From Chloroflexota bacterium (lineage in GTDB: Bacteria; Chloroflexota; Dehalococcoidia; JACQUA01): DNA of 64,000 bases. The notes under the pieces were generated by a model. It searched no databases, had not been told where the DNA came from, and saw only the letters and a program-made list of their open reading frames with translations. The translations under genes and the position numbers were made by a program. The stretch covers positions 1 through 64,000 of the forward strand of contig JACQUA010000396.1 of assembly GCA_016210565.1 (NCBI GenBank), given 5' to 3'. Position 1 is the first letter of the stretch. Every line of letters begins with the position of its first letter. This document shows positions 1 to 64,000 of this stretch, one piece after another.

Positions 1-283
1 CCTTGTTAGCGGGGCGATTCCCAGTCACTAAGTCACTTTTCCTGGGTGAACAGCCAGAGTTGGTAGACCGCGATCGAAGAAGCCGACAGTGTCCGAGAGA
101 CAATTAATTCCGCCGATGACTGGTGACCCAGGCTCCTAGAGAACATCGACCGGCGAAATCACCTCCGTTGCACTCGGCGCAGCGGTCTCAGGGATGTCTC
201 TACAGTGCGTCCGTCTGCCCTTTCCTGACCCTTCCCGGGGAGCCGGGCACCGAGAAAGCTCTGCGGTTCCAACGTTGGGGTCT

Positions 284-2914
<2,631 letters not shown>

Positions 2915-2940
2915 ATCTTAGTCTCTGGTAAGCAACAAAT

Positions 2941-2981
2941 GTCATTGCGAGTCCCGACGATATCGGGACTCGCAATGACAT
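2941..2981. repeat. Dispersed palindromic repeat (GTCATTGCGAG family)
   Basis: gtcattgcgagtcccgacgatatcgggactcgcaatgac is a near-perfect palindrome; related copies at 31446-31537 and 34492-34571. Confidence 0.8.
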
Positions 2982-3074
2982 TCTCTGTGCAATCTGCCAT
3001 GCCCGGCTGGCCGGTCGCCATCAAGTATGTGGACCGAGGCTCACAGGCACGGTGGCCTGCGGTACCGGGGTTCA

Positions 3075-4013
3075 TCATTCGAAAAGCGCTCCCACAGAGG
3101 TCCCCTTGTGAATCCTCCTGATGGCTTCTCCTATCAACGGCGCCAGGGACAACGAGGTTATCTTTGGCAGCCTTTTCTCGGGACCCAGAGGCAGCGTGTC
3201 GGTCACGACGATTTCCGTTGCCGTGTTTGCCGCCAGATTCTTGATAGCCGGTCCGGAGAAGACAGCGTGGGTGCAACAGGCCGAAACTTCCACGGCCCCG
3301 TTATCGATGAGAAGGCTGACGGCGTTGTTAAGCGATCCGCCCGTGTCAATCTCGTCGTCTATCGTCAGCGCCCGCATCCCTTTGACGTCCCCGATGAGCG
3401 TTATCGCCTCGCTCTTGCCACTATTGTCGATGCGCCTCTTGGCGATGATTGCCAGTGGCGCTTTCAGCCTTTCGGCCATATCCCTCGCTCTTTTGGTAAT
3501 GCCGATGTCGGTGGCAACCACCACCAGGTCCTGCAACTGCTTGTTGCGGAAGTAATTGACCAGAAGGTAAAGGGCAGTCAATTCATCGACCGGGATATTG
3601 AAGAAGCCCTGAATCTGCCCGGCGTGCAGGTCCACCGTCAGCAGACGGTTGGCGCCGGCCACCGTTAGAAGGTCGGCAATCAGCCTGGCGGTGATGGGTA
3701 CCCGCGGCTGGTCCTTCTTGTCTGTCCGGCCGTAAGCATAGTAGGGAACCACCGCGGTAATCCTGCCGGCCGACGCCCTCTTAAAGGCGTCCAGCATGAT
3801 CAGTAACTCCACCAGGTTCTCATTCACTGGCGAAGCCAGAGGCTGGATGATAAAAACGTCCCTCTCCCTCACGTTTTCCAGTATCTGGACGAAGATGTTT
3901 TCGTTACTGAACTTGAATATCCTGGCCGAGCCCAGCGGCACGTTCAAGTATTCACAGGTCGCCCTGGCGAGGGCCGGATGGGCATTGCCGGAAAAGATCT
4001 TCAGTTCGTCCAA
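3075..4013 (-). CDS. prs: Ribose-phosphate pyrophosphokinase
   Basis: DELKIFSGNAHPALA N-terminus, VVPYYAYGRTDKK, DLHAGQIQGFFN, DDEIDTGGSL PRPP-binding loop. TTG start at 4013 preceded by ggggag chosen; the 22-aa upstream extension in the ORF track is encoded by a palindromic repeat. Confidence 0.92.
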   Translation of the reverse strand: MDELKIFSGNAHPALARATCEYLNVPLGSARIFKFSNENIFVQILENVRERDVFIIQPLASPVNENLVELLIMLDAFKRASAGRITAVVPYYAYGRTDKKDQPRVPITARLIADLLTVAGANRLLTVDLHAGQIQGFFNIPVDELTALYLLVNYFRNKQLQDLVVVATDIGITKRARDMAERLKAPLAIIAKRRIDNSGKSEAITLIGDVKGMRALTIDDEIDTGGSLNNAVSLLIDNGAVEVSACCTHAVFSGPAIKNLAANTATEIVVTDTLPLGPEKRLPKITSLSLAPLIGEAIRRIHKGTSVGALFE

Positions 4014-4036
4014 AATCGGTTCTCCCCAATCTTTGG

Positions 4037-4096
4037 CCGTAGCGACACCCCTTGCGGGTGTCGTCAACGACAGGGACAAGCCCTGTCGCTACGCCC
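4037..4096. repeat. Palindromic GTAGCGACAGGGCTTGTCCCTGTCG-type repeat
   Basis: gtagcgacaccccttgcgggtgtcgtcaacgacagggacaagccctgtcgctacg; related copy at 10672-10698. Confidence 0.75.
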
Positions 4097-4910
4097 CTCG
4101 ATAATTTGGTTTTCTCTTTTCTATGAAAGCCTTTATGCCTTCCAGATGGTCCTCAGACGCCGCGGCCACTCCCAAATAGGCGGCGGCCGCCGTCATCGCC
4201 GCCTCGAAGTCCATTCCCAGGCCCTGGTAGACCTGCAGCTTTGACAGCCGGAGGGCGATGGGGGGACCTTCGGCCAGCTTCGAGGCCAGGGCATAGGTTT
4301 CCCTTCTCAAGTCCTCTCCACGGGCGACCCTGTTGAGAATTCCCAGGCGGAACGCCTCTTCCGCGCTGTAGAAATCCCCGGTCAGAATCAGCTCCAGCGC
4401 CCGTCCCAGTCCGATCAAGCGCGGCAGCAACCACGTCCCTCCGGAATCCGGAGTCAGCCCGATCCGGGTGAAGCCTACCGACAATCTCGCCTCCGCCGCA
4501 GCGGTCCTCATGTCGCAACACAGCGCCAGGTCCAATCCTCCACCGATGGCATCGCCGTTTATCATGGCGATAGTCGGCTTCGCCAACCTCATGAGGTCGA
4601 TGAATACCGAGGAAGATTCCGGCGGCAACCGTCCGGCCCGTATGTCCCCATACAGCAACCGCATGTCCTCCGCCTCCTTCAGGGAAACCTTCCCTGATTT
4701 CACCTCGCCGAAACGGAAATCACCCCCGGCGCAAAAAGCCCTTCCCGCCCCGGTCACCACCACCACCCTCACCTCACCGTCCCCGGCCACCGTCCGCAAC
4801 GCGTCCTTGAAATCCGTCAGAAGCTCGTCGTTTATGGCGTTCAATCTTTCCGGCCGGTTCAACGTGATGGTAGCTATGCCGCCGGCTTTTTCCAGTATTA
4901 CGGTTTCCAA
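4089..4910 (-). CDS. Enoyl-CoA hydratase/isomerase family protein
   Basis: 273 aa; ITLNRPERLNAIN, GAGRAFCAGGDF, INGDAIGGGLDLALCCDMR crotonase motifs. Confidence 0.92.
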   Translation of the reverse strand: METVILEKAGGIATITLNRPERLNAINDELLTDFKDALRTVAGDGEVRVVVVTGAGRAFCAGGDFRFGEVKSGKVSLKEAEDMRLLYGDIRAGRLPPESSSVFIDLMRLAKPTIAMINGDAIGGGLDLALCCDMRTAAAEARLSVGFTRIGLTPDSGGTWLLPRLIGLGRALELILTGDFYSAEEAFRLGILNRVARGEDLRRETYALASKLAEGPPIALRLSKLQVYQGLGMDFEAAMTAAAAYLGVAAASEDHLEGIKAFIEKRKPNYRGA

Positions 4911-5033
4911 ACAGCGAATCTCCGGATGTATACAGACCTGCTGAAAAAATTATAGCACAAAAAGCCATCCCTCTCCGCCCCGACCCAATCCGTAGCAATA
5001 CCCCTTGTCCCGACGCGTCGAGATCAAACAGCT

Positions 5034-5098
5034 CGTAGGGTGGGTTAAGCACAGAAGGGTGGTGGGGAAGCAGGGTGGCTGTGCGAACCCCACCAGGG
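5034..5098. repeat. Dispersed GTAGGGTGGGTTAAGC...GCGAACCCACC palindromic repeat
   Basis: Same element at 16196-16256, 34334-34398, 34656-34713 (variant) and 50468-50526 (opposite orientation). Confidence 0.8.
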
Positions 5099-5266
5099 GA
5101 ATAACCGGTGAACGGTGTGTTAAGCGTCCCGATGCTGCATTGGGACGCCTAACACACCCCTGGGCTTGGTTCAACCTCCCAGGCGCGGCGCCGCGTTCTC
5201 GAGCGTGATAGAATTCCATGGCTCACAGGCGCGGTGGCCTGTGATACCACCCAACCACCGCAGCCA

Positions 5267-6472
5267 CTAGGCGTTCACACCCTTCACCGCGGGAATCCAG
5301 ACCTCCCTCAGCAGCTTGGCCGGGTCTCCGAACTTCTCAGCCAGCTTACGCACGCCCGGGTCATCAAGGGCGGTCAGATGGCCATTCTCGATAACGATAC
5401 CCTTATCCGTGACCAGCGTGCTGAAGAAGTTATCCATGTGGCGTATTATCTTGTAGGTTGGAGAAATCAGTCCCTCCCCGACGGAGGTGTGGACGACGCC
5501 GGAGCGGCGGTGGCCGAAGGTCCAGGCACAAACTCGGGCCGACCCCTCCAGTTCGTCAAAGAAAGGCGAACGCCGGGCGCTGGGATTGGTACAGATGCCG
5601 ATGGTGGTGATCCAGTTAACCCCGGGACCCGGGCATTTCGACTTGAACAGGTCCTTGTTGTTGGCAAAGCTCTGCCGCAACCTTTCTCCGTACTTGCCAC
5701 CACCCTGCACCTTGACCACTCTGCCTCTTTCCACAGTCATGGTTGTCCGCGGCACCGGGCCGCCAAAGGTGATACTGCTGATAGCCCAAACGCCATTCAT
5801 CTCCGTCGTCGGCGCCGGCAGCATAAGGTGCCCGTGCGTGTAAGGATTACCGGTCCGCTTGAGCAATCGCTGGGTGGCGACCTCCCAATCCCTCGCAGTC
5901 AGCTTTATGGTCAGGTCGGTCCCCTCGAGGTCGGTCCACTTCACGCTGGTAGAATTGAATAGCTTCGCCCAGGCCACTTCGTCGATGGCGTTCCGTAGCT
6001 CGACAGGGAATTTCTCGTAGTCGGACAGCATGAGGTCAGCCGTAATCTCCCAGTTGTCCACCTCTGGTTTGTTGGGCAGGTCCGGGAGCGGGGTATGGGC
6101 AGACTTGATGAAGGCCATTAGCAGCACTATGTCATAGTTATTGGCCGCGTCCCACACCCACTTTGGATACCAGTTGTTGGAGAACATGTTGTCCAGCATT
6201 TCCCCCGGGTCTTTCAGCCCGCGGAAGCCCTCGAGGGTAATGACATCGACATGAGCGCCCCGCTCCAGGGCCGCCGCGGACAGCGCCTGGACTACAAGCT
6301 GGTCGGCCGTGGTATCGTTCACGAACAACACCTTCTGGCCTTTGTGGATCTCGATCCCTTCATACATATTCGCCGCCGTCCGGCTTACCATGTCCCTGGC
6401 AACCGGCATTAACTGGTCAACCTTGGCAACCCGGGCGACCCGGGGCATCCTGGGACTCGGGGCTTTTGCCAT
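5267..6472 (-). CDS. Conserved protein resembling the M29 aminopeptidase / 2,5-dihydroxypyridine dioxygenase-like superfamily
   Basis: 401 aa intact ORF; N-terminal KGQKVLFVNDTTADQLVVQALSAAALERGAHVDVITLE and later GGGKYGERLR...WITTIGICTNPSA; family call by pattern only. Confidence 0.45.
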   Translation of the reverse strand: MAKAPSPRMPRVARVAKVDQLMPVARDMVSRTAANMYEGIEIHKGQKVLFVNDTTADQLVVQALSAAALERGAHVDVITLEGFRGLKDPGEMLDNMFSNNWYPKWVWDAANNYDIVLLMAFIKSAHTPLPDLPNKPEVDNWEITADLMLSDYEKFPVELRNAIDEVAWAKLFNSTSVKWTDLEGTDLTIKLTARDWEVATQRLLKRTGNPYTHGHLMLPAPTTEMNGVWAISSITFGGPVPRTTMTVERGRVVKVQGGGKYGERLRQSFANNKDLFKSKCPGPGVNWITTIGICTNPSARRSPFFDELEGSARVCAWTFGHRRSGVVHTSVGEGLISPTYKIIRHMDNFFSTLVTDKGIVIENGHLTALDDPGVRKLAEKFGDPAKLLREVWIPAVKGVNA

Positions 6473-6725
6473 TCGCTTTTCCTCCTTAAACTAAATTCTG
6501 TTGACAGAGCACCCCAGCAGGCAATCTTACACCAGACGCCGGCGATTGTGAAGGGGACCAAGCGGGTTCATAAAGCTTATAAAGTTCATAAGGTTGGAAA
6601 GTTGGAAGGTTAAGAAGTTGGAAGTTTCGAGGGTTGGAAAGTTCCGCGGACAGCGGCATCATTTCCCTTTCTGCGTGCAACCTTCAAACCTTCAGACTTT
6701 CCGATCCTGTTGAACCTTACAAACC

Positions 6726-8372
6726 TTATGAACGCTTTTCCGCCGCCAGTTTGTCCGCTATTTGCTTCATCAGCAGTTTCTTGTCCACCTTCTGTTCATC
6801 GGCGACCATAGGGAGCCGGGAAACCAGCTCCAGCCTCTCCGGGATTTTGAAAGGGGCTATTTCCTGTTTCTTGAGGAACGAGAGCATCTCTGAGAAGGTT
6901 AGCGCCGGCTCCCCCCTGGGTACCACGAAAGCGCAGGCCTTTTCACCCAGCACATCGTCCGGCATGCCGACAACGGCGGCAGTAGCGACCTTCGGGTGGG
7001 TGACCAGCAAGGCTTCGATCTCCGCCGGGTAGATGTTCTGCCCGCCTCTGATGATGAGGTCCTTCTTCCGCCCCACCACCATCAGGTGGCCCTCCCCATC
7101 GAACTTCCCGAGATCGCCTGTCCGGTACCATCCCCCCTCCCATACCCGTTCCGTTGATTCCCTGTCTTTGAAATAGCCGGACACGCTGTGCGCCCCCCTT
7201 GCCCAGACCTCGCCCACTTCCCCGGGCGGGGCCTCCTTGCCGGAATCATCGACCAGTCTGACCTCGTTGCCCGGATAGGGTCTGCCCACGGTCGTAATCC
7301 GGACCTGCTGAGAATCGAAAAACGAACTGCCCGAGATGGTGCTGAAATCAACCGCGCCATAGCACTGCACAATCTTCGCCTTCATCTTCTCCTCGGCGTT
7401 CAAAGCCACGTGGTAAGGCAGGGGAGAGCCGGTGCAGCGGACCAGGCGTAGCGTGCTCAGGTTGTAACGGTCGAAATTCGGACAGGCCGTCATCATCGCT
7501 AGCTGGGCCGGCACTACCCCGATGGCCGTGACCCTCTCGCTTTCGATGAGCCGGAGAGCATCCTCCGCCTCGAAATGCTCCTCCATGACGATCTTCGCCC
7601 CGGCTATGGGAGCGCAGACGTGGGCAATCACACTCGGTCCATAGGCCGCCGGGCTGAGGGCAGCGACGATGTCGTCTTCAGTGAGACCGTACGCCCGTAG
7701 GGTGCCATGACCGAGGCTCATGGTTGAACAAACGGGGTATTCGACAAACTTGGGGAAGCCGGTGGTGCCGCTGGTGTGGGCAATGGTTGAGAACTCGTTC
7801 CAGGGAGTCTTCGTTTCATTCAAATAGTCCGGGGCGTAGCGCGTTTCCACCGGGCGGGCCGCCATTTCCCGTATCGAAATCGCCCCCGGCGGCGTCCGGT
7901 CTCCGGCAAAAAGGACATGGGTCAGCGCCGGCAACCTGGGCCGCATCTCCTCCACCATGCTCAGGTAGTCAAAGCCGCGGAACTCGGGCAGGACCACCAC
8001 GCCCTTCGCCCCCGTGAGATTGAGAATGTACTCCATCTCCCGGTGGCGCAGGGTCCGCAGCACGGGAACGCACAGGAGCCCGGCTTTTTCGGTAGCTACC
8101 CTCAGGAGCGTCAGCTCGACGCTGTTCGGGAGTTGCACCGCCACCACGTCGTCCTTTCTGAAGCCGAGTTCGAGAAATCCGATGGCCAGCCGGTCGATCC
8201 ACTCCTTGGCCTGCGCCCAGGTGAGTCTTGTCTTTGAATCGACCACGGCCTCGCGGTCCGGATACCGCCGGGCGTTATCATCCCACGCATCGGCAAAGGT
8301 GGTGCTGGTCCAGTACCCCTTGCTCCGGTATTCCTGATACATTTCGGGAGTGAAGCGGGATGGGTTGGCCAT
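6726..8372 (-). CDS. AMP-dependent synthetase/ligase (acyl-CoA ligase family)
   Basis: 548 aa; AHTSGTTGFPKFVEYP, YRTGDLGKFDGEGHLMVVGRKKDLIIRGGQNIYPAEIE. Confidence 0.92.
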   Translation of the reverse strand: MANPSRFTPEMYQEYRSKGYWTSTTFADAWDDNARRYPDREAVVDSKTRLTWAQAKEWIDRLAIGFLELGFRKDDVVAVQLPNSVELTLLRVATEKAGLLCVPVLRTLRHREMEYILNLTGAKGVVVLPEFRGFDYLSMVEEMRPRLPALTHVLFAGDRTPPGAISIREMAARPVETRYAPDYLNETKTPWNEFSTIAHTSGTTGFPKFVEYPVCSTMSLGHGTLRAYGLTEDDIVAALSPAAYGPSVIAHVCAPIAGAKIVMEEHFEAEDALRLIESERVTAIGVVPAQLAMMTACPNFDRYNLSTLRLVRCTGSPLPYHVALNAEEKMKAKIVQCYGAVDFSTISGSSFFDSQQVRITTVGRPYPGNEVRLVDDSGKEAPPGEVGEVWARGAHSVSGYFKDRESTERVWEGGWYRTGDLGKFDGEGHLMVVGRKKDLIIRGGQNIYPAEIEALLVTHPKVATAAVVGMPDDVLGEKACAFVVPRGEPALTFSEMLSFLKKQEIAPFKIPERLELVSRLPMVADEQKVDKKLLMKQIADKLAAEKRS

Positions 8373-8492
8373 GTCTCTCCACGTTCTTTGAGTTATTGGG
8401 TTATTGAATTATTGAGTTCCCCGCCCCACCGCCGGGCAAAGCCATCAAGTTGGCAAGGGACAGCAACTCAAAAACCCAAAAACCCAATAACT

Positions 8493-10130
8493 CTATGCCG
8501 TCAGCTTTGCTGCAATATCCGCCATCAAGGTCTTTTTGTCTATTTTCTGGCCCTCGGCCACCATGGGCATCCTGTCTATGACCTCCAGCCTCTCCGGCAG
8601 CTTGAAGCCGGCAATGCCCTTTTCTTTCAGAAACGCCACCATCTCCTCGAAGGTAAATGTCTGACCTTCTTTGGGAACAATGTAGGCGCACGCCTTTTCC
8701 CCCAGGACCGTATCAGGCATGCCCACCAGGGCGATGCTCAGCACCTTCGGATGGGTGACCAGGATGTTCTCTATTTCTACAGGATAGATGTTCTGGCCTC
8801 CCCGGATGATCATGTCCTTCTTGCGGCCGACGATGGTCAAATACCCCTCTTCGTCCAGTTTCGCCAGGTCCCCCATCCTGAACCAGCCGTCCTTGCTCCA
8901 GGCCTTCCAGGTGGCTTCCGGGTCCCTGAAATAGCCGGACGCCCCGGCGGGCCCCCGCAGCAATACCTCGCCGACGCTGCCGAGGGGCGCCTCCCGGTCA
9001 TTGTCGTCGAGCAATTTCACTTCGGCCCAGGCATAGGGACGGCCCGCGGTCAGAATGCGTTTATCCTGGGGGTCGTCCGGGCCCCCCATGCAGGCCACCG
9101 AGCAGTCGATGGATGAGTAGTTCTGAATCAGCTTTCCTCCCATCTTCTGCTCCACCTCGAGCCCTATATTGTAGGGTAGCACCGATCCCATGCTGAAGAT
9201 CAGCTTGAGAGAACTCAAATCGTATCTCGAGAAATTCGGGACGCGCAACATCATGGTCAGCATGGCAGGCACGGTGGGAAAGATAGTGACCTGCTCCCTC
9301 TCGATGAGCTTCAAAGCGTCTTCGGCATCCCACTTTTCCATGTTGACGATTTTGGCCCCCACCATCGGAGCGCTGCAGTAGGACCTACCGTTAGCGCCTC
9401 CCGCCGTGGGCGAAACGATGGCGAAGATATCGTCTTGGGTGAACTTCAGGTGATCGACGATCCACTTCTCCCGGCAGGTTATCGAACATACCGGATTCTC
9501 CACGAACTTCGGGAAACCGGTGCTGCCGCTGGTGAGAAACACCAGGCTGAATTCGTTGAAGGGCATGCCGGTGCGGTTAAGATAGCCCGCCGGGTATTCC
9601 TTTTCCACCGGCGTTTCCACCATCTGCCAGATCGAGGTGGTACCAGCAGGGGCGGTATCGCCCACGGTGAAAATATGCCGCAAATCGGGCAGTCCGCCTT
9701 TGATGTCGTCGAGCATCTTAACATAGTCGAAGTCGCGAAATGCTACCGGAGTCACTATCCCTTTGGCCTGGGTATATTTGAGAACATATTCCACCTCTTT
9801 TTCCCGGAACGTCCGCATGATGGGCAGAGACAGGAGCCCGGCCTTCTCGCAGGCGACGCGAAGCAGGGTCAGTTCAACGCTGTTGGGCAACTGCAGGACT
9901 ATCAGTTCGTCCCTCTTGAAGCCCATGTCCAGGAAGCCCAGGGCCAGCCGGTCTATCCATTGCTTCGCCTGCGCCCAGGTGAGCCGGTTTCGGGAGTCCA
10001 CTACGGCCTCTCTGTCGGGGAATTGCCGGGCATTCCTGTCCCATATCTCGGCAAAAGTGGTCTTGATCCAGTATCCCTTCTCCAGATAGTCCCTCTCCAT
10101 CTCAGGGGTATACCGGGTAGGTTTGGCCAT
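8493..10130 (-). CDS. AMP-dependent synthetase/ligase (acyl-CoA ligase family), tandem paralogue
   Basis: 545 aa; LTSGSTGFPKFVENP, FRMGDLAKLDEEGYLTIVGRKKDMIIRGGQNIYPVEIE; clearly paralogous to 6726-8372. Confidence 0.92.
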   Translation of the reverse strand: MAKPTRYTPEMERDYLEKGYWIKTTFAEIWDRNARQFPDREAVVDSRNRLTWAQAKQWIDRLALGFLDMGFKRDELIVLQLPNSVELTLLRVACEKAGLLSLPIMRTFREKEVEYVLKYTQAKGIVTPVAFRDFDYVKMLDDIKGGLPDLRHIFTVGDTAPAGTTSIWQMVETPVEKEYPAGYLNRTGMPFNEFSLVFLTSGSTGFPKFVENPVCSITCREKWIVDHLKFTQDDIFAIVSPTAGGANGRSYCSAPMVGAKIVNMEKWDAEDALKLIEREQVTIFPTVPAMLTMMLRVPNFSRYDLSSLKLIFSMGSVLPYNIGLEVEQKMGGKLIQNYSSIDCSVACMGGPDDPQDKRILTAGRPYAWAEVKLLDDNDREAPLGSVGEVLLRGPAGASGYFRDPEATWKAWSKDGWFRMGDLAKLDEEGYLTIVGRKKDMIIRGGQNIYPVEIENILVTHPKVLSIALVGMPDTVLGEKACAYIVPKEGQTFTFEEMVAFLKEKGIAGFKLPERLEVIDRMPMVAEGQKIDKKTLMADIAAKLTA

Positions 10131-10431
10131 AGAAAATTGCTCTCTTTCCTCTTCCCCCTTTGAAACTTTCCTCCCCCCCTTTGAAAAAGGGGGATTAAGG
10201 GGGATTTAACGGTGGGCCTTCGCGCCCCCTAAAGCGTGGCGCAAACGGGCGGTCGGCTATTCAGACCCTAGCCGCACCCTTTGCGGGTGCGCCTTCGCCA
10301 ACCAGAAAGCGCGCGGCAGGCGTCTTCCCGCGTATTATAGACCAAAGCCGTTGCCGCATACAAACCCTTGAACACCTCCCACACCCGTGTGTATAATCTA
10401 TTTATCAAGTGCCTGGACACGGAGCAAGCGA

Positions 10432-10713
10432 ATGCGCACCCACGTTATCTTGCCTGACAACCTGGTAGAGGAAATCGACAACGCGGTGGGCAAAAGAAAG
10501 CGGAGCCGATTCGTTGAAGAAGCTATCCGCGAGAAGCTGAAAAGGAGGACCCTGGACGAGGCCCTGAAGAAGACCGCCGGAATCCTCTCCGCCGAGAAGC
10601 ACCCGGGATGGGAGAGCCCGGAAAAGGTTGCGGCCTGGGTAAGGGAATCCCGCCGGCGTGATATGGGAACCGTAGCGACAGGGCTTGCCCCTGTCATCCA
10701 CCGGCGACCATAA
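10432..10713 (+). CDS. Ribbon-helix-helix antitoxin-like protein (orphan, C-terminus encoded by a repeat)
   Basis: MRTHVILPDNLVEEIDNAVGKRKRSRFVEEAIREKLKRR is a typical RHH N-terminus; last ~14 aa come from the gtagcgacagggcttgcccctgtc repeat; no toxin partner follows. Confidence 0.7.
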   Translation: MRTHVILPDNLVEEIDNAVGKRKRSRFVEEAIREKLKRRTLDEALKKTAGILSAEKHPGWESPEKVAAWVRESRRRDMGTVATGLAPVIHRRP

Positions 10714-10896
10714 AGGTCTCCGCTACGTTTGGTATGATTCCTCAAGAACACAATCCTCAGTGAAATCATGGACAAACCTTGTACCCTCGTGCCTTTGTGT
10801 CTTTGTGCGAGAATGAAAAGCGGGTTCCTGGGGTCGTGATTTCGGTATTGGAATTTGTTTAGCGCCTAGAGATTCGGATTTCGGATTTTTTCCATT

Positions 10897-12003
10897 ATGC
10901 ATCGTATCGTCATTAAACTCGGCACCAACCTGCTCACGGCCGGTACCGACAGGCTGGACCTCCAGGTGATGTCCGGCATCGTCAGCCAGGTGGCCAGGCT
11001 GAAACAGCAGGGCATCGAGCAGGTGATCGTTTCTTCGGGCGCCATCGCTGCCGGCCGCCACAGGCTAGGGACGGGGACAGAGAGACGCGACGTTCCCTTC
11101 AAACAGGTGCTGGCCTCCGTCGGGCAGAGCCGCCTGATGTCCGCTTACGAGCAGCTTTTCGACTGGCACGGCGTCACGGTGGCCCAGGCACTGCTGACCA
11201 GGGCCGACCTTGCCGACCGGCACGGCTATTTGAACGCGAGGAACACGCTGCTCGCTTTGATGGAACTTGGGGTCATCGGCATCGTCAATGAGAATGATGT
11301 GGTGGCTATTGATGAAATCCGGGAGGCAAAGTTCGGGGACAACGACAATCTTTCCGCCATGGTGGCCAACCTGGTTGACGCCGATTTGCTGGTGATTCTC
11401 ACCGACATCGGCGGCCTTTATACCGCCGACCCCCACAAAGACCCGAAGGCGCAGCTAATACCCAGGGTTGAGGTCATCGACGCCGAACTGGAGCGTCTGG
11501 CGGGCGGCTCGGCCGACCACCGGGGGACCGGGGGCATGATTACCAAGCTGGAAGCGGCCAAGCTGGCCACGGCTTCCGGGGTCGCGGTGGTCATCACCAA
11601 TGGTTGCATCCCGGACGTGCTGATCAGGTTGGTGACGGGTGAAGCCATCGGCACCTACTTCCCGCCTACGGCCACCGCCCTGGAAAGCCGCCGGCGCTGG
11701 TTGCTCAGCGGCCTCGCCTCGCGGGGGAAGCTGGGCATTGACGACGGCGCGGGCAGGGCGTTAACCCGCCAGAACAAAAGCCTGCTTCCCGCCGGAGTTC
11801 AAAAGGTAGAAGGCCATTTTTCTCGGGGCGATACTGTTGAGATAGTCGATGCCGCCGGGAAGCGTATTGGGTACGGCGTCAGCAACTATGGCTGCGAAGA
11901 GGTCCGGGCCATCATGGGCAGCCATTCCGACAGGATCGCTTCCGTCCTGGGCCACGAGTACGGCGACGAGGTGGTGCACAAGAATAACCTGGTAATATTG
12001 TGA
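10897..12003 (+). CDS. proB: Glutamate 5-kinase (with PUA domain)
   Basis: 368 aa; [49 protein letters not shown]-terminal PUA ending [16 protein letters not shown]. Confidence 0.96.
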
Positions 12004-12103
12004 CCTTCTTCACTCCTCCCCGCACCTGACCTGCGATTCCCTTTTCCAGAAGCGCATCGAGGTCTTCAATGGCTTCACTCGAACAGACTACCTTCTGAGC
12101 CAT
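12004..12103 (-). pseudogene. Truncated ParE/RelE-type toxin remnant
   Basis: MAQKVVCSSEAIEDLDALLEKGIAG at the 12103 end matches the N-terminal pattern of ParE-like toxins; reading frame then runs into the antisense of the proB 3' end. Confidence 0.4.
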
Positions 12104-12276
12104 CTTGCCATTCGCTTCTCAACCTCTTCTTGTGAGTAAACCCTTCCCTCTGCCGCATCTTTCAAGCCGCGCTCGATCTTTTGAAGGACATAAAGATGAT
12201 ATTGGACATCTTCCAGCGAACAACCATTTGGTAAGCGAGCGAGAAGTCTGCTAACTTCCTCTTTTGCTGTTTCCAT
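12088..12276 (-). CDS. Small antitoxin-like protein
   Basis: 62 aa, ends AAEGRVYSQEEVEKRMARWLRR as in antitoxins paired with ParE/RelE toxins; overlaps the truncated toxin start. Confidence 0.5.
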   Translation of the reverse strand: METAKEEVSRLLARLPNGCSLEDVQYHLYVLQKIERGLKDAAEGRVYSQEEVEKRMARWLRR

Positions 12277-12448
12277 ATCTTTTCCCCTGTTGAATATGAA
12301 AAGATTATATTATTTTGAAGGTTAACATGCGGAACATGTTTTTTGAGGCGTGACGGAAAATGCGGAAACCTGGAAACACGCGGGCGGGCGTGTTGACGGT
12401 AACTCTGTTTTGTCATATCATTGACAGCCAGAGGCAAATGGGTCACCC

Positions 12449-12683
12449 ATGGTTGAAAGAATAACCGTCAATCCGTCCGACCTCGGTGCTAAACCCCGTT
12501 ATCGGGGGGACAAAAATACCTGTGGAGTTCATACTCAAACTGCGTGCCTCCGGCCTCACTGTGGGCGAAATACTTCAGGACTATTCCCATCTTGCCAAAG
12601 AAGATATCCCCGACTCCCTTGAGTACGACGCCACAGCACTGAAGAACAAAATAATAGTCGAACTTGAAGCTGCCAGCGCATGA
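12449..12683 (+). pseudogene. DUF433-family antitoxin-like gene with frameshift
   Basis: MVERITVNPSDLGAKP then, after a one-base frame change near 12496, VIGGTKIPVEFILKLRASGLTVGEILQDYSHLAKEDI (DUF433 pattern). Confidence 0.65.
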
Positions 12684-12734
12684 AATGCGCCAGCGCGCCG
12701 TGCTATGAGCAGCATTTGCATGGAGATCTGAGCC

Positions 12735-12835
12735 ATTACATGTTTGTGGGCAGCCATCCCGGACAAAGCCCTTCTGTCCCAGGCAACGAATATGGCGACG
12801 ACGTAGTGCACAAGAACAACCTGGTTGTCCTGTGA
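12735..12835 (+). pseudogene. Duplicate proB 3'-end fragment
   Basis: [28 protein letters not shown] versus intact ProB C-terminus [28 protein letters not shown]. Confidence 0.9.
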
Positions 12836-12944
12836 AAAGCCGCACCGACAAACCGCGTAGCAGTTCGAGAGGGCTCGTGAAGATGCTCACGCGATATTCC
12901 GCTGCCGCGGTGTGCGCTCACAATATTCTGTTCGGAGGTGCCAT

Positions 12945-13976
12945 ATGCTCTTCTATTTGGCAGAAGTTAACAAGACGGAGATTCAGCCCGTCAAAGGAGG
13001 CTCGCTGGCCGGGATTGGGTGGAATGAAAAGGATCTGGAGAATCTCGTGGCCGGAAACATAACGACTATCATCCCTGAAAGCCAGCTCATGGTTTTGGAT
13101 CAAGAGAAGCCGGGAAAAGAGGCGGCTGACATCTACGCACTGGATAAGAACGGAGATCTGCATATATTCGAACTGAAAAGATGGAAAGCAGACAAAGAGA
13201 ATCTGCTTCAAGTACTCAGATACGGCCAGATCTACGGGCAATATTCCTATGAGGATCTCCAAGATATGCTGAGAAAGTACGAAGGAAGCAAGGAACTTGA
13301 GCTAGCGACAAAGCACTACGAGTATTTCAGCGAATCGCTCAAGGCTAAGCTGGCAACGTCCGACTTCAACCGGGAACAGCATTTTGTCGTGGTAACGAAT
13401 GGCATTGATGCAGATACTAGAAACGCTATCAAGTATTGGCAGCACAAGGGTCTCAAAATAGAAAGCCTTATATACAGGGTCTATTCTGTTGGCGGGAAGA
13501 ATATCTTAGAGTTCAACCCCTACAATCCTGAAGGCGAAGTAATTCCTGAAGGGGAAGAGGGATATTTCGTGGTCAACACGAATCTGACGTGGAGCACGGA
13601 GGACTACAAGGACATGCTCACACAGCACAAGGCGGCCGCATGGGGAAGACCCAAGGGGGGCATCAAGCGCATCAAGAAGGGGGACACGGTTTTCCTATAC
13701 CATAATCGTGTCGGTGTGATCGCATACGGCAGAACATCGGATGATTACAAACGGACCACCCACGCTAAGAAGAAACTTGACGAGTACTTTGTGCCAGTCC
13801 AATTTGACTGGCAAGTGGACCCGGACACAGCGCCTGAAAAAGCTGTTCACGCCCGGGAAATCTATCAGAAGCTCGGAGCCCAGTACTCGTTCCATCACAC
13901 CGTGTTCTCCATTCCCGAGAAAGCGGCTAAGGGCATCATGGAATTGGCTGACACTAAGAAGGAGGGCATCGCCTAA
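12945..13976 (+). CDS. PD-(D/E)XK nuclease-like (NucS/DUF91-like) domain fused to a C-terminal EVE/PUA-like domain
   Basis: ADIYALDKNGDLHIFELKRWKADKENLLQVLRYGQIYG nuclease-like core; C-terminal YFVVNTNLTWSTEDYKDMLTQHKAAAWGRPKGGIKRIKKGDTVFLYHNRVGVIAYG resembles EVE-type domains; RBS cggagg before ATG 12945. Confidence 0.65.
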   Translation: MLFYLAEVNKTEIQPVKGGSLAGIGWNEKDLENLVAGNITTIIPESQLMVLDQEKPGKEAADIYALDKNGDLHIFELKRWKADKENLLQVLRYGQIYGQYSYEDLQDMLRKYEGSKELELATKHYEYFSESLKAKLATSDFNREQHFVVVTNGIDADTRNAIKYWQHKGLKIESLIYRVYSVGGKNILEFNPYNPEGEVIPEGEEGYFVVNTNLTWSTEDYKDMLTQHKAAAWGRPKGGIKRIKKGDTVFLYHNRVGVIAYGRTSDDYKRTTHAKKKLDEYFVPVQFDWQVDPDTAPEKAVHAREIYQKLGAQYSFHHTVFSIPEKAAKGIMELADTKKEGIA

Positions 13977-14028
13977 TATCGTTGGCCGAACATTGCTGTA
14001 GGCATGACTCACAGCGACGAGAAAGAAG

Positions 14029-14163
14029 ATGCCCGATACCATGGACGTACGGGGACTGTCTGAAGAAGATGTCAAGTTTGTTCGGAAGCTGGTGGAGGAC
14101 CTCAGAGCGAAAGCGAACATACAGAAACGGAAGGCAGGAGAAGACACAGACTTGGCAGTCTAG
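14029..14163 (+). CDS. Small antitoxin-like ORF (44 aa)
   Basis: MPDTMDVRGLSEEDVKFVRKLVEDLRAKANIQKRKAGEDTDLAV*. Confidence 0.35.
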   Translation: MPDTMDVRGLSEEDVKFVRKLVEDLRAKANIQKRKAGEDTDLAV

Positions 14164-14274
14164 CCACAGTCCTTCCCCTATCGCGACGGACGCTAGAGTT
14201 TTGGGAAGTGGCGATAGGCTTGACGTTAATCTTTCAGGCCCCATGAATGCACCCTGGGGGAAAGGCGGCCACCA

Positions 14275-14790
14275 ATGGAACAGACCAGCATGATTGTCAA
14301 TGTGGCAACGGGAGTCACGGCCTTTGCGACCGTAGGCCTGGCAATATTTGCTTTGGTGCAGTGGCAAAGCCTTCGGAAGTCGGTGGAGGAATCCGCGAAA
14401 GCGCGTTCAGCCTCAGTTCTGCTTGAGATTTACGACCTCATGCAGGACCTAAGGCCAAAATGGCACCAAGTATATGCGTATCCAGACGACTTTAAATCCT
14501 GGAACGATAGCCAACGTGCCGTGGCGGACCAGGTTGGAGCGGGACTCCAAAACATTTCTTATCTTTGCTTACAAGGCCTGCTAGATCCGCGCTATGTGAT
14601 AGACAATTGGGCGGGAACTTTCGTGAGATGCTGGAACAAGCTTGAGAAGTTCATAAAGGACTATCGTGTTCAGGCCGGTGAGCCGGCGGAACTGGAAGAA
14701 GGCGCATTTCAGCGCAAGGATTTTGAGTTGTTTGCGAAGCAATGCCAGGGATCTTACCCCGTTGAAATTTCCCCCGCGCCAACTTGGTGA
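14275..14790 (+). CDS. DUF4760-like protein with N-terminal transmembrane helix
   Basis: 171 aa; VNVATGVTAFATVGLAIFALVQWQSLRKS then LLEIYDLMQDL...ISYLCLQGLLDPRYVIDNWAGTFVRCW. Confidence 0.5.
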   Translation: MEQTSMIVNVATGVTAFATVGLAIFALVQWQSLRKSVEESAKARSASVLLEIYDLMQDLRPKWHQVYAYPDDFKSWNDSQRAVADQVGAGLQNISYLCLQGLLDPRYVIDNWAGTFVRCWNKLEKFIKDYRVQAGEPAELEEGAFQRKDFELFAKQCQGSYPVEISPAPTW

Positions 14791-14874
14791 AATAGAACAG
14801 TGTTTAAGAGTGCGGTGGTTAGGCTAACGGTGGCTTCTTCAATCAAATATTTGCTATTTTGCGCCGAGAACCCC

Positions 14875-16149
14875 ATGAACAATCGAAACGAATATCTCGA
14901 AACCAAAGCTCAGGCTGCCCGGGCGGCGGCGAAGAAGCTGGCGTTTACGCCTACGGCGGTCAAGAACCAGGCGCTGCTGAATATCGCCGAAGCCCTGACG
15001 AAAAGGCAGGACGAAATCCTTACCGCCAACCGGCAGGACTATGCCGAGGGCGAGGCAGGGGGAATGGGCGCGGCCATGCTCGACCGCCTGATGCTGAACC
15101 CGGCCCGGCTCCAGGGCATGGCGGCCGACGTGAAGACCGTCGCCGCCCTCACCGACCCGGTGGGGGAGGTGTTCGACATGAGGACGCTGCCCAACGGGCT
15201 GCAAATCGGCAAGAAGCGGGTCCCCCTGGGCGTCGTCGGCGCCATTTACGAAAGCCGCCCGAACGTGACCGTCGACATCTCTTCGCTCTGCCTCAAGTCC
15301 GGCAACGCCGTCATCCTCCGGGGCGGCAGCGAGACTATCAGGTCCAACCTGGCGCTGGTGGCCGTCGTCGTGGACGCCTGCGCAGGAGCCGGTCTTCCCG
15401 CCGGTGCGGCGCAGTTCGTAGACAATCCCGATAGGGCGCTGGTGGGCCAGTTGCTCCGCATGAGGGAATACGTCGACCTCATCATCCCGCGGGGCGGGGC
15501 CGACCTCATCCGCTTTGTGGCGGAAAACGCCCGCATGCCGGTCATCACCGGCGGGATAGGGGTCTGTCATACCTATGTCGACAAGGGCGCCGATATCCGT
15601 AAGGCGGCCGCCATCATCTATAACGCCAAGGTGCAGCGTCCGACCGTCTGCAACGCCCTGGATACCGTCCTCATCCACTCGTCTATCGCCAGCGACGGCC
15701 TCCCGCAGATCGCATCGGAGCTCGGGAAGGCCGGGGTTGAGTTGCACTGCGATGAACGTTCCCGCAGCCTGTTGACAGGCGTTCCCTCCCTGAAGGTCAC
15801 GCCCGCCACCGAGCAGGACTGGGGCAAGGAATTCCTGGCGCTCATCGCGGCTATCAAGGTGGTAGACTCCCTGGACGAGGCCATAGAACACATCGACAAA
15901 TACGGGTCAGGCCATTCCGAAGCCATCGTGACCGAGAACTATACCGCCGCCCAGCGTTTCCTGAACGAGGTGGATGCTGCCGCGGTCTACGTCAATGCCA
16001 GTACGCGCTTCACCGATGGCGGACAGTTCGGCCTGGGAGCGGAGGTCGGTATCAGCACCCAGAAGATGCACGCCCGGGGTCCTATGGGGTTGAAAGAGCT
16101 TACCAGCTACAAATGGATTATCTATGGGAATGGGCAGGTGAGGGAGTAG
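14875..16149 (+). CDS. proA: Gamma-glutamyl phosphate reductase
   Basis: [41 protein letters not shown] region, [34 protein letters not shown] C-terminus. Confidence 0.96.
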   Translation: [424 protein letters not shown]

Positions 16150-16192
16150 TGAGTAATGAGTAATGAGTAATGAGTAATGAGTAGCGTGTAGC
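16147..16192. repeat. Short tandem repeat (GAGTAAT-type units)
   Basis: tagtgagtaatgagtaatgagtaatgagtaatgagtagcg directly at the proA stop codon. Confidence 0.9.
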
Positions 16193-16402
16193 AGAGTAGG
16201 GTGGGTTAAGCGCAAAGGGGGTGGGGATTGCGGGGCGGTTGCGCGAACCCACCGGGGGCAGTAGCCAGTAGCCTCGCACCACCGCCGCCCGCCGCACCCC
16301 CGTGTCCGGCGGTCGCCAGTCGGCTACCGGCGGGGTGCGGAATCTTCAATCTGGAACATTCTGGAACAAATATCTACGCTGCCGACTCAAGAGGGGTGCG
16401 TT

Positions 16403-16990
16403 TTGCCTTTCTGCCCAAAATGCCGGTACGAGTTCGAAGACTGGGCGAAGGCGTGCTCCGATTGTGGTCTGGATCTCGTGGATGAACTGCAGCCACGTCG
16501 TGGCCGTGTTGCCTCGCATGACAATCCCCGCCTTGACAACCTCGTAACCATCGCGTCGTTCTCTCATCCGGAAGAAGCTCACGTCGTCTCGGCAAGACTG
16601 GAATCCGAAGGTATCTGGTCTTTTGTGGCTGACGAATACACTGTTACCGCCAACTGGCTATATTCAAATGCTATTGGCGGCGTCAAGGTGAAGGTGCGGG
16701 AGTCGGATGCGGCATCGGCAGCGCAGGTCCTTTTTGTCAAACAAGAATTCCCCCAGGCCAGTCCCGGTGACAGCGACGTCTGTCCCAAATGCAATTCAGC
16801 CGCCATCCACTACGAGACCTTTCACCTCCGTCCGGTATTCATATGCTGGTTGCTGGCGCTGCTCGTGCTCGGGAACGGGGCTTTCGTGATTCCAATCCTG
16901 AAGAGGAGATGGAGATGCAACAGTTGCGGGCACGAGTGGAGAGACGGAAGCCGCGCCGGTCAGCCGAAGACAGGAGCGAGTAGCCAGTAG
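16403..16990 (+). CDS. Zinc-ribbon protein with DUF2007-like domain
   Basis: MPFCPKCRYEFEDWAKACSDCG zinc ribbon; LVTIASFSHPEEAHVVSARLESEGIWSFVADEYT...GGVKVKVRESDAASAAQVL; second CPKC/CNSCGHEW ribbon. Confidence 0.7.
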   Translation: MPFCPKCRYEFEDWAKACSDCGLDLVDELQPRRGRVASHDNPRLDNLVTIASFSHPEEAHVVSARLESEGIWSFVADEYTVTANWLYSNAIGGVKVKVRESDAASAAQVLFVKQEFPQASPGDSDVCPKCNSAAIHYETFHLRPVFICWLLALLVLGNGAFVIPILKRRWRCNSCGHEWRDGSRAGQPKTGASSQ

Positions 16991-17134
16991 CGAGTAGTCA
17001 CTAGCCCGCACCGCCGCCCGCGCTAGTCGGCACCCGCCCTTCGGCCGGGCGGGGAATCTTCCAATCTTGAATCTTCGAATTCGACCGGGGCGGGGAATCT
17101 TCAATCTGCAATCTGGAATCTGCGAATCCTTCTG

Positions 17135-17164
17135 TTGACGGCAGAACAAAGAAGGCTATATAAT
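17135..17164 (+). promoter_or_regulatory. Sigma-70-like promoter upstream of the SWIM gene
   Basis: TTGACG (17135-17140), 18-bp spacer, TATAAT (17159-17164). Confidence 0.75.
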
Positions 17165-17196
17165 CGGAGTGATGGAAGCAATACTGGCAGGGCAAA

Positions 17197-17238
17197 ATGG
17201 CTAACGGGGAGGTTAACACCCTGGAAATGTACTTTTGA
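17197..17238 (+). CDS. Putative leader peptide ORF MANGEVNTLEMYF
   Basis: ATG 17197 to TGA 17236-17238, ending one base before the terminator stem; overlaps an upstream mini-ORF MEAILAGQNG (17172-17204). Confidence 0.3.
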   Translation: MANGEVNTLEMYF

Positions 17239-17239
17239 A

Positions 17240-17279
17240 CAGGCGTCCCGATTAACATCGGGGCGCCTGTTTTCTTTTC
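17240..17279 (+). terminator. Rho-independent terminator/attenuator hairpin in the leader of the SWIM gene
   Basis: CAGGCGTCCCGAT-taac-ATCGGGGCGCCTG (13-bp stem with one G.T pair) followed by TTTTCTTTTC. Confidence 0.8.
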
Positions 17280-17291
17280 AGGAGGTTACAA

Positions 17292-17549
17292 ATGCAATCC
17301 AGTCTGATCGGGAAGATCGAAAAGGCCAAGCGGTATGCGGAAGAGAAGAACCGGGTAACCTTCCAGAGCTTCAGCCTGAAGTTCCGCGGCGAGCACAACA
17401 ACTACCTGGTCACCTATAACCTCGGCGTCTGGCATTGCACCTGCGCCTTCTTCGACAAGTGGAATACCTGCAGTCACACCATGGCCATGGAGCGGATCAT
17501 GGGCCCGATGCTAGCGGAGCAAGAAACGGAAACCCTGGGCGTGGGGTGA
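17292..17549 (+). CDS. SWIM zinc-finger small protein
   Basis: 85 aa; WHCTCAFFDKWNTCSHTMAM matches CxCx(n)CxH SWIM motif; RBS caggagg. Confidence 0.8.
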   Translation: MQSSLIGKIEKAKRYAEEKNRVTFQSFSLKFRGEHNNYLVTYNLGVWHCTCAFFDKWNTCSHTMAMERIMGPMLAEQETETLGVG

Positions 17550-17800
17550 GGGGGAACAGAATTCAGAATTCACCACCCGGAGTAACCCACCATGCTCCCG
17601 TTGGCCAAGCTGCCGTCGATGAGAGGCGCCGCACGGCATCCCTCTGAGCCAGCTAAGCCCGCTATCCCGGGCAAGCGGGCAACCACGCCGGAATCCCCCT
17701 GACCTTAATCCCAGTTTATGTATGCCCTGTCCGTCCGATTCACTCCCCCCCGATGAATCGGGACGGCTACAACCCCACCCGGCGCGTGCGTAATCCGGGA

Positions 17801-19147
17801 TTATTGCGGGGCGACCTGGTCCAGGTAGGCGATGGTCTCACCGACGACGAAAAGCGAGCCGGTGGCCACCACCAGGTCCCTGAGATCGGACACCGAGAGG
17901 GCATATTTGACAGCGTCGGCTACCGAGGTCTCCACTTTGGCCTGTATCCGGTAGGTCGCGAACTCGGCTTCCAGCTTCTTCGGGTCCATCGCCCTGGGAT
18001 GTTTGGCGCGGGTGACGATGACCGTGTCGGCGATTCCCGCCAGCTCTTCCACCATTCCGTGGATGTCCTTGTCTAACGATGTCCCCATAATGATGATTAA
18101 TTTCTCATACCTGAAGGACTTTCCGATGGCCTCCCTCAGGCGGGCCATGGACTGGGCATTGTGGGCGCCATCCGCAACCACCAGCGGCCGCCGGAGCAAT
18201 ATCTGAAGCCGCCCCGGCCAGTACACGCGCGCCAGGCCGGTGGCCATGCTCTGCGGGCTAATGGCCGGATAGTCATGAGACAGTACTTCCAGCGCGGTAA
18301 CCGCCGTCGTAGCATTCTCCAGTTGGTGCCCGCCCAGCAGAGGAATGATCAGATTGTACGTCGCTTCCTGGGTGGTCACCTGGAAATACTGAGACCGCAT
18401 GTTGGCTTTCCTCAATTGCCAGGTTACGTCAACGCCGACTTTGGTCAGCCTGGCCTTCTTGTCCTTGCAAACATCCTCGATAACCTTCATGGCTTCGTCC
18501 GGCTGTGGAGCGCTGACCACCTTGCTGCCCTTCTTTATTATCCCGGCCTTCTCGGCGGCTATCTTCGCGATGGTGTTGCCCAGTATCTGAGTGTGGTCCA
18601 GACTGATGGGAGCAAGAACGCAGACTTCCGGCTGCACCAGGTTGGTGGCATCCAGCCTTCCACCTAATCCGGCTTCGATGACTTGAAACTGTACCTTCTT
18701 GCTCTTAAAATAGGTGAAAGCCATCGCCGTAAGGACTTCAAAGGTGGTTAGCTTGCCGTGGCCCTTCTGCCGGTCGGTGTGTTCCACGTGGGGCTGGATA
18801 GTCTTGACCAGGCCGGTGAACTCATCTTCGGTTATGAAGTTGTCGTCTACTTTGAACCGTTCCCTTATCGAAAGGAGGTGCGGAGAAGTAAAGAGACCCG
18901 TGACAAAACCCGAGGACGAAAGCGCCGACGCCATCATGGCCGCGGTGCTGCCTTTGCCTTTGGTACCTGCGATGTGGATGGATTTTGCCGCCAGGTGGGG
19001 ATTGCCCAGCCTGTCCAGCAGGGTTTCCATTCGTTTCAGATCATAGTTTTCCGGGGTGTAGGCCGCCGGGACTTTCTCGTAGTCGGTAAGCCCCAGAACG
19101 TAGTCTACAGCTTGCTTATAGTCCATGGCCATGTTCCTGCCTTTCAA
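17801..19147 (-). CDS. folC: Bifunctional folylpolyglutamate synthase/dihydrofolate synthase
   Basis: 448 aa; HIAGTKGKGSTAAMMASAL, GLFTSPHLLSIRERF, EAGLGGRLDATN, VADGAHN. Confidence 0.94.
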   Translation of the reverse strand: MKGRNMAMDYKQAVDYVLGLTDYEKVPAAYTPENYDLKRMETLLDRLGNPHLAAKSIHIAGTKGKGSTAAMMASALSSSGFVTGLFTSPHLLSIRERFKVDDNFITEDEFTGLVKTIQPHVEHTDRQKGHGKLTTFEVLTAMAFTYFKSKKVQFQVIEAGLGGRLDATNLVQPEVCVLAPISLDHTQILGNTIAKIAAEKAGIIKKGSKVVSAPQPDEAMKVIEDVCKDKKARLTKVGVDVTWQLRKANMRSQYFQVTTQEATYNLIIPLLGGHQLENATTAVTALEVLSHDYPAISPQSMATGLARVYWPGRLQILLRRPLVVADGAHNAQSMARLREAIGKSFRYEKLIIIMGTSLDKDIHGMVEELAGIADTVIVTRAKHPRAMDPKKLEAEFATYRIQAKVETSVADAVKYALSVSDLRDLVVATGSLFVVGETIAYLDQVAPQ

Positions 19148-19269
19148 ACAGAAATCTCCTTGATATGACCACCCTCGCTCTCACCCTTGCCGACGCCTTA
19201 TATTGTACACTAGCGGAATCTAAATTAAAAGGGGTTCAAGGTAAATATGGGTAAATATTTTTGCCAGAA

Positions 19270-19315
19270 GAATCCAGAAGCGCCAATGCATGCGGCGCTC
19301 CCGGACTCTGGATTC
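19270..19315 (+). promoter_or_regulatory. Structured 5'-UTR hairpin upstream of rsmI
   Basis: GAATCCAG / CTGGATTC outer stem with AGCGCC / GGCGCT inner stem, ending 22 nt before the GTG start. Confidence 0.45.
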
Positions 19316-19337
19316 CGCTCGGAAAAGGAGTCCTGAA

Positions 19338-20168
19338 GTGCTGTACATCGTATCGACCCCCATCGGTAACCTGGAGGATATCACCCTCCGGGCGCTGCGC
19401 CTCCTTGCAGAAGTCGACCTCGTGGCGTCCGAGGATACCCGGAAGGCCAGGTTGCTTCTCAACCGGCATGGCGTGAAGAACGCCATCACGAGCTATCACG
19501 AGCAGAACAAACGGAGCAAACTGCCGCAACTGCTGAATCTTCTCAGTGAGGGAAAGGACATAGCCCTGATATCCGAAGCCGGGACGCCCGGGCTCAACGA
19601 TCCGGGCTATGAACTGATCGCGGCCTGCATTCAGGAAGGCATACCGGTCACCCCGGTACCCGGACCGTCCGCCGTTATCACGGCGCTGGTGATATCCGGC
19701 CTGCCCACCAGCAGGTTCGTCTATGTCGGCTATCTCCCCCGCCGGCCGGGCGAGAGGAAGAGATATTTGCAATCGCTGCTGGCCGAACCGGGAACGGTCA
19801 TTTGTCTCGAAGCCCCCCACCGCATCGCGGCGGCCCTGGCCGACATGCTCGAAGTCCTGGGCGACAGGAGGCTGGCGGTCTGCCGCGAGCTAACCAAGCT
19901 GCACGAAGAGGTCTTCCGCGGGACCATCAGCAAGGCGCTGGCGCACTTCCAGAGTCCAAGGGGCGAGTTTACCCTGGTGGTCGAGGGCACCAGCGGGAAA
20001 CCGGCAGAGGCCCCCTCCGCTTCTCCGGCAGAGGCGCGCCGGTTGGTGGCCGCCTACCGGGGCCAGGGATTGAGGGCCAGGCAAGGCGTGCCCAGGGTCA
20101 CCCGGGAGACCGGCCTGCCCAGGAAAGAGGTCTACCGGTTGTGGATCGAGAATGGAGTCGAGCAGTGA
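19338..20168 (+). CDS. rsmI: 16S rRNA (cytidine(1402)-2'-O)-methyltransferase
   Basis: LYIVSTPIGNLEDITLRALRLL, ASEDTRKARLLL, LISEAGTPGLNDPG, VTPVPGPSAVITAL; GTG start with AAAGGAG upstream. Confidence 0.94.
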   Translation: MLYIVSTPIGNLEDITLRALRLLAEVDLVASEDTRKARLLLNRHGVKNAITSYHEQNKRSKLPQLLNLLSEGKDIALISEAGTPGLNDPGYELIAACIQEGIPVTPVPGPSAVITALVISGLPTSRFVYVGYLPRRPGERKRYLQSLLAEPGTVICLEAPHRIAAALADMLEVLGDRRLAVCRELTKLHEEVFRGTISKALAHFQSPRGEFTLVVEGTSGKPAEAPSASPAEARRLVAAYRGQGLRARQGVPRVTRETGLPRKEVYRLWIENGVEQ

Positions 20169-20249
20169 CCAGTCAAGCAGTCGAGCAGTGACCAGTCAAG
20201 CAGTCGAGCAGTGACCAGTCAAGCAGTCGAGCAGTGACCAGTCAAGCAG
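20158..20249. repeat. 23-bp tandem repeat, 4 copies
   Basis: TCGAGCAGTGACCAGTCAAGCAG x4, overlapping the rsmI stop codon. Confidence 0.95.
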
Positions 20250-20270
20250 TCGGCAGCCGGGGGGCGGGTA

Positions 20271-20310
20271 ACTCAATAACTCAATAACTCAATAACCCAA
20301 TAACTCAATG
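20271..20310. repeat. 8-bp tandem repeat, 5 copies
   Basis: actcaata-actcaata-actcaata-acccaata-actcaatg. Confidence 0.95.
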
Positions 20311-20328
20311 AACACTCTATCTCTAACT

Positions 20329-21033
20329 CTATCTCTTCTTGTGTATCTCCGCAATGTAGCTCAGCACGGCCTCGGAGGAGCGAAACTTCGACATGTCGTA
20401 CTTCTCGTTGTGGACGATGTCATCAAGGTCCCTCCTGAATCCGGGCTTAGGCTCCTTCGCGGCGTAGCCCAGCGCCACCATGACCGGCAGGCGGTAGAGC
20501 TCCGGCACGCCGAGAATGTTCTTGAGAGAACCTTCCCAGACCGGGCTAACGCTTATCCATTCCGAATTCAGCCCGGCGGCCGTCGCCGCCAGGTGCATGA
20601 CCATAGCGGCGTTGGCCATGTTGTGATTGAACACCTCCCGTTCCCCGGTGAGGATGCTGGCGGCCACCACCGAAGTGATGAGCGTCCGCGGATCGCCCAG
20701 GACCGCTATGACCACCGGGGCAACCGCAAACGGCGCCAGGCCCTCGCCCCTGTCCAGACCACCGGGATGCCGCACTTCCGGCGTCCGGGAAAGTTCCAGG
20801 GGGCCGGTCCATTTCCGTATGGCGGACTGCAACGCAGCAATCCTCCGCTTCGTCTCACCGTCCTTGACGACCACAAACTCCCAGGGCTGCCCATTGCCTC
20901 CCGACATTGCCCAGTGGCCGGCGTCCAGGATGTTGCGCAACGCATCCTCGGGGATGGGGTCCGGCTTGAACGACCTCGTCGACCGCCGCTTTTTGACAAT
21001 CCGCATGAAGGTATCTAGATCACTCATGGCCAA
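20329..21033 (-). CDS. Nitroreductase family protein
   Basis: 234 aa; MRIVKKRRSTRSFKPDPIPEDALRNILDAGHWAMSGGNGQPWEFVVVKD FMN-binding N-terminus. Confidence 0.88.
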   Translation of the reverse strand: MAMSDLDTFMRIVKKRRSTRSFKPDPIPEDALRNILDAGHWAMSGGNGQPWEFVVVKDGETKRRIAALQSAIRKWTGPLELSRTPEVRHPGGLDRGEGLAPFAVAPVVIAVLGDPRTLITSVVAASILTGEREVFNHNMANAAMVMHLAATAAGLNSEWISVSPVWEGSLKNILGVPELYRLPVMVALGYAAKEPKPGFRRDLDDIVHNEKYDMSKFRSSEAVLSYIAEIHKKR

Positions 21034-21280
21034 TCCTCCTTATTGGTTATCTCCTACCGAGAATAGAATGTGCCCACGCCGTACGTCCCAGCAGTAGCAC
21101 AGGCCGCCGTGCCTGTGGGAGCCCGATTGCCAGTACGACTCCGCGCGGCCCATGCCTGATCCAGGATTATAGCACGAATAGTGCGATGGTCTGCCTGTTA
21201 TAATAGTAGAAACGCCGTCCGCACTCGCAAGTTCCAAGCCAGTGCGCGACATTGCCTGAAGTTCTGGGAGAAAAACCTAT

Positions 21281-21898
21281 ATGGATGCCAAAGCTACTGA
21301 AGCCACCCGCAAACGCTATGACCGGATAGCCCCTCTATACGATCTGATGGAGGGGCTTGCCGAACGGGCCCGCTTTGCCCGGTGGCGTCAGCTTCTCTGG
21401 AGCAGGGTGGAGGGGACGAAGATACTCGAAATCGGCGCCGGCACAGGCAAGAACTTCCCTTACTATCCTGAGAACGCCGAACTGACCGCCATTGACTTCA
21501 GTGAAAAAATGCTGGAGCGCGCCCGCCGGAAAGCCAAAGCCCGTCAGGTGAAGGTGAGACTCATTCAGATGGACGCTCAGAAGCTGGGGTTCCCCGAGAA
21601 CACCTTCGATTCCGTGGCGGCGACTTTCGTCTTCTGCTCCGTGCCGGACCCGGTCCGCGGCCTGCTTGAAATCAAACGGGTCTTAAAGCCGGGGGGCAAA
21701 GTGGTGCTGCTGGAGCACGTTCTAAGTGAGAACCGGTTCGTGGCCGGGCTAATGAACCTCCTCAATCCCATCATGGTGCGAATGATGGCCAACATCAACC
21801 GGAAGACCGTAGACAACGTCACCGCGGCCGGGCTGTCGGTGGAGAAAGTCACCCGCCTGGGACACATCTTCAGGCTCATCGAAGCCAGGAAGAAATAG
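21281..21898 (+). CDS. Class I SAM-dependent methyltransferase (UbiE-like)
   Basis: 205 aa; YDRIAPLYDLMEG, ILEIGAGTGKNFPYY, FVFCSVPDPVRGLLEIKRVLKPGGKVVLLEH. Confidence 0.88.
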   Translation: MDAKATEATRKRYDRIAPLYDLMEGLAERARFARWRQLLWSRVEGTKILEIGAGTGKNFPYYPENAELTAIDFSEKMLERARRKAKARQVKVRLIQMDAQKLGFPENTFDSVAATFVFCSVPDPVRGLLEIKRVLKPGGKVVLLEHVLSENRFVAGLMNLLNPIMVRMMANINRKTVDNVTAAGLSVEKVTRLGHIFRLIEARKK

Positions 21899-22191
21899 CG
21901 GCCTTCGTTGGGCGCGGCCCAGCCTGTAACCCCGCTAATACGAACGCAATAATAAATGCCGCATCGCCCTGCTGATGACAAGGGAACACGTTTTCACACC
22001 AAGAACACAGAGACACAAAGAACGCGAACGGCAACGTACGGTGCTCTGGTGTTAGCGCCTCCGCAACACAGATTCCTCATTGTGCCCTTTGTGTGACACT
22101 ATGCGTCACGATCTAGTGCGTTTGTGTTAGCTCCCCCATCCAGTCGGGAGCATCGACCACACGCCCCGCGACGTTGAGGCCTCGTCCGGAC

Positions 22192-22446
22192 CTAATCCGC
22201 TCCGGTCGAACTCTTAGCCGAGACGAGCTGATCGTCCATCCAGGTCTCTTTTTCCACCAGCTTCGTTAACGCCGCATACCCCTCTCCACCAAAGGACTTC
22301 ATCTGCGCGGTGAGCAGCTCGGAGTATTTCAGACCTTTGGACGCCAGCCACTCCCGGTGGGCCTTGTCGCCGCGCCCCATTATGTGGCGGGCCAGGTCGG
22401 CCGGTGTGGTGGAAACCTTATTACAGGCCTTGCAGTGATAGCTCAA
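22192..22446 (-). CDS. Small C2H2-like zinc-finger protein (copy 1)
   Basis: 84 aa; MSYHCKACNKVSTTPADLARHIMGRGDKAHREWL: Cx2Cx12Hx8H; paralogue at 25081-25332. Confidence 0.65.
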   Translation of the reverse strand: MSYHCKACNKVSTTPADLARHIMGRGDKAHREWLASKGLKYSELLTAQMKSFGGEGYAALTKLVEKETWMDDQLVSAKSSTGAD

Positions 22447-22460
22447 TGTAAACCTCCAGG

Positions 22461-24788
22461 TCAGGAAACGGAAACCAGTACTCGGGACTTCCTATTGCCC
22501 TTCCTGGTCTTTTCGCCCTGTTTCTCTTTCCCCTTTTCCTTAAGCGCCTTCAAGATTTTTTCGGGAGTAACCGGCATTTCTTTTATCCGCACGCCGATGG
22601 CGTTATCTATGGCGTTGACCAGCGCCCCGGGGGTCGGAATGGCCAGCCCTTCGCCGGCCTCCTTGGCCCCGAAAGGGCCCTCCGGTTCATAGGTATCCAC
22701 GTTCAGGATATTGATCTTCGGCATGTCCGCGGCGCGGAACGGTTTGTAATCTCGCAAATTGCAGTTGGTTATCTTCCCGTTTTTGTGCAGGTAGTACTCG
22801 GTGAAGCCGTAGGCGCCCGACATGCAGACCGAGCCTTCCAGTTGTCCCTCGGCGCCCAGGGGATTGATCGTTGTGCCGCCGTCGTGGGCCGTGGTGGCGC
22901 TGAGCAGGGTTACCTTGCCGGTCTCAGGGTCAACCTTCACCTCCACCGCCTGGACGCCAAAACTAAAAGCGGGGGAAACCATGCCTTTGCGGTGAGGAGT
23001 ATATTCCCCCTGGCCAACGATCTGTTGGCCACCTCGGGCCCTGATGGCTTCTTTCACCACGTCAAAATAGGAGATGCCCCTTTCCGGGCGGTTGGTGATA
23101 TGAACCCAGCGGTGACTAATCTCCAGGTCATAGACTATGTTGGGACCGAGCTTACCGGCGGCGTACTCCAGCAGTTGCCGTTTGGCGTCGGCGGCCGCGG
23201 CTTTGACCGCATTGCCATTCATGAAAGTCTCCCGACTCGCCCAGGCGCCGAGGTCCGGCGGGCAGGTTGCGGTATCGCCGGTATGAAGTCTGACATCTTC
23301 GAGCTGGACTCCCAATTCCTCGGCGCAGATCATGCAGAGGGTGGTATTGGAACCCTGGCCGATCTCGTTGGCCCCGGTGAACAGGTCCACCTTGCCATCG
23401 ATACTGATCTTGACCGTGGCTGCGCCGAAGGCATAGGGGGTGTCGAACCAGTTGAAAATGCCGCCGGAGTTGAACCCGTAGCCAGCCACGCCGATGCCGT
23501 GGTTGGGTGGCAATTGACCTTTGTCCTTGACGAACTTGTCTATCTTGTCAATACATTGTGGTATGCCGCAACTCTGGATAAAGGCCTGATCGGGGATCAC
23601 CGAGTTGGGGGTCATTGCGTTCTTGCGCCTCAGTTCCATCGGGTCTATCCCCAGGTCGCGGGCCATCAGGTCCATCTGGGACTCGGTCACGAAGCACGCC
23701 TGCGGCGCACCGAACCCGCGAAGCGCGGATGATGGAAGCATGTTGGTGTAGACGCGGTAGCCGTCATATCTATAGGCCGGGTATTTATATGGAAAGAAGG
23801 AGTAGAACCCGGTGACGTACAGCGTGGTAGCGCCCATGGAAGTGTAGGCCCCGCCGTCCGTGACGGCGCGGACTTCCCGGGCGAGGATGGTGCCGTCTTT
23901 CTTCGCCCCCAACCTGCTAATGTAGTACATCGGCGTGCGACGCCTGGTGGCGGTGAAAACTTCCTCGCGGCTGAAGACGATCTTCACCGGCTGACGCAGC
24001 TTCTGTGAGAGCAGGGAAGCGATGAACTGGCCGGAGTCGAGCTCCATCTTACCGCCGAATCCGCCTCCAACATGCGGTTTGATCACCCGGACGTCGCCCT
24101 CCTTAATGCCCAGCATCTCAGCCAGCAGCACCTGGACAAAGTAGTTAGACTGGGTCGAGGTCCATATGGTCAGCTTCCCATCGTAGCCGAAACTGGCCAC
24201 CGTGTTGTGCGGCTCCATGCATACATGGGCCATAGACGTGCAGTAGAAACTATCTTCCCGGATATGGTCGCACTGCTTGAAACCTTCGTCAACGTCACCC
24301 CACTCGATGTGCCGGGTGACATTGATGTTCAGGTCAACCCCGTCATGGACGCAGGGGGCGTCTTCCTTGATGGCCTCCATCGGGTCGAACACGGCCTTCA
24401 AAGGCTCGTACTCCACTTTGATCAGTTTCAGGGCCTCCTCGGCGGTGTCCTCGTCAACGGCGGCAACGGCCGCCACGGCATCCCCGATGAAGCGGACTTT
24501 GTCACGGCACAAGATCGGCTCGTCGCACAACTCCGGGAACCGCCGCCAGTTCCCCATCTTTTTGCCTATGGTATCCTTGCCGGTCACCACCAGCTTGACT
24601 CCCGGCAAGGCCTCTGCGCCGCTGGTATCGACGTGGAGAATCCTGGCGTGAGGGTGTGGGCTCCTGAGAATCTTGGCCCACAACATATTGGGCAGGGTGA
24701 TGTCCACAGTGTATTTGGCTGAGCCAGTGGCTTTTTCAAAGCCATCTATATTCGGCAGTCTTTTACCGATTACTGAATAGACGCTCAA
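22461..24788 (-). CDS. Xanthine dehydrogenase family, molybdopterin-binding large subunit (copy 1)
   Basis: 775 aa; GSAKYTVDITLPNMLWAKILRSPHPHARI, PHVGGGFGGKMELDSGQFIA, GQGSNTTLCMICAEELG, GPFGAKEAGEG. Confidence 0.93.
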   Translation of the reverse strand: MSVYSVIGKRLPNIDGFEKATGSAKYTVDITLPNMLWAKILRSPHPHARILHVDTSGAEALPGVKLVVTGKDTIGKKMGNWRRFPELCDEPILCRDKVRFIGDAVAAVAAVDEDTAEEALKLIKVEYEPLKAVFDPMEAIKEDAPCVHDGVDLNINVTRHIEWGDVDEGFKQCDHIREDSFYCTSMAHVCMEPHNTVASFGYDGKLTIWTSTQSNYFVQVLLAEMLGIKEGDVRVIKPHVGGGFGGKMELDSGQFIASLLSQKLRQPVKIVFSREEVFTATRRRTPMYYISRLGAKKDGTILAREVRAVTDGGAYTSMGATTLYVTGFYSFFPYKYPAYRYDGYRVYTNMLPSSALRGFGAPQACFVTESQMDLMARDLGIDPMELRRKNAMTPNSVIPDQAFIQSCGIPQCIDKIDKFVKDKGQLPPNHGIGVAGYGFNSGGIFNWFDTPYAFGAATVKISIDGKVDLFTGANEIGQGSNTTLCMICAEELGVQLEDVRLHTGDTATCPPDLGAWASRETFMNGNAVKAAAADAKRQLLEYAAGKLGPNIVYDLEISHRWVHITNRPERGISYFDVVKEAIRARGGQQIVGQGEYTPHRKGMVSPAFSFGVQAVEVKVDPETGKVTLLSATTAHDGGTTINPLGAEGQLEGSVCMSGAYGFTEYYLHKNGKITNCNLRDYKPFRAADMPKINILNVDTYEPEGPFGAKEAGEGLAIPTPGALVNAIDNAIGVRIKEMPVTPEKILKALKEKGKEKQGEKTRKGNRKSRVLVSVS

Positions 24789-25080
24789 CGGTGCTCCTTA
24801 ACGGGGATTTTCCCGGGCCATCGCCCTGGTGGGACGCGGGCAGCAAAGGCTCAGGGACGTTCGAGTTCGCAACGCTTATGATACAACCACCGCGAGGTCA
24901 AAAGCAAGCCAAAGTCGCCTGTGCGCCCGGCCCGGTCAGGGCGCAACCCCACCACCGGGGCTCACGGGCACAGTGGCCAGCCTGTCTCAGAAACCGGTCG
25001 AACGGGCATCTTGCCCGCTCCTTCATCTTGCCCGTTTGTTCACCGAAGGTGCAAGCCACAGGACCGGGGCAACGCGGCCC

Positions 25081-25332
25081 TCACAATTGTACTTCCTGGA
25101 TTTCATGCGTTTCGCGGTATTCACCCCTGGTTTCTCTTTCCAACAAACCGGACAGGGCGGCATAACCTTCCCCCCCGAAGGACTTCATCTGGGCGCGGAG
25201 AAGGTCCGAGAACCTGAATCCTTTTGAAGCCAGCCAGTCCCTGTGGACCTTATCTCCACGGCCCATGATGTGCCGGGCCAGGTCTGTCGCCGTCGGCGAA
25301 ACCTTGATGCACGCGGGGCAACGATAGCTCAT
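25081..25332 (-). CDS. Small C2H2-like zinc-finger protein (copy 2)
   Basis: 83 aa; MSYRCPACIKVSPTATDLARHIMGRGDKVHRDWLASKG; paralogue of 22192-22446. Confidence 0.65.
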   Translation of the reverse strand: MSYRCPACIKVSPTATDLARHIMGRGDKVHRDWLASKGFRFSDLLRAQMKSFGGEGYAALSGLLERETRGEYRETHEIQEVQL

Positions 25333-25335
25333 CGT

Positions 25336-27624
25336 TTACCTCCTGGCTGTTGTCGATCCTTTTTCTTCTTTGTGTTTAATGGCATTAAGCACCTTTTCAG
25401 GCGTTATGGGCAGGTCCGTTATCCTTACTCCGACCGCTTTGGCGATGGCATTTCCGATGGCCCCGGCGGTAGGAGTGGTAAGTCCTTCCCCGGCTTCTTT
25501 GGCTCCGAACGGACCCTCCGGCTCCCAGGTATCGACTACCAGAATCTCTGTTTCCGGCATGTCGAGGGCGCGGATCAGTTTATAGTCGCCGATAGACGGA
25601 TTGAGGAGCTTGCCGTTGTCCATGGGCTGGTCTTCGCAGAAGCCGTAGCCCCCGGCCATGCTTATGGCTCCCTCTAGCTGACCGTCGCATCCGACCGGAT
25701 TGATGACGGTGCCGCTATCATGAGAGGTGACAGCATTAAGGAGCTTGACCTTCCCTGTTTCCGGGTCAACCGAGACCTCGACGGCCTGGACGCCGAAACT
25801 GTAGGCGGGTGAGATCATGCCTTTGCGGTGCGGGGTGTAGTGCCCGCGACCCATGATGGCCTGGCCCTCCTTGCCCCTGATGGCATCCTTGACTACATCG
25901 AAATAGGATAGGCCGCGCTCCGGACGGTTAGCGATATGGATCCAGCGGTCCTTGATATCAAGATCATATACAATGTTCGACCCCATCTTGGCAGCCGCAA
26001 CTTCCAGAAGCTGGCGTTTGGCCTCAGCCGCCGCCATCTTGACCGCATTTCCGTTCATCAGGGTTTCCCTGCTGGCCCAGGCGCCGAGGTCCGGAGGGCA
26101 GGTCCCGGTATCTGCGGCGATGATCCTGACGTCCTCCAGGCGCACACCGAGCTCCTCGGCGCAAATCATGCTCAAGGTTGTGTTTGATCCCTGGCCGATA
26201 TCGCAAGCGCCGGTGTAGAGATCAACCTTGCCGTCAATGTTGATACGGACGATGGCCGCGGAGAAGGCATACGGCGTGTCAAACCAGTTGAAGATACCTC
26301 CCGAAACAAAGCCATAGGCCGACAGGCCGATGCCATGATTGGGAGGCAACTGCCCACGCCTCTTGACGTATCGTTCGATTTCCCCCAGACACTGGAGCAC
26401 CCCGCAGCTTTGTATGTAAGCCTGGCCGGGGACCTCGTAGTTGGGCGTCATCATGTTCAGGCGTCTGATGGCGACCGGGTCAATCCCCAGGTCTTCCGCT
26501 ATCATATCGAGCTGGGACTCCATGACGAAGGTAGCCTGGGGGGCGCCAAAGCCACGCATGGCGGACGTGGGCGCGGTGTTCGTGTAGGCGCGGTAGCCAT
26601 CATAGCGATAGTTCGGAAACCTGTAGGGGAATGATGAAAAGAATCCCGTCAGGTACAGTGTGGTGGGACCCATGGAAGTATAGGCGCCGCCTTCCGTGAT
26701 GACTCGGACTTCCTTGGCCAGGAGAGCGCCGTCCCTGCTGGCGCCGAGTTTGACATTGTAGTACATTGGAGTGCGCCGCTTGGTGGCGGTGAATTCCTCT
26801 TCGCGGGTAAGCACGATCTTCACCGGCCTCCCCAGCTTCATGGACAGCAAGCCCGAGCAGAACTGGGTAGAATCGAGTTCGAACTTGGACCCCCAGCCAC
26901 CCCCGACGTGAGGCTTGATAACCCGCACGTCGCTCTCCCTCAGGCCAAGCATCCCGGCCATCAGCGCTTGAGTGTAGTAGGAGGATTGGGTAGCCGCATA
27001 CACCGTCATCTTGCCATCGGGTCCAAAGCTGGATACGGTGTTATGGGTCTCCATGCACACGTGCGCCTGCGGCGAGCAATAGAATCTATCCTCCCGCACG
27101 TGGTCACAGCGTTTGAATGCCTCATCAACATCGCCCCATTCAATGTGACGCGTCGCATTGATATTGAGGTCGACTCCATCATGTATAACGGGGGCATCCT
27201 CTTTGATAGCCTCCATGGGGTCAAACACGGCCTTCAGCGGCTCATATTCCACTTCAATGAGGTCCAGCGCTTCTTCGGCAGTGTCTTCATCAATGGCGGC
27301 TACCGCGGCTACCGGGTCGCCGATGTAGCGGACTTTGGTGCGACAGAGGATTTCTTCGTCACAGAACTCAGGAAAGCGCCGCCAGATGCCGGTCTTACGT
27401 CCCAGCGTGTCCTTGCCGGTAACCACACCCTTTACCCCGGCCAGCCTCTCAGCCTTACTGGTATCGATATCGAGGATCTTGGCGTGGGGGTGCGGGCTTC
27501 GCAGTACCCTGGCCCAAAGCATGTTGGGCAGGGTAACATCAAAAGTGAATTTCGCGGCGCCCGTCACCTTCTCCGGTCCGTCTACATTGCGAACTCTGGT
27601 ACCAATAACCGAGAATTTGCTCAT
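25336..27624 (-). CDS. Xanthine dehydrogenase family, molybdopterin-binding large subunit (copy 2)
   Basis: 762 aa; PHVGGGWGSKFELDSTQF, GQGSNTTLSMICAEELG; strongly similar along full length to copy 1. Confidence 0.93.
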   Translation of the reverse strand: MSKFSVIGTRVRNVDGPEKVTGAAKFTFDVTLPNMLWARVLRSPHPHAKILDIDTSKAERLAGVKGVVTGKDTLGRKTGIWRRFPEFCDEEILCRTKVRYIGDPVAAVAAIDEDTAEEALDLIEVEYEPLKAVFDPMEAIKEDAPVIHDGVDLNINATRHIEWGDVDEAFKRCDHVREDRFYCSPQAHVCMETHNTVSSFGPDGKMTVYAATQSSYYTQALMAGMLGLRESDVRVIKPHVGGGWGSKFELDSTQFCSGLLSMKLGRPVKIVLTREEEFTATKRRTPMYYNVKLGASRDGALLAKEVRVITEGGAYTSMGPTTLYLTGFFSSFPYRFPNYRYDGYRAYTNTAPTSAMRGFGAPQATFVMESQLDMIAEDLGIDPVAIRRLNMMTPNYEVPGQAYIQSCGVLQCLGEIERYVKRRGQLPPNHGIGLSAYGFVSGGIFNWFDTPYAFSAAIVRINIDGKVDLYTGACDIGQGSNTTLSMICAEELGVRLEDVRIIAADTGTCPPDLGAWASRETLMNGNAVKMAAAEAKRQLLEVAAAKMGSNIVYDLDIKDRWIHIANRPERGLSYFDVVKDAIRGKEGQAIMGRGHYTPHRKGMISPAYSFGVQAVEVSVDPETGKVKLLNAVTSHDSGTVINPVGCDGQLEGAISMAGGYGFCEDQPMDNGKLLNPSIGDYKLIRALDMPETEILVVDTWEPEGPFGAKEAGEGLTTPTAGAIGNAIAKAVGVRITDLPITPEKVLNAIKHKEEKGSTTARR

Positions 27625-28100
27625 TTCCTCTCCTCGTATTTGCCATTGACCACGGACGTAATAGCCCGGACTATGCTGTTATACCCGGTGCAGCGACATA
27701 CGTTGCCATCGATCGCTTCCTTTATTTGCTGTTTGGTGGGCTTCGGGTTTTCATCGAGCAGGGCCTTGGCCGACATCAGCATCCCCGGCGTACAAAAGCC
27801 GCATTGAAAGGCGCCCTCATCCATGAATGCTTCCTGCACCGGGTGGAATTTTGTCCCCGTGGCCAGACCTTCTATTGTCTGCACCTGGCCGCCGTCGGCC
27901 TGGAGCGCCAGCACCGAACACGACTTGACCGCCATTCCATTCAAGATCACGGTGCAGGCGCCACAGGAGCCGCTTTCACAGGCCCTTTTGGTGCCGGTGA
28001 GGCCAAGCTCCCTTCTGATCACTTCCACCAGCAGCGTCTTTGGTTTGACGAAGAGGTCATAAAGCTGGCCGTTGATGGTGAGTTTCAGCTCTTGTTTCAC
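27621..28100 (-). CDS. Xanthine dehydrogenase family 2Fe-2S subunit
   Basis: 159 aa; CESGSCGACTVILNG and CGFCTPGMLMSAKALL...GNVCRCTGYNSIVRAI. Confidence 0.95.
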   Translation of the reverse strand: MKQELKLTINGQLYDLFVKPKTLLVEVIRRELGLTGTKRACESGSCGACTVILNGMAVKSCSVLALQADGGQVQTIEGLATGTKFHPVQEAFMDEGAFQCGFCTPGMLMSAKALLDENPKPTKQQIKEAIDGNVCRCTGYNSIVRAITSVVNGKYEERK

Positions 28101-28146
28101 TGGTGTTTCTCCTTTTTCTGCCCTGGTGCTTGGTTGCCGAAATAAC

Positions 28147-28425
28147 CGAAAGATTCTTCGACTACGCTCAGAATGACATTGGAGGCGCTGTCACCCTGAG
28201 CGAAGTCGAAGGGTCTTTCGTCCCTCAGTCCACCTCGGAGGATTCTTCGACTATCCCGATTCTATCGGGACTGCGCTCGCTTCGCTCAGAATGACAGCCG
28301 TCGTCGCGGTTTTCAATAGCATCGAATGTCATTGCATCTGTCCGGCAGCGTTGCGCTGCCTACTGAAACTCAGAATGACATTGGAGGCGCTGTCACCCTG
28401 AGCGAAGTCGAAGGGTCTTTGCTCC
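28147..28425. repeat. Dispersed repeat cluster (TTCGACTACGCTCAGAATGACA family)
   Basis: Multiple copies of cattggaggcgctgtcaccctgagcgaagtcgaagggtcttt and gctcagaatgaca in direct and inverted orientation. Confidence 0.85.
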
Positions 28426-28454
28426 ATCATAACGCCTTTCTACGCAACCAAGCC

Positions 28455-29330
28455 CTAGGCCGCGGCGGCCCTCTCCCGGGCTTGCGCTCCCATTCGTTTG
28501 ACCAGGACTTTGACCAGTTCCCGGCGATAGGTTGCCGAGGCATGAATGTCGGATATGGGATCGGCCTCGGTAGAAGCTATTTCGCCGGCTTTTCGGAGCA
28601 AATCGTCCGTGATTTCTTTACCTCTTACCAGGCCTTCAGCCTTTTTCGCCCGCACGGGGACAGGCGCCACTGCGCCAAGGACTATGCGGATATCCTGGCA
28701 AATGCTGTTCTTCTTACCCAGGGTGACCGAAGCGGCCACACCTACCGTCGCCATGTCGCTCTCAATTACATTGAACTTGGTGTAAACGGCGCCCGTGCGG
28801 TAAGGCGGAGGCGGAACCCTGATTTCGGTCAGCAATTCCCCGGGCCGGAGGGCTGTTTCAAAAAAGTCACGGTAAAAGTCCTCCAGCGGCAGAACCCTTT
28901 CCCCGTTCAGGCTTTCCAGTTTGACCGATGCTCCGAGGGCAATGAGGACCGGGGCCGGATCTCCGGCAGGATCGGCATGAGCCAGATTGCCCCCAATGGT
29001 GCCCCAGTTCCTCGTCTGAACCGAGGCCAGCCTGGTTTCCATTTCTGCCAGCACCGGGTACTTTTCTTGAATAAGGCGGGATTTCTCTATTACCCGGTGC
29101 GGCGTCAGCGCGCCAATGCGAAGACCCTCCCGGTCATCGTCTCTGACGTAGTTGAGGGAAGATATGCCCTTAATGCTCACCAGATAGTCGGGGGCGACCA
29201 GCCCCTGTCGCATCAGAATCAGGAGGGACTGGCCGCCGCCAATGATCTTACATTTATCACCGTATTTGGCGGCCAGCTTCAGGGCCGCCTGCACCGTCCT
29301 GGGAGCAAAGTACTCAAAGTCCTTTATCAT
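28455..29330 (-). CDS. Xanthine dehydrogenase family FAD-binding (medium) subunit
   Basis: MIKDFEYFAPRTVQAALKLAAKYGDKCKIIGGGQSLLILMRQGL, TRNWGTIGGNLAHADPAGD. Confidence 0.93.
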   Translation of the reverse strand: MIKDFEYFAPRTVQAALKLAAKYGDKCKIIGGGQSLLILMRQGLVAPDYLVSIKGISSLNYVRDDDREGLRIGALTPHRVIEKSRLIQEKYPVLAEMETRLASVQTRNWGTIGGNLAHADPAGDPAPVLIALGASVKLESLNGERVLPLEDFYRDFFETALRPGELLTEIRVPPPPYRTGAVYTKFNVIESDMATVGVAASVTLGKKNSICQDIRIVLGAVAPVPVRAKKAEGLVRGKEITDDLLRKAGEIASTEADPISDIHASATYRRELVKVLVKRMGAQARERAAAA

Positions 29331-29537
29331 GCGGGGGTCCTCCTTTGCTAAGTGAGCCAAATCTCCTTTTGTTTCGATTCGAGTGTCCTAACCCGGCCTA
29401 CTCCAAAGATGTCACCCCGAGCCTGTCGAACGGTCTTTCATCCGGGGTGCACGGCAGGCGGACAATTCTCCGACCACGGCGAAAATAACATCCCTATTCT
29501 CACGCCCGTGGTCTCCGCTCCAGGCGGCCATGAAGGC

Positions 29538-29987
29538 TTACTTCGACGCAAGTCTAGCTTGAAGATTCCTGGTGAGCTGCGCTCCCACTTCTGCGGCTTT
29601 GGCCCGCATGATCCTTTCCCCGAAGGTGGCCAGCCGGCCGACCACATTCACGTTGGAGTTATATGATACCTCTACCTGATTCCCGGAAAGCTGCAGCAGG
29701 TCAATGACCATCTCATGAGTGAAGGTACCCAGTTTGGTCACGTCCGCGCCCTTGCCCACCGCGCGAAGATGCCTCGGAGGGTCCATTTCTACGAGGGTGG
29801 TGGTGAACTTGAATTTCGCTGCAATCGGCCCGACCTTCTGTTTGACCACCGCATCGTAGGTCTTATCATCGACCTTCTCTATCTTTTCAGCGCCGGGGAC
29901 GCAGGAAAAAAGCGTTCCCGGGTCGAGCATTGAATCCCAGACCTGTTGAATATCCGCATTCAAGGTAAATTTATCCGCGATCAGCAT
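29538..29987 (-). CDS. CoxG/SRPBCC family protein
   Basis: 149 aa; FTLNADIQQVWDSMLDPGTLFSCVPGAEKIEKVDDKTYDAVVKQKVGPIAAKF. Confidence 0.85.
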   Translation of the reverse strand: MLIADKFTLNADIQQVWDSMLDPGTLFSCVPGAEKIEKVDDKTYDAVVKQKVGPIAAKFKFTTTLVEMDPPRHLRAVGKGADVTKLGTFTHEMVIDLLQLSGNQVEVSYNSNVNVVGRLATFGERIMRAKAAEVGAQLTRNLQARLASK

Positions 29988-30013
29988 TGAATCAGGACTC
30001 CTTTCGACTTTCT

Positions 30014-30250
30014 TTATGCCCGCCTGAAGGGATCGTGTAGTTTGGAACCCACGAGGACAGGCATCTCGAATTTGCGGCTGGACCTCATCTCTGAGCTCAG
30101 AGACTGGCTTGTCTCCGTAATGGGTCCAGGCTCGTCCACACGCCCCCTGTAGTCGTCACAGAAGCAGAGGAAATAATGCCGGCCTCTATAAACAGCACAG
30201 TCCCTGCATGCTTTCCCGGATAGAGGGCAAATCATTTTTACTTTGGCCAC
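30014..30250 (-). CDS. Small cysteine-rich protein upstream of the Mo-hydroxylase genes
   Basis: 78 aa; MAKVKMICPLSGKACRDCAVYRGRHYFLCFCDDYRGR; same strand, 26 nt before coxG-like start. Confidence 0.55.
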   Translation of the reverse strand: MAKVKMICPLSGKACRDCAVYRGRHYFLCFCDDYRGRVDEPGPITETSQSLSSEMRSSRKFEMPVLVGSKLHDPFRRA

Positions 30251-30860
30251 TTTCGCTACTCCTCAGGGGACACTAACCTGATCGTAAGGACGACACTTCG
30301 GTGTCTGCTATGACAGGAGCCTTACTGGAACCGGGCCAAGTAGGGAGATGTGACCGGGTGGTTTCGTAACCAATTCGAGGTCGTTTTGGTCTGGAAGCGG
30401 TCAACATTATAACCGATTATCAGACCTTACGTCAAGCCCATCCTGCAACAAAGTGTTGATCATGCTTCTCCGCATCAGCTTTACAGAATCGGAACGTTGC
30501 AGATTACAGGTCATCAGTGACTATTCAACCTGGCGTCGCCCGCTGGCCGGTACCACAGGCCACCAGGTCTGTGGGCCCCGTACCGTGAGATCGTGACTTA
30601 TTGTGCGAACGACCATCATTGGAGTACCAATCGGAGGCGTACTGTTCGTCGCTGACAGATTAACTCTGCCTTGTTCAAAATCCTTGGCTCACAGGCACAG
30701 TGGCCTGTGAACCGGTTCCCCACGACCTTGCCTTCAGTAAGCAGACCGGTTAGCCGGCCCAACGGTCGTGCCGGCTTCGCATTTTGCTTATTGCGCATAA
30801 CTTGTATTAAAATCAGCATCGAACGGCGCCAACATATTTTTAGTCGAGGTGTTTCAATTC

Positions 30861-31382
30861 ATGGTAGAAAAACTGTCCGAACGGAAAAGGGAGCCGGAGC
30901 CTCAAGAAGACCTGTACGAGCTCTCGATGAAAGCCGCCAACGAGGCCCTGCGCAACCGCGCCCAGGGCAAAGTCATCATCAAGGGGAAAGACTGTCCCTT
31001 CGCCCAGGGCCGGCAGGGCTTCGTCAAGTATCTTCTGCACCGCAAAGACTGGGACAAGGTAGGAACGCCGGGCTGGCACGTATTTATCAACCGGATCCGC
31101 GTCCATTCGGGCAAACATAATCACCAGGGAGGACTCGTCATCTATGTGCTGGAGGGTGAGGGCTACACCGTGGTCGACGGGGTCAGATACGATTGGGAAG
31201 AAGGCGACCTGCTGCTGCTCCCCGTCCAGCCCAACGGCTGCGACCACCAGCACTACAACAAGGACCCTAACAGCGTCGCCGAGTGGCTGGCCATGGTCTT
31301 CTACCCCATGTGGGAGGCGGTTGGAGTGGGTATCGTCCAAAAAGAGGAACACCCCGATTGGATAAAAGGCAAAAGCAAGTAA
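30861..31382 (+). CDS. Cupin-domain protein
   Basis: IHSGKHNHQGGLVIYVLEGEGYTVVDGVRYDWEEGDLLLLPVQPNGCDHQHYN cupin motifs (frame start RVHSGKHNHQ). Confidence 0.85.
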   Translation: MVEKLSERKREPEPQEDLYELSMKAANEALRNRAQGKVIIKGKDCPFAQGRQGFVKYLLHRKDWDKVGTPGWHVFINRIRVHSGKHNHQGGLVIYVLEGEGYTVVDGVRYDWEEGDLLLLPVQPNGCDHQHYNKDPNSVAEWLAMVFYPMWEAVGVGIVQKEEHPDWIKGKSK

Positions 31383-31445
31383 TCAAGTATGACTGAGTTC
31401 GAATGGCGAATGACCAGGTGATTTCCCAATGAGGAAGACGGAGGA

Positions 31446-31537
31446 TGTCATTGCGAGCGAAGCGCGGCAATCTCCTGGATGGCTTGACAGGCCGTGGGAT
31501 TGCTTCGTCCCGACGAAATCGGGACTCGCAATGACGG
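31446..31537. repeat. Dispersed GTCATTGCGAGCGAAGC palindromic repeat
   Basis: tgtcattgcgagcgaagcgcggcaatc ... gggattgcttcgtcccgacgaaatcgggactcgcaatgac. Confidence 0.85.
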
Positions 31538-31634
31538 TCCGTTTTCATCCCTTCATGGTCCCGACTCGTCGGGATGGGTGACTAATTCGTCATTCGTATG
31601 TCGTTTTTCATTTCCAGTATTCCTTTGTGATTTC

Positions 31635-31658
31635 CGTTATATCGCTTGCAATATAGCG
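31635..31658 (+). promoter_or_regulatory. ModE-like operator upstream of modA
   Basis: CGTTATAT-cgcttgca-ATATAGCG palindrome ending 17 bp before the modA ATG. Confidence 0.7.
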
Positions 31659-31675
31659 GTGGTCTTTTCAAGCTA

Positions 31676-32536
31676 ATGGCGGCGCGAGAATACGTCCCTT
31701 TCCTCATATTCATGCTGGTCATCTTTGCCCTTCCGTTCACGCTGTCCGGGTGCGAGATGGGTCCCCCCACCAGCCGGTCCGCCGGCGACAGCCGAGCCTT
31801 CGTGACGACCGGAACGGAGATAACGGTGGGCGCCGCGGCCAGCCTGACCGACGTTCTGAAAGTGATCGCGGAAGATTATGCAGACCGGAACCCCTCCGTC
31901 AGGGTGTACCTGAACCTGGGAGCTTCGTCCATGATCGCCCGGCAAATTCAGGCCGGGGCGACCATCGATATCTTCCTTTCCGCCGACACGGTCCAGATGG
32001 ACGGCCTCGAAAAGGCCGGGCTGCTCCTTGGGAGTACCCGCGCGGACATTCTCACGAACCGGCTCGCTTTCATCACGTCGCAGAAGCAGTGGCGGGCCGG
32101 GCGGGACCTGGAAGAGATGGTCACCCGTCAGGACATCATTATTGCCCTGTGCGACAGTTCGGTGCCCATCGGCGGCTACGCCCGGGACTACCTCGTCAAG
32201 GCCGGACTGTACGAGCGGCTCAGGCCAAAGGCCGTATACCTCGACAACGCCAGGGCTTTGCTGGCAGCGGTTGATTCCGGGGCCGCCGACCTGGCGATTG
32301 TATTCGAGACCGATGCCGGGGCCGCCAGGTCGGCCCGCATCCTCAAGGTGGTCCCCCCGCGGGAGGGTCCCCGGATCGTGTATTCAGTAGCCGCGATGAA
32401 GAAGAATGGACACCCTGAGCAAAGCCGGGACTTCCTCAAGTACCTGCAATCGCCGGAGGCATCGAGGCGCTTCAAGGAGGCAGGGTTCGGTGTCCTGACC
32501 CCGGACAGCCAACAGCCAACAGCCAACAGCCGATAG
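31676..32536 (+). CDS. modA: Molybdate ABC transporter substrate-binding protein
   Basis: lipoprotein-like N-terminus FTLSGCEM; VGAAASLTDVLKVIAEDY, LNLGASSMIARQIQAGATIDIFLSAD. Confidence 0.93.
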   Translation: MAAREYVPFLIFMLVIFALPFTLSGCEMGPPTSRSAGDSRAFVTTGTEITVGAAASLTDVLKVIAEDYADRNPSVRVYLNLGASSMIARQIQAGATIDIFLSADTVQMDGLEKAGLLLGSTRADILTNRLAFITSQKQWRAGRDLEEMVTRQDIIIALCDSSVPIGGYARDYLVKAGLYERLRPKAVYLDNARALLAAVDSGAADLAIVFETDAGAARSARILKVVPPREGPRIVYSVAAMKKNGHPEQSRDFLKYLQSPEASRRFKEAGFGVLTPDSQQPTANSR

Positions 32537-32550
32537 CCCTTCCAGTAACC

Positions 32551-33225
32551 ATGACATCCGCCGACATACTCGACATTGTTCTTCGCACTTTCCAGGTCGC
32601 TTTCGCGGCAGTCCTTGGGATAGCCGTCCCGGGTATCTTGCTGGGATTCATTCTGGCCCGGTGGAATTTCCGCGGCAAGAGCTTTGTCGAAACGGTGGTC
32701 GCCTTACCCATGGTGCTGCCGCCGGTGGCTGTAGGCCTCCTGCTGCTCCTCCTCCTTTCTCAAAATGGGATTACCGGCGACTTCATCGCCAACCGGTTGG
32801 GCTGGCAGGTCATCTACACCTGGAAAGCCGCCGCCATCGCTTCCGCCGTCGTGGCCTTCCCGCTGCTGGTGCGTTCCTGCCAGCAGGCGTTTGCCAGCGT
32901 CCCCCAGCGCCTGGAGCAGGTGGCTGAATCCCTGGGCAGCGACCGGCCCCGTCTCTTCTTCAGGGTATCGCTACCCCTCGCCCGGCAAGGGATTACATAC
33001 GGGTTCCTGCTGGCCTTCTGCCGCGCCCTGGGCGAGTTCGGGGCTACCACGATGATCGCCGGCAACATCCCGGGGAAGACGGAAACCCTGGCCCTGGGCA
33101 TATATTCCAACGTGATGAACAGCCGCGACCGGGACGCCTTCATCCTCATGGCCATTTCCGTGGCCATCGCTTTCGTTGCCATGTACCTCTCGGAAAGCTA
33201 CGTGAAGCGGGTCATATCCAGATGA
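32551..33225 (+). CDS. modB: Molybdate ABC transporter permease
   Basis: 224 aa; VVALPMVLPPVAVGLLLLLLL, ESLGSDRPRLFFRVSLPLARQGITYGFLLAFCRALGEFGATTMIAGNIPGKTETL. Confidence 0.94.
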   Translation: MTSADILDIVLRTFQVAFAAVLGIAVPGILLGFILARWNFRGKSFVETVVALPMVLPPVAVGLLLLLLLSQNGITGDFIANRLGWQVIYTWKAAAIASAVVAFPLLVRSCQQAFASVPQRLEQVAESLGSDRPRLFFRVSLPLARQGITYGFLLAFCRALGEFGATTMIAGNIPGKTETLALGIYSNVMNSRDRDAFILMAISVAIAFVAMYLSESYVKRVISR

Positions 33226-34325
33226 AACCGGTCAACTGGAGACTCCAGCTACAGTATGCTCTGCCGCCTTTCCACCTGGAGATGGACATCGACGTCGAAA
33301 GCACGGTGCTGGCTGTTTTCGGTCCGTCCGGTGCGGGCAAATCTACGTTGCTGGAGCTTCTTTGCGGCCTGAGAAAGCCGCACCACGGAACAATAAGAGT
33401 GGGCGACCGGGTCTTGTTTGACTCCTCCCGCAAACTGAACGTCCCATCCAGGTCCCGCCATATCGGTTGGGTGCCCCAGGATGCGTCCCTTTTTCCACAT
33501 CTTTCCGTCCGGGACAATATCTTCTACGGCGCCGGGCGCGGTCCCGCAAAGTGCGATGTCACCGCGGTCATTGAAGTGCTGAATCTGAGCCACACGCTCG
33601 GGCGGTCGGCTTCATCGCTGTCAGGGGGCGAAAAACAGAGAGTTGCCCTGGCGCGGGCGCTGGCCTCCTGTCCGGACATTCTTCTGCTGGACGAGCCGCT
33701 GGGGTCCCTGGACATACCGCTGCGCTACAAGATATTCCCTTATCTTCTGAAGATAAGGGACGTCTTTGGCATCCCCACCCTCTATGTCTCCCACGACCCG
33801 AACGAGGTTATGAGCATCGCCGACTACGTGGTGATGCTGGTAGCCGGTAAGGTGGTCAACCAGGGAAACCCGGCCGCGCTCCTGGCGGGGTTGAGGGGAC
33901 TGAGCCTGGACGGCAACGACATGTCGCTAAACACGCTCAAGGTCAAAAGGCTTGAGCTGCTGCCGTCCGAGGGCATAGAAAGAGTAGTCACCGAGACCGG
34001 TCTGACGCTGACCATTCCCCTTAATCCCATCCGCACTGACCTGGCTGGTTTCGTGACGGTATCCGCTCATGATATCATCCTGTTCCGTGAAGCGCCGGGC
34101 GGGATATCAGCCCCCAACGTGTTTCGCGGGAGCATCACCGGTATTGTGACCGTCGGGCCCCACGCCTACATCCATACCAGCGCCGGACTGGTGGCGGGGA
34201 TCAGCCGGACATCGGCCAGCCAGCTCGGGCTGTCCCACGGAGACACGGTTTACCTGGCCATCGCCGCCGAACACTGCCACTGGATGACCACCCTGCCATC
34301 CCGGGACCCTTTCAACGAGTCTTGA
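33222..34325 (+). CDS. modC: Molybdate ABC transporter ATP-binding protein
   Basis: 367 aa; FGPSGAGKSTLLELLCGL, LSGGEKQRVALARAL, LLLDEPLGSLD, C-terminal Mop-like region. Confidence 0.94.
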   Translation: MKPVNWRLQLQYALPPFHLEMDIDVESTVLAVFGPSGAGKSTLLELLCGLRKPHHGTIRVGDRVLFDSSRKLNVPSRSRHIGWVPQDASLFPHLSVRDNIFYGAGRGPAKCDVTAVIEVLNLSHTLGRSASSLSGGEKQRVALARALASCPDILLLDEPLGSLDIPLRYKIFPYLLKIRDVFGIPTLYVSHDPNEVMSIADYVVMLVAGKVVNQGNPAALLAGLRGLSLDGNDMSLNTLKVKRLELLPSEGIERVVTETGLTLTIPLNPIRTDLAGFVTVSAHDIILFREAPGGISAPNVFRGSITGIVTVGPHAYIHTSAGLVAGISRTSASQLGLSHGDTVYLAIAAEHCHWMTTLPSRDPFNES

Positions 34326-34333
34326 GGCCAGAA

Positions 34334-34398
34334 GGTAGGGTGGGTTAAGCACAGCGGGGCGGCGCGGCGGCAGGGTGGCTGTGCGAACCCACCAGGCA
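34334..34398. repeat. Dispersed GTAGGGTGGGTTAAGC repeat
   Basis: gtagggtgggttaagcacagcggggcggcgcggcggcagggtggctgtgcgaacccaccagg. Confidence 0.85.
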
Positions 34399-34491
34399 AA
34401 ATGACGAATGACGATCCCCGACTCGATCGGCGACGAATGACGATTCAGTCCTCCATGCGCTGGGGGCGCACCATGAAGGATGAAAATGGGA

Positions 34492-34571
34492 TGTCATTGC
34501 GAGCGAAGCGAAGCAATCCCCCGGCCTGCCAAGCCATCCGGGGGATTGCTTCGCTTCGCTCGCAATGACAT
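34492..34571. repeat. Near-perfect inverted repeat of the GTCATTGCGAGCGAAGC family
   Basis: gatgtcattgcgagcgaagcgaagcaatccccc ... gggggattgcttcgcttcgctcgcaatgacatc. Confidence 0.9.
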
Positions 34572-34709
34572 CTTCGTAGCAACGTCGAATGCTCCGATGA
34601 CCAAATAAGAGCATCGGCATTTGGAATTCGGTGTTTGGAATTTTGCGACGCCCCTGGTGGGTTCGCGTCCCGATTTGTCTGAAAGACTCATCGCGACGCA
34701 TAACCCACC

Positions 34710-35909
34710 CTACACACCTCTGGACTCCTTAATCCACGCTGCGATCTTCTTCCCCATCTCGACAGCTTTTTCAGTTTCTTCCCGGGTGGGAGGGCCCTGG
34801 ATTTCCAGGGTATCCAATATCTTGAAGCCCAGGCCATCTAGCTGCGTCCTGATTATGTTCACCGCGCCCCCGCTCCAGCCGTAAGAACTGAAGATGGCCG
34901 CGCATTTCGCCCGGGGCCGCAGGTACTTCAGCAGGGTAAGGGCAGACGAGCCGACCGGGTGGGGATTTCCCAGGAGCGTGGGGACCCCCAGCAGGACGGC
35001 GCTGGAGTCTACCATTTCGGAGGCGATGTGGCCGGGGTCTGCCGAGACGAGGTTGAAAGGGACGGTGTTGACGCCCTCAGCGGAAAGGGATGACTTGATG
35101 GCTTCAGCCAGCTTCTCGGTAGCCCCGTACATCGAAACATACAGCATCACGGCCTTCTTCTCCAGAGGTCCCCGTATCCATTTTTCGTATGCGGACATGA
35201 TTCTCTCCGGGTTCCGGTAGACCGGGCCGTGGCTGGGGGCGATCACGGCGGGCCGGCAGGCTTTGGCCTTCTCCAGGGCCTTGTCCGCCATAAAGATGAG
35301 GGGCATCATTATAAGGGCATAATATGTCCGGGCGTGGGGCAGCAGGATGTCTCCGACCTCATCGTCAAAGAGGACATCGGAGGCGAGGTGGGCGCCAAAG
35401 AAATCGCCGGAAAAAAGCACCTTGTCGTCGATAACCTGGGTGAACATGGTTTCGGGCCAGTGTACCCAGGGGCTCTCGACAAACTTTAGGGTTTTCCCAC
35501 CCAGCTCAATATAATCCCCGTCTTTGACCACCATCATGCGGCCTTCTTCCACCCCGTGCAGCTTCCTGGCTATCGGCGCCGCTTTGGAGGTGAGAACAAG
35601 CTTGGCGGCGGGCGCCTGCGCCATGACCCTGGAGATCGACCCGGCATGGTCCGGCTCGGCATGGTTCATCACCACGTAATCAATCTTGACCAACTCGGTC
35701 AAACTGGCTATCTTCCTCAGCAGTTCATCGCCGAAATTAGGATGGACCGTATCGACCAGCGCCACCTTATTGCCGATAACAAGATAGCTGTTATACGAGG
35801 TGCCGTACGGCAACGGGACCAGACAGTCAAAAAGCCGTTTGTGCCAGTCTTCCACCCCTACCCAGTATACTTTCGGAGCAATTTCTACAGTCTTGCAGAT
35901 GCCTGGCAT
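34710..35909 (-). CDS. A-type flavoprotein / FprA family (MBL-fold diiron plus flavodoxin)
   Basis: 399 aa; VVMNHAEPDHAGSI, VHWPETMFTQV, GDFFGAHLA, APSHGPVYRNP, YVSMYGATEKLAEAI. Confidence 0.92.
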   Translation of the reverse strand: MPGICKTVEIAPKVYWVGVEDWHKRLFDCLVPLPYGTSYNSYLVIGNKVALVDTVHPNFGDELLRKIASLTELVKIDYVVMNHAEPDHAGSISRVMAQAPAAKLVLTSKAAPIARKLHGVEEGRMMVVKDGDYIELGGKTLKFVESPWVHWPETMFTQVIDDKVLFSGDFFGAHLASDVLFDDEVGDILLPHARTYYALIMMPLIFMADKALEKAKACRPAVIAPSHGPVYRNPERIMSAYEKWIRGPLEKKAVMLYVSMYGATEKLAEAIKSSLSAEGVNTVPFNLVSADPGHIASEMVDSSAVLLGVPTLLGNPHPVGSSALTLLKYLRPRAKCAAIFSSYGWSGGAVNIIRTQLDGLGFKILDTLEIQGPPTREETEKAVEMGKKIAAWIKESRGV

Positions 35910-36302
35910 GATGGACAGACCTCCTTACGCTGTGGATAAGTGTATTATACAACGAACTACCAAGGTACAGGGCGGGCGGATGCTGGCGGGAAGGGCGCCG
36001 CCCATGGCTTCAGCCTTGCCGGGGAGGGAAGCAGCAGCCAATCCTACATGCCTGGTCAGCGAGGCGGCACGAAGGATGAAAACAACGGCTCACTCCGACA
36101 AGGTCGGAGTGGTACCGGGGGGCTGTCAGGTGATTGTGTGGCCAGCGTTGGACGCGTAGCGGCACGCTGCCGCGTGCCCTCACCATACGCGATGTGCCGC
36201 GCTACGCGGGTTTCCGGCGTGGCACTATATCCGGCCCTCACCCGAGCGGTCGGGGTGGTACGGAGTCAGGGCCAGGCACGGCGGCCTGTGGTACCGGGGC
36301 CT

Positions 36303-37157
36303 TCAGATGAACTGGTCCAGCAGTTTTCCCACCCTTGCCGGTTCGATGGGCTGCTTCACCAGTGGCCCCTTTTTCAAGGCCGGGAAATACTCCTCGAACG
36401 TCGGCCTCTCTACCTGGTAGAAAACGCCGATGGGTATCTTGTCGCCCCATTCCTGGGCCTTTTTGAAGGCGGCGTACTTGTCTTTGGGGTCATGGCCGTT
36501 ATGATCGAGCTTGTAGACGCGCTCCTTGTCCCACATCCACGTATTCTTGTGATTGAAAGAAACGCAAGGCTGTTGAATATCGATGAAGGCGAACCCTTTG
36601 TGCCGGATTCCCGCCTTGATCAGCTCCACCAGGTGGTCCTGGTCTCCGGGATAGCCCCGGGCAACGAAGCTGGCTTCCGCGGCAATAGCCACCGCCAGGG
36701 GATTCAGACGGAACGCCGCGCCGTGGGGAGTCACCTTTGTTACAAAATCAGGGTCGCTGGTGGGTGAAGCCTGCCCTTTGGTCAGGGCATAGACCTGGTT
36801 ATCATGGACCAGGTAAGTAATGTCCGGATTCCGCCTCGCGGCGTGCATCCAGTGATTGCCGCCTTCCCCGTAGCCGTCGCCATCCCCTCCCACAGTGATC
36901 ACCGTCAGTTCCGGATTGACAATTTTCGCCGCGATCGCGGGGGGCAGCGCCCGTCCGTGGAGCCCGTTCAGCGTATTACATTTCAGGTAATGCGGAAACT
37001 TGCCAGCCTGTCCGATTCCGGAGGTGATCAGCACCTGGTGGGGTTTCAGGTCCATCTCGACCAGCGCCCGCTTCATCGCCGCGAGAATCCCGAAATTGCC
37101 GCACCCGGGACACCATGCCGGGACCTCGCCTGCATAGTCTTCCAGCTTGACGACCAT
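36303..37157 (-). CDS. 2-oxoacid:ferredoxin oxidoreductase, beta subunit
   Basis: 284 aa; WCPGCGNFGILAAMKRAL, GIGQAGKFPHYL, GLHGRALPPAIAAK, GGDGDGYGEGGNH TPP motif. Confidence 0.94.
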   Translation of the reverse strand: MVVKLEDYAGEVPAWCPGCGNFGILAAMKRALVEMDLKPHQVLITSGIGQAGKFPHYLKCNTLNGLHGRALPPAIAAKIVNPELTVITVGGDGDGYGEGGNHWMHAARRNPDITYLVHDNQVYALTKGQASPTSDPDFVTKVTPHGAAFRLNPLAVAIAAEASFVARGYPGDQDHLVELIKAGIRHKGFAFIDIQQPCVSFNHKNTWMWDKERVYKLDHNGHDPKDKYAAFKKAQEWGDKIPIGVFYQVERPTFEEYFPALKKGPLVKQPIEPARVGKLLDQFI

Positions 37158-37186
37158 AGCTTCGCCTCCTTTAGAGCAGTCAGCTA

Positions 37187-38956
37187 TCAGCTTTCAGTCC
37201 CCACCTGCCCGGGCGGGGCGGTCTGACTGCTGATAGCTGAAAGCTGAGAGCTACCTTTCAATGCCTCCGCGATGAACTGCGGCGTTATCGGGCGGCCATC
37301 GTACCTCAGAATCCGGTTCTCGATGTTTATCCCGGTCTCGGCGCGGATCAGGTGGGCCAGTTGCGCCGTGGCGTTTTGTTCCACGACAAAAGCCGACCGC
37401 GGCATTCCAAACATGCCCGTGAACGCCTCTCTGGGGAATGGATAGATGTCCCTCAGGCTCAGCAACCTGGCCCGCAGGCCCCCCCCGTTCAAACTGTCCA
37501 CGGCCTCCTTCATCGGCCCGAAGGTGCTCCCCCAGCCAACCAGGAGGATATCAGCTTCGTCGTTGCCATAGGTGAAGGGAGCGGCAATATCCTTCCTGGC
37601 CTCTTCAAATTTGCGCAGTCTTTTCTCGACCATCCTCTTCCGGATGGCGGCGTCCTCGGTGATATGGCCGGCCTCGTCGTGTTCGTCTCCGGTGGTCACC
37701 ACCACTGTGCCGGGTGTACCGGGATAGGCCCGGGGCGATATGCCGCTTTCGGTGATGAGGTGCCTTCTGTAACCGTCTTCCCGCCCGGCAGCGGCGGCCA
37801 GCAGACCGCGGTCGGCGGTGACCTCCGACAGGTCAAACTTGTCGACAGTATTGTACGAGCTGGCCAGATAGTGGTCGTTAAGGATAACGACCGGGGTCTG
37901 GTATTTTTCCGCCAGGTTGAACGCCTTGACGGTGGCGTAGAAAGCATCCTCTACGGTAAGCGGGGCGAGGACCAGATGGGGGAATTCACCGTGGGCGGCG
38001 TGCAGCACGAACTCCAGATCGCCCTGCTCGGTCCGGGTGGGCAGGCCGGTGCTAGGACCTGGGCGCTGTCCCTCCACGATAACCACCGGGGTTTCCGTCA
38101 TCCCTGCCAGCCCCAGGCCTTCCACCATCAGACAGAATCCGCCGCCGGAGGTCGCCGTCATCGCCCTGACCCCGGCGTAGGCCGCCCCGATCGCCATGTT
38201 CATGGCTGAGATCTCATCTTCCGCCTGGATCACGGCCAAGCCGAACTCGTCCGCCTTCTGCGCCAGGAATTCCATGATGGATGTCGAAGGCGTCATGGGA
38301 TAGCTGGTCATGAACTTGCATCCAGCCGCCAGCGCCCCCAGGGCAATGGCATCGTTTCCGTTGATAAACATCTTCTTCCCCTCCCGGATGACCGGCGCCT
38401 TGAGGTCCAGTTCCCCCAGCAAGTTTGCCCTGGCATAGTCGTAGCCCGCCCTCGCCGCCTGCACGTTCCCATCGGCCGACTTAGACCCGGCCGGAAACTG
38501 TTCCCGGAGGACCTGTTCCAGAAGGGGGAAACTGTAGTCCATGACTCCCAGAGCAACGCCGACGGCTACCGAATTGGCCATGGCCTCGGAACCGCCCGCC
38601 TTCTTGGCCACCGCCTCCAGGGGCGCCGCCAGGTCGATCACTTCCCCCACCACCGCCCTGGCTTTATCGCTATCGACAATCGCCCCGCCTAGCCTTTCCC
38701 TTTTCAATTCCTCGACGTGAAGGGTTATCGTCTCTTCGTTCAGGGCGATCAGCAGTTTAAGCTTTTCCGAGATGGCGTTCACCGGCCGGTCGCTGATGCG
38801 TACCCGGAAGAAGTTATGTCCGCCACGTATTCTGGACTCGTAGTCCTGGTCGGCGAAAACATAATAGCCGCCCCGGGCAAAGACCTTGGACAGGACAAGC
38901 CCGGCGGTGGTCACCCCCTGCCCAGCCTCCCCACCGATCATCATCGTTATGTCCAT
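37187..38956 (-). CDS. 2-oxoacid:ferredoxin oxidoreductase, fused gamma-alpha subunit
   Basis: 589 aa; GGEAGQGVTTAGLVLSKVF, GNDAIALGALAAGCKFMTSYPMTPSTSIMEFLA, TATSGGGFCLMVEGLGLAGMTETPVVIVEGQRPGPSTGLPTRTEQGDL. Confidence 0.94.
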   Translation of the reverse strand: MDITMMIGGEAGQGVTTAGLVLSKVFARGGYYVFADQDYESRIRGGHNFFRVRISDRPVNAISEKLKLLIALNEETITLHVEELKRERLGGAIVDSDKARAVVGEVIDLAAPLEAVAKKAGGSEAMANSVAVGVALGVMDYSFPLLEQVLREQFPAGSKSADGNVQAARAGYDYARANLLGELDLKAPVIREGKKMFINGNDAIALGALAAGCKFMTSYPMTPSTSIMEFLAQKADEFGLAVIQAEDEISAMNMAIGAAYAGVRAMTATSGGGFCLMVEGLGLAGMTETPVVIVEGQRPGPSTGLPTRTEQGDLEFVLHAAHGEFPHLVLAPLTVEDAFYATVKAFNLAEKYQTPVVILNDHYLASSYNTVDKFDLSEVTADRGLLAAAAGREDGYRRHLITESGISPRAYPGTPGTVVVTTGDEHDEAGHITEDAAIRKRMVEKRLRKFEEARKDIAAPFTYGNDEADILLVGWGSTFGPMKEAVDSLNGGGLRARLLSLRDIYPFPREAFTGMFGMPRSAFVVEQNATAQLAHLIRAETGINIENRILRYDGRPITPQFIAEALKGSSQLSAISSQTAPPGQVGTES

Positions 38957-39001
38957 GCGGTACGTCTCCTTTCAACGTATTCCATCCCGGTGACTGGGCC
39001 C

Positions 39002-39110
39002 AGTGCCACAGGCGTCTCGCCTGTAAAAGCCGGATTGCCTCGGGCCCCGGTACCACAGGCCTCCGTGCCCGTCACGAAGCCCCGGTACCACAGGCCTCCG
39101 TGCCTGTGCG
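39002..39110. repeat. REP-like GGTACCACAGGCCNCCGTGCCTGTG palindromes, three copies
   Basis: gccacaggcgtctcgcctgt, ggtaccacaggcctccgtgcccgt, ggtaccacaggcctccgtgcctgtg. Confidence 0.85.
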
Positions 39111-39465
39111 AGTCGGATATCAACCAGAGTCGAGTCCGCCTGTCAAGCCGCCTTGGCTACAGGGGATCCCGTCTGACGGTCAAACAGAGGATACCAGAAG
39201 GCCAATTGACAAGTCATAAAATCGCACAAGGAAAGATTAAATATTTGTGACATCGCCCTTCGCGACGACCCCGCGTACTCTGCGTCCGCCGCGCCTCTGC
39301 CGTGAGACAACTTCATTCGTTGGTTCACCATCCGGCATCGTGCATCAGCCGGGCGGGGTTGTAGCCGCAGGTCTTTAGCCTGCGGGGGCGGGGAAACGCG
39401 ACCGGGACTTTCCTCTGCGTCCTCCGCGCCTCTGCGGTGAGACGCTATCGTTGCCCGTGTCGCTA

Positions 39466-40116
39466 TCAGTCGCCCAGCCCCGCCGCCTGCCGGGCCACAT
39501 CCCAGCAGTAGTCATAGAGATGCAGTCCCTTGCTGGAAGCGATGATCTCCCCATCCTCCACACCAATTTCGCAGGCCATGAACTCTTTCAGCATCTGCAA
39601 TCCCGCCAGATTCGAGGGGAAACCCGCCCAGAGGTCCCAGGAACGGAAATAGATGATGAAGTTCAGTTTCCCGTAGCGAATGCGTGTGTCGATTCCCCTG
39701 AGGCAGGGCGGGTCGGAAAGACCGATAGAAGCGGCGCTGCCGATGGCCATGTACGCCTGGTTGGTATTGGGCCCCTGCTCCCGGTACATCTTGATGACCT
39801 CTGGAATCTGCTTCTCCAGGTCTTCCCCGTAGGTATATTGCTCGTTGTCCGCCTTCAAAGAGGTCATCAAGTACGACATGTAGTTTTCAACGTAGTCCAT
39901 GGAGGCGGGGCTGGGGATGCCCGGCTTGACGTCCGGTATCAGCGGCCGCCGGCCCGGGTGTTCTATTTGCACCACCGCCATATCCAGCTCCTTTCGCTGG
40001 TGCCCCTCCCAGCTTCCCCGGTCGATAACGTACTGGTAGCCTTTCTCCAGCGTCTTCCGTATGCACAGGAACCACGCCTCGGGCAAGTCCCTGGCCTTGA
40101 TGAAAGTTATGTCCAT
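39466..40116 (-). CDS. Thymidylate synthase-like protein (archaeal-type pattern)
   Basis: 216 aa; DPPCL candidate catalytic Cys, IIYFRSWDLWAGFPSNLAGLQMLKEFMACEIGVEDGEIIASSKGLHLYDY. Confidence 0.6.
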   Translation of the reverse strand: MDITFIKARDLPEAWFLCIRKTLEKGYQYVIDRGSWEGHQRKELDMAVVQIEHPGRRPLIPDVKPGIPSPASMDYVENYMSYLMTSLKADNEQYTYGEDLEKQIPEVIKMYREQGPNTNQAYMAIGSAASIGLSDPPCLRGIDTRIRYGKLNFIIYFRSWDLWAGFPSNLAGLQMLKEFMACEIGVEDGEIIASSKGLHLYDYCWDVARQAAGLGD

Positions 40117-40246
40117 AGTCGGCGCACCTCTGGTCGTGTTGGACTGTCATACGAGTTTTCGCCCGGACAGGGCGGCGAGGCAAGCGGTGGCAACCCTCGG
40201 GGCCTTGCTCGGGACCCACCCCTCACGGCTAGTCCGGAGTTGTGTA

Positions 40247-40275
40247 ATTATAAACCGGATCGGCCCAATTTCCAA
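40247..40275 (-). promoter_or_regulatory. Sigma-70-like promoter for the TS-like gene
   Basis: Minus strand TTGGAA-17 bp-TATAAT; recognisable counterpart at 44409-44435 in front of the TS fragment (15-bp spacer). Confidence 0.6.
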
Positions 40276-40440
40276 TGCTCCGATGATCCATCGTGGTGCC
40301 GGCTAGGGATACGCCGAGACGCAGACTGCTGGGGCCTACAACCCTGGCGTATGCAAACCCTTGACTATGCGGCTGAATAGGGGTAGCATATAACACATTG
40401 CGGGGTTCAATTGTAAAGAAAAAGGTGCCAGGTAGATTGT

Positions 40441-41691
40441 ATGGCTGAGAAACTCGTGTTCCTCTCGGAAGCGGACGACGATCTCCAAGCAATGCTGAAC
40501 GAAGACAAGCAAGCCTTGGTGCGCCGCATCAACTGCTACGTACTCCTGTCCGACGGGGTCATCCTCCACCCCGCGTATATTTGGCAATCCGCAACAACCA
40601 ACGAGCTAGTGTCCGAATATGTGCGGGAACGGGTTTTGCCATCGGTGTTCAGGATTCTCGTGGGCGAATCGAAGACGGTCGCCGGGTATATCGCGGATAG
40701 GACCACCAAGGTGTCACCCCTCAGAACCCACAAGGCGCTCGGTGAGTACAGGCAGTATAGAAGGTGGGGCGATATCAAAGAGCAGGCGTTGGCCATCGAC
40801 AAGAGCTTTCCACCGGCCGCGAGGATATTCGTACGGGATGCGGCGAGAGACAAGAAGTTCCGAGCACTCGTCGTAAACGATGTCAGCGAAAACGTGAATC
40901 CCTACTCTTTATATTCTCAAATATCTAGCTGCGCTCGCGCACAGGCAGGCAACGGCAAAGTCAGTCCCATTATTTCGAGGTTGACACGCCACGTCGAGTC
41001 TGCCAAACTTGTCTCGGTCGAGTCGGTATCGAACTATGTTGAAACGCAAATCGACGCGCCTTTGGCCCGTTCCTTGAGCTTCAAAAAAAGGATGCTGGAT
41101 CTATACTACCACTGTTACGTCGATGAAAGAATATCTGTGCCAGGTTTGCATGTCGTCGCTGAGAGAATTATAAACCCTTTTGATGTCGAAACGTTCTGGA
41201 CGGTATTTGCCAGGCTCTTCGGAAACAGCGCTGCCAAAACCCTCTCTAGAAGTCATCCAGAAGTGACCGCCGCTGTTATCAGACTCCGGGGCAACCCACT
41301 GTGGGAAGATTTCCGACGCATTTACTTCTCAGTTCTGCAAGAAATTGAGACATCGTTGTGGAAGAACATCAAATGCATACAGCAGAGGATTGAAGAAAAG
41401 AGCGGGTATGATGGAGCCAAAGTGCTCAAGAGGATTTGGAGGGAAAGGAAGCTGCAGGCGGCCGCAGTTGTTTTCGGAGCTTTGGCGCTCGTTCCGGCGG
41501 GCCCAATCGCACTTGGTTTGGGATCAGCAATTTCTCTACCTGCCGGCGTGGCTTCGTCAGCACTCAGCGTCCCGGCACTCTACAGATCGCTGCGGCGATT
41601 TGTGCATGATTATCACAATTGCGATTTCACGCGGTTGAAGCACAGTATCTATGCCGAAATCGAGAACCTGGCAGAGGCGTTCCGCACATAA
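40441..41691 (+). CDS. Accessory protein of unknown function with C-terminal hydrophobic hairpin
   Basis: 416 aa intact ORF; C-terminal LQAAAVVFGALALVPAGPIALGLGSAISLPAGVASSALSVPAL. Confidence 0.55.
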   Translation: MAEKLVFLSEADDDLQAMLNEDKQALVRRINCYVLLSDGVILHPAYIWQSATTNELVSEYVRERVLPSVFRILVGESKTVAGYIADRTTKVSPLRTHKALGEYRQYRRWGDIKEQALAIDKSFPPAARIFVRDAARDKKFRALVVNDVSENVNPYSLYSQISSCARAQAGNGKVSPIISRLTRHVESAKLVSVESVSNYVETQIDAPLARSLSFKKRMLDLYYHCYVDERISVPGLHVVAERIINPFDVETFWTVFARLFGNSAAKTLSRSHPEVTAAVIRLRGNPLWEDFRRIYFSVLQEIETSLWKNIKCIQQRIEEKSGYDGAKVLKRIWRERKLQAAAVVFGALALVPAGPIALGLGSAISLPAGVASSALSVPALYRSLRRFVHDYHNCDFTRLKHSIYAEIENLAEAFRT

Positions 41692-41981
41692 GCAATGTCC
41701 CCCAGCGGAAACCAGCCGGTGAGGTATAAATGTTATCGTCGGTCCGGAAATCTCTCTTGAAAAGACGGGAAGCGTCGCAATTTGCCTGGAATCGAGGCAA
41801 AAATGTGGCCGAGCAACAGCGAAACTCGCACCGTGCGGCGGCGGATTTCCCCGTCAGCCACTTGAACCCGCCTCTCGGGCGCACGGAGAACGCGCTCCTT
41901 TGGATACCGGAACAAATTCCCTTTCAGCTCACTGTCGGGTATCGGCCCGAAAGTGAACCACGAGCACAGGAGGCAAATCGT

Positions 41982-42593
41982 ATGCCGAATCATCGAGATT
42001 ACGTTTACATGTCGGGTGCCCTGACAGGACTTTCTGACGCGGATTTGACCTATGTCGAGGGTGTTTACAGCGCCGCGGAGGACATTTGTCGGTCGGCGGA
42101 GGTTGACCTGTATAGGCCCGACAGGTCACCAACTACCCCCGCTAGGGGGATCGCGCACCGCAAGATCTGGAAAATCGACTATGAAAAGGTGCTTAAATCC
42201 TCCGTAGTTATCGCCTATGTAGGCATGCCTTCGACCGGAGTCGGGTGCGAAATCGAAATGGCAAGAGAGGCCGAAATTCCCGTGGTACTGCTGTGCGAGG
42301 AAGACCGCCAGGACGGAGTGTCGAGGCTGGTTTTGGGTAATCCCGCCGTCATAGACGTTGTCCCTTTCAATACCGTAGAAGACTTGAAAGGGAAGCTGTT
42401 CCCAATCCTGATAGACATTGTAAGTCAGATCAACCTTGAAGCTGCCGCCGAGGATGGCTGGAAGCACTCTGAGGTCAAGGAGTTGAAGAAATCGAAGCTC
42501 GTCGCTGCTAGGAACCGCGATAAACCCGTCTCTGTGAAGGAATGGCAGCAAATTCGTGCTGACGGTCAACGGCAGAAACTTGACCTAGGCTAG
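41982..42593 (+). CDS. Nucleoside 2-deoxyribosyltransferase-like protein
   Basis: MPNHRDYVYMSGALTGLSDADLTYVEGVYSAAEDICRSAEVDLYRPDR...SSVVIAYVGMPSTGVGCEIEMAREAEIPVVLLCEE; RBS acaggagg before ATG 41982. Confidence 0.65.
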   Translation: MPNHRDYVYMSGALTGLSDADLTYVEGVYSAAEDICRSAEVDLYRPDRSPTTPARGIAHRKIWKIDYEKVLKSSVVIAYVGMPSTGVGCEIEMAREAEIPVVLLCEEDRQDGVSRLVLGNPAVIDVVPFNTVEDLKGKLFPILIDIVSQINLEAAAEDGWKHSEVKELKKSKLVAARNRDKPVSVKEWQQIRADGQRQKLDLG

Positions 42594-42622
42594 ATTTGCA
42601 AACCTAGCGGTCCAAGCCCAAT

Positions 42623-43459
42623 ATGCGCCCCCCTCTGTCCGACGAACAGCTTGCACGGACGCGTGCCGCAGAACTACTATCCACGTTGTCGCCAGACCGC
42701 CTTCCTGTCCACTTGGGCTCCCTAGCTAGATCCCGGGGCATAACGCGCGTTGTTGCTATCCAGCTTGATTCTGACGGACTCTTGGTCGAGCAAGATGGGA
42801 ACCTCGTTATATACGTCAATAGTCGGCTGCCTATCGCCCGTCGCCGCTTCACCATTGCGCACGAAATAGGGCACACCTACTTCACTAAGAAACGGCCCGA
42901 TTCCGTGGGCCTTGCTGAGACTCGTTTCGGATGCCAAACAGAGTTTGCCCAAAACAGCAGCAGCATCGAAGCGCTTTGTGACATATTCGGGGTCGAACTC
43001 CTCATGCCTCTTCCGGCTGCCACCAAGATAATCCGTACCGGTTTCCCTTCAATCCGCTGCATTCGAGAACTCTGCTCCACGTTCAACGTCTCCATTGCAG
43101 CCGCGGCTTGGCGCCTAGCGGAAATCGCGCCTGTCGACGTTACAATAATATGGTGCAGGGAAATGGCTAAGCCCACTGACGCTAAGGACATAAAACTCAG
43201 ACTGGACTGGGGGGTGAGTCCGAGGCAAGACAGGCTGTATTTGCCACGTTTCGATGCAGTCCCTCACGAATCCCTGATATCCAGCTGCTATTACTCACGA
43301 CTGCCGGCCGAGGGCTTCGAGAAACTCGACTTCGGATCTCTTCGAGGTAGCAGGTATCTCGTTTGCGAGCGTTTTGGCAACCGTGTACTTTGTCTTGTGC
43401 TTCTAGATGCATCACCGGCCAACCCACGGGGCCAACGTCCAGGTACCCTTTTCGTTTAG
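42623..43459 (+). CDS. ImmA/IrrE-type (DUF955) metallopeptidase
   Basis: 278 aa; RRFTIAHEIGHTYF zinc motif; CDIFGVELLMPLPAATKII and helical region typical of the family. Confidence 0.8.
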   Translation: MRPPLSDEQLARTRAAELLSTLSPDRLPVHLGSLARSRGITRVVAIQLDSDGLLVEQDGNLVIYVNSRLPIARRRFTIAHEIGHTYFTKKRPDSVGLAETRFGCQTEFAQNSSSIEALCDIFGVELLMPLPAATKIIRTGFPSIRCIRELCSTFNVSIAAAAWRLAEIAPVDVTIIWCREMAKPTDAKDIKLRLDWGVSPRQDRLYLPRFDAVPHESLISSCYYSRLPAEGFEKLDFGSLRGSRYLVCERFGNRVLCLVLLDASPANPRGQRPGTLFV

Positions 43460-43730
43460 CCGTGCCGCACTTTCACGTCGACTTGGACCGATGGAGTCCT
43501 CACATTCAGGACGGAGTCGCGTTGTCGCAACCGTCCCGGGTTGCTGAGGAAAATCGGCCCGACGGCGTGGTGACGCCCAGCCGGAATGGTTCGCGGCGTC
43601 ACCAGACGGAGGACGGGTGTGGGGCAACAGTTACCTTCGCTCCCACCCCAGTGGGCTAGCTCACGCTATGGCAACGGGGCATGGACAAGGACAATGCTAT
43701 CTGGTATCAGAACAACAACGGAGGTCCTAA

Positions 43731-44205
43731 TGCCTGCAGAAGATCTACGGCAATGGTTGGACAAGGTAGACAAGATCGGTGAGCTGCGCACGATTGACAA
43801 TGCCAGTTGGAAGCTGGAAATCGGGGCCATCACCACCGTCAACTAGAAGCGGTCTCCGTGCCGCGCCCTGCCCTTCGACCACATACCCGACTATCCCTCC
43901 GGCTACCGTGTGCTTACTTCTTCCCTGTCCTCCCCCGGCCGGCTTGGACTTGCCCTGGGCCTATCGCCCAGGCTTTCCAAGAGGGAACTCATCCAGGAGG
44001 TCCGGCAAGAATGGCTGGAATGGGACAAGAGCCAGTCAAAATACGGGATCACCCCGGTAAGCAGCGGATCCGTCCTGGAAAACGTGATGTCCGGCGACAG
44101 CGTCGATCTAAACCGTTTCCCGTCCCCCTGTGGCACGAAGAAGACGGGGGACGCTACATCGCCACCGGCAGCGCGGTGGTGACGCAGGACCCCGACACGG
44201 GCGCC
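43731..44205 (+). pseudogene. Truncated, disrupted ubiD 5' fragment
   Basis: MPAEDLRQWLDKVDKIGELRTIDNASWKLEIGAITTVN* parallels the intact UbiD start at 48900; TGG to TAG nonsense, later 1-nt deletion, homology stops at gacacgggcgcc (about 44205). Confidence 0.93.
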
Positions 44206-44375
44206 CGCCGGCCCGGGTGTTCTATTTGCACCACCGCCATGTCCAACTCCTTTCGCTGGTGCCCCTCCCAACTCCCCCGGTCGATGACATACTGGCAGCC
44301 TTTTTCCAAGGTTTTCCGCAGGCACAGGAACCACGCCTCGGGCAAATCCCTGGCCTTAATGAAAGTTATGTCCAT
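44205..44375 (-). pseudogene. TS-like 5' fragment
   Basis: MDITFIKARDLPEAWFLCLRKTLEKGCQYVIDRGSWEGHQRKELDMAVVQIEHPGRR matches the N-terminus of the 39466-40116 product. Confidence 0.93.
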
Positions 44376-44637
44376 AGTTAAATCGTATCCTTCTCCGGTA
44401 GTGGGGTAATTATAACACGGCGAATTGATTTCCAACGTCCGAACACTCTCCTGCCCGTCTCCCGGTCCGCGCAGCGCTGAAAACCAGCTCAGGATAATGT
44501 CGCCGGGCCAATTTCCGGTTCCGACGGCACGTTCCGAGGGATTGTGCTACCTTCAATCGCTATGTATAATGAGTGTAGGCGCAAGGCGAACGCGAGAATG
44601 CAGTTCATCCTTGCGGCACAGAGAGCAGAAGAAAACC

Positions 44638-44847
44638 ATGAACGAGCGGATTATCATAGACCCAGACATACAGCACGGGAAACCTGTTATCAGTGGAACG
44701 AGGGTTCCCGTTACACGCATTATCGGTGGACTTGCAGGCGGCATGACAAAAGAAGAAGTCATGCATGAATACGAGGTGGATGTGGAAGATATTCGAGCCG
44801 CTTTTGTCCATGCTGAGGAATCCCTCAGGATCGAACCTCTGAAATAG
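44638..44847 (+). CDS. DUF433 family protein (putative antitoxin)
   Basis: 69 aa; IIIDPDIQHGKPVISGTRVPVTRIIGGLAGGMTKEEVMHEYEVDVEDIRAAF. Confidence 0.85.
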   Translation: MNERIIIDPDIQHGKPVISGTRVPVTRIIGGLAGGMTKEEVMHEYEVDVEDIRAAFVHAEESLRIEPLK

Positions 44848-44857
44848 AAGGCAAGGA

Positions 44858-45135
44858 ATGCTTGCAGACGTAGTTAACTTTGAAATCCTGCCAGACTATG
44901 AGATACGGGTAACATTGTCAAACGGGAAGAAGGGGGTTTTGGACGTCAAGCCATACCTTGACCGGGGGATCTTCACCCCTTGAAGGCACAGAGCTATTTC
45001 AGAAGGGCCCGCATCGAATTCGGGACGATCACCTGCCCCAACGAACAGGACTTCAGCCCGGAAACAATAGAAGCCAGAATAAAAACGGTGGAACAGCCGA
45101 TTGCGACCGATACGGACGGCCCCGATTCGGTGTAG
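44858..45135 (+). pseudogene. DUF2442-like gene with frameshift
   Basis: MLADVVNFEILPDYEIRVTLSNGKKGVLDVKPYLDRGIFTP then in the -1 frame LKAQSYFRRARIEFGTITCPNEQDFSPETIEA. Confidence 0.7.
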
Positions 45136-45297
45136 AATGTCCCAAAAGATGGAAGAAAGGTTGAGCGTGCCAAAGGCAATGCGGCACCCGAAAGCGCTTC
45201 TGGCGGCCTGGCGGTGGCCGCTGATACGCCTTGCAGTTCCCCTATCGGTGAATTCCGGAGCAGGAACATACAAGCCGGCGTGAACCCAGGAAGCTCA

Positions 45298-46257
45298 ATG
45301 GGCGTTAATCTCGACAAGCCACATCTCTGGAAGGCAGACATAGCCCGCTCCGTTGACATGTATAACGACTGGTTCATGAAATTCGCTCCGAAGGCCTTTC
45401 GGGACACCCGCGTTCAGACGGCAAAGGATGTCGAGGCAACGTTAAAGATAACAGACAACCTCACTGAGGTCACTCCGTCCGTTCTGCGGCGAAACCCTGC
45501 GGTGCTGCCAACCCTCCGCATGTCCACGTGTCCACCCCTTGCCGTTGACCGGCTCATCGGCCTTGCGGGTGTAAGCGCCAGTCTCGTCAAGACGATGGAA
45601 AACAACCAGAAGATACCGGTGCGGCTCGAGGCAGCAACCCTCGACACGGACCTTCGAAAGATAGGGTCTATCATCGAGCGAATGGCGGACCCGGACATTT
45701 TCGTCTGGCTAAACCGGGACGAGCCACCCACAAAAACAGAAATACGACGCGCCGCGACCATAGTAGCCGACCGTCTTTGCGGCTCTGTAGCCAACCCAAT
45801 AATCCGAAATGCTCAGGAGAAGCGCCAATTGGCGGCGATAAAAGCCTGGCTTGAAGCCAGACGGCACCACGCACTTCCGCCAGGAGACCACACCAAATTC
45901 GATGCCCTGCGCCCGGGTGCTTTTGCCTTCCACATGAACGTTCCGGTGAGACTCGGAGGCGGCAAGCGCATCAACGTACCGGTTGACGCTGCCGTCATGC
46001 CGAAGACAGCCAGGGTGGGCGACCTTCCGGTTTTATTCGAAGCCAAGTCGGCGGGCGACTTTACCAACGTCAATAAGCGGCGCAAGGAGGAAGCTACGAA
46101 GATGGCCCAACTCCGTCGTACCTATGGCGCCAACATCCAGTTCAATCTATTCCTGTGCGGATACTTCAATAGCGGATACCTCGGTTATGAAGCGGCTGAG
46201 GGCATTGATTGGGTGTGGGAACACCGAATCGGTGATCTTGCCCAATTCGGTTTGTGA
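45298..46257 (+). CDS. XamI-family type II restriction endonuclease
   Basis: 319 aa; NLDKPHLWKADIARSVDMYNDWFMKFAPKAFRDTR; LPVLFEAKSAGDFTNVNKRRKEEATKM catalytic-type region; overlaps the R-M methylase operon. Confidence 0.8.
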   Translation: MGVNLDKPHLWKADIARSVDMYNDWFMKFAPKAFRDTRVQTAKDVEATLKITDNLTEVTPSVLRRNPAVLPTLRMSTCPPLAVDRLIGLAGVSASLVKTMENNQKIPVRLEAATLDTDLRKIGSIIERMADPDIFVWLNRDEPPTKTEIRRAATIVADRLCGSVANPIIRNAQEKRQLAAIKAWLEARRHHALPPGDHTKFDALRPGAFAFHMNVPVRLGGGKRINVPVDAAVMPKTARVGDLPVLFEAKSAGDFTNVNKRRKEEATKMAQLRRTYGANIQFNLFLCGYFNSGYLGYEAAEGIDWVWEHRIGDLAQFGL

Positions 46258-46258
46258 G

Positions 46259-47839
46259 ATGATGAAAGAATCGACTCAAGAACGGGCTCGCGTGTCCCTC
46301 CAGGCACACCTGGATGCCAAGAAAACCCAGCCTGAACGAAATCGCCTCGGCCAATTCGCTACCCCGACAGCACTTGCCAGCGATATCTTGCGTTTCGGCT
46401 TGGGCCTCCTCGGGGAAGACGTTCCCATCCGATTTCTCGATCCTGCCATCGGAACCGGATCTTTTTTTTCTGCCCTCGTTGCGGCTGTGCCGGCAGATAG
46501 AATCGAAATGGCGAAAGGATATGAGGTAGACGCCCTCTATACAGAACCCGCCCGCGAGCTGTGGCGTGGCACGTCGCTGGACATCGTGTTAGGGGACTTC
46601 ACACGCGCCGTCCCGCCCCCAGACCACGCAAATCGCTTCAACCTGCTGATCTGCAATCCTCCCTATGTCCGTCATCACCATATCGGGAACGGCGAGAAGT
46701 CCCGGTTGCAGGAGTCCACCAAGACCGCGTGCGGGGTCCGTATCTCGGGCCTTGCCGGCCTGTATTGCTACTTCCTCGGCCTGTCTCATGCCTGGCTGCG
46801 ACAGGGCGGAGTCGCCGGGTGGCTCATCCCCAGTGAGTTTATGGACGTGAATTATGGGGGGCCTGTCAAGAGATACCTCCTGGACAAAGTGACGCTCCTT
46901 CGCATTCACCGGTTTGATCCTGGCGACGTGCAATTTGACAATGCCCTTGTGTCTTCGGCCATCGTCTGGTTTCGCAATGACCCTCCCCGCGAATCCCATA
47001 GTGTTGAATTCACGTTCGGTGGGTCGCTTCTTTCACCAAAGCTTTGTCGCACCATTCCCGCCGGGGCGCTCCGCCACGAAGCCAAGTGGACGCGATTCCC
47101 TGCTTCGGACATTCGCCAGGGCACTACCCTCCATCGCCTCTCGGACCTTTTCACAATCAAGCGTGGTGTCGCCACGGGAGATAACAAGTTCTTTATCCTC
47201 ACGAAAGAAGAGGCCGCGGCCCACGGCCTGCCCGTTGAGGTTCTGCGCCCAATCCTGCCCAGCCCGCGCTACGTCCCCACGAACAAAATTGAATCCGATC
47301 CCCACGGACTGCCGGTGATCGACCGTCAATTGTTTCTGCTGGACTGCCGCCTGGCGGAGACGGAGGTTTGCGAGCGGTACCCGGAGCTCTGGAAATACCT
47401 TGAAAGCGGCAAACCAGACGTTTCGGCACGGTACCTCTGCCGCTCCCGGAAGCCCTGGTATTCCCAGGAAGAGCGCTCCCCCGCACCTATCCTTTGTACT
47501 TACCTGGGGCGGGCCGATGCTAAGAACGGGCGTCCCTTCCGCTTCATCCTGAACCATTCCAGGGCCATCGCAGCCAATGTCTACTTACTTCTGTACCCGA
47601 AACCGGCTCTTGCCAGGGCCATCGCCCAAGATGGTCTGCTACTGCGGCAAATTTGGGAAGGCTTGAACGGGCTGCGCCCGGATTCCATACTGGGAGAGGG
47701 TCGCGTCTATGGCGGCGGCCTTCACAAGCTTGAACCGCGAGAATTGGGGAACGTAGATGCGGCGCCTATTCTGAGCAGCATTCCCGAGCTGCAAGACCAG
47801 AAAACCGCCAGTGTTCAGTTGCAACTTCAATTGAGGTAG
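46259..47839 (+). CDS. N6-adenine DNA methyltransferase (XamI-methylase/Eco57I-like)
   Basis: 526 aa; RNRLGQFATPTALASDIL, FLDPAIGTGSFFSAL, NLLICNPPYVRHHHI (NPPY); starts 1 nt after the endonuclease stop. Confidence 0.9.
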   Translation: MMKESTQERARVSLQAHLDAKKTQPERNRLGQFATPTALASDILRFGLGLLGEDVPIRFLDPAIGTGSFFSALVAAVPADRIEMAKGYEVDALYTEPARELWRGTSLDIVLGDFTRAVPPPDHANRFNLLICNPPYVRHHHIGNGEKSRLQESTKTACGVRISGLAGLYCYFLGLSHAWLRQGGVAGWLIPSEFMDVNYGGPVKRYLLDKVTLLRIHRFDPGDVQFDNALVSSAIVWFRNDPPRESHSVEFTFGGSLLSPKLCRTIPAGALRHEAKWTRFPASDIRQGTTLHRLSDLFTIKRGVATGDNKFFILTKEEAAAHGLPVEVLRPILPSPRYVPTNKIESDPHGLPVIDRQLFLLDCRLAETEVCERYPELWKYLESGKPDVSARYLCRSRKPWYSQEERSPAPILCTYLGRADAKNGRPFRFILNHSRAIAANVYLLLYPKPALARAIAQDGLLLRQIWEGLNGLRPDSILGEGRVYGGGLHKLEPRELGNVDAAPILSSIPELQDQKTASVQLQLQLR

Positions 47840-48312
47840 TGACACCTCAGTGGGGTGTAGCCCATGGCTTTAGCCTTGCCGGGGCACAATAATACAAGAA
47901 CCAAATGCCACATGCCTGAAATGAGTCCGATTTACCTAAGGGCACATCTTTCAGGATAGGCAGGTACGTGTGTCGCTTGGTCTCACAGCCTCTGCCATCA
48001 AGCCGGTTCCAGCAAATTCGCTTGAGCTACAGGCCATGCCCTGGGCGAACAGCCCTGTGGGTCTCTAGTTTGCCAGACCGTCATGCGGATAGCAGCCCGC
48101 TGCACAGGGGCCAAGAACTTAGCGTTTTGTTAACTTGTTTACGGGACGCTGACACCTGAGCAAAATGTCAATTTTGGCGTTAATGCAAAAAGGTCAAAAA
48201 GCTGAATTGTCCGCCCTTTTTTGTATCTATTTTTCGGCCAGTTTGGGTCAAAAATGAGTTTTTGCAGTGATGCCAATTTTAATTCTCGAATCAAATCTTG
48301 GGAGGTTAATAC

Positions 48313-48810
48313 ATGGCCACCGGAAGAAGCATGCAACTTACTAAACAAGTCGGTGAATATTTGGTTTGCGCGGAGTTATGTAGAAGAGGCTTGATTTCAA
48401 CGACTTTTACAGGAAACGTACCTGGCTTTGATATATTGGCAACTAAGGAAAACCTACAGACAACACCTATCCAGGTAAAAACAATTTCGGGACCCTCTTG
48501 GCAGTTTGATGCAACAAAGTTTTTGGATATTGAAATATCAGATAATATTCAGACTGTGCGAGGTAAGACCGAAGTTAACCCGGGTCTTATATATCTGCTG
48601 GTGAGCCTAAAGGGGCAGAACACAGATGAATTCTATATTTGCAAGGTCAAGGACCTTCAAAATATGATGCACCAAAAGTACACTGCTATGTTGGCCAGAA
48701 AAGAAGGTAAAAGACCCAAGAATCCAAAAACGACCCATTTTGCTCTATCTCCGAACGATTTGAAAAAACACAAGGACAAGTGGGAAATAATAACCAAAGG
48801 CACGGCTTGA
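48313..48810 (+). CDS. PD-(D/E)XK nuclease-like protein
   Basis: 165 aa; QVGEYLVCAELCRRGLISTTFTGNVPGFDILATKENLQTTPIQVKT (E...GFDI...QVK); notably AT-rich relative to neighbours. Confidence 0.6.
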   Translation: MATGRSMQLTKQVGEYLVCAELCRRGLISTTFTGNVPGFDILATKENLQTTPIQVKTISGPSWQFDATKFLDIEISDNIQTVRGKTEVNPGLIYLLVSLKGQNTDEFYICKVKDLQNMMHQKYTAMLARKEGKRPKNPKTTHFALSPNDLKKHKDKWEIITKGTA

Positions 48811-48899
48811 CCCACGCTGAATTTGTGCCTTTTGCGTAACCTGTGGATGAGCTCACAAAAGCCCACAACGTTCGGATATCGGTCTAAAAGGAGGCTCCA

Positions 48900-50330
48900 A
48901 TGCCAGCAGAGGACTTAAGACAATGGCTTGACAAGGTAGACCAAATCGGTGAACTGCGCACGATTGACAACGCCCATTGGAAGCTGGAAATCGGGGCTAT
49001 CACCACCATCAACTGGAGACGCTCGCCCTGCCGCGCCCTGCTCTTCGACCACATACCCGGCTATCCCTCCGGCTACCGTGTGCTCACTTCTTCCCTGTCC
49101 TCCCCCGGCCGGCTTGGACTTGCCCTGGGCCTATCGCCCAGGCTTTCCAAAAGGGAACTCATCCAGGAGGTCCGGCAAAGATGGGCCGAATGGGACAAGA
49201 CCCAATCAAAATACGGAATCACGCCCGTCAAGAGCGGCCCGGTCCTGGAGAACGTCATGTCCGGCAACGGCGTGGACCTGGAGCGCTTTCCCGTCCCCTT
49301 GTGGCACGAAGAAGACGGGGGACGCTACATCGCCACCGGCAGCGCCGTGGTGACTCAGGACCCCGACACGGGCGCCACCAACATCGGCACCTACCGCGCC
49401 ATGCTTCACGATAAAAAGACCGTGTCCTACCATATCTCCATGGGTAAACACGCCAGGCTCCACCTGGACAAGTACCACGCGGCGGGAAAGCCCTGCCCCA
49501 TGGCCATTTCCGTCGGGCATCACCCCCTGTTCATGATCGCCGGTTCCCTGCCGCTGCCAGTGGGGGCCGAGTACAATCTGATCGGGGCCATCCGCGGCGA
49601 GGGGGTCGGGGTAATCAAGGAAGAAGTCACCGGCCTGCCGGTCCCGGCGGACAGTGAGATCGTCCTAGCCGGGTTCAGCCCGCCCGGCCGGCTGGAAAAG
49701 GAAGGCCCGTTCGGGGAATGGGTGGGCTACTACGTCAGCGGGGCGCAGGACCGCCCGGTCCTGGAAGTCGAGCGCGTCTATTTCCGCAACTCGCCCGTTA
49801 TTTATGGAGCACCACCCGGACGTTCCCCAAGCGACGCCAGCTACCAGCAGTTCGTGCTCCGCGCCGCCCTGCTGCACAATCAACTGGAGCAGTGCGGCGT
49901 GCCGGACATCCGGGGTGTCTGGCTGAACGAAGCGGGAGGCAGGGAATTCGTCATCGTCTCCATAAAGCAGCGGTACGCCGGGCACGCCAAACAAACAGCG
50001 ACTCTGGCTTCCCAGCTTGCCATGGGGGGCGGCTTCATGGGACGGTGGACCGTGGTGGTCGACGAAGATATCGATCCCACGGACACGAATGATGTGCTCT
50101 GGGCCATGTGTACGCGGGTGGACCCGGTGAAGGACATCGACATCATCCGGCGCTGCTGGAGCAGCTCCGTCGACCCCATCATTCACCAGCCGAGCAAGTC
50201 AGCCTTCAACTCCCGGGCCATCGTGGACGCCTGCAAGCCCTTCGAATGGATGAACGAGTTCCCACCCGCGGTGAAGGTGAGCGAGGAACTGACGCGGGAA
50301 GTCGAGGCAAAGTGGGGGAGATTGCTGTAG
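48900..50330 (+). CDS. UbiD family decarboxylase
   Basis: 476 aa; GTYRAMLHDKKTVSYHISMGKHARLHLDKYHAAGKPCPMAISVGHHPLFMIAGS, GEWVGYYVSGAQDRPVLEVERVYFRNSPVIYG. Confidence 0.93.
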   Translation: MPAEDLRQWLDKVDQIGELRTIDNAHWKLEIGAITTINWRRSPCRALLFDHIPGYPSGYRVLTSSLSSPGRLGLALGLSPRLSKRELIQEVRQRWAEWDKTQSKYGITPVKSGPVLENVMSGNGVDLERFPVPLWHEEDGGRYIATGSAVVTQDPDTGATNIGTYRAMLHDKKTVSYHISMGKHARLHLDKYHAAGKPCPMAISVGHHPLFMIAGSLPLPVGAEYNLIGAIRGEGVGVIKEEVTGLPVPADSEIVLAGFSPPGRLEKEGPFGEWVGYYVSGAQDRPVLEVERVYFRNSPVIYGAPPGRSPSDASYQQFVLRAALLHNQLEQCGVPDIRGVWLNEAGGREFVIVSIKQRYAGHAKQTATLASQLAMGGGFMGRWTVVVDEDIDPTDTNDVLWAMCTRVDPVKDIDIIRRCWSSSVDPIIHQPSKSAFNSRAIVDACKPFEWMNEFPPAVKVSEELTREVEAKWGRLL

Positions 50331-50467
50331 GAAGAATTCAGAGTGCGGGACCACGAAACACACGAAAGGCACGAAAGGGGGAGAAGAGAAGCCAGAATTC
50401 AGAAGTCAGAATTCAGGAGTCAGGAATCCTGACCGATGGGGAACCACCGAACAAACGAAGAGGCTGT

Positions 50468-50526
50468 GGTGGGTTCGCACAGCCACGCCACCCCCCAACC
50501 CACCGGCTGTGCTTAACCCACCCTAC
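50468..50526. repeat. Dispersed GTAGGGTGGGTTAAGC repeat (inverted orientation)
   Basis: ggtgggttcgcacagccacgcc...ggctgtgcttaacccaccctac. Confidence 0.85.
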
Positions 50527-50600
50527 GTCGGCTGATTAATCCTGTCACCCTTTCGTGTGTGATTCGTGTCTTTCGTGGTTAAGATTCCGTTTCGCCCGGC

Positions 50601-51044
50601 TCAGCCAATGTTCTCCAGTTCCCGGATTTTCTCCACCCGCTTCCGGTGACGGCCGCCTTCGAACTTCGCGCCCAGGAACGCCTTGACGATATCTTCTGCC
50701 ACGCCCTGGCCGATAACCCAGGAGCCGAGACACAGGATATTGGCGTCATTGTGTTCGCGGGACATCCGGGCGCTGAAAGTATCGTGGCAAAGCGCCGCCC
50801 GGACCCCCTTTATTTTGTTGGCCGACATGCTCATGCCCAAGCCCGTGCCGCAGGTCAGGATACCCAGGTCGACGTGCCCGTTGGCCACCGCCTCCGCAAC
50901 CCGCCGGGCCACGTCCGGGTAGTCCACCGGCGCCGAATCGTACGTGCCGAAGTCCTCGTACCCGTGCCCCTGGAGGGCCAGTTGGTTCATTACCGTCTGT
51001 TTCAGCACCAGCCCGCGATGGTCGCAGCCTATGGCTATACGCAT
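50601..51044 (-). CDS. rpiB: Ribose 5-phosphate isomerase B
   Basis: 147 aa; MRIAIGCDHRGLVLKQTV, GILTCGTGLGMSMSANKIKGVRAALC, REHNDANILCLGSWVIG. Confidence 0.95.
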   Translation of the reverse strand: MRIAIGCDHRGLVLKQTVMNQLALQGHGYEDFGTYDSAPVDYPDVARRVAEAVANGHVDLGILTCGTGLGMSMSANKIKGVRAALCHDTFSARMSREHNDANILCLGSWVIGQGVAEDIVKAFLGAKFEGGRHRKRVEKIRELENIG

Positions 51045-51180
51045 TGTGTTAACTCCTTGTGAAAAGCTATCGGCTGTCGGCTGTCGGCTTTCAGCTATTG
51101 GCGTTCAGTCCTCGAACTTGCGATGGCGTGGACCTATCACCTGGTGGCGTGTCCAGCCCCCACAGGCAGGGACGCCTGTG

Positions 51181-51807
51181 CTACCGTTCCGGCAGGCAGG
51201 CTTTTTCAATCTCGCTCCGGCTAATGGCGCCTTCCCGCAAGATCACAGGCTCCTCGGCCGTGACATCGACTATGGTGGACTCCGTACCGGCCGGGGGCGG
51301 CCCGGCGTCGATGATGTAGTCCACGTAGCTCCCTATCTGGTCGCGCACTTCGGCAGCGGTCTTGCCCGCCGACAGGCCGCTCAAATTAGCGCTGGTGCCG
51401 GTGATGGGGACTCCCGTCCCGCGGACGAGCGCTACCGCCACGGGATGGCAGGGTACCCGCACTCCGATGGTGTCGCCGCCGCCGGCCACCGCGGCCGCCA
51501 CCCCGGGATTCTTCTTCAGCACCAGGGTCAGCGCCCCCGGCCAGAAACGCCGTGCGAGTCGCCGGGCCGTATCCGTGATTCCGGTCGCCACCTCGTCTAT
51601 CTGCTCCGGTCCGGCCAGGAGGACCGGCAGGGCCTGGTCCGCCGGCCGTTGTTTGATGGCAAACACCCGCTGGACCCCGTCCGGGCAGTTGATGGCGGCG
51701 CCGAGGCCATAGACAGTATCGGTGGGAAAGGCGATTACCCCGCCTTGCTTCAGGATACTGACGCCCTCCTGGAGCTGTTCGACCAGCGCCGCGTCCAGCG
51801 GGGGCAC
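51181..51807 (-). CDS. L-threonylcarbamoyladenylate synthase (Sua5/YciO/YrdC)
   Basis: GGVIAFPTDTVYGLGAAI, KQRPADQALPVLLAG, FWPGALTLVLKK, VRVPCHP, TSANLSG; the longer ORF upstream of 51807 is encoded by a repeat. Confidence 0.9.
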   Translation of the reverse strand: MPPLDAALVEQLQEGVSILKQGGVIAFPTDTVYGLGAAINCPDGVQRVFAIKQRPADQALPVLLAGPEQIDEVATGITDTARRLARRFWPGALTLVLKKNPGVAAAVAGGGDTIGVRVPCHPVAVALVRGTGVPITGTSANLSGLSAGKTAAEVRDQIGSYVDYIIDAGPPPAGTESTIVDVTAEEPVILREGAISRSEIEKACLPER

Positions 51808-51820
51808 GCGCAACGCGCCC

Positions 51821-51932
51821 CTGCTCTCCCCCTTCTTCAAAGGGGGATACAGGGGGATTTCCTGGTTCGTGCGCTCCATGAAAGTTGTCGAATCCCCCTT
51901 GATCCCCTTTTTCAAAGGGGGAAGAAGGGGTG
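51821..51932. repeat. Inverted copies of the TCCCCCTTTCAAAGGGGGA repeat
   Basis: cccccttcttcaaagggggatacagggggattt ... aatcccccttgatccccttttcaaagggggaagaagggg; other copies 10161-10211 and 62614-62705. Confidence 0.85.
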
Positions 51933-52131
51933 TACGATTCTCCGCAGATTTGCCTTGACGATAGTATATCACAGTGGTAAGCTGTGATATTAAATTTCCC
52001 GGTTCCCGGCGCGGCATGGCGCGACGATTGCCGGCATTCGGATACACCAGCGCGCCCAATTATGAGGTACAGTTTCACACAAAGGCACAAAGAGCACAAA
52101 GGAGTGTCTGCAGCGGAGGTGCTGTCCCCCG

Positions 52132-53850
52132 TTGAATGCGTGTTCCATGGACCAGGACAACAACTGCCAGCCAGCTAAACCCGCGGAGGACCGCGATACG
52201 ATGACCCACCGGGTCGCCACCACCGGCGACATCGAGGTCTCCACCTATCTGGAGATAGCCAAAGTCAAGGCGGGCGAAGAGCCGGCCGTGACGCCCAAAC
52301 CCGTCCCTTCCCTGGAACGGGAGTCCATCGTCGTCCTGGACTTCGGCTCCCAGTACAACATGCTCATAGCCCGGCGCATCAGGGAATGCCAGGTATACAG
52401 CGCCCTGATGCAACCGGACAGTCCGTGGGAGAAGATCGCCGCTCTGAATCCAAAAGGGATCATCCTTTCCGGCGGCCCCGCCAGCGTCTACGACCCCTGC
52501 GCCCCCATGCCGCCCGCCTACGTTTACGAAAAACGTCTGCCGGTGCTGGGCATCTGCTACGGCATGCAGGCCATCGCTCACCAGTTGGGGGGCCGCGTGG
52601 TGCAAGGGGAAAAGCGGGAATATGGCCACGCCGTTCTCCATGTCAACGAACCCGCTTCACCTCTGTTCAGGGAACTCCCCGCCTCTTTCCCGGTCTGGAT
52701 GAGCCACGGCGATGAGATCGTTGAGCTGCCCCCCGGTTTTCGCGTCCTGGGCTCGACAGACAACTCCCCGATTGCGGCCATCGGCGACGGCCAGTCCGTT
52801 TACGGGCTGGCCTTTCACCCCGAGGTGGCCCACACCCCCCTCGGCACGAGCATCCTGCGGAATTTCCTGGATGTCTGCGGCTGTAGCCGCAACTGGACCG
52901 CCGGCAATTTCATCAACGAAAGCATCGAAAGCATCCGCGAGACTGTCGGCAACGGGCAGGTCATCTGCGCCCTTTCCGGCGGGGTGGACTCGTCGATAGT
53001 AGCCACCCTGGTCCACCGGGCGGTGGGCGACCAGCTCACCTGCATCTTCGTTAACAACGGGTTCCTGCGGCGCGAAGAAGCGGACAGGACCCTGAACACC
53101 TTCGGGCGCAACCTCAAGATGAAGATAGTCTACGTGGACGCTTCGGAACGGTTTCTCCAGCGCCTGGCCAGCGTTACCGACCCTGAAGTTAAGAGAAAGC
53201 GGGTCGGCGAGGAGTTCATCAGGGTCTTCGAGGAAGAGGCCTCAAAGCTGGGAAAAGCAGATTTCCTGGCCCAGGGGACCCTTTATCCGGACGTCATCGA
53301 AAGCTCTACGCCGTCCAGCAAGGCATCGGCCAAGATAAAGACACACCACAACGTGGGCGGGCTTCCTGCCAGGATGTCAATGTCCCTGATCGAACCCCTG
53401 CGGTACCTTTTCAAAGACGAGGTCAGGTCGGTTGGGCTGGCCCTCGGCCTGCCTGAGGAGATGGTCTGGAGGCAGCCCTTCCCCGGCCCGGGCCTGGCCA
53501 TACGCATCATCGGCGAGGTGACCAGGGAGAGGCTGGAAATCCTGCGCTCCGCCGAGTGGATCGTCATGAACGAAATCAAGAAGGCCAAGCTGTACAAGCA
53601 ACTGTGGCAGAACTTTGCGGTGCTGACCGACGTTAAGAGCGTTGGGGTGCAGGGCGACTACCGCACCTACGGGTACCTGGTAGCCGTCAGAGCCGTCACC
53701 AGCGAAGACGCTATGACGGCGGACTGGGCGCACCTGCCCTACGACCTGCTCGGCCGCATCTCCAACCGCATCGTCAACGAGGTGCCGGGAGTCAACCGGG
53801 TAGTCTATGATATCACCAGCAAACCCCCTTCAACCATCGAGTGGGAGTAA
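52132..53850 (+). CDS. guaA: GMP synthase (glutamine-hydrolysing)
   Basis: [68 protein letters not shown]; start uncertain (52132 or 52147). Confidence 0.96.
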
Positions 53851-53867
53851 GTTTCAGGAGATAGAAC

Positions 53868-54107
53868 ATGGCGAAAACGAAAGTCACGGAAAGAACAATT
53901 GCGAGTGAGGACGTGGAAATAGACCTGGAAATGCTCCGGGAGGAACTGGTCATTGTCCTTCAGTCCATCAACCAGTTGGAAGAGCACCGGGACATCATGG
54001 TAAACACCGGGGCCAGAGACGCCCTCAACCGCCTCATATCGAACCAGAAGGAAAGCTACACCATCCTGACCGACCTGATCAAGAAACTGGACCCGGACCT
54101 GAAATAG
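53868..54107 (+). CDS. Small conserved hypothetical protein between guaA and purD
   Basis: 79 aa with RBS ggagatagaac; co-directional, 17 nt after guaA. Confidence 0.6.
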   Translation: MAKTKVTERTIASEDVEIDLEMLREELVIVLQSINQLEEHRDIMVNTGARDALNRLISNQKESYTILTDLIKKLDPDLK

Positions 54108-54328
54108 AAGGTGGGATTAACCGCAGAGGGGGCGGGGGAACTGGAATCAAATATCAAAAACCAAGATGAAAAATGACAACGCAAACTGCAAAAATGGTGT
54201 AGTGCTCGTCATGCGCAACGGTCGCATGGCCTGGCCGCCGGCAGGCCATCATTTTGCATTTTGCTCTGTGATTTTGAGTTTTGCACTTTGATTTTTGATT
54301 TTTCCTTTTGCAGGAGTCAATTCTTCTT

Positions 54329-55624
54329 TTGAAAGTTCTCGTCATCGGCCAGGGAGCGAGGGAACACGCCCTGGCCTGGAAACTGGCCCAATCCAAAAGG
54401 GTCAAGAAAATATTCGTGGCCCCGGGCAATGGAGGCACCGCTGCCCCATTTACCAATCTGAAGGTGGCTGCCTCTGACATCCCGGCCCTGGTCGGCGCCG
54501 CCGTCAGGCGCAGCATCGACCTGGCGGTGGTAGGGCCGGAAGGGCCACTGGCCGCCGGGGTGGTGGATGCCTTCGAGAAGAGCGGCGTCCCTGTTTTTGG
54601 CCCATCGCAAAAGGCGGCGCGGATAGAGTCGAGCAAGGTGTTCGCCAAGTCCATTATGGAGAAGTACGGCATCCCCTGCGCCCGGGGCGAAGCCTACGAT
54701 TCACGGGGAGAAGCGGCCAGGGGACTGGAGAAGTTCTCCTTGCCCGTGGTGGTCAAGGCCGACGGACTGGCAGCAGGCAAAGGAGTGATTGTCGCCAGAA
54801 CGCGGGAAGAAGCCCTCGCGGCCCTGACCGAAATCATGGAGAAGAAGGCCTTCGGCCCCGCGGGAGACCGTGTCCTCCTGGAGGAGTGCCTGGTGGGCCG
54901 GGAAGTCAGCCTGCTCGCCTTCAGCGATGGCAGGACGGTCGTGCCCATGGTGCCAGCCCGCGACTACAAGCCCGTCTTCGATGGTAACAAGGGTCCCAAT
55001 ACCGGGGGAATGGGCGGCTACAGCCCGCCGTCCTTTTTCGATGACCGGCTCCGGGATGCGGTGGTCAAAACGGTCCTGCAACCGGCCGTGGCCGGCATGG
55101 CCGCCGAGGGATGCCGCTACAAAGGGGTTCTCTACGCCGGGCTGATGATGACGGCAGCAGGTCCAAGGGTACTGGAATTCAATGCCCGCTTCGGGGACCC
55201 CGAGACCCAGGTAATCCTGCCCCGCCTTCAGTCCGACTTGGCGGAAATCATGCTGTCGGTAATTGAAGAAAAGCTGGACCAGGTTTCAATCCAATGGTCG
55301 CCGCAAGCCTGCGTGGGGGTAGTGCTCGCCTCCGGCGGCTATCCCGGAAGCTATAAGACCGGCTTTCCCATCGAGGGACTGGCAGGGCTGAGCAAGGATA
55401 TCATGGTCTTTCATGCCGGTACGAAGGCCGGCCATAAAGCCGGCGATGTGCGCACCGATGGCGGGAGGGTACTGACCGTGGCGGCCACAGGCCGGACCGT
55501 TTCCGAAGCCAGGGACAAGGTCTACCGTGAACTACCAAAGATCAAGTTCCAGGGCTGCTATTACCGGACTGATATCGCCAGTGAGGACATTCCGGCTTCT
55601 GAAGCCGCAAAGCCGCGACCGTAA
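54329..55624 (+). CDS. purD: Phosphoribosylamine-glycine ligase
   Basis: LKVLVIGQGAREHALAWKLAQS, PVVVKADGLAAGKGVIVA, NTGGMGGYSPP, EFNARFGDPETQVILPRL; TTG start inferred. Confidence 0.95.
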   Translation: MKVLVIGQGAREHALAWKLAQSKRVKKIFVAPGNGGTAAPFTNLKVAASDIPALVGAAVRRSIDLAVVGPEGPLAAGVVDAFEKSGVPVFGPSQKAARIESSKVFAKSIMEKYGIPCARGEAYDSRGEAARGLEKFSLPVVVKADGLAAGKGVIVARTREEALAALTEIMEKKAFGPAGDRVLLEECLVGREVSLLAFSDGRTVVPMVPARDYKPVFDGNKGPNTGGMGGYSPPSFFDDRLRDAVVKTVLQPAVAGMAAEGCRYKGVLYAGLMMTAAGPRVLEFNARFGDPETQVILPRLQSDLAEIMLSVIEEKLDQVSIQWSPQACVGVVLASGGYPGSYKTGFPIEGLAGLSKDIMVFHAGTKAGHKAGDVRTDGGRVLTVAATGRTVSEARDKVYRELPKIKFQGCYYRTDIASEDIPASEAAKPRP

Positions 55625-55853
55625 TGACGAATGACGAAATTCGAATGACGAATCAATGCTCAAAACCCGAATGTTCAAACAGGCATACATTCGTCATTGG
55701 TGATTTGAGTTTGCTACGAAAATCCCTGGTGGCACAGGCGTCCCCGCCTGTGGGCCTCGATTTTCATCCTTCATGGCGCTTGGCGGGCCAAGCATGGAGG
55801 ATTGATCCGTCATTCGGATTTCGAGTTTCGTCATTCTTTTCGGGAGGGCACCG

Positions 55854-56312
55854 ATGCCTCTGGTAAGCGTCGTTATGGGTAGCAAGTCCGACGCGCCGTT
55901 GATGCAGCCGGCGCTGGACATGCTTCAGCAACTGGGCGTCGAATACGAAGTCTCTGTAACCTCCGCCCACCGGACGCCGGACCGGGCCAGAGACTACGCC
56001 CAGGGGGCAGCCAAAAGGGGAATCGAAGTCATCATCGCCGGCGCCGGCGCCGCCGCCGCCCTGCCCGGCGTCCTGGCGAGCTGGACGCCGCTACCCGTGA
56101 TCGGGGTCCCGCTTCCCAGCAGCGAACTGAAAGGCATAGATTCACTCTACTCCATCGTCCAGATGCCGGGCGGCGTCCCGGTAGCATGCATGGCCATTGG
56201 CTCAGCCGGCGCCAGGAACGCCGCCTGCTTCGCCGCGGCCATCCTGGCTCTCAAGCACCCGGCCATAAAAGAGGCCTACGAGAAATACCGGAAACACCTG
56301 ACCGTCCTGTGA
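55854..56312 (+). CDS. purE: N5-carboxyaminoimidazole ribonucleotide mutase
   Basis: 152 aa; VVMGSKSDAPLMQPA, TSAHRTPDRA, IIAGAGAAAALPGVLAS, QMPGGVPVACMAIG. Confidence 0.96.
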   Translation: MPLVSVVMGSKSDAPLMQPALDMLQQLGVEYEVSVTSAHRTPDRARDYAQGAAKRGIEVIIAGAGAAAALPGVLASWTPLPVIGVPLPSSELKGIDSLYSIVQMPGGVPVACMAIGSAGARNAACFAAAILALKHPAIKEAYEKYRKHLTVL

Positions 56313-56479
56313 CAGATAAATCAAGTATCAAGAAACAAAATGCAAAATGACGGAGCAAGAGTCAAAGACCGGCAATCAGCAGTCAACTATCAGCCGTCAG
56401 CTACTGGCTGAAAGCTGACGGCTGATAACTTTTAGCCTCTTTGCATTTTAAGTCTTGGATTTTCGTCCCGAGGGACAAC

Positions 56480-57769
56480 ATGATCGAACGCTACTCCAGG
56501 CCGGAGATGAAGGCCATCTGGACCGACCAGAACAAATTCGATAACTGGCTGCGGATTGAAATCGCCGTCTGCGAGGCATGGGTTGAGCTGGACGTCATAC
56601 CCAAAGAGGAACTTCCTAAGATCAAGAAGGCAGTCTTCAACCTTAAGAAGTATGATGAGGTACTGAAAGAGACCCATCACGACGTGACAGCCTTCCTGCG
56701 TGTCGTGGCGGAGACCATCGGCCCTGAATCCCGCTTCATCCACATGGGGCTGACCTCATCAGACATCATGGACACCGCTCTCAGCCTTCAGCTTGTTCAA
56801 GCCTCGAAGATTCTCCGTCAGGGCATGGTCAACCTCACTCAGGCTGTTGTCGAAAAGTCCCTGATGCACAAGAAGACCATCATGATGGGGCGTACTCACG
56901 GCGTCCACGCGGAGCCGACAACCTTTGGTCTAAAGCTCGCGGTCTGGGTAGAGGAGATGAAAAGGAACCTGCACCGCCTGGACGAAGCGGAGAAGACCAT
57001 CGCGGTGGGCAAGATCTCCGGCGCTGTGGGGACCTACGCCACAGTGCCTCCCGAAATCGAGGCCGTCGCCTGCGCCAGGCTCTGCCTGGCACCCGACCCC
57101 GTGTCCACTCAGATCGTCCAGAGGGATCGTCACGCCCAGTACCTGACGACCCTGGCCATTATAGCCAGCTCCCTCGAAAAATTTGCCCTCGAAATCCGCG
57201 GGCTCCAGCGTACCGAAGTCCTGGAAGCCGAAGAACCCTTTGCCGAGGGACAGACGGGTTCATCCGCCATGCCCCACAAGCGCAACCCGGAGCTTTGCGA
57301 ACGTGTTTGCGGCTTGGCCAGGCTCGTGCGTGGCTATAGCCTGACATCGTTGGAAAACATCGCCCTCTGGCACGAAAGGGATATCAGTCACTCATCTACC
57401 GAGCGCATCACCTTCCCCGATGCCTGCCTGGTCCTGGACTACATGCTGGACATCTTCACGGGCGTCATGCGGGGACTGCTCGTCTATCCCGACCGCATGC
57501 GACAGAACTTGGAAATTACGCAGGGGCTGGTCTTTTCCCAGAGGGTGCTCCTGGCCCTGATTGAGAAAGGGCTTACCCGGCAAAAGGCCTATGCCATGGT
57601 GCAGCGCAACGCCATGCGGGCCTGGAAAGAAAGGGTACCCTTCATCGGTTTGCTGGCCGCCGACCCGGAGGTTTCCGACTATCTGAGCCGGACCGACCTG
57701 GAGAAACTATTCGATTACAACTACTTTTTGAGACACGTGGACACGGTATTCGACCGCCTGAAACTGTAA
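56480..57769 (+). CDS. purB: Adenylosuccinate lyase
   Basis: MIERYSRPEMKAIWTDQNKFDNWLRIE, HMGLTSSDIMDTALSLQL, GQTGSSAMPHKRNPELCE signature. Confidence 0.95.
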   Translation: MIERYSRPEMKAIWTDQNKFDNWLRIEIAVCEAWVELDVIPKEELPKIKKAVFNLKKYDEVLKETHHDVTAFLRVVAETIGPESRFIHMGLTSSDIMDTALSLQLVQASKILRQGMVNLTQAVVEKSLMHKKTIMMGRTHGVHAEPTTFGLKLAVWVEEMKRNLHRLDEAEKTIAVGKISGAVGTYATVPPEIEAVACARLCLAPDPVSTQIVQRDRHAQYLTTLAIIASSLEKFALEIRGLQRTEVLEAEEPFAEGQTGSSAMPHKRNPELCERVCGLARLVRGYSLTSLENIALWHERDISHSSTERITFPDACLVLDYMLDIFTGVMRGLLVYPDRMRQNLEITQGLVFSQRVLLALIEKGLTRQKAYAMVQRNAMRAWKERVPFIGLLAADPEVSDYLSRTDLEKLFDYNYFLRHVDTVFDRLKL

Positions 57770-57771
57770 TT

Positions 57772-57901
57772 GGTACCACAGGCCACCGTGCCTGTGAGAG
57801 GCAGGATTACACCAGCCGGTACCACAGGCCACCGTGCCTGTGAGAGACGGATTACACCAGCCGGTACCACAGGCCACCGTGCCTGTGAGAGGCAGGATTA
57901 C
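57772..57901. repeat. Tandem array of three REP-like palindromic units (about 45 bp)
   Basis: ggtaccacaggccaccgtgcctgtgagag(g)caggattacaccagcc, starts at 57772, 57818, 57863, between purB and purC. Confidence 0.95.
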
Positions 57902-57951
57902 AGATTGCAGATTACAGATTGCAGATTACGCATTAGAGACCAGGAACCTTC

Positions 57952-58854
57952 ATGCTCATAACTACCACTAATCTACCGCTTCCGGTTTTCAGCAAGGGCA
58001 AAGTCCGTGACATCTACGACCTAGGCGACCAGCTCCTGGTAGTCACCACCGACCGCATGTCCGCCTTCGACGTCGTCCTTCCCAACCCGATCCCGGACAA
58101 GAGCAAGGTCCTGAACCTGCTTTCGGCCTTCTGGTTCGAGAAGACAGCGGGAATCATCCCCAACCACGTCATCAAGGTCATCAAGAATGCCTCGGACCTC
58201 AGGACCTACAACCTTCAAACCTTCAAACCTTCAAACCATCCCTTTCTCGCCGGCCGCGCCATGGTCGTGAAGAAGGCAAACAGGGTTCCCGTGGAGTGCG
58301 TCGTCCGGGGTTACCTCTCCGGCTCCGCTTGGGCGGAGTACAAGCAGAAAGGCGCCATAGGCGGCATGCCGTGGGTGAGAGGGCTGGAAGAAAGCCAGCG
58401 GCTCGAAAGGCCCATATTCACCCCGACGACCAAGGCCGAAACCGGCCATGACATGCCACTCAACCAGGAAGATCTGGAATCCCTGGTTGGCAAGGACCTG
58501 GCCCGGAGCCTGGAAGAAAAGGCCATTGCGGTCTACGACTTCGCCCGCGAATACGCGCTGGACCGGGACATCATCATTGCCGATACCAAGATGGAGTTCG
58601 GGCACGTGGATGGCCAGCTCATCCTCATCGACGAGCTGCTGACGCCCGATTCCAGCCGTTTCTGGCCGTTGAAATCCTACGTTGTGGGCCGTTCTCAGCA
58701 GAGCTTCGACAAGCAGCCGCTCCGGGACTGGCTGGAAGCCTGCGGCTGGAACAAGGAGCCGCCGCCGCCGGAACTGCCTCCCGAAGTGATCGAGCAAACA
58801 GCGAAGAGATACCGCGAAGCATTCCGGCTGTTAACGGGGAAACGGTTGAAGTAG
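57952..58854 (+). CDS. purC: Phosphoribosylaminoimidazolesuccinocarboxamide synthase
   Basis: 300 aa; FSKGKVRDIYDLGDQLLVVTTDRMSAFDVVLP, PVECVVRGYLSGSAW, IIADTKMEFGHVDGQLILIDELLTPDSSRFWP. Confidence 0.96.
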   Translation: MLITTTNLPLPVFSKGKVRDIYDLGDQLLVVTTDRMSAFDVVLPNPIPDKSKVLNLLSAFWFEKTAGIIPNHVIKVIKNASDLRTYNLQTFKPSNHPFLAGRAMVVKKANRVPVECVVRGYLSGSAWAEYKQKGAIGGMPWVRGLEESQRLERPIFTPTTKAETGHDMPLNQEDLESLVGKDLARSLEEKAIAVYDFAREYALDRDIIIADTKMEFGHVDGQLILIDELLTPDSSRFWPLKSYVVGRSQQSFDKQPLRDWLEACGWNKEPPPPELPPEVIEQTAKRYREAFRLLTGKRLK

Positions 58855-58905
58855 TAGCCAGTAGCCAGTAGCGAGTAGTGAGTAGTGAGTAGTGAGTAGT
58901 GAGCA
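58853..58905. repeat. Short tandem repeat (AGTAGTG / AGTAGCC units)
   Basis: agtagccagtagccagtagcgagtagtgagtagtgagtagtgagtagtgagcag at the purC stop. Confidence 0.9.
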
Positions 58906-59082
58906 GTCAGCAATCGCCGGCTATCGGCCATCAGCTATCGGCTTGGGGGCAATCTTCAACGCTTGAAATCGTAATCTGTCATCTGCAATCTGCAATCTTC
59001 CCCCGGGTTCTTCTGGATGCTGGATTCTGGATTCTGAATTCTGTATTCTATCTCCGGTATTCTTTCATCGAGGTAAAACGCA

Positions 59083-59334
59083 ATGTTCCTGGCCAAAGTT
59101 CACGTTACCCTCAAGCCCACGGTTAACGACCCCCAGGGTCTTACTATCAAAGGCGCCCTGCAAACCCTGGGTTTCGATAAGGTCAAGAGCGTCCGCGCCG
59201 GCAAATACATGGAAATTCAGATAGACGAGCCGGACCGCGCCAGGGCCGAAGAGATGGTCAAGGAGATGTGCCGCAAACTCCTGGCCAACCCGGTGATTGA
59301 GAACTTCAAATACGAGCTCGAAAAGAAGGAGTAA
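59083..59334 (+). CDS. purS: Phosphoribosylformylglycinamidine synthase subunit PurS
   Basis: 83 aa; FLAKVHVTLKPTVNDPQGLTIKGALQTLGFDKVKSVRAGKYMEIQIDEPDRARAEEMVKEMCRKLLANPVIENFKYEL. Confidence 0.94.
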   Translation: MFLAKVHVTLKPTVNDPQGLTIKGALQTLGFDKVKSVRAGKYMEIQIDEPDRARAEEMVKEMCRKLLANPVIENFKYELEKKE

Positions 59335-59355
59335 ACAGTCCTTACCAGACAGACG

Positions 59356-59568
59356 CTAAAGGTCTTCAGGTTTCAGAGCGGTCACTTTGGCAATACGGGA
59401 CAACATGCGGGGGCCAAGCTCTTCCTTTTCATGAAATGCAAACACAACATCAGACCAACTCCGGCGTGAAAGAACCCTGTGCGAGCCGCTCTGGCGCTTG
59501 ACGCTCCACCCAATGCGCAGCAATGCGGAGAGTACGCGCTCCGCCTTTGCCGACCGCCATTCGCTCAT
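59356..59568 (-). CDS. HicA-type toxin
   Basis: 70 aa; LLRIGWSVKRQSGSHRVLSR...FHEKEELGPRMLSRIAKVTALKPEDL. Confidence 0.8.
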   Translation of the reverse strand: MSEWRSAKAERVLSALLRIGWSVKRQSGSHRVLSRRSWSDVVFAFHEKEELGPRMLSRIAKVTALKPEDL

Positions 59569-59771
59569 ACGGCAGCAAAGGAAATGCTTAGTGGGCTGAG
59601 CGAATTCTCCCCGTGCTCCAGGCGGTCCGCAAGCACACGCAATGCCAGGGCCTGCACTCTGGCGATCGCCTCTTCAGCACTCCTCCCGTAGGTCAGCACG
59701 CCTGGCAGCTCCAGCACTTCGGCCAGCCAGCGACCATCTTCCTCTCGCTCATTTTCTATGGTAAACTTCAT
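59565..59771 (-). CDS. HicB-type antitoxin
   Basis: MKFTIENEREEDGRWLAEVLELPGVLTYGRSAEEAIARVQALALRVLADRLE; overlaps HicA start by 4 nt. Confidence 0.8.
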   Translation of the reverse strand: MKFTIENEREEDGRWLAEVLELPGVLTYGRSAEEAIARVQALALRVLADRLEHGENSLSPLSISFAAV

Positions 59772-59896
59772 TCGTAAATTATCCATTTTCGAGACCCCAT
59801 TATAGCCTGAGCCGACTTAGTCACTTAAAATTATAGCATACTGGGGACCATTTTGACCCACGACATCGGTCATGAGTTCCGACAAGCTAAGAAACC

Positions 59897-60042
59897 CCCG
59901 CGGTGGCAAATACATGGAAATTCAAATCGATGAACCAGACCGCGCCAAAGCCGAAGAGATGGTCAAGGAAATGTGCCGCAAACTCTTGGCCAACCCCGTG
60001 ATTGAAAATTATACGTTTGAATTGGTGAATTCAAAAGGCTAG
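59897..60042 (+). pseudogene. Duplicate purS 3'-end fragment
   Basis: GKYMEIQIDEPDRAKAEEMVKEMCRKLLANPVIENYTFELVNSKG* versus intact PurS tail GKYMEIQIDEPDRARAEEMVKEMCRKLLANPVIENFKYELEKKE*. Confidence 0.93.
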
Positions 60043-60098
60043 CGCAACTTCCGGAGTTCTGGAACCAAAGAACTTTCCGGAAAAGCATTCTCTGCTAA

Positions 60099-60395
60099 GG
60101 GTCTGTCCGCGAATAAGTTGAACAATAAACCACGAGATTACACGAGATTATCACAGGATCCTTTCGCTGGCCAATAGTCTTTTGGTTAACCCTCTACACA
60201 GCCATTTTCCGTTTATTTCTCGTGTTGGTCTCGTGAAATCTTGTGGTTAGATTTATGAAAGCTACCTGGTGCAGCAAAAGAACTAGCTGTTTAACTTGGT
60301 CACGGACGGTTCCTTAGCCTGAAAAAGGCCTCCTTTCATGGAGAATGGAACTGCACGATTTCGCCCAACTGTTCAAGTTAATTATGGACAGGCTC
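60099..60395. mobile_element. MITE-like element with terminal inverted repeats
   Basis: Left end gtctgtccgcgaataagttgaac (60101-60123) and right end gttcaagttaattatggacaggc (60371-60393) are inverted repeats (17/23); internal second inverted pair aaccacgagattacacgaga / tctcgtgaaatcttgtggtt; no ORF. Confidence 0.4.
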
Positions 60396-60411
60396 TAGAG
60401 GAGCCAATTTC

Positions 60412-61050
60412 ATGCCAGTAGTCGACTATACACAGGCTTTCGAGCATTCCGTTGGAAAGCTCTCGAAGAAATTTGTAAGGTTGCCGTTTACGTTCCAGGG
60501 CGAAGCAGATATACAAGCAACACTTTTTGGCTATTTGATGCAGGACAAAGTCTTCTCCCCAGTGGTTGACAAACCTGAACACCAATACCACGGCCAAAGA
60601 GTGGGATTGGTTCACTTAGAGTTCCCCGTATTGTGGAAGAACGGCGACAAAAAGGGAAGGTACGACTTTGTGATCTGGAATCCAAAACAGGCAAAGAAGT
60701 CTCTAGACCGCTGGGGGGACGACGATGCAGTTATTCGGAATGTTCCTATTCTAATTGCGGCCGAAATAAAGTACCTATGGTCCCTTGCCCACCTAAAGAA
60801 CCTTTGTTCGTATAACAAACTTGCCAAGAGCCAGGACGTGAAAAAACTGACGGGCGGGAAGAGCAGCTATTCCTATTATCTTGTCTTCTGGGACAACAAC
60901 ATAGATCCAGATTATGGGGCCGACTTTGACAGGATGCATCGGGCCTTCAAACAATTGAGGTCGCTGACAGGGCGAAGATTTCGTGTTCTTTTCGTCACGA
61001 GGGACGGGAAGTCAATCAAATTGGGGTTTTCAACCAGGGCATCACCGTAA
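60412..61050 (+). CDS. Putative PD-(D/E)XK nuclease-like protein
   Basis: 212 aa; KKGRYDFVIWNP...VIRNVPILIAAEIKYLWS resembles the D...ExK core; family not recognised. Confidence 0.45.
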   Translation: MPVVDYTQAFEHSVGKLSKKFVRLPFTFQGEADIQATLFGYLMQDKVFSPVVDKPEHQYHGQRVGLVHLEFPVLWKNGDKKGRYDFVIWNPKQAKKSLDRWGDDDAVIRNVPILIAAEIKYLWSLAHLKNLCSYNKLAKSQDVKKLTGGKSSYSYYLVFWDNNIDPDYGADFDRMHRAFKQLRSLTGRRFRVLFVTRDGKSIKLGFSTRASP

Positions 61051-61258
61051 AGCCTTTTTCTTCCAGCTTCTTGATCACCACGTTCAGGTCAGTTCCCATC
61101 TTCTTGCATCCCTGGGGGATGGTGGTCACCCGGCCTATGGTGTTGCGGGTCAGCGCGTTGGCCACCCCCAGAAATCCCAGTTCCTTCAAAACAGGGATCA
61201 GCTCCGGATAGGCCTCGGTCAGATCATACACACTCTTCCTAAGGTCAATCTCTTTCAT
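61016..61258 (-). CDS. DUF1858 domain protein
   Basis: 80 aa; IDLRKSVYDLTEAYPELIPVLKELGFLGVANALTRNTIGRVTTIPQGCKKMGTDLNVVIKKLEEKGF. Confidence 0.75.
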   Translation of the reverse strand: MKEIDLRKSVYDLTEAYPELIPVLKELGFLGVANALTRNTIGRVTTIPQGCKKMGTDLNVVIKKLEEKGFTVMPWLKTPI

Positions 61259-61370
61259 CTGATGGCCTTGTTTCCCTTTCCGTTCTTTCGGTCAACGCCG
61301 GTGACCCGAGGGTACCACGAGCCGGGACGGGTGTCGGACTCGGGGACGAGCCCGACCACGGAGCGCACAG

Positions 61371-62582
61371 TCAATCCCTTTCGCTCAACAGTCTTCTCTC
61401 CCCTTCCAGTTTCTTGATGTCGGTGATATCCTGCGACATCTCCAGCGTCCCCAGGTAGCGCCTTTCCCGGTCCCGAACGGCAAAATAGCGGATGTGTACC
61501 AGCCGGCCCCGGAAGTTGATCCAGAACTCAAAGAAGTCCTTCGTCCCATCCTTGAAGGCTGTAACTATCTTCTGGACCACGTCCAGGCTCTGCGGCGGAT
61601 GGCAGTTCTGCACGGCCCGCCCGATGACCGCCCGGGGGCGGGTGAATATCCTGGCTTTGCCTTCAGTGAAGTACTTTACCCTGTCCTCCCGGTCGACAAA
61701 GGTCAGGTCCACGGGCAATGTGTTCAGGAGGCACATCAACTCGGAAAGAGAAACCGAACCCGAAGGGAAGGCCACCGCGTTGTCCTGGATGACCGGCTCC
61801 TCGACGAGAGCCTCGTTCAACTCTCTGATCAGGACTTCTGTCTCTTTGGGCTTTTCTATGTAGGCGTAGCCCACCTCATCGCTTGCCTTCAAGACCTCAA
61901 CCCAGTCGGATGCAGGCAGCTTCTCCAGGCAGGTAGGGAAGAGGATGTTCTCCTCCTTGAAGACCATCCCCTCAACTTCCTCGATCAGGACATTCAAAGT
62001 CTTCTCCTCGAAGCTCTTGAAATCAGCGTCGCCGGTGATGGCGTCTATGCCGGAGATGGCGGCTTTCAAGAGGTCCCTGACCTCGTTATCTTTTCCCCAC
62101 ATTACCTTGGAGGGGCCCATGAATCCCTGCTTTTCCAGAAACGGAAAAAGGACCTGCTCCTTCCTCTCATAGTGGGTCTCAACGCCCCTCAGTGTCACCA
62201 GCACGTCCTTGACGCCCCGTTTGAAGGCCAACAAGTCCGTGGTGGTCCGGCGGCTGACGGCGTCCTTCAAGGTCTTGAGCAGTTTCTCAATTTCCCGGTT
62301 TTCCAGTTTGAAGAGGTGGACCGGGTGCGAGGGTGAAGTCTCTTTAGCGAGCGTCTTTTCCAGCGCCGACTGGAAGAGCAGGGCATGAACATTGCAGAAC
62401 TTCTTTATCTCGTCGGGCGAAAGCCCATCGTTGATGAGGGACTGTTCGATTTCAGCGATCTCCGACGAGGTGATCGCGCCGCACTCGTTTTCAAACCGCT
62501 GCTTGGCCTCCATCACGGATAGTCCCTTGTGGAGTTGCAGGATGATGTCCTTGACAACCTGTTTCTTGGAAACGGTGCTCAT
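61371..62582 (-). CDS. DUF438 / hemerythrin-like / PAS domain protein
   Basis: Starts MSTVSKKQVVKDIILQLHKG; EIEKLLKTL...HYERKEQVLFPFLEKQGFMGPSKVMWGKDNEVRDLLK; PAS-like VDLTFVDREDRVKYFTEGKARIFTRPRAVIGRAVQNCHPPQSL. Confidence 0.85.
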   Translation of the reverse strand: MSTVSKKQVVKDIILQLHKGLSVMEAKQRFENECGAITSSEIAEIEQSLINDGLSPDEIKKFCNVHALLFQSALEKTLAKETSPSHPVHLFKLENREIEKLLKTLKDAVSRRTTTDLLAFKRGVKDVLVTLRGVETHYERKEQVLFPFLEKQGFMGPSKVMWGKDNEVRDLLKAAISGIDAITGDADFKSFEEKTLNVLIEEVEGMVFKEENILFPTCLEKLPASDWVEVLKASDEVGYAYIEKPKETEVLIRELNEALVEEPVIQDNAVAFPSGSVSLSELMCLLNTLPVDLTFVDREDRVKYFTEGKARIFTRPRAVIGRAVQNCHPPQSLDVVQKIVTAFKDGTKDFFEFWINFRGRLVHIRYFAVRDRERRYLGTLEMSQDITDIKKLEGERRLLSERD

Positions 62583-62723
62583 TCTGGTTCTCCTGTGTCT
62601 GCAGTCAGGCCAATACCTCCCCCTTTGAAAAAGGGGGATTGAGGGGGATTCAGTCGTGGCCCGCACAGCGCTTTTCGAATCCCCCTTACCCCCCCCTTCA
62701 AAAAGCGGGAAAAAGCCCGCCGG

Positions 62724-63314
62724 TCAGTGCTCTATGACGCCCTTGGTGCTGGGGACTTTCCTGCCCAGGCGCGGTTCCGGCCGGCTGGCGGCGTCCAGGG
62801 CGCGGGCCAGGGCCTTGAAAAGGGCCTCGGCCTTGTGATGGTCGTTGACGCCGCTGAGGACCCTGCCATGCAGGTTCAGCCGCGCTTCGATGGCGAAGCT
62901 CTCTAGGAAATGCCGCACCAGGTCCGTGGTCAATTCGGACATGGTCTCGCTGCCGAAGGCAGCCTCTATCTGGCAGTACCCACGGCCTCCCAGGTCCACG
63001 GCCACCATGGCCAGCGCCTCGTCCATCGGCACCACGGAATGGGCCATCCGCGTTATCCCTTCCTTTTCCCCCAGGGCCTGGTTGAAGACCCTGCCCAGGC
63101 AGATAGCCACGTCTTCGACCACATGGTGATCGTCGCTTCCATTGGCGGATATCTTCAGGTCAAAAAGACCGTGCCGCGCCAGTTGGGTCAACAAATGGTC
63201 GAAAAGCCTGAGACCTGTCCTGATCTCGTATTCGCCGGCGCCGTCGATGTTTATCTCGACGCTCACGGTGGTCTCTTTCGTATCCCTCTTGATGGAGGCT
63301 CGTCTCTCGCTCAC
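62724..63314 (-). CDS. hisB: Imidazoleglycerol-phosphate dehydratase
   Basis: 196 aa; [72 protein letters not shown]. Confidence 0.95.
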
Positions 63315-64000
63315 AGGCTATCTCCGATAATCTTGAGTTCCTTAATGAGTGCAGTCGTGTGGGCCGGCTTCCCGACCGTGATGCGCAGGTAACTCCTGAG
63401 CAAAGGCGTGTCGAAATAGCGGACGAAAATGCCCTTCTTCTTCAGTTTGTCCTGAATGCCTTTGGCCTGGCCCTGCAGGACCTGGCAAAGAACGAAGTTG
63501 GCCCGGGAAGGGCACGGCCTCAAGAACGAAAGCGACTTCAGTTTCTGAAACAGCCGCTCCCTCTCGTCAACAATGTTGGCTATATTCTGCCTTAGATAGG
63601 AGATATCCTGCAAAGAGGCCAGCGCCGCCACCTGGGCGGCGCAGTTCACATTATAGGGCTGCTTGATTTTCATCAGATACGGTACAAGCTCCCTCGGGAA
63701 GATGCCGTAGCCCACCCGGAGCCCGGCCAACCCCGCCCACTTGCTGAAGGTGCGCAGGACTATCAGGTTGTCATGCTCCGGGACCAGTGAAGCCAGGCTG
63801 ACGCCGCTGAACTCGGCGTAGGCCTCGTCCACCACAACGATGACATTGCTGCCAAGCAGACTGACTATATCCGCGGCTGCCGTCACATTGCCGGAGGGAT
63901 TGTTGGGGGAGGCCACAAAAACGACCTTGGTCTTCTTGTTGAACGCAGCTCTTATATTTCCGGAGTCAAGTTCGAAGTCCTCATCCCTTTTTATGTCAAC
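63311..64000 (-). CDS. hisC: Histidinol-phosphate aminotransferase (5' end beyond window)
   Basis: [45 protein letters not shown]; frame open to window edge. Confidence 0.93.

Follow-up and report, generated by a model that had tools for sequence, protein, structure and literature searches.

In the 64,000-nt stretch of DNA analysed here (the window), which comes from an uncultured Dehalococcoidia bacterium, three loci, proB, purS and TS/ubiD, each carry a second, truncated and in-register core-gene end on the far side of a toxin-antitoxin (TA) or defence cassette. The proB-proA locus contains:

10897..12003, plus strand: intact proB, glutamate 5-kinase, 368 aa, 70% identical to the ProB of a same-family genome
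12004..12276, minus strand: cassette A, with a small antitoxin-like ORF (12088-12276) and then the start of a ParE/RelE-like toxin (from 12103)
12486..12683, plus strand: DUF433 (antitoxin-type) gene of cassette A, PF04255 E=2.9e-13
12746..12835, plus strand: truncated second proB 3' end, 81% over 80 bp, dS 0.78, dN/dS 0.16
12945..13976, plus strand: cassette B, candidate defence protein, PADLOC PDC-S11, E=3.8e-25
14275..14790, plus strand: DUF4760 gene of cassette B, PF15956 E=1e-8
14875..16149, plus strand: intact proA, which directly adjoins proB in other families

The toxin start is cut off by the end of proB, and the 62-aa antitoxin-like ORF has no Pfam match, the TA reading having been made by inspection. 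The proB tail copy, initially placed at 12735-12835, is present with its start refined to 12746, and its homology ends exactly at the TGA. The purS locus contains:

59083..59334, plus strand: intact purS, 83 aa
59356..59786, minus strand: HicAB toxin-antitoxin cassette (HicA 59356-59568, HicB-like 59565-59786)
~59897..60042, plus strand: truncated second purS 3' end, 88% over 111 bp, dN/dS 0.05
60412..61050, plus strand: unknown nuclease-like ORF past the purS fragment (cassette B), no family match

HicA was recognised by PF07927 (E=5.1e-10), while the HicB call was made from position and sequence only. At the third locus, two core genes are involved:

39466..40116, minus strand: intact thymidylate synthase (TS), ThyA-like, 216 aa
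40441..43459, plus strand: cassette 1, from TS to the ubiD fragment, with an unknown ORF, a nucleoside 2-deoxyribosyltransferase-like gene and a CapP-like (Peptidase_M78) gene
43727..44205, plus strand: truncated, decayed ubiD 5' copy of ~158 codons, 88% over 490 bp, dN/dS 0.18
44201..44378, minus strand: truncated TS 5' copy, 91% over 178 bp, dN/dS 0.04
44638..44847, plus strand: DUF433 gene of cassette 2, PF04255 E=2.8e-18
45214..47839, plus strand: XamI-type restriction endonuclease (45214-46257) and type II methyltransferase (46259-47839) of cassette 2
48313..48810, plus strand: unknown ORF of cassette 2, no Pfam or PADLOC match
48900..50330, plus strand: intact ubiD-family decarboxylase, 476 aa

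Family matches were recorded for the CapP-like gene (capP E=8e-29; PF06114 E=8.5e-12), the XamI-type endonuclease (PF09572 E=9.6e-121) and its methyltransferase (MTase_II E=1.3e-143). The ubiD 5' copy carries an internal TAG and a frameshift, and the TS 5' copy is fused to it head-on at 44201-44205 with an overlap of only ~1 bp. The initial annotation saw here a split divergent pair; the fragments are indeed joined at ~44205, but the region is more aptly seen as two whole alleles placed in tandem, TS<-cassette1->ubiD-prime running into TS-prime<-cassette2->ubiD.

The duplicated core-gene ends claimed at three loci are thus all present at the coordinates given, with blastn alignments (E = 4e-12 to 4e-176) far beyond chance. 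All loci are built alike, the left portion coming from one allele (A) and the right portion from another (B); both in the window and in our genome survey, the insert lies between two directly oriented copies of the core-gene segment. The direct repeats around the inserted modules vary in length from 50 to 490 bp, and the second-copy tails span 26-155 codons. The nearest relative genome is of another genus in the same family (ProB ~70% identical). Comparison with relatives did yield cassette-free sites, as proB-proA and purS-hisB are uninterrupted by any insert in other families. Such loci recall the integrase-free hotspots of Oliveira et al. 2017 (PMC5635113), whose 80-species survey found half of hotspots to be without recognised mobile elements, and which likewise combine accessory genes beside conserved core genes, absence of mobile elements and core-gene homology. 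The hotspot model, however, is one of clean double-crossover exchange, whereas here both alleles persist one after the other, separated by broken copies of the core gene, and the keeping of these broken copies is unlike duplication-free double-crossover replacement.

Gene-tail bracketing recurs beyond the window, again with TA and defence cargo. Our survey for terminal core-gene fragments, which replaced DNA self-match and crude-ORF fragment scans that had given many paralogues and shadow-frame matches, covered 1.47 Mb of this genome and identified 12 core genes (one weak, E=0.008) with a terminal fragment placed as in insertion-duplication; other placements were reverse order (2), internal (3) and inverted (2). 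Cargo between gene and fragment comprised VapBC (contig C5), HEPN/MNT (C40), HigBA (C388) and a PIN pair (C337), in addition to the HicAB and DUF433/XamI restriction-modification (R-M) genes of the window. Fenced cassettes were also seen in two other Dehalococcoidia families. Some cassettes are stacked several deep: on C40, one MBL-RNase-like gene is represented by three 5' fragments in succession. In genome G018, contig C33 carries an R-M gene whose tail recurs several times in a row, the copies being set apart by HicAB, HicAB and DUF433/DUF5615, while C29 (locus L217) reads ADH 5' fragment, HicAB, ADH 5' fragment, DUF433/DUF5615, full ADH. One candidate for a mobile end, an exact repeat of 112 bp within the C40 stack, was set aside, since it occurs just twice in the genome.

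Direct repeats flank four of eight HicA loci, chosen by family alone, versus 11 of 667 random windows (1.6%; p=5e-6); among these four, one repeat corresponds to the end of a tRNA and another is a short sequence without assignment. Bracketed inserts without TA genes were also seen, namely at a C5 kinase tail (171-bp gap), at the multicopper oxidase gene of C48 in genome G027, and in C28. The C5 kinase-tail pair looks like a working paralogue and was not treated as a cassette. Copies in C116 and in C48 of G027 run beyond the stop codon, showing that fragment ends need not coincide with the borders of genes.

The genome comes from a bin of 419 contigs with 6.4% contamination, and one might suspect that the metagenome assembly wrongly fused two related strains. 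We regard this as extremely improbable: the junctions share no k-mer (~1 bp overlap), ProB, TS and PurC are each single-copy in the genome, fragments aside, the fragments are decayed (stop, frameshift), and the same architecture is present in independent bins of other families.

Differences between copies had been reported to fall largely at synonymous positions, and the copies not to be recent intragenomic duplicates; computed dN/dS bears out both statements. Seven loci with 441 codons in total give a pooled dN/dS of 0.137 (bootstrap 0.095-0.195) and a pooled dS of ~0.45. A copy broken at birth evolves neutrally, with an expected dN/dS of ~0.5 or more. The pooled value is well under this figure, which indicates that the copies drew apart while still working as orthologous genes, before truncation, and are not recent internal duplicates. 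With within-gene omega fixed at 0.03-0.1, 66-100% of the divergence is older than truncation. Moreover, dS is uniform from locus to locus (chi-square p=0.18), which fits donors at similar distance.

These values weigh against two origins in which the broken copy would have diverged afterwards: a long target duplication made by the TA or R-M module, or a tandem duplication within the genome. An origin of both repeats from a single target copy does not agree with a dN/dS whose bootstrap maximum is 0.25, and the six differences between the two short ADH fragments of L217, whose sequences we read, are all synonymous, again arguing against post-duplication divergence. We therefore find this explanation improbable, even though variable direct repeats of 50-490 bp around R-M or TA genes are a reported R-M signature (PMC3031569, PMC3874152). 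R-M systems that insert in this way, duplicating a long stretch of the target (Nobusato et al. 2000; Furuta et al. 2010; PMC3031569, PMC3874152), resemble our loci in having an addictive module, long variable direct repeats and no transposase; the loci described here differ in that their copies diverged as working orthologues before truncation, in their mostly TA cargo and in the stacking of several units per gene.

The claim that no integrase, transposase or tRNA target is visible holds for the cassettes, with which none of these is associated, and no recombinase is found among the genes of any cassette examined. The repeats have neither an att motif nor a fixed length, the junctions have no common motif, and fragments of one gene stop at different points, even within one stack. 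The same class does offer documented tandem stacks with gene-end repeats at their borders, the Dehalococcoides ssrA islands (PMC3146451), which resemble our loci in being bounded by copies of one gene's end, and one might imagine serial recombinase-driven islands at core-gene ends whose recombinases have since been lost. The ssrA islands, however, have the DsiB serine recombinase, a fixed 20-bp repeat and an RNA gene, whereas the cassettes examined here contain no recombinase and their 50-490 bp repeats lie in protein genes, at 5' or 3' ends, with differing inner borders, which makes such an origin very improbable.

Every fragment has one non-homologous junction, and hence an illegitimate end-joining step is needed. 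The homology-driven route initially proposed is thus incomplete if homology is taken to act alone. Of the two copies at a locus, either may be the host's and the other the donor's, and completion or replacement of the host gene end by the incoming piece, as initially proposed, is one possibility. At 44205, the only junction with both parents visible, the joint is near-blunt and loss of host DNA need not be assumed, which is consistent with a single crossover. One homologous and one illegitimate junction are also the outcome of homology-facilitated illegitimate recombination (HFIR) and of single crossover of circularised linear DNA (PMC3240628), and the latter leaves a direct repeat, as here. 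HFIR of a linear donor, with one end recombining in the common core gene and the other joined illegitimately without circularisation, would equally produce a one-sided structure whose copies are diverged orthologues; in H. pylori, the PabI study reports a duplication of 1577 bp in which one junction is homologous and the other is not (PMC4615327). On the other hand, HFIR reportedly couples insertion with a deletion of similar size and uses 3-10 bp of microhomology (PMC3240628), whereas here duplication is the rule and the sole readable junction has ~1 bp, and we think HFIR unlikely as the general route. Both processes are known from experiments with introduced DNA, while our loci suggest a natural, recurrent route with duplication instead of deletion.

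As for host factors, ComEC was found in this genome, G018 and G027. Ku is present in this genome and G027 and missing from G018 despite its stacks, which rules out classical NHEJ as a joining mechanism for all cases, and Ku was dropped as a common cause.

We lean slightly towards a reading in which a fenced cassette results from one-sided homologous recombination, through a single crossover of circularised DNA from a related strain, with addiction to the cargo preventing reversal. Two orthologous versions of one chromosomal spot, ~88% identical and with different accessory cassettes, would recombine one-sidedly: linear DNA, probably from a related strain, would bring a core-gene end and the neighbouring cassette, would be circularised by end joining, and would then integrate whole via a single RecA crossover in the common core-gene end. 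This would leave one intact gene, a second copy cut short where the circle had been ligated, and the cassettes of both lineages in tandem. In E. coli, linear DNA is reportedly degraded, or circularised and then integrated by single crossover (PMC3240628). Inserts between direct repeats would normally loop out again, but TA and R-M cargo may make their loss lethal, such that addictive cassettes would remain and repeated rounds would build stacks of the form gene end, TA, gene end, TA. Selection keeping both cassettes could come from the reported ability of chromosomal R-M systems to withstand allelic replacement (Handa 2001 and Sadykov 2003, cited in PMC3874152), which is shown in laboratory strains and which may extend to TA stacks.

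A broader proposal, possible but tentative, is that TA modules in Dehalococcoidia travel recombinase-free with a piece of core gene as a private homology arm that sets the landing site, and that addiction blocks the reverse crossover, giving ordered stacks at core-gene ends; if true, this would be a general growth route for TA and defence islands without a mobile element. Related phenomena are already known (long-target-duplication R-M insertion, HFIR and hotspot exchange). The fenced stacks bear on the means by which chromosomal sites free of integrases acquire and pile up TA and defence genes. The gene-end fragments record past events, in that they hold donor sequence and give relative ages, and they make the idea that addiction favours duplicative over replacing recombination testable from sequence. 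Should the idea be true, TA modules would be agents biasing genome growth, and such growth might contribute to the size of this genome, which is 6.5 Mb versus 1.2-3 Mb for most sampled relatives in the class.

Window self-comparison and alignment confirmed all three of the duplicated core-gene ends described in the initial annotation. The window spans positions 1-64000 of a 71,297-bp contig (C335) of a metagenome bin of 6.53 Mb in 419 contigs, 94% complete with 6.4% contamination. Dehalococcoidia bins are among the closest named matches found through TS. The relevant features, in which TS denotes thymidylate synthase, are:

10897-12003, intact proB
12746-12835, proB tail copy (last 28-29 codons), downstream of intact proB
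39466-40116, minus strand, intact TS
43727-44205, ubiD 5' copy, between intact TS and intact ubiD
44201-44378, TS 5' copy, joined to the ubiD 5' copy
48900-50330, intact ubiD
59083-59334, intact purS
about 59897-60042, second purS copy (last half of the gene), downstream of intact purS

In the alignment, homology of the proB tail copy ends exactly at the stop codon, while the ubiD and TS 5' copies are fused with an overlap of about 1 bp. The order of the latter locus, TS <- cassette 1 -> ubiD' followed by TS' <- cassette 2 -> ubiD, is that of a single divergent gene pair present as two alleles joined in tandem. The same logic holds at proB and purS, where the left portion of allele A runs into the right portion of allele B.

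Nei-Gojobori counts for seven intact/fragment pairs (four from the window, three from elsewhere in the genome) gave a pooled dS of 0.445 and dN of 0.061, or a dN/dS of 0.137 (bootstrap 0.095-0.195, maximum 0.25). A fragment truncated right at duplication is expected to evolve neutrally, with dN/dS of at least about 0.5. The result supports the proposal, made from the sequence, that the copies are not recent intragenomic duplicates. Both copies diverged as working genes; a simple two-phase model places 66-100% of their divergence before the truncation. Long-lived full-length paralogues that were truncated only recently would be compatible with the dN/dS result alone, but this source is unlikely, as second copies of proB, purS and TS would each have had to survive independently until then. 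Differences in dS among the loci were not significant (p=0.18), as expected for donors at similar distance.

The window cassettes carry toxin-antitoxin (TA), restriction or defence genes. The proB cassette holds DUF433 and a small antitoxin-like ORF beside a minus-strand ParE/RelE-like toxin start (12004-12103) truncated after about 23 codons at the proB end, so that the antitoxin seems to stand alone. Further along lie a candidate defence gene of type PDC-S11 and then DUF4760. HicA and a HicB-like partner follow purS. At TS/ubiD, cassette 1 contains a CapP-like peptidase gene, and cassette 2 DUF433 and XamI restriction endonuclease with its methylase. Searches of the window cassettes found no integrase, transposase or tRNA, in agreement with the initial annotation, and likewise no Rfam RNA.

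The gene-end bracketing recurs elsewhere in the genome. A scan of all called genes in 1.47 Mb, looking up to 12 kb away for truncated copies of either gene end, yielded 12 genes (one weak) with fragments in insertion-duplication order versus 2 in the reverse order. Loci on other contigs include:

C5, AAA ATPase gene and fragment with VapBC between; remnants of a second VapBC beyond the fragment
C40, MBL-fold RNase-like gene and fragment with HEPN/MNT between
C388, DNA methylase gene, with HigBA
C337, MeaB-like GTPase gene, with a PIN pair
C116, UbiD relative, bracketed locus
C28, thiolase-like gene, bracketed locus

On C40, two older MBL 5' fragments lie farther out, separated by other cassettes. 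An exactly identical 112-bp segment (3950-4062 and 6430-6542), with just these two copies in the whole genome, directly follows an old, diverged MBL 5' fragment each time, which suggests a recent copying event within the stack. On C170, too, HicAB and a Phd/PIN pair have ComM-like fragments on either side.

Outside C335, 2 of 12 PIN, HicA and DUF433 genes fell within bracketed spans, although such spans take up 0.73% of the DNA covered (p=0.003). Among eight HicA loci picked across the class by family score alone, four had flanking direct repeats (at least 48 bp, at least 80% identity), whereas of 667 length-matched random windows 11 had them (p=5e-6). Two of the four repeats derive from the ends of protein genes and one from the end of a tRNA; the fourth is a short repeat.

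Similar arrangements were seen in other families of the class. In the Dehalococcoidia genome G018, the tail of an Eco57I-type restriction-modification (R-M) gene is repeated in succession after the gene, with HicAB, HicAB and DUF433/DUF5615 between the copies, and at locus L217 two alcohol dehydrogenase 5' fragments (17-21 codons) alternate with HicAB and DUF433/DUF5615, the full gene coming last. In G027, the gene after purE is CopG-like; next come a copy of the purE tail (87%) and a TmtA-like defence gene. The same scan found no bracketed fragments in G008 (157 kb) or G013 (140 kb). Uninterrupted sites come from other families rather than sister strains: in several of them proA adjoins proB or almost does (here the two are 2.9 kb apart), and purS abuts hisB in G026 (here 3.4 kb apart). 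By reading, a MazEF-like pair (CopG-like antitoxin, MazF-like toxin) follows purS in G018 (L073, about 3370-3879), making the spot after purS a recurrent TA site.

The pattern requires core-gene homology, one non-homologous joint, and duplication rather than loss. Inner fragment borders vary even inside one stack and share no common motif, which argues against an attachment site. Homology-facilitated illegitimate recombination is reported to bring coupled deletions, with microhomology of 3-10 bp; for linear DNA in E. coli, the same paper reports either degradation or circularisation followed by integration via a single crossover (PMC3240628). Circularised DNA could here integrate by single crossover within the shared core-gene end; we favour this route because the topology follows without extra assumptions, although the data do not decide between the two. 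ComEC is present. Ku occurs in this genome and G027 but not in G018, so Ku-dependent joining is not general. Inserts between direct repeats are expected to loop out. We infer that addiction preserves the inserts from loss and would thereby cause the cargo bias; chromosomal R-M modules are reported to withstand replacement (PMC3874152).

The nearest precedents are R-M insertion with long target duplication, the H. pylori PabI locus, described with one homologous and one illegitimate junction (PMC4615327), core-gene-flanked hotspots (PMC5635113), and the Dehalococcoides ssrA stacks, which are recombinase-driven (PMC3146451). None of the four joins diverged orthologous gene ends, TA cargo, lack of a recombinase and stacking; the literature search covered open-access papers, and an earlier description may exist.

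Other repeated features were also seen. UbiD-family decarboxylases are hugely multiplied: the ubiD search matched 39 genes here and 33 in the same-family relative, while most other families of the class gave no match. A tandem pair of xanthine-dehydrogenase-family molybdopterin subunit genes (22461-27624; products of 775 aa and 762 aa) shows about 69% DNA identity, adjoining sequence included, and represents ordinary paralogues. Window self-comparison also revealed an element of about 62 bp that is dispersed in both orientations, its copies mostly 82-87% identical (5034-5099, 16196-16258, 34335-34396 and 50467-50527), and short intergenic repeats of the type GGTACCACAGGC...GCCTGTG, tandem in part, occur at 57770-57902, 3040-3070, 36273-36301 and 39043-39118.
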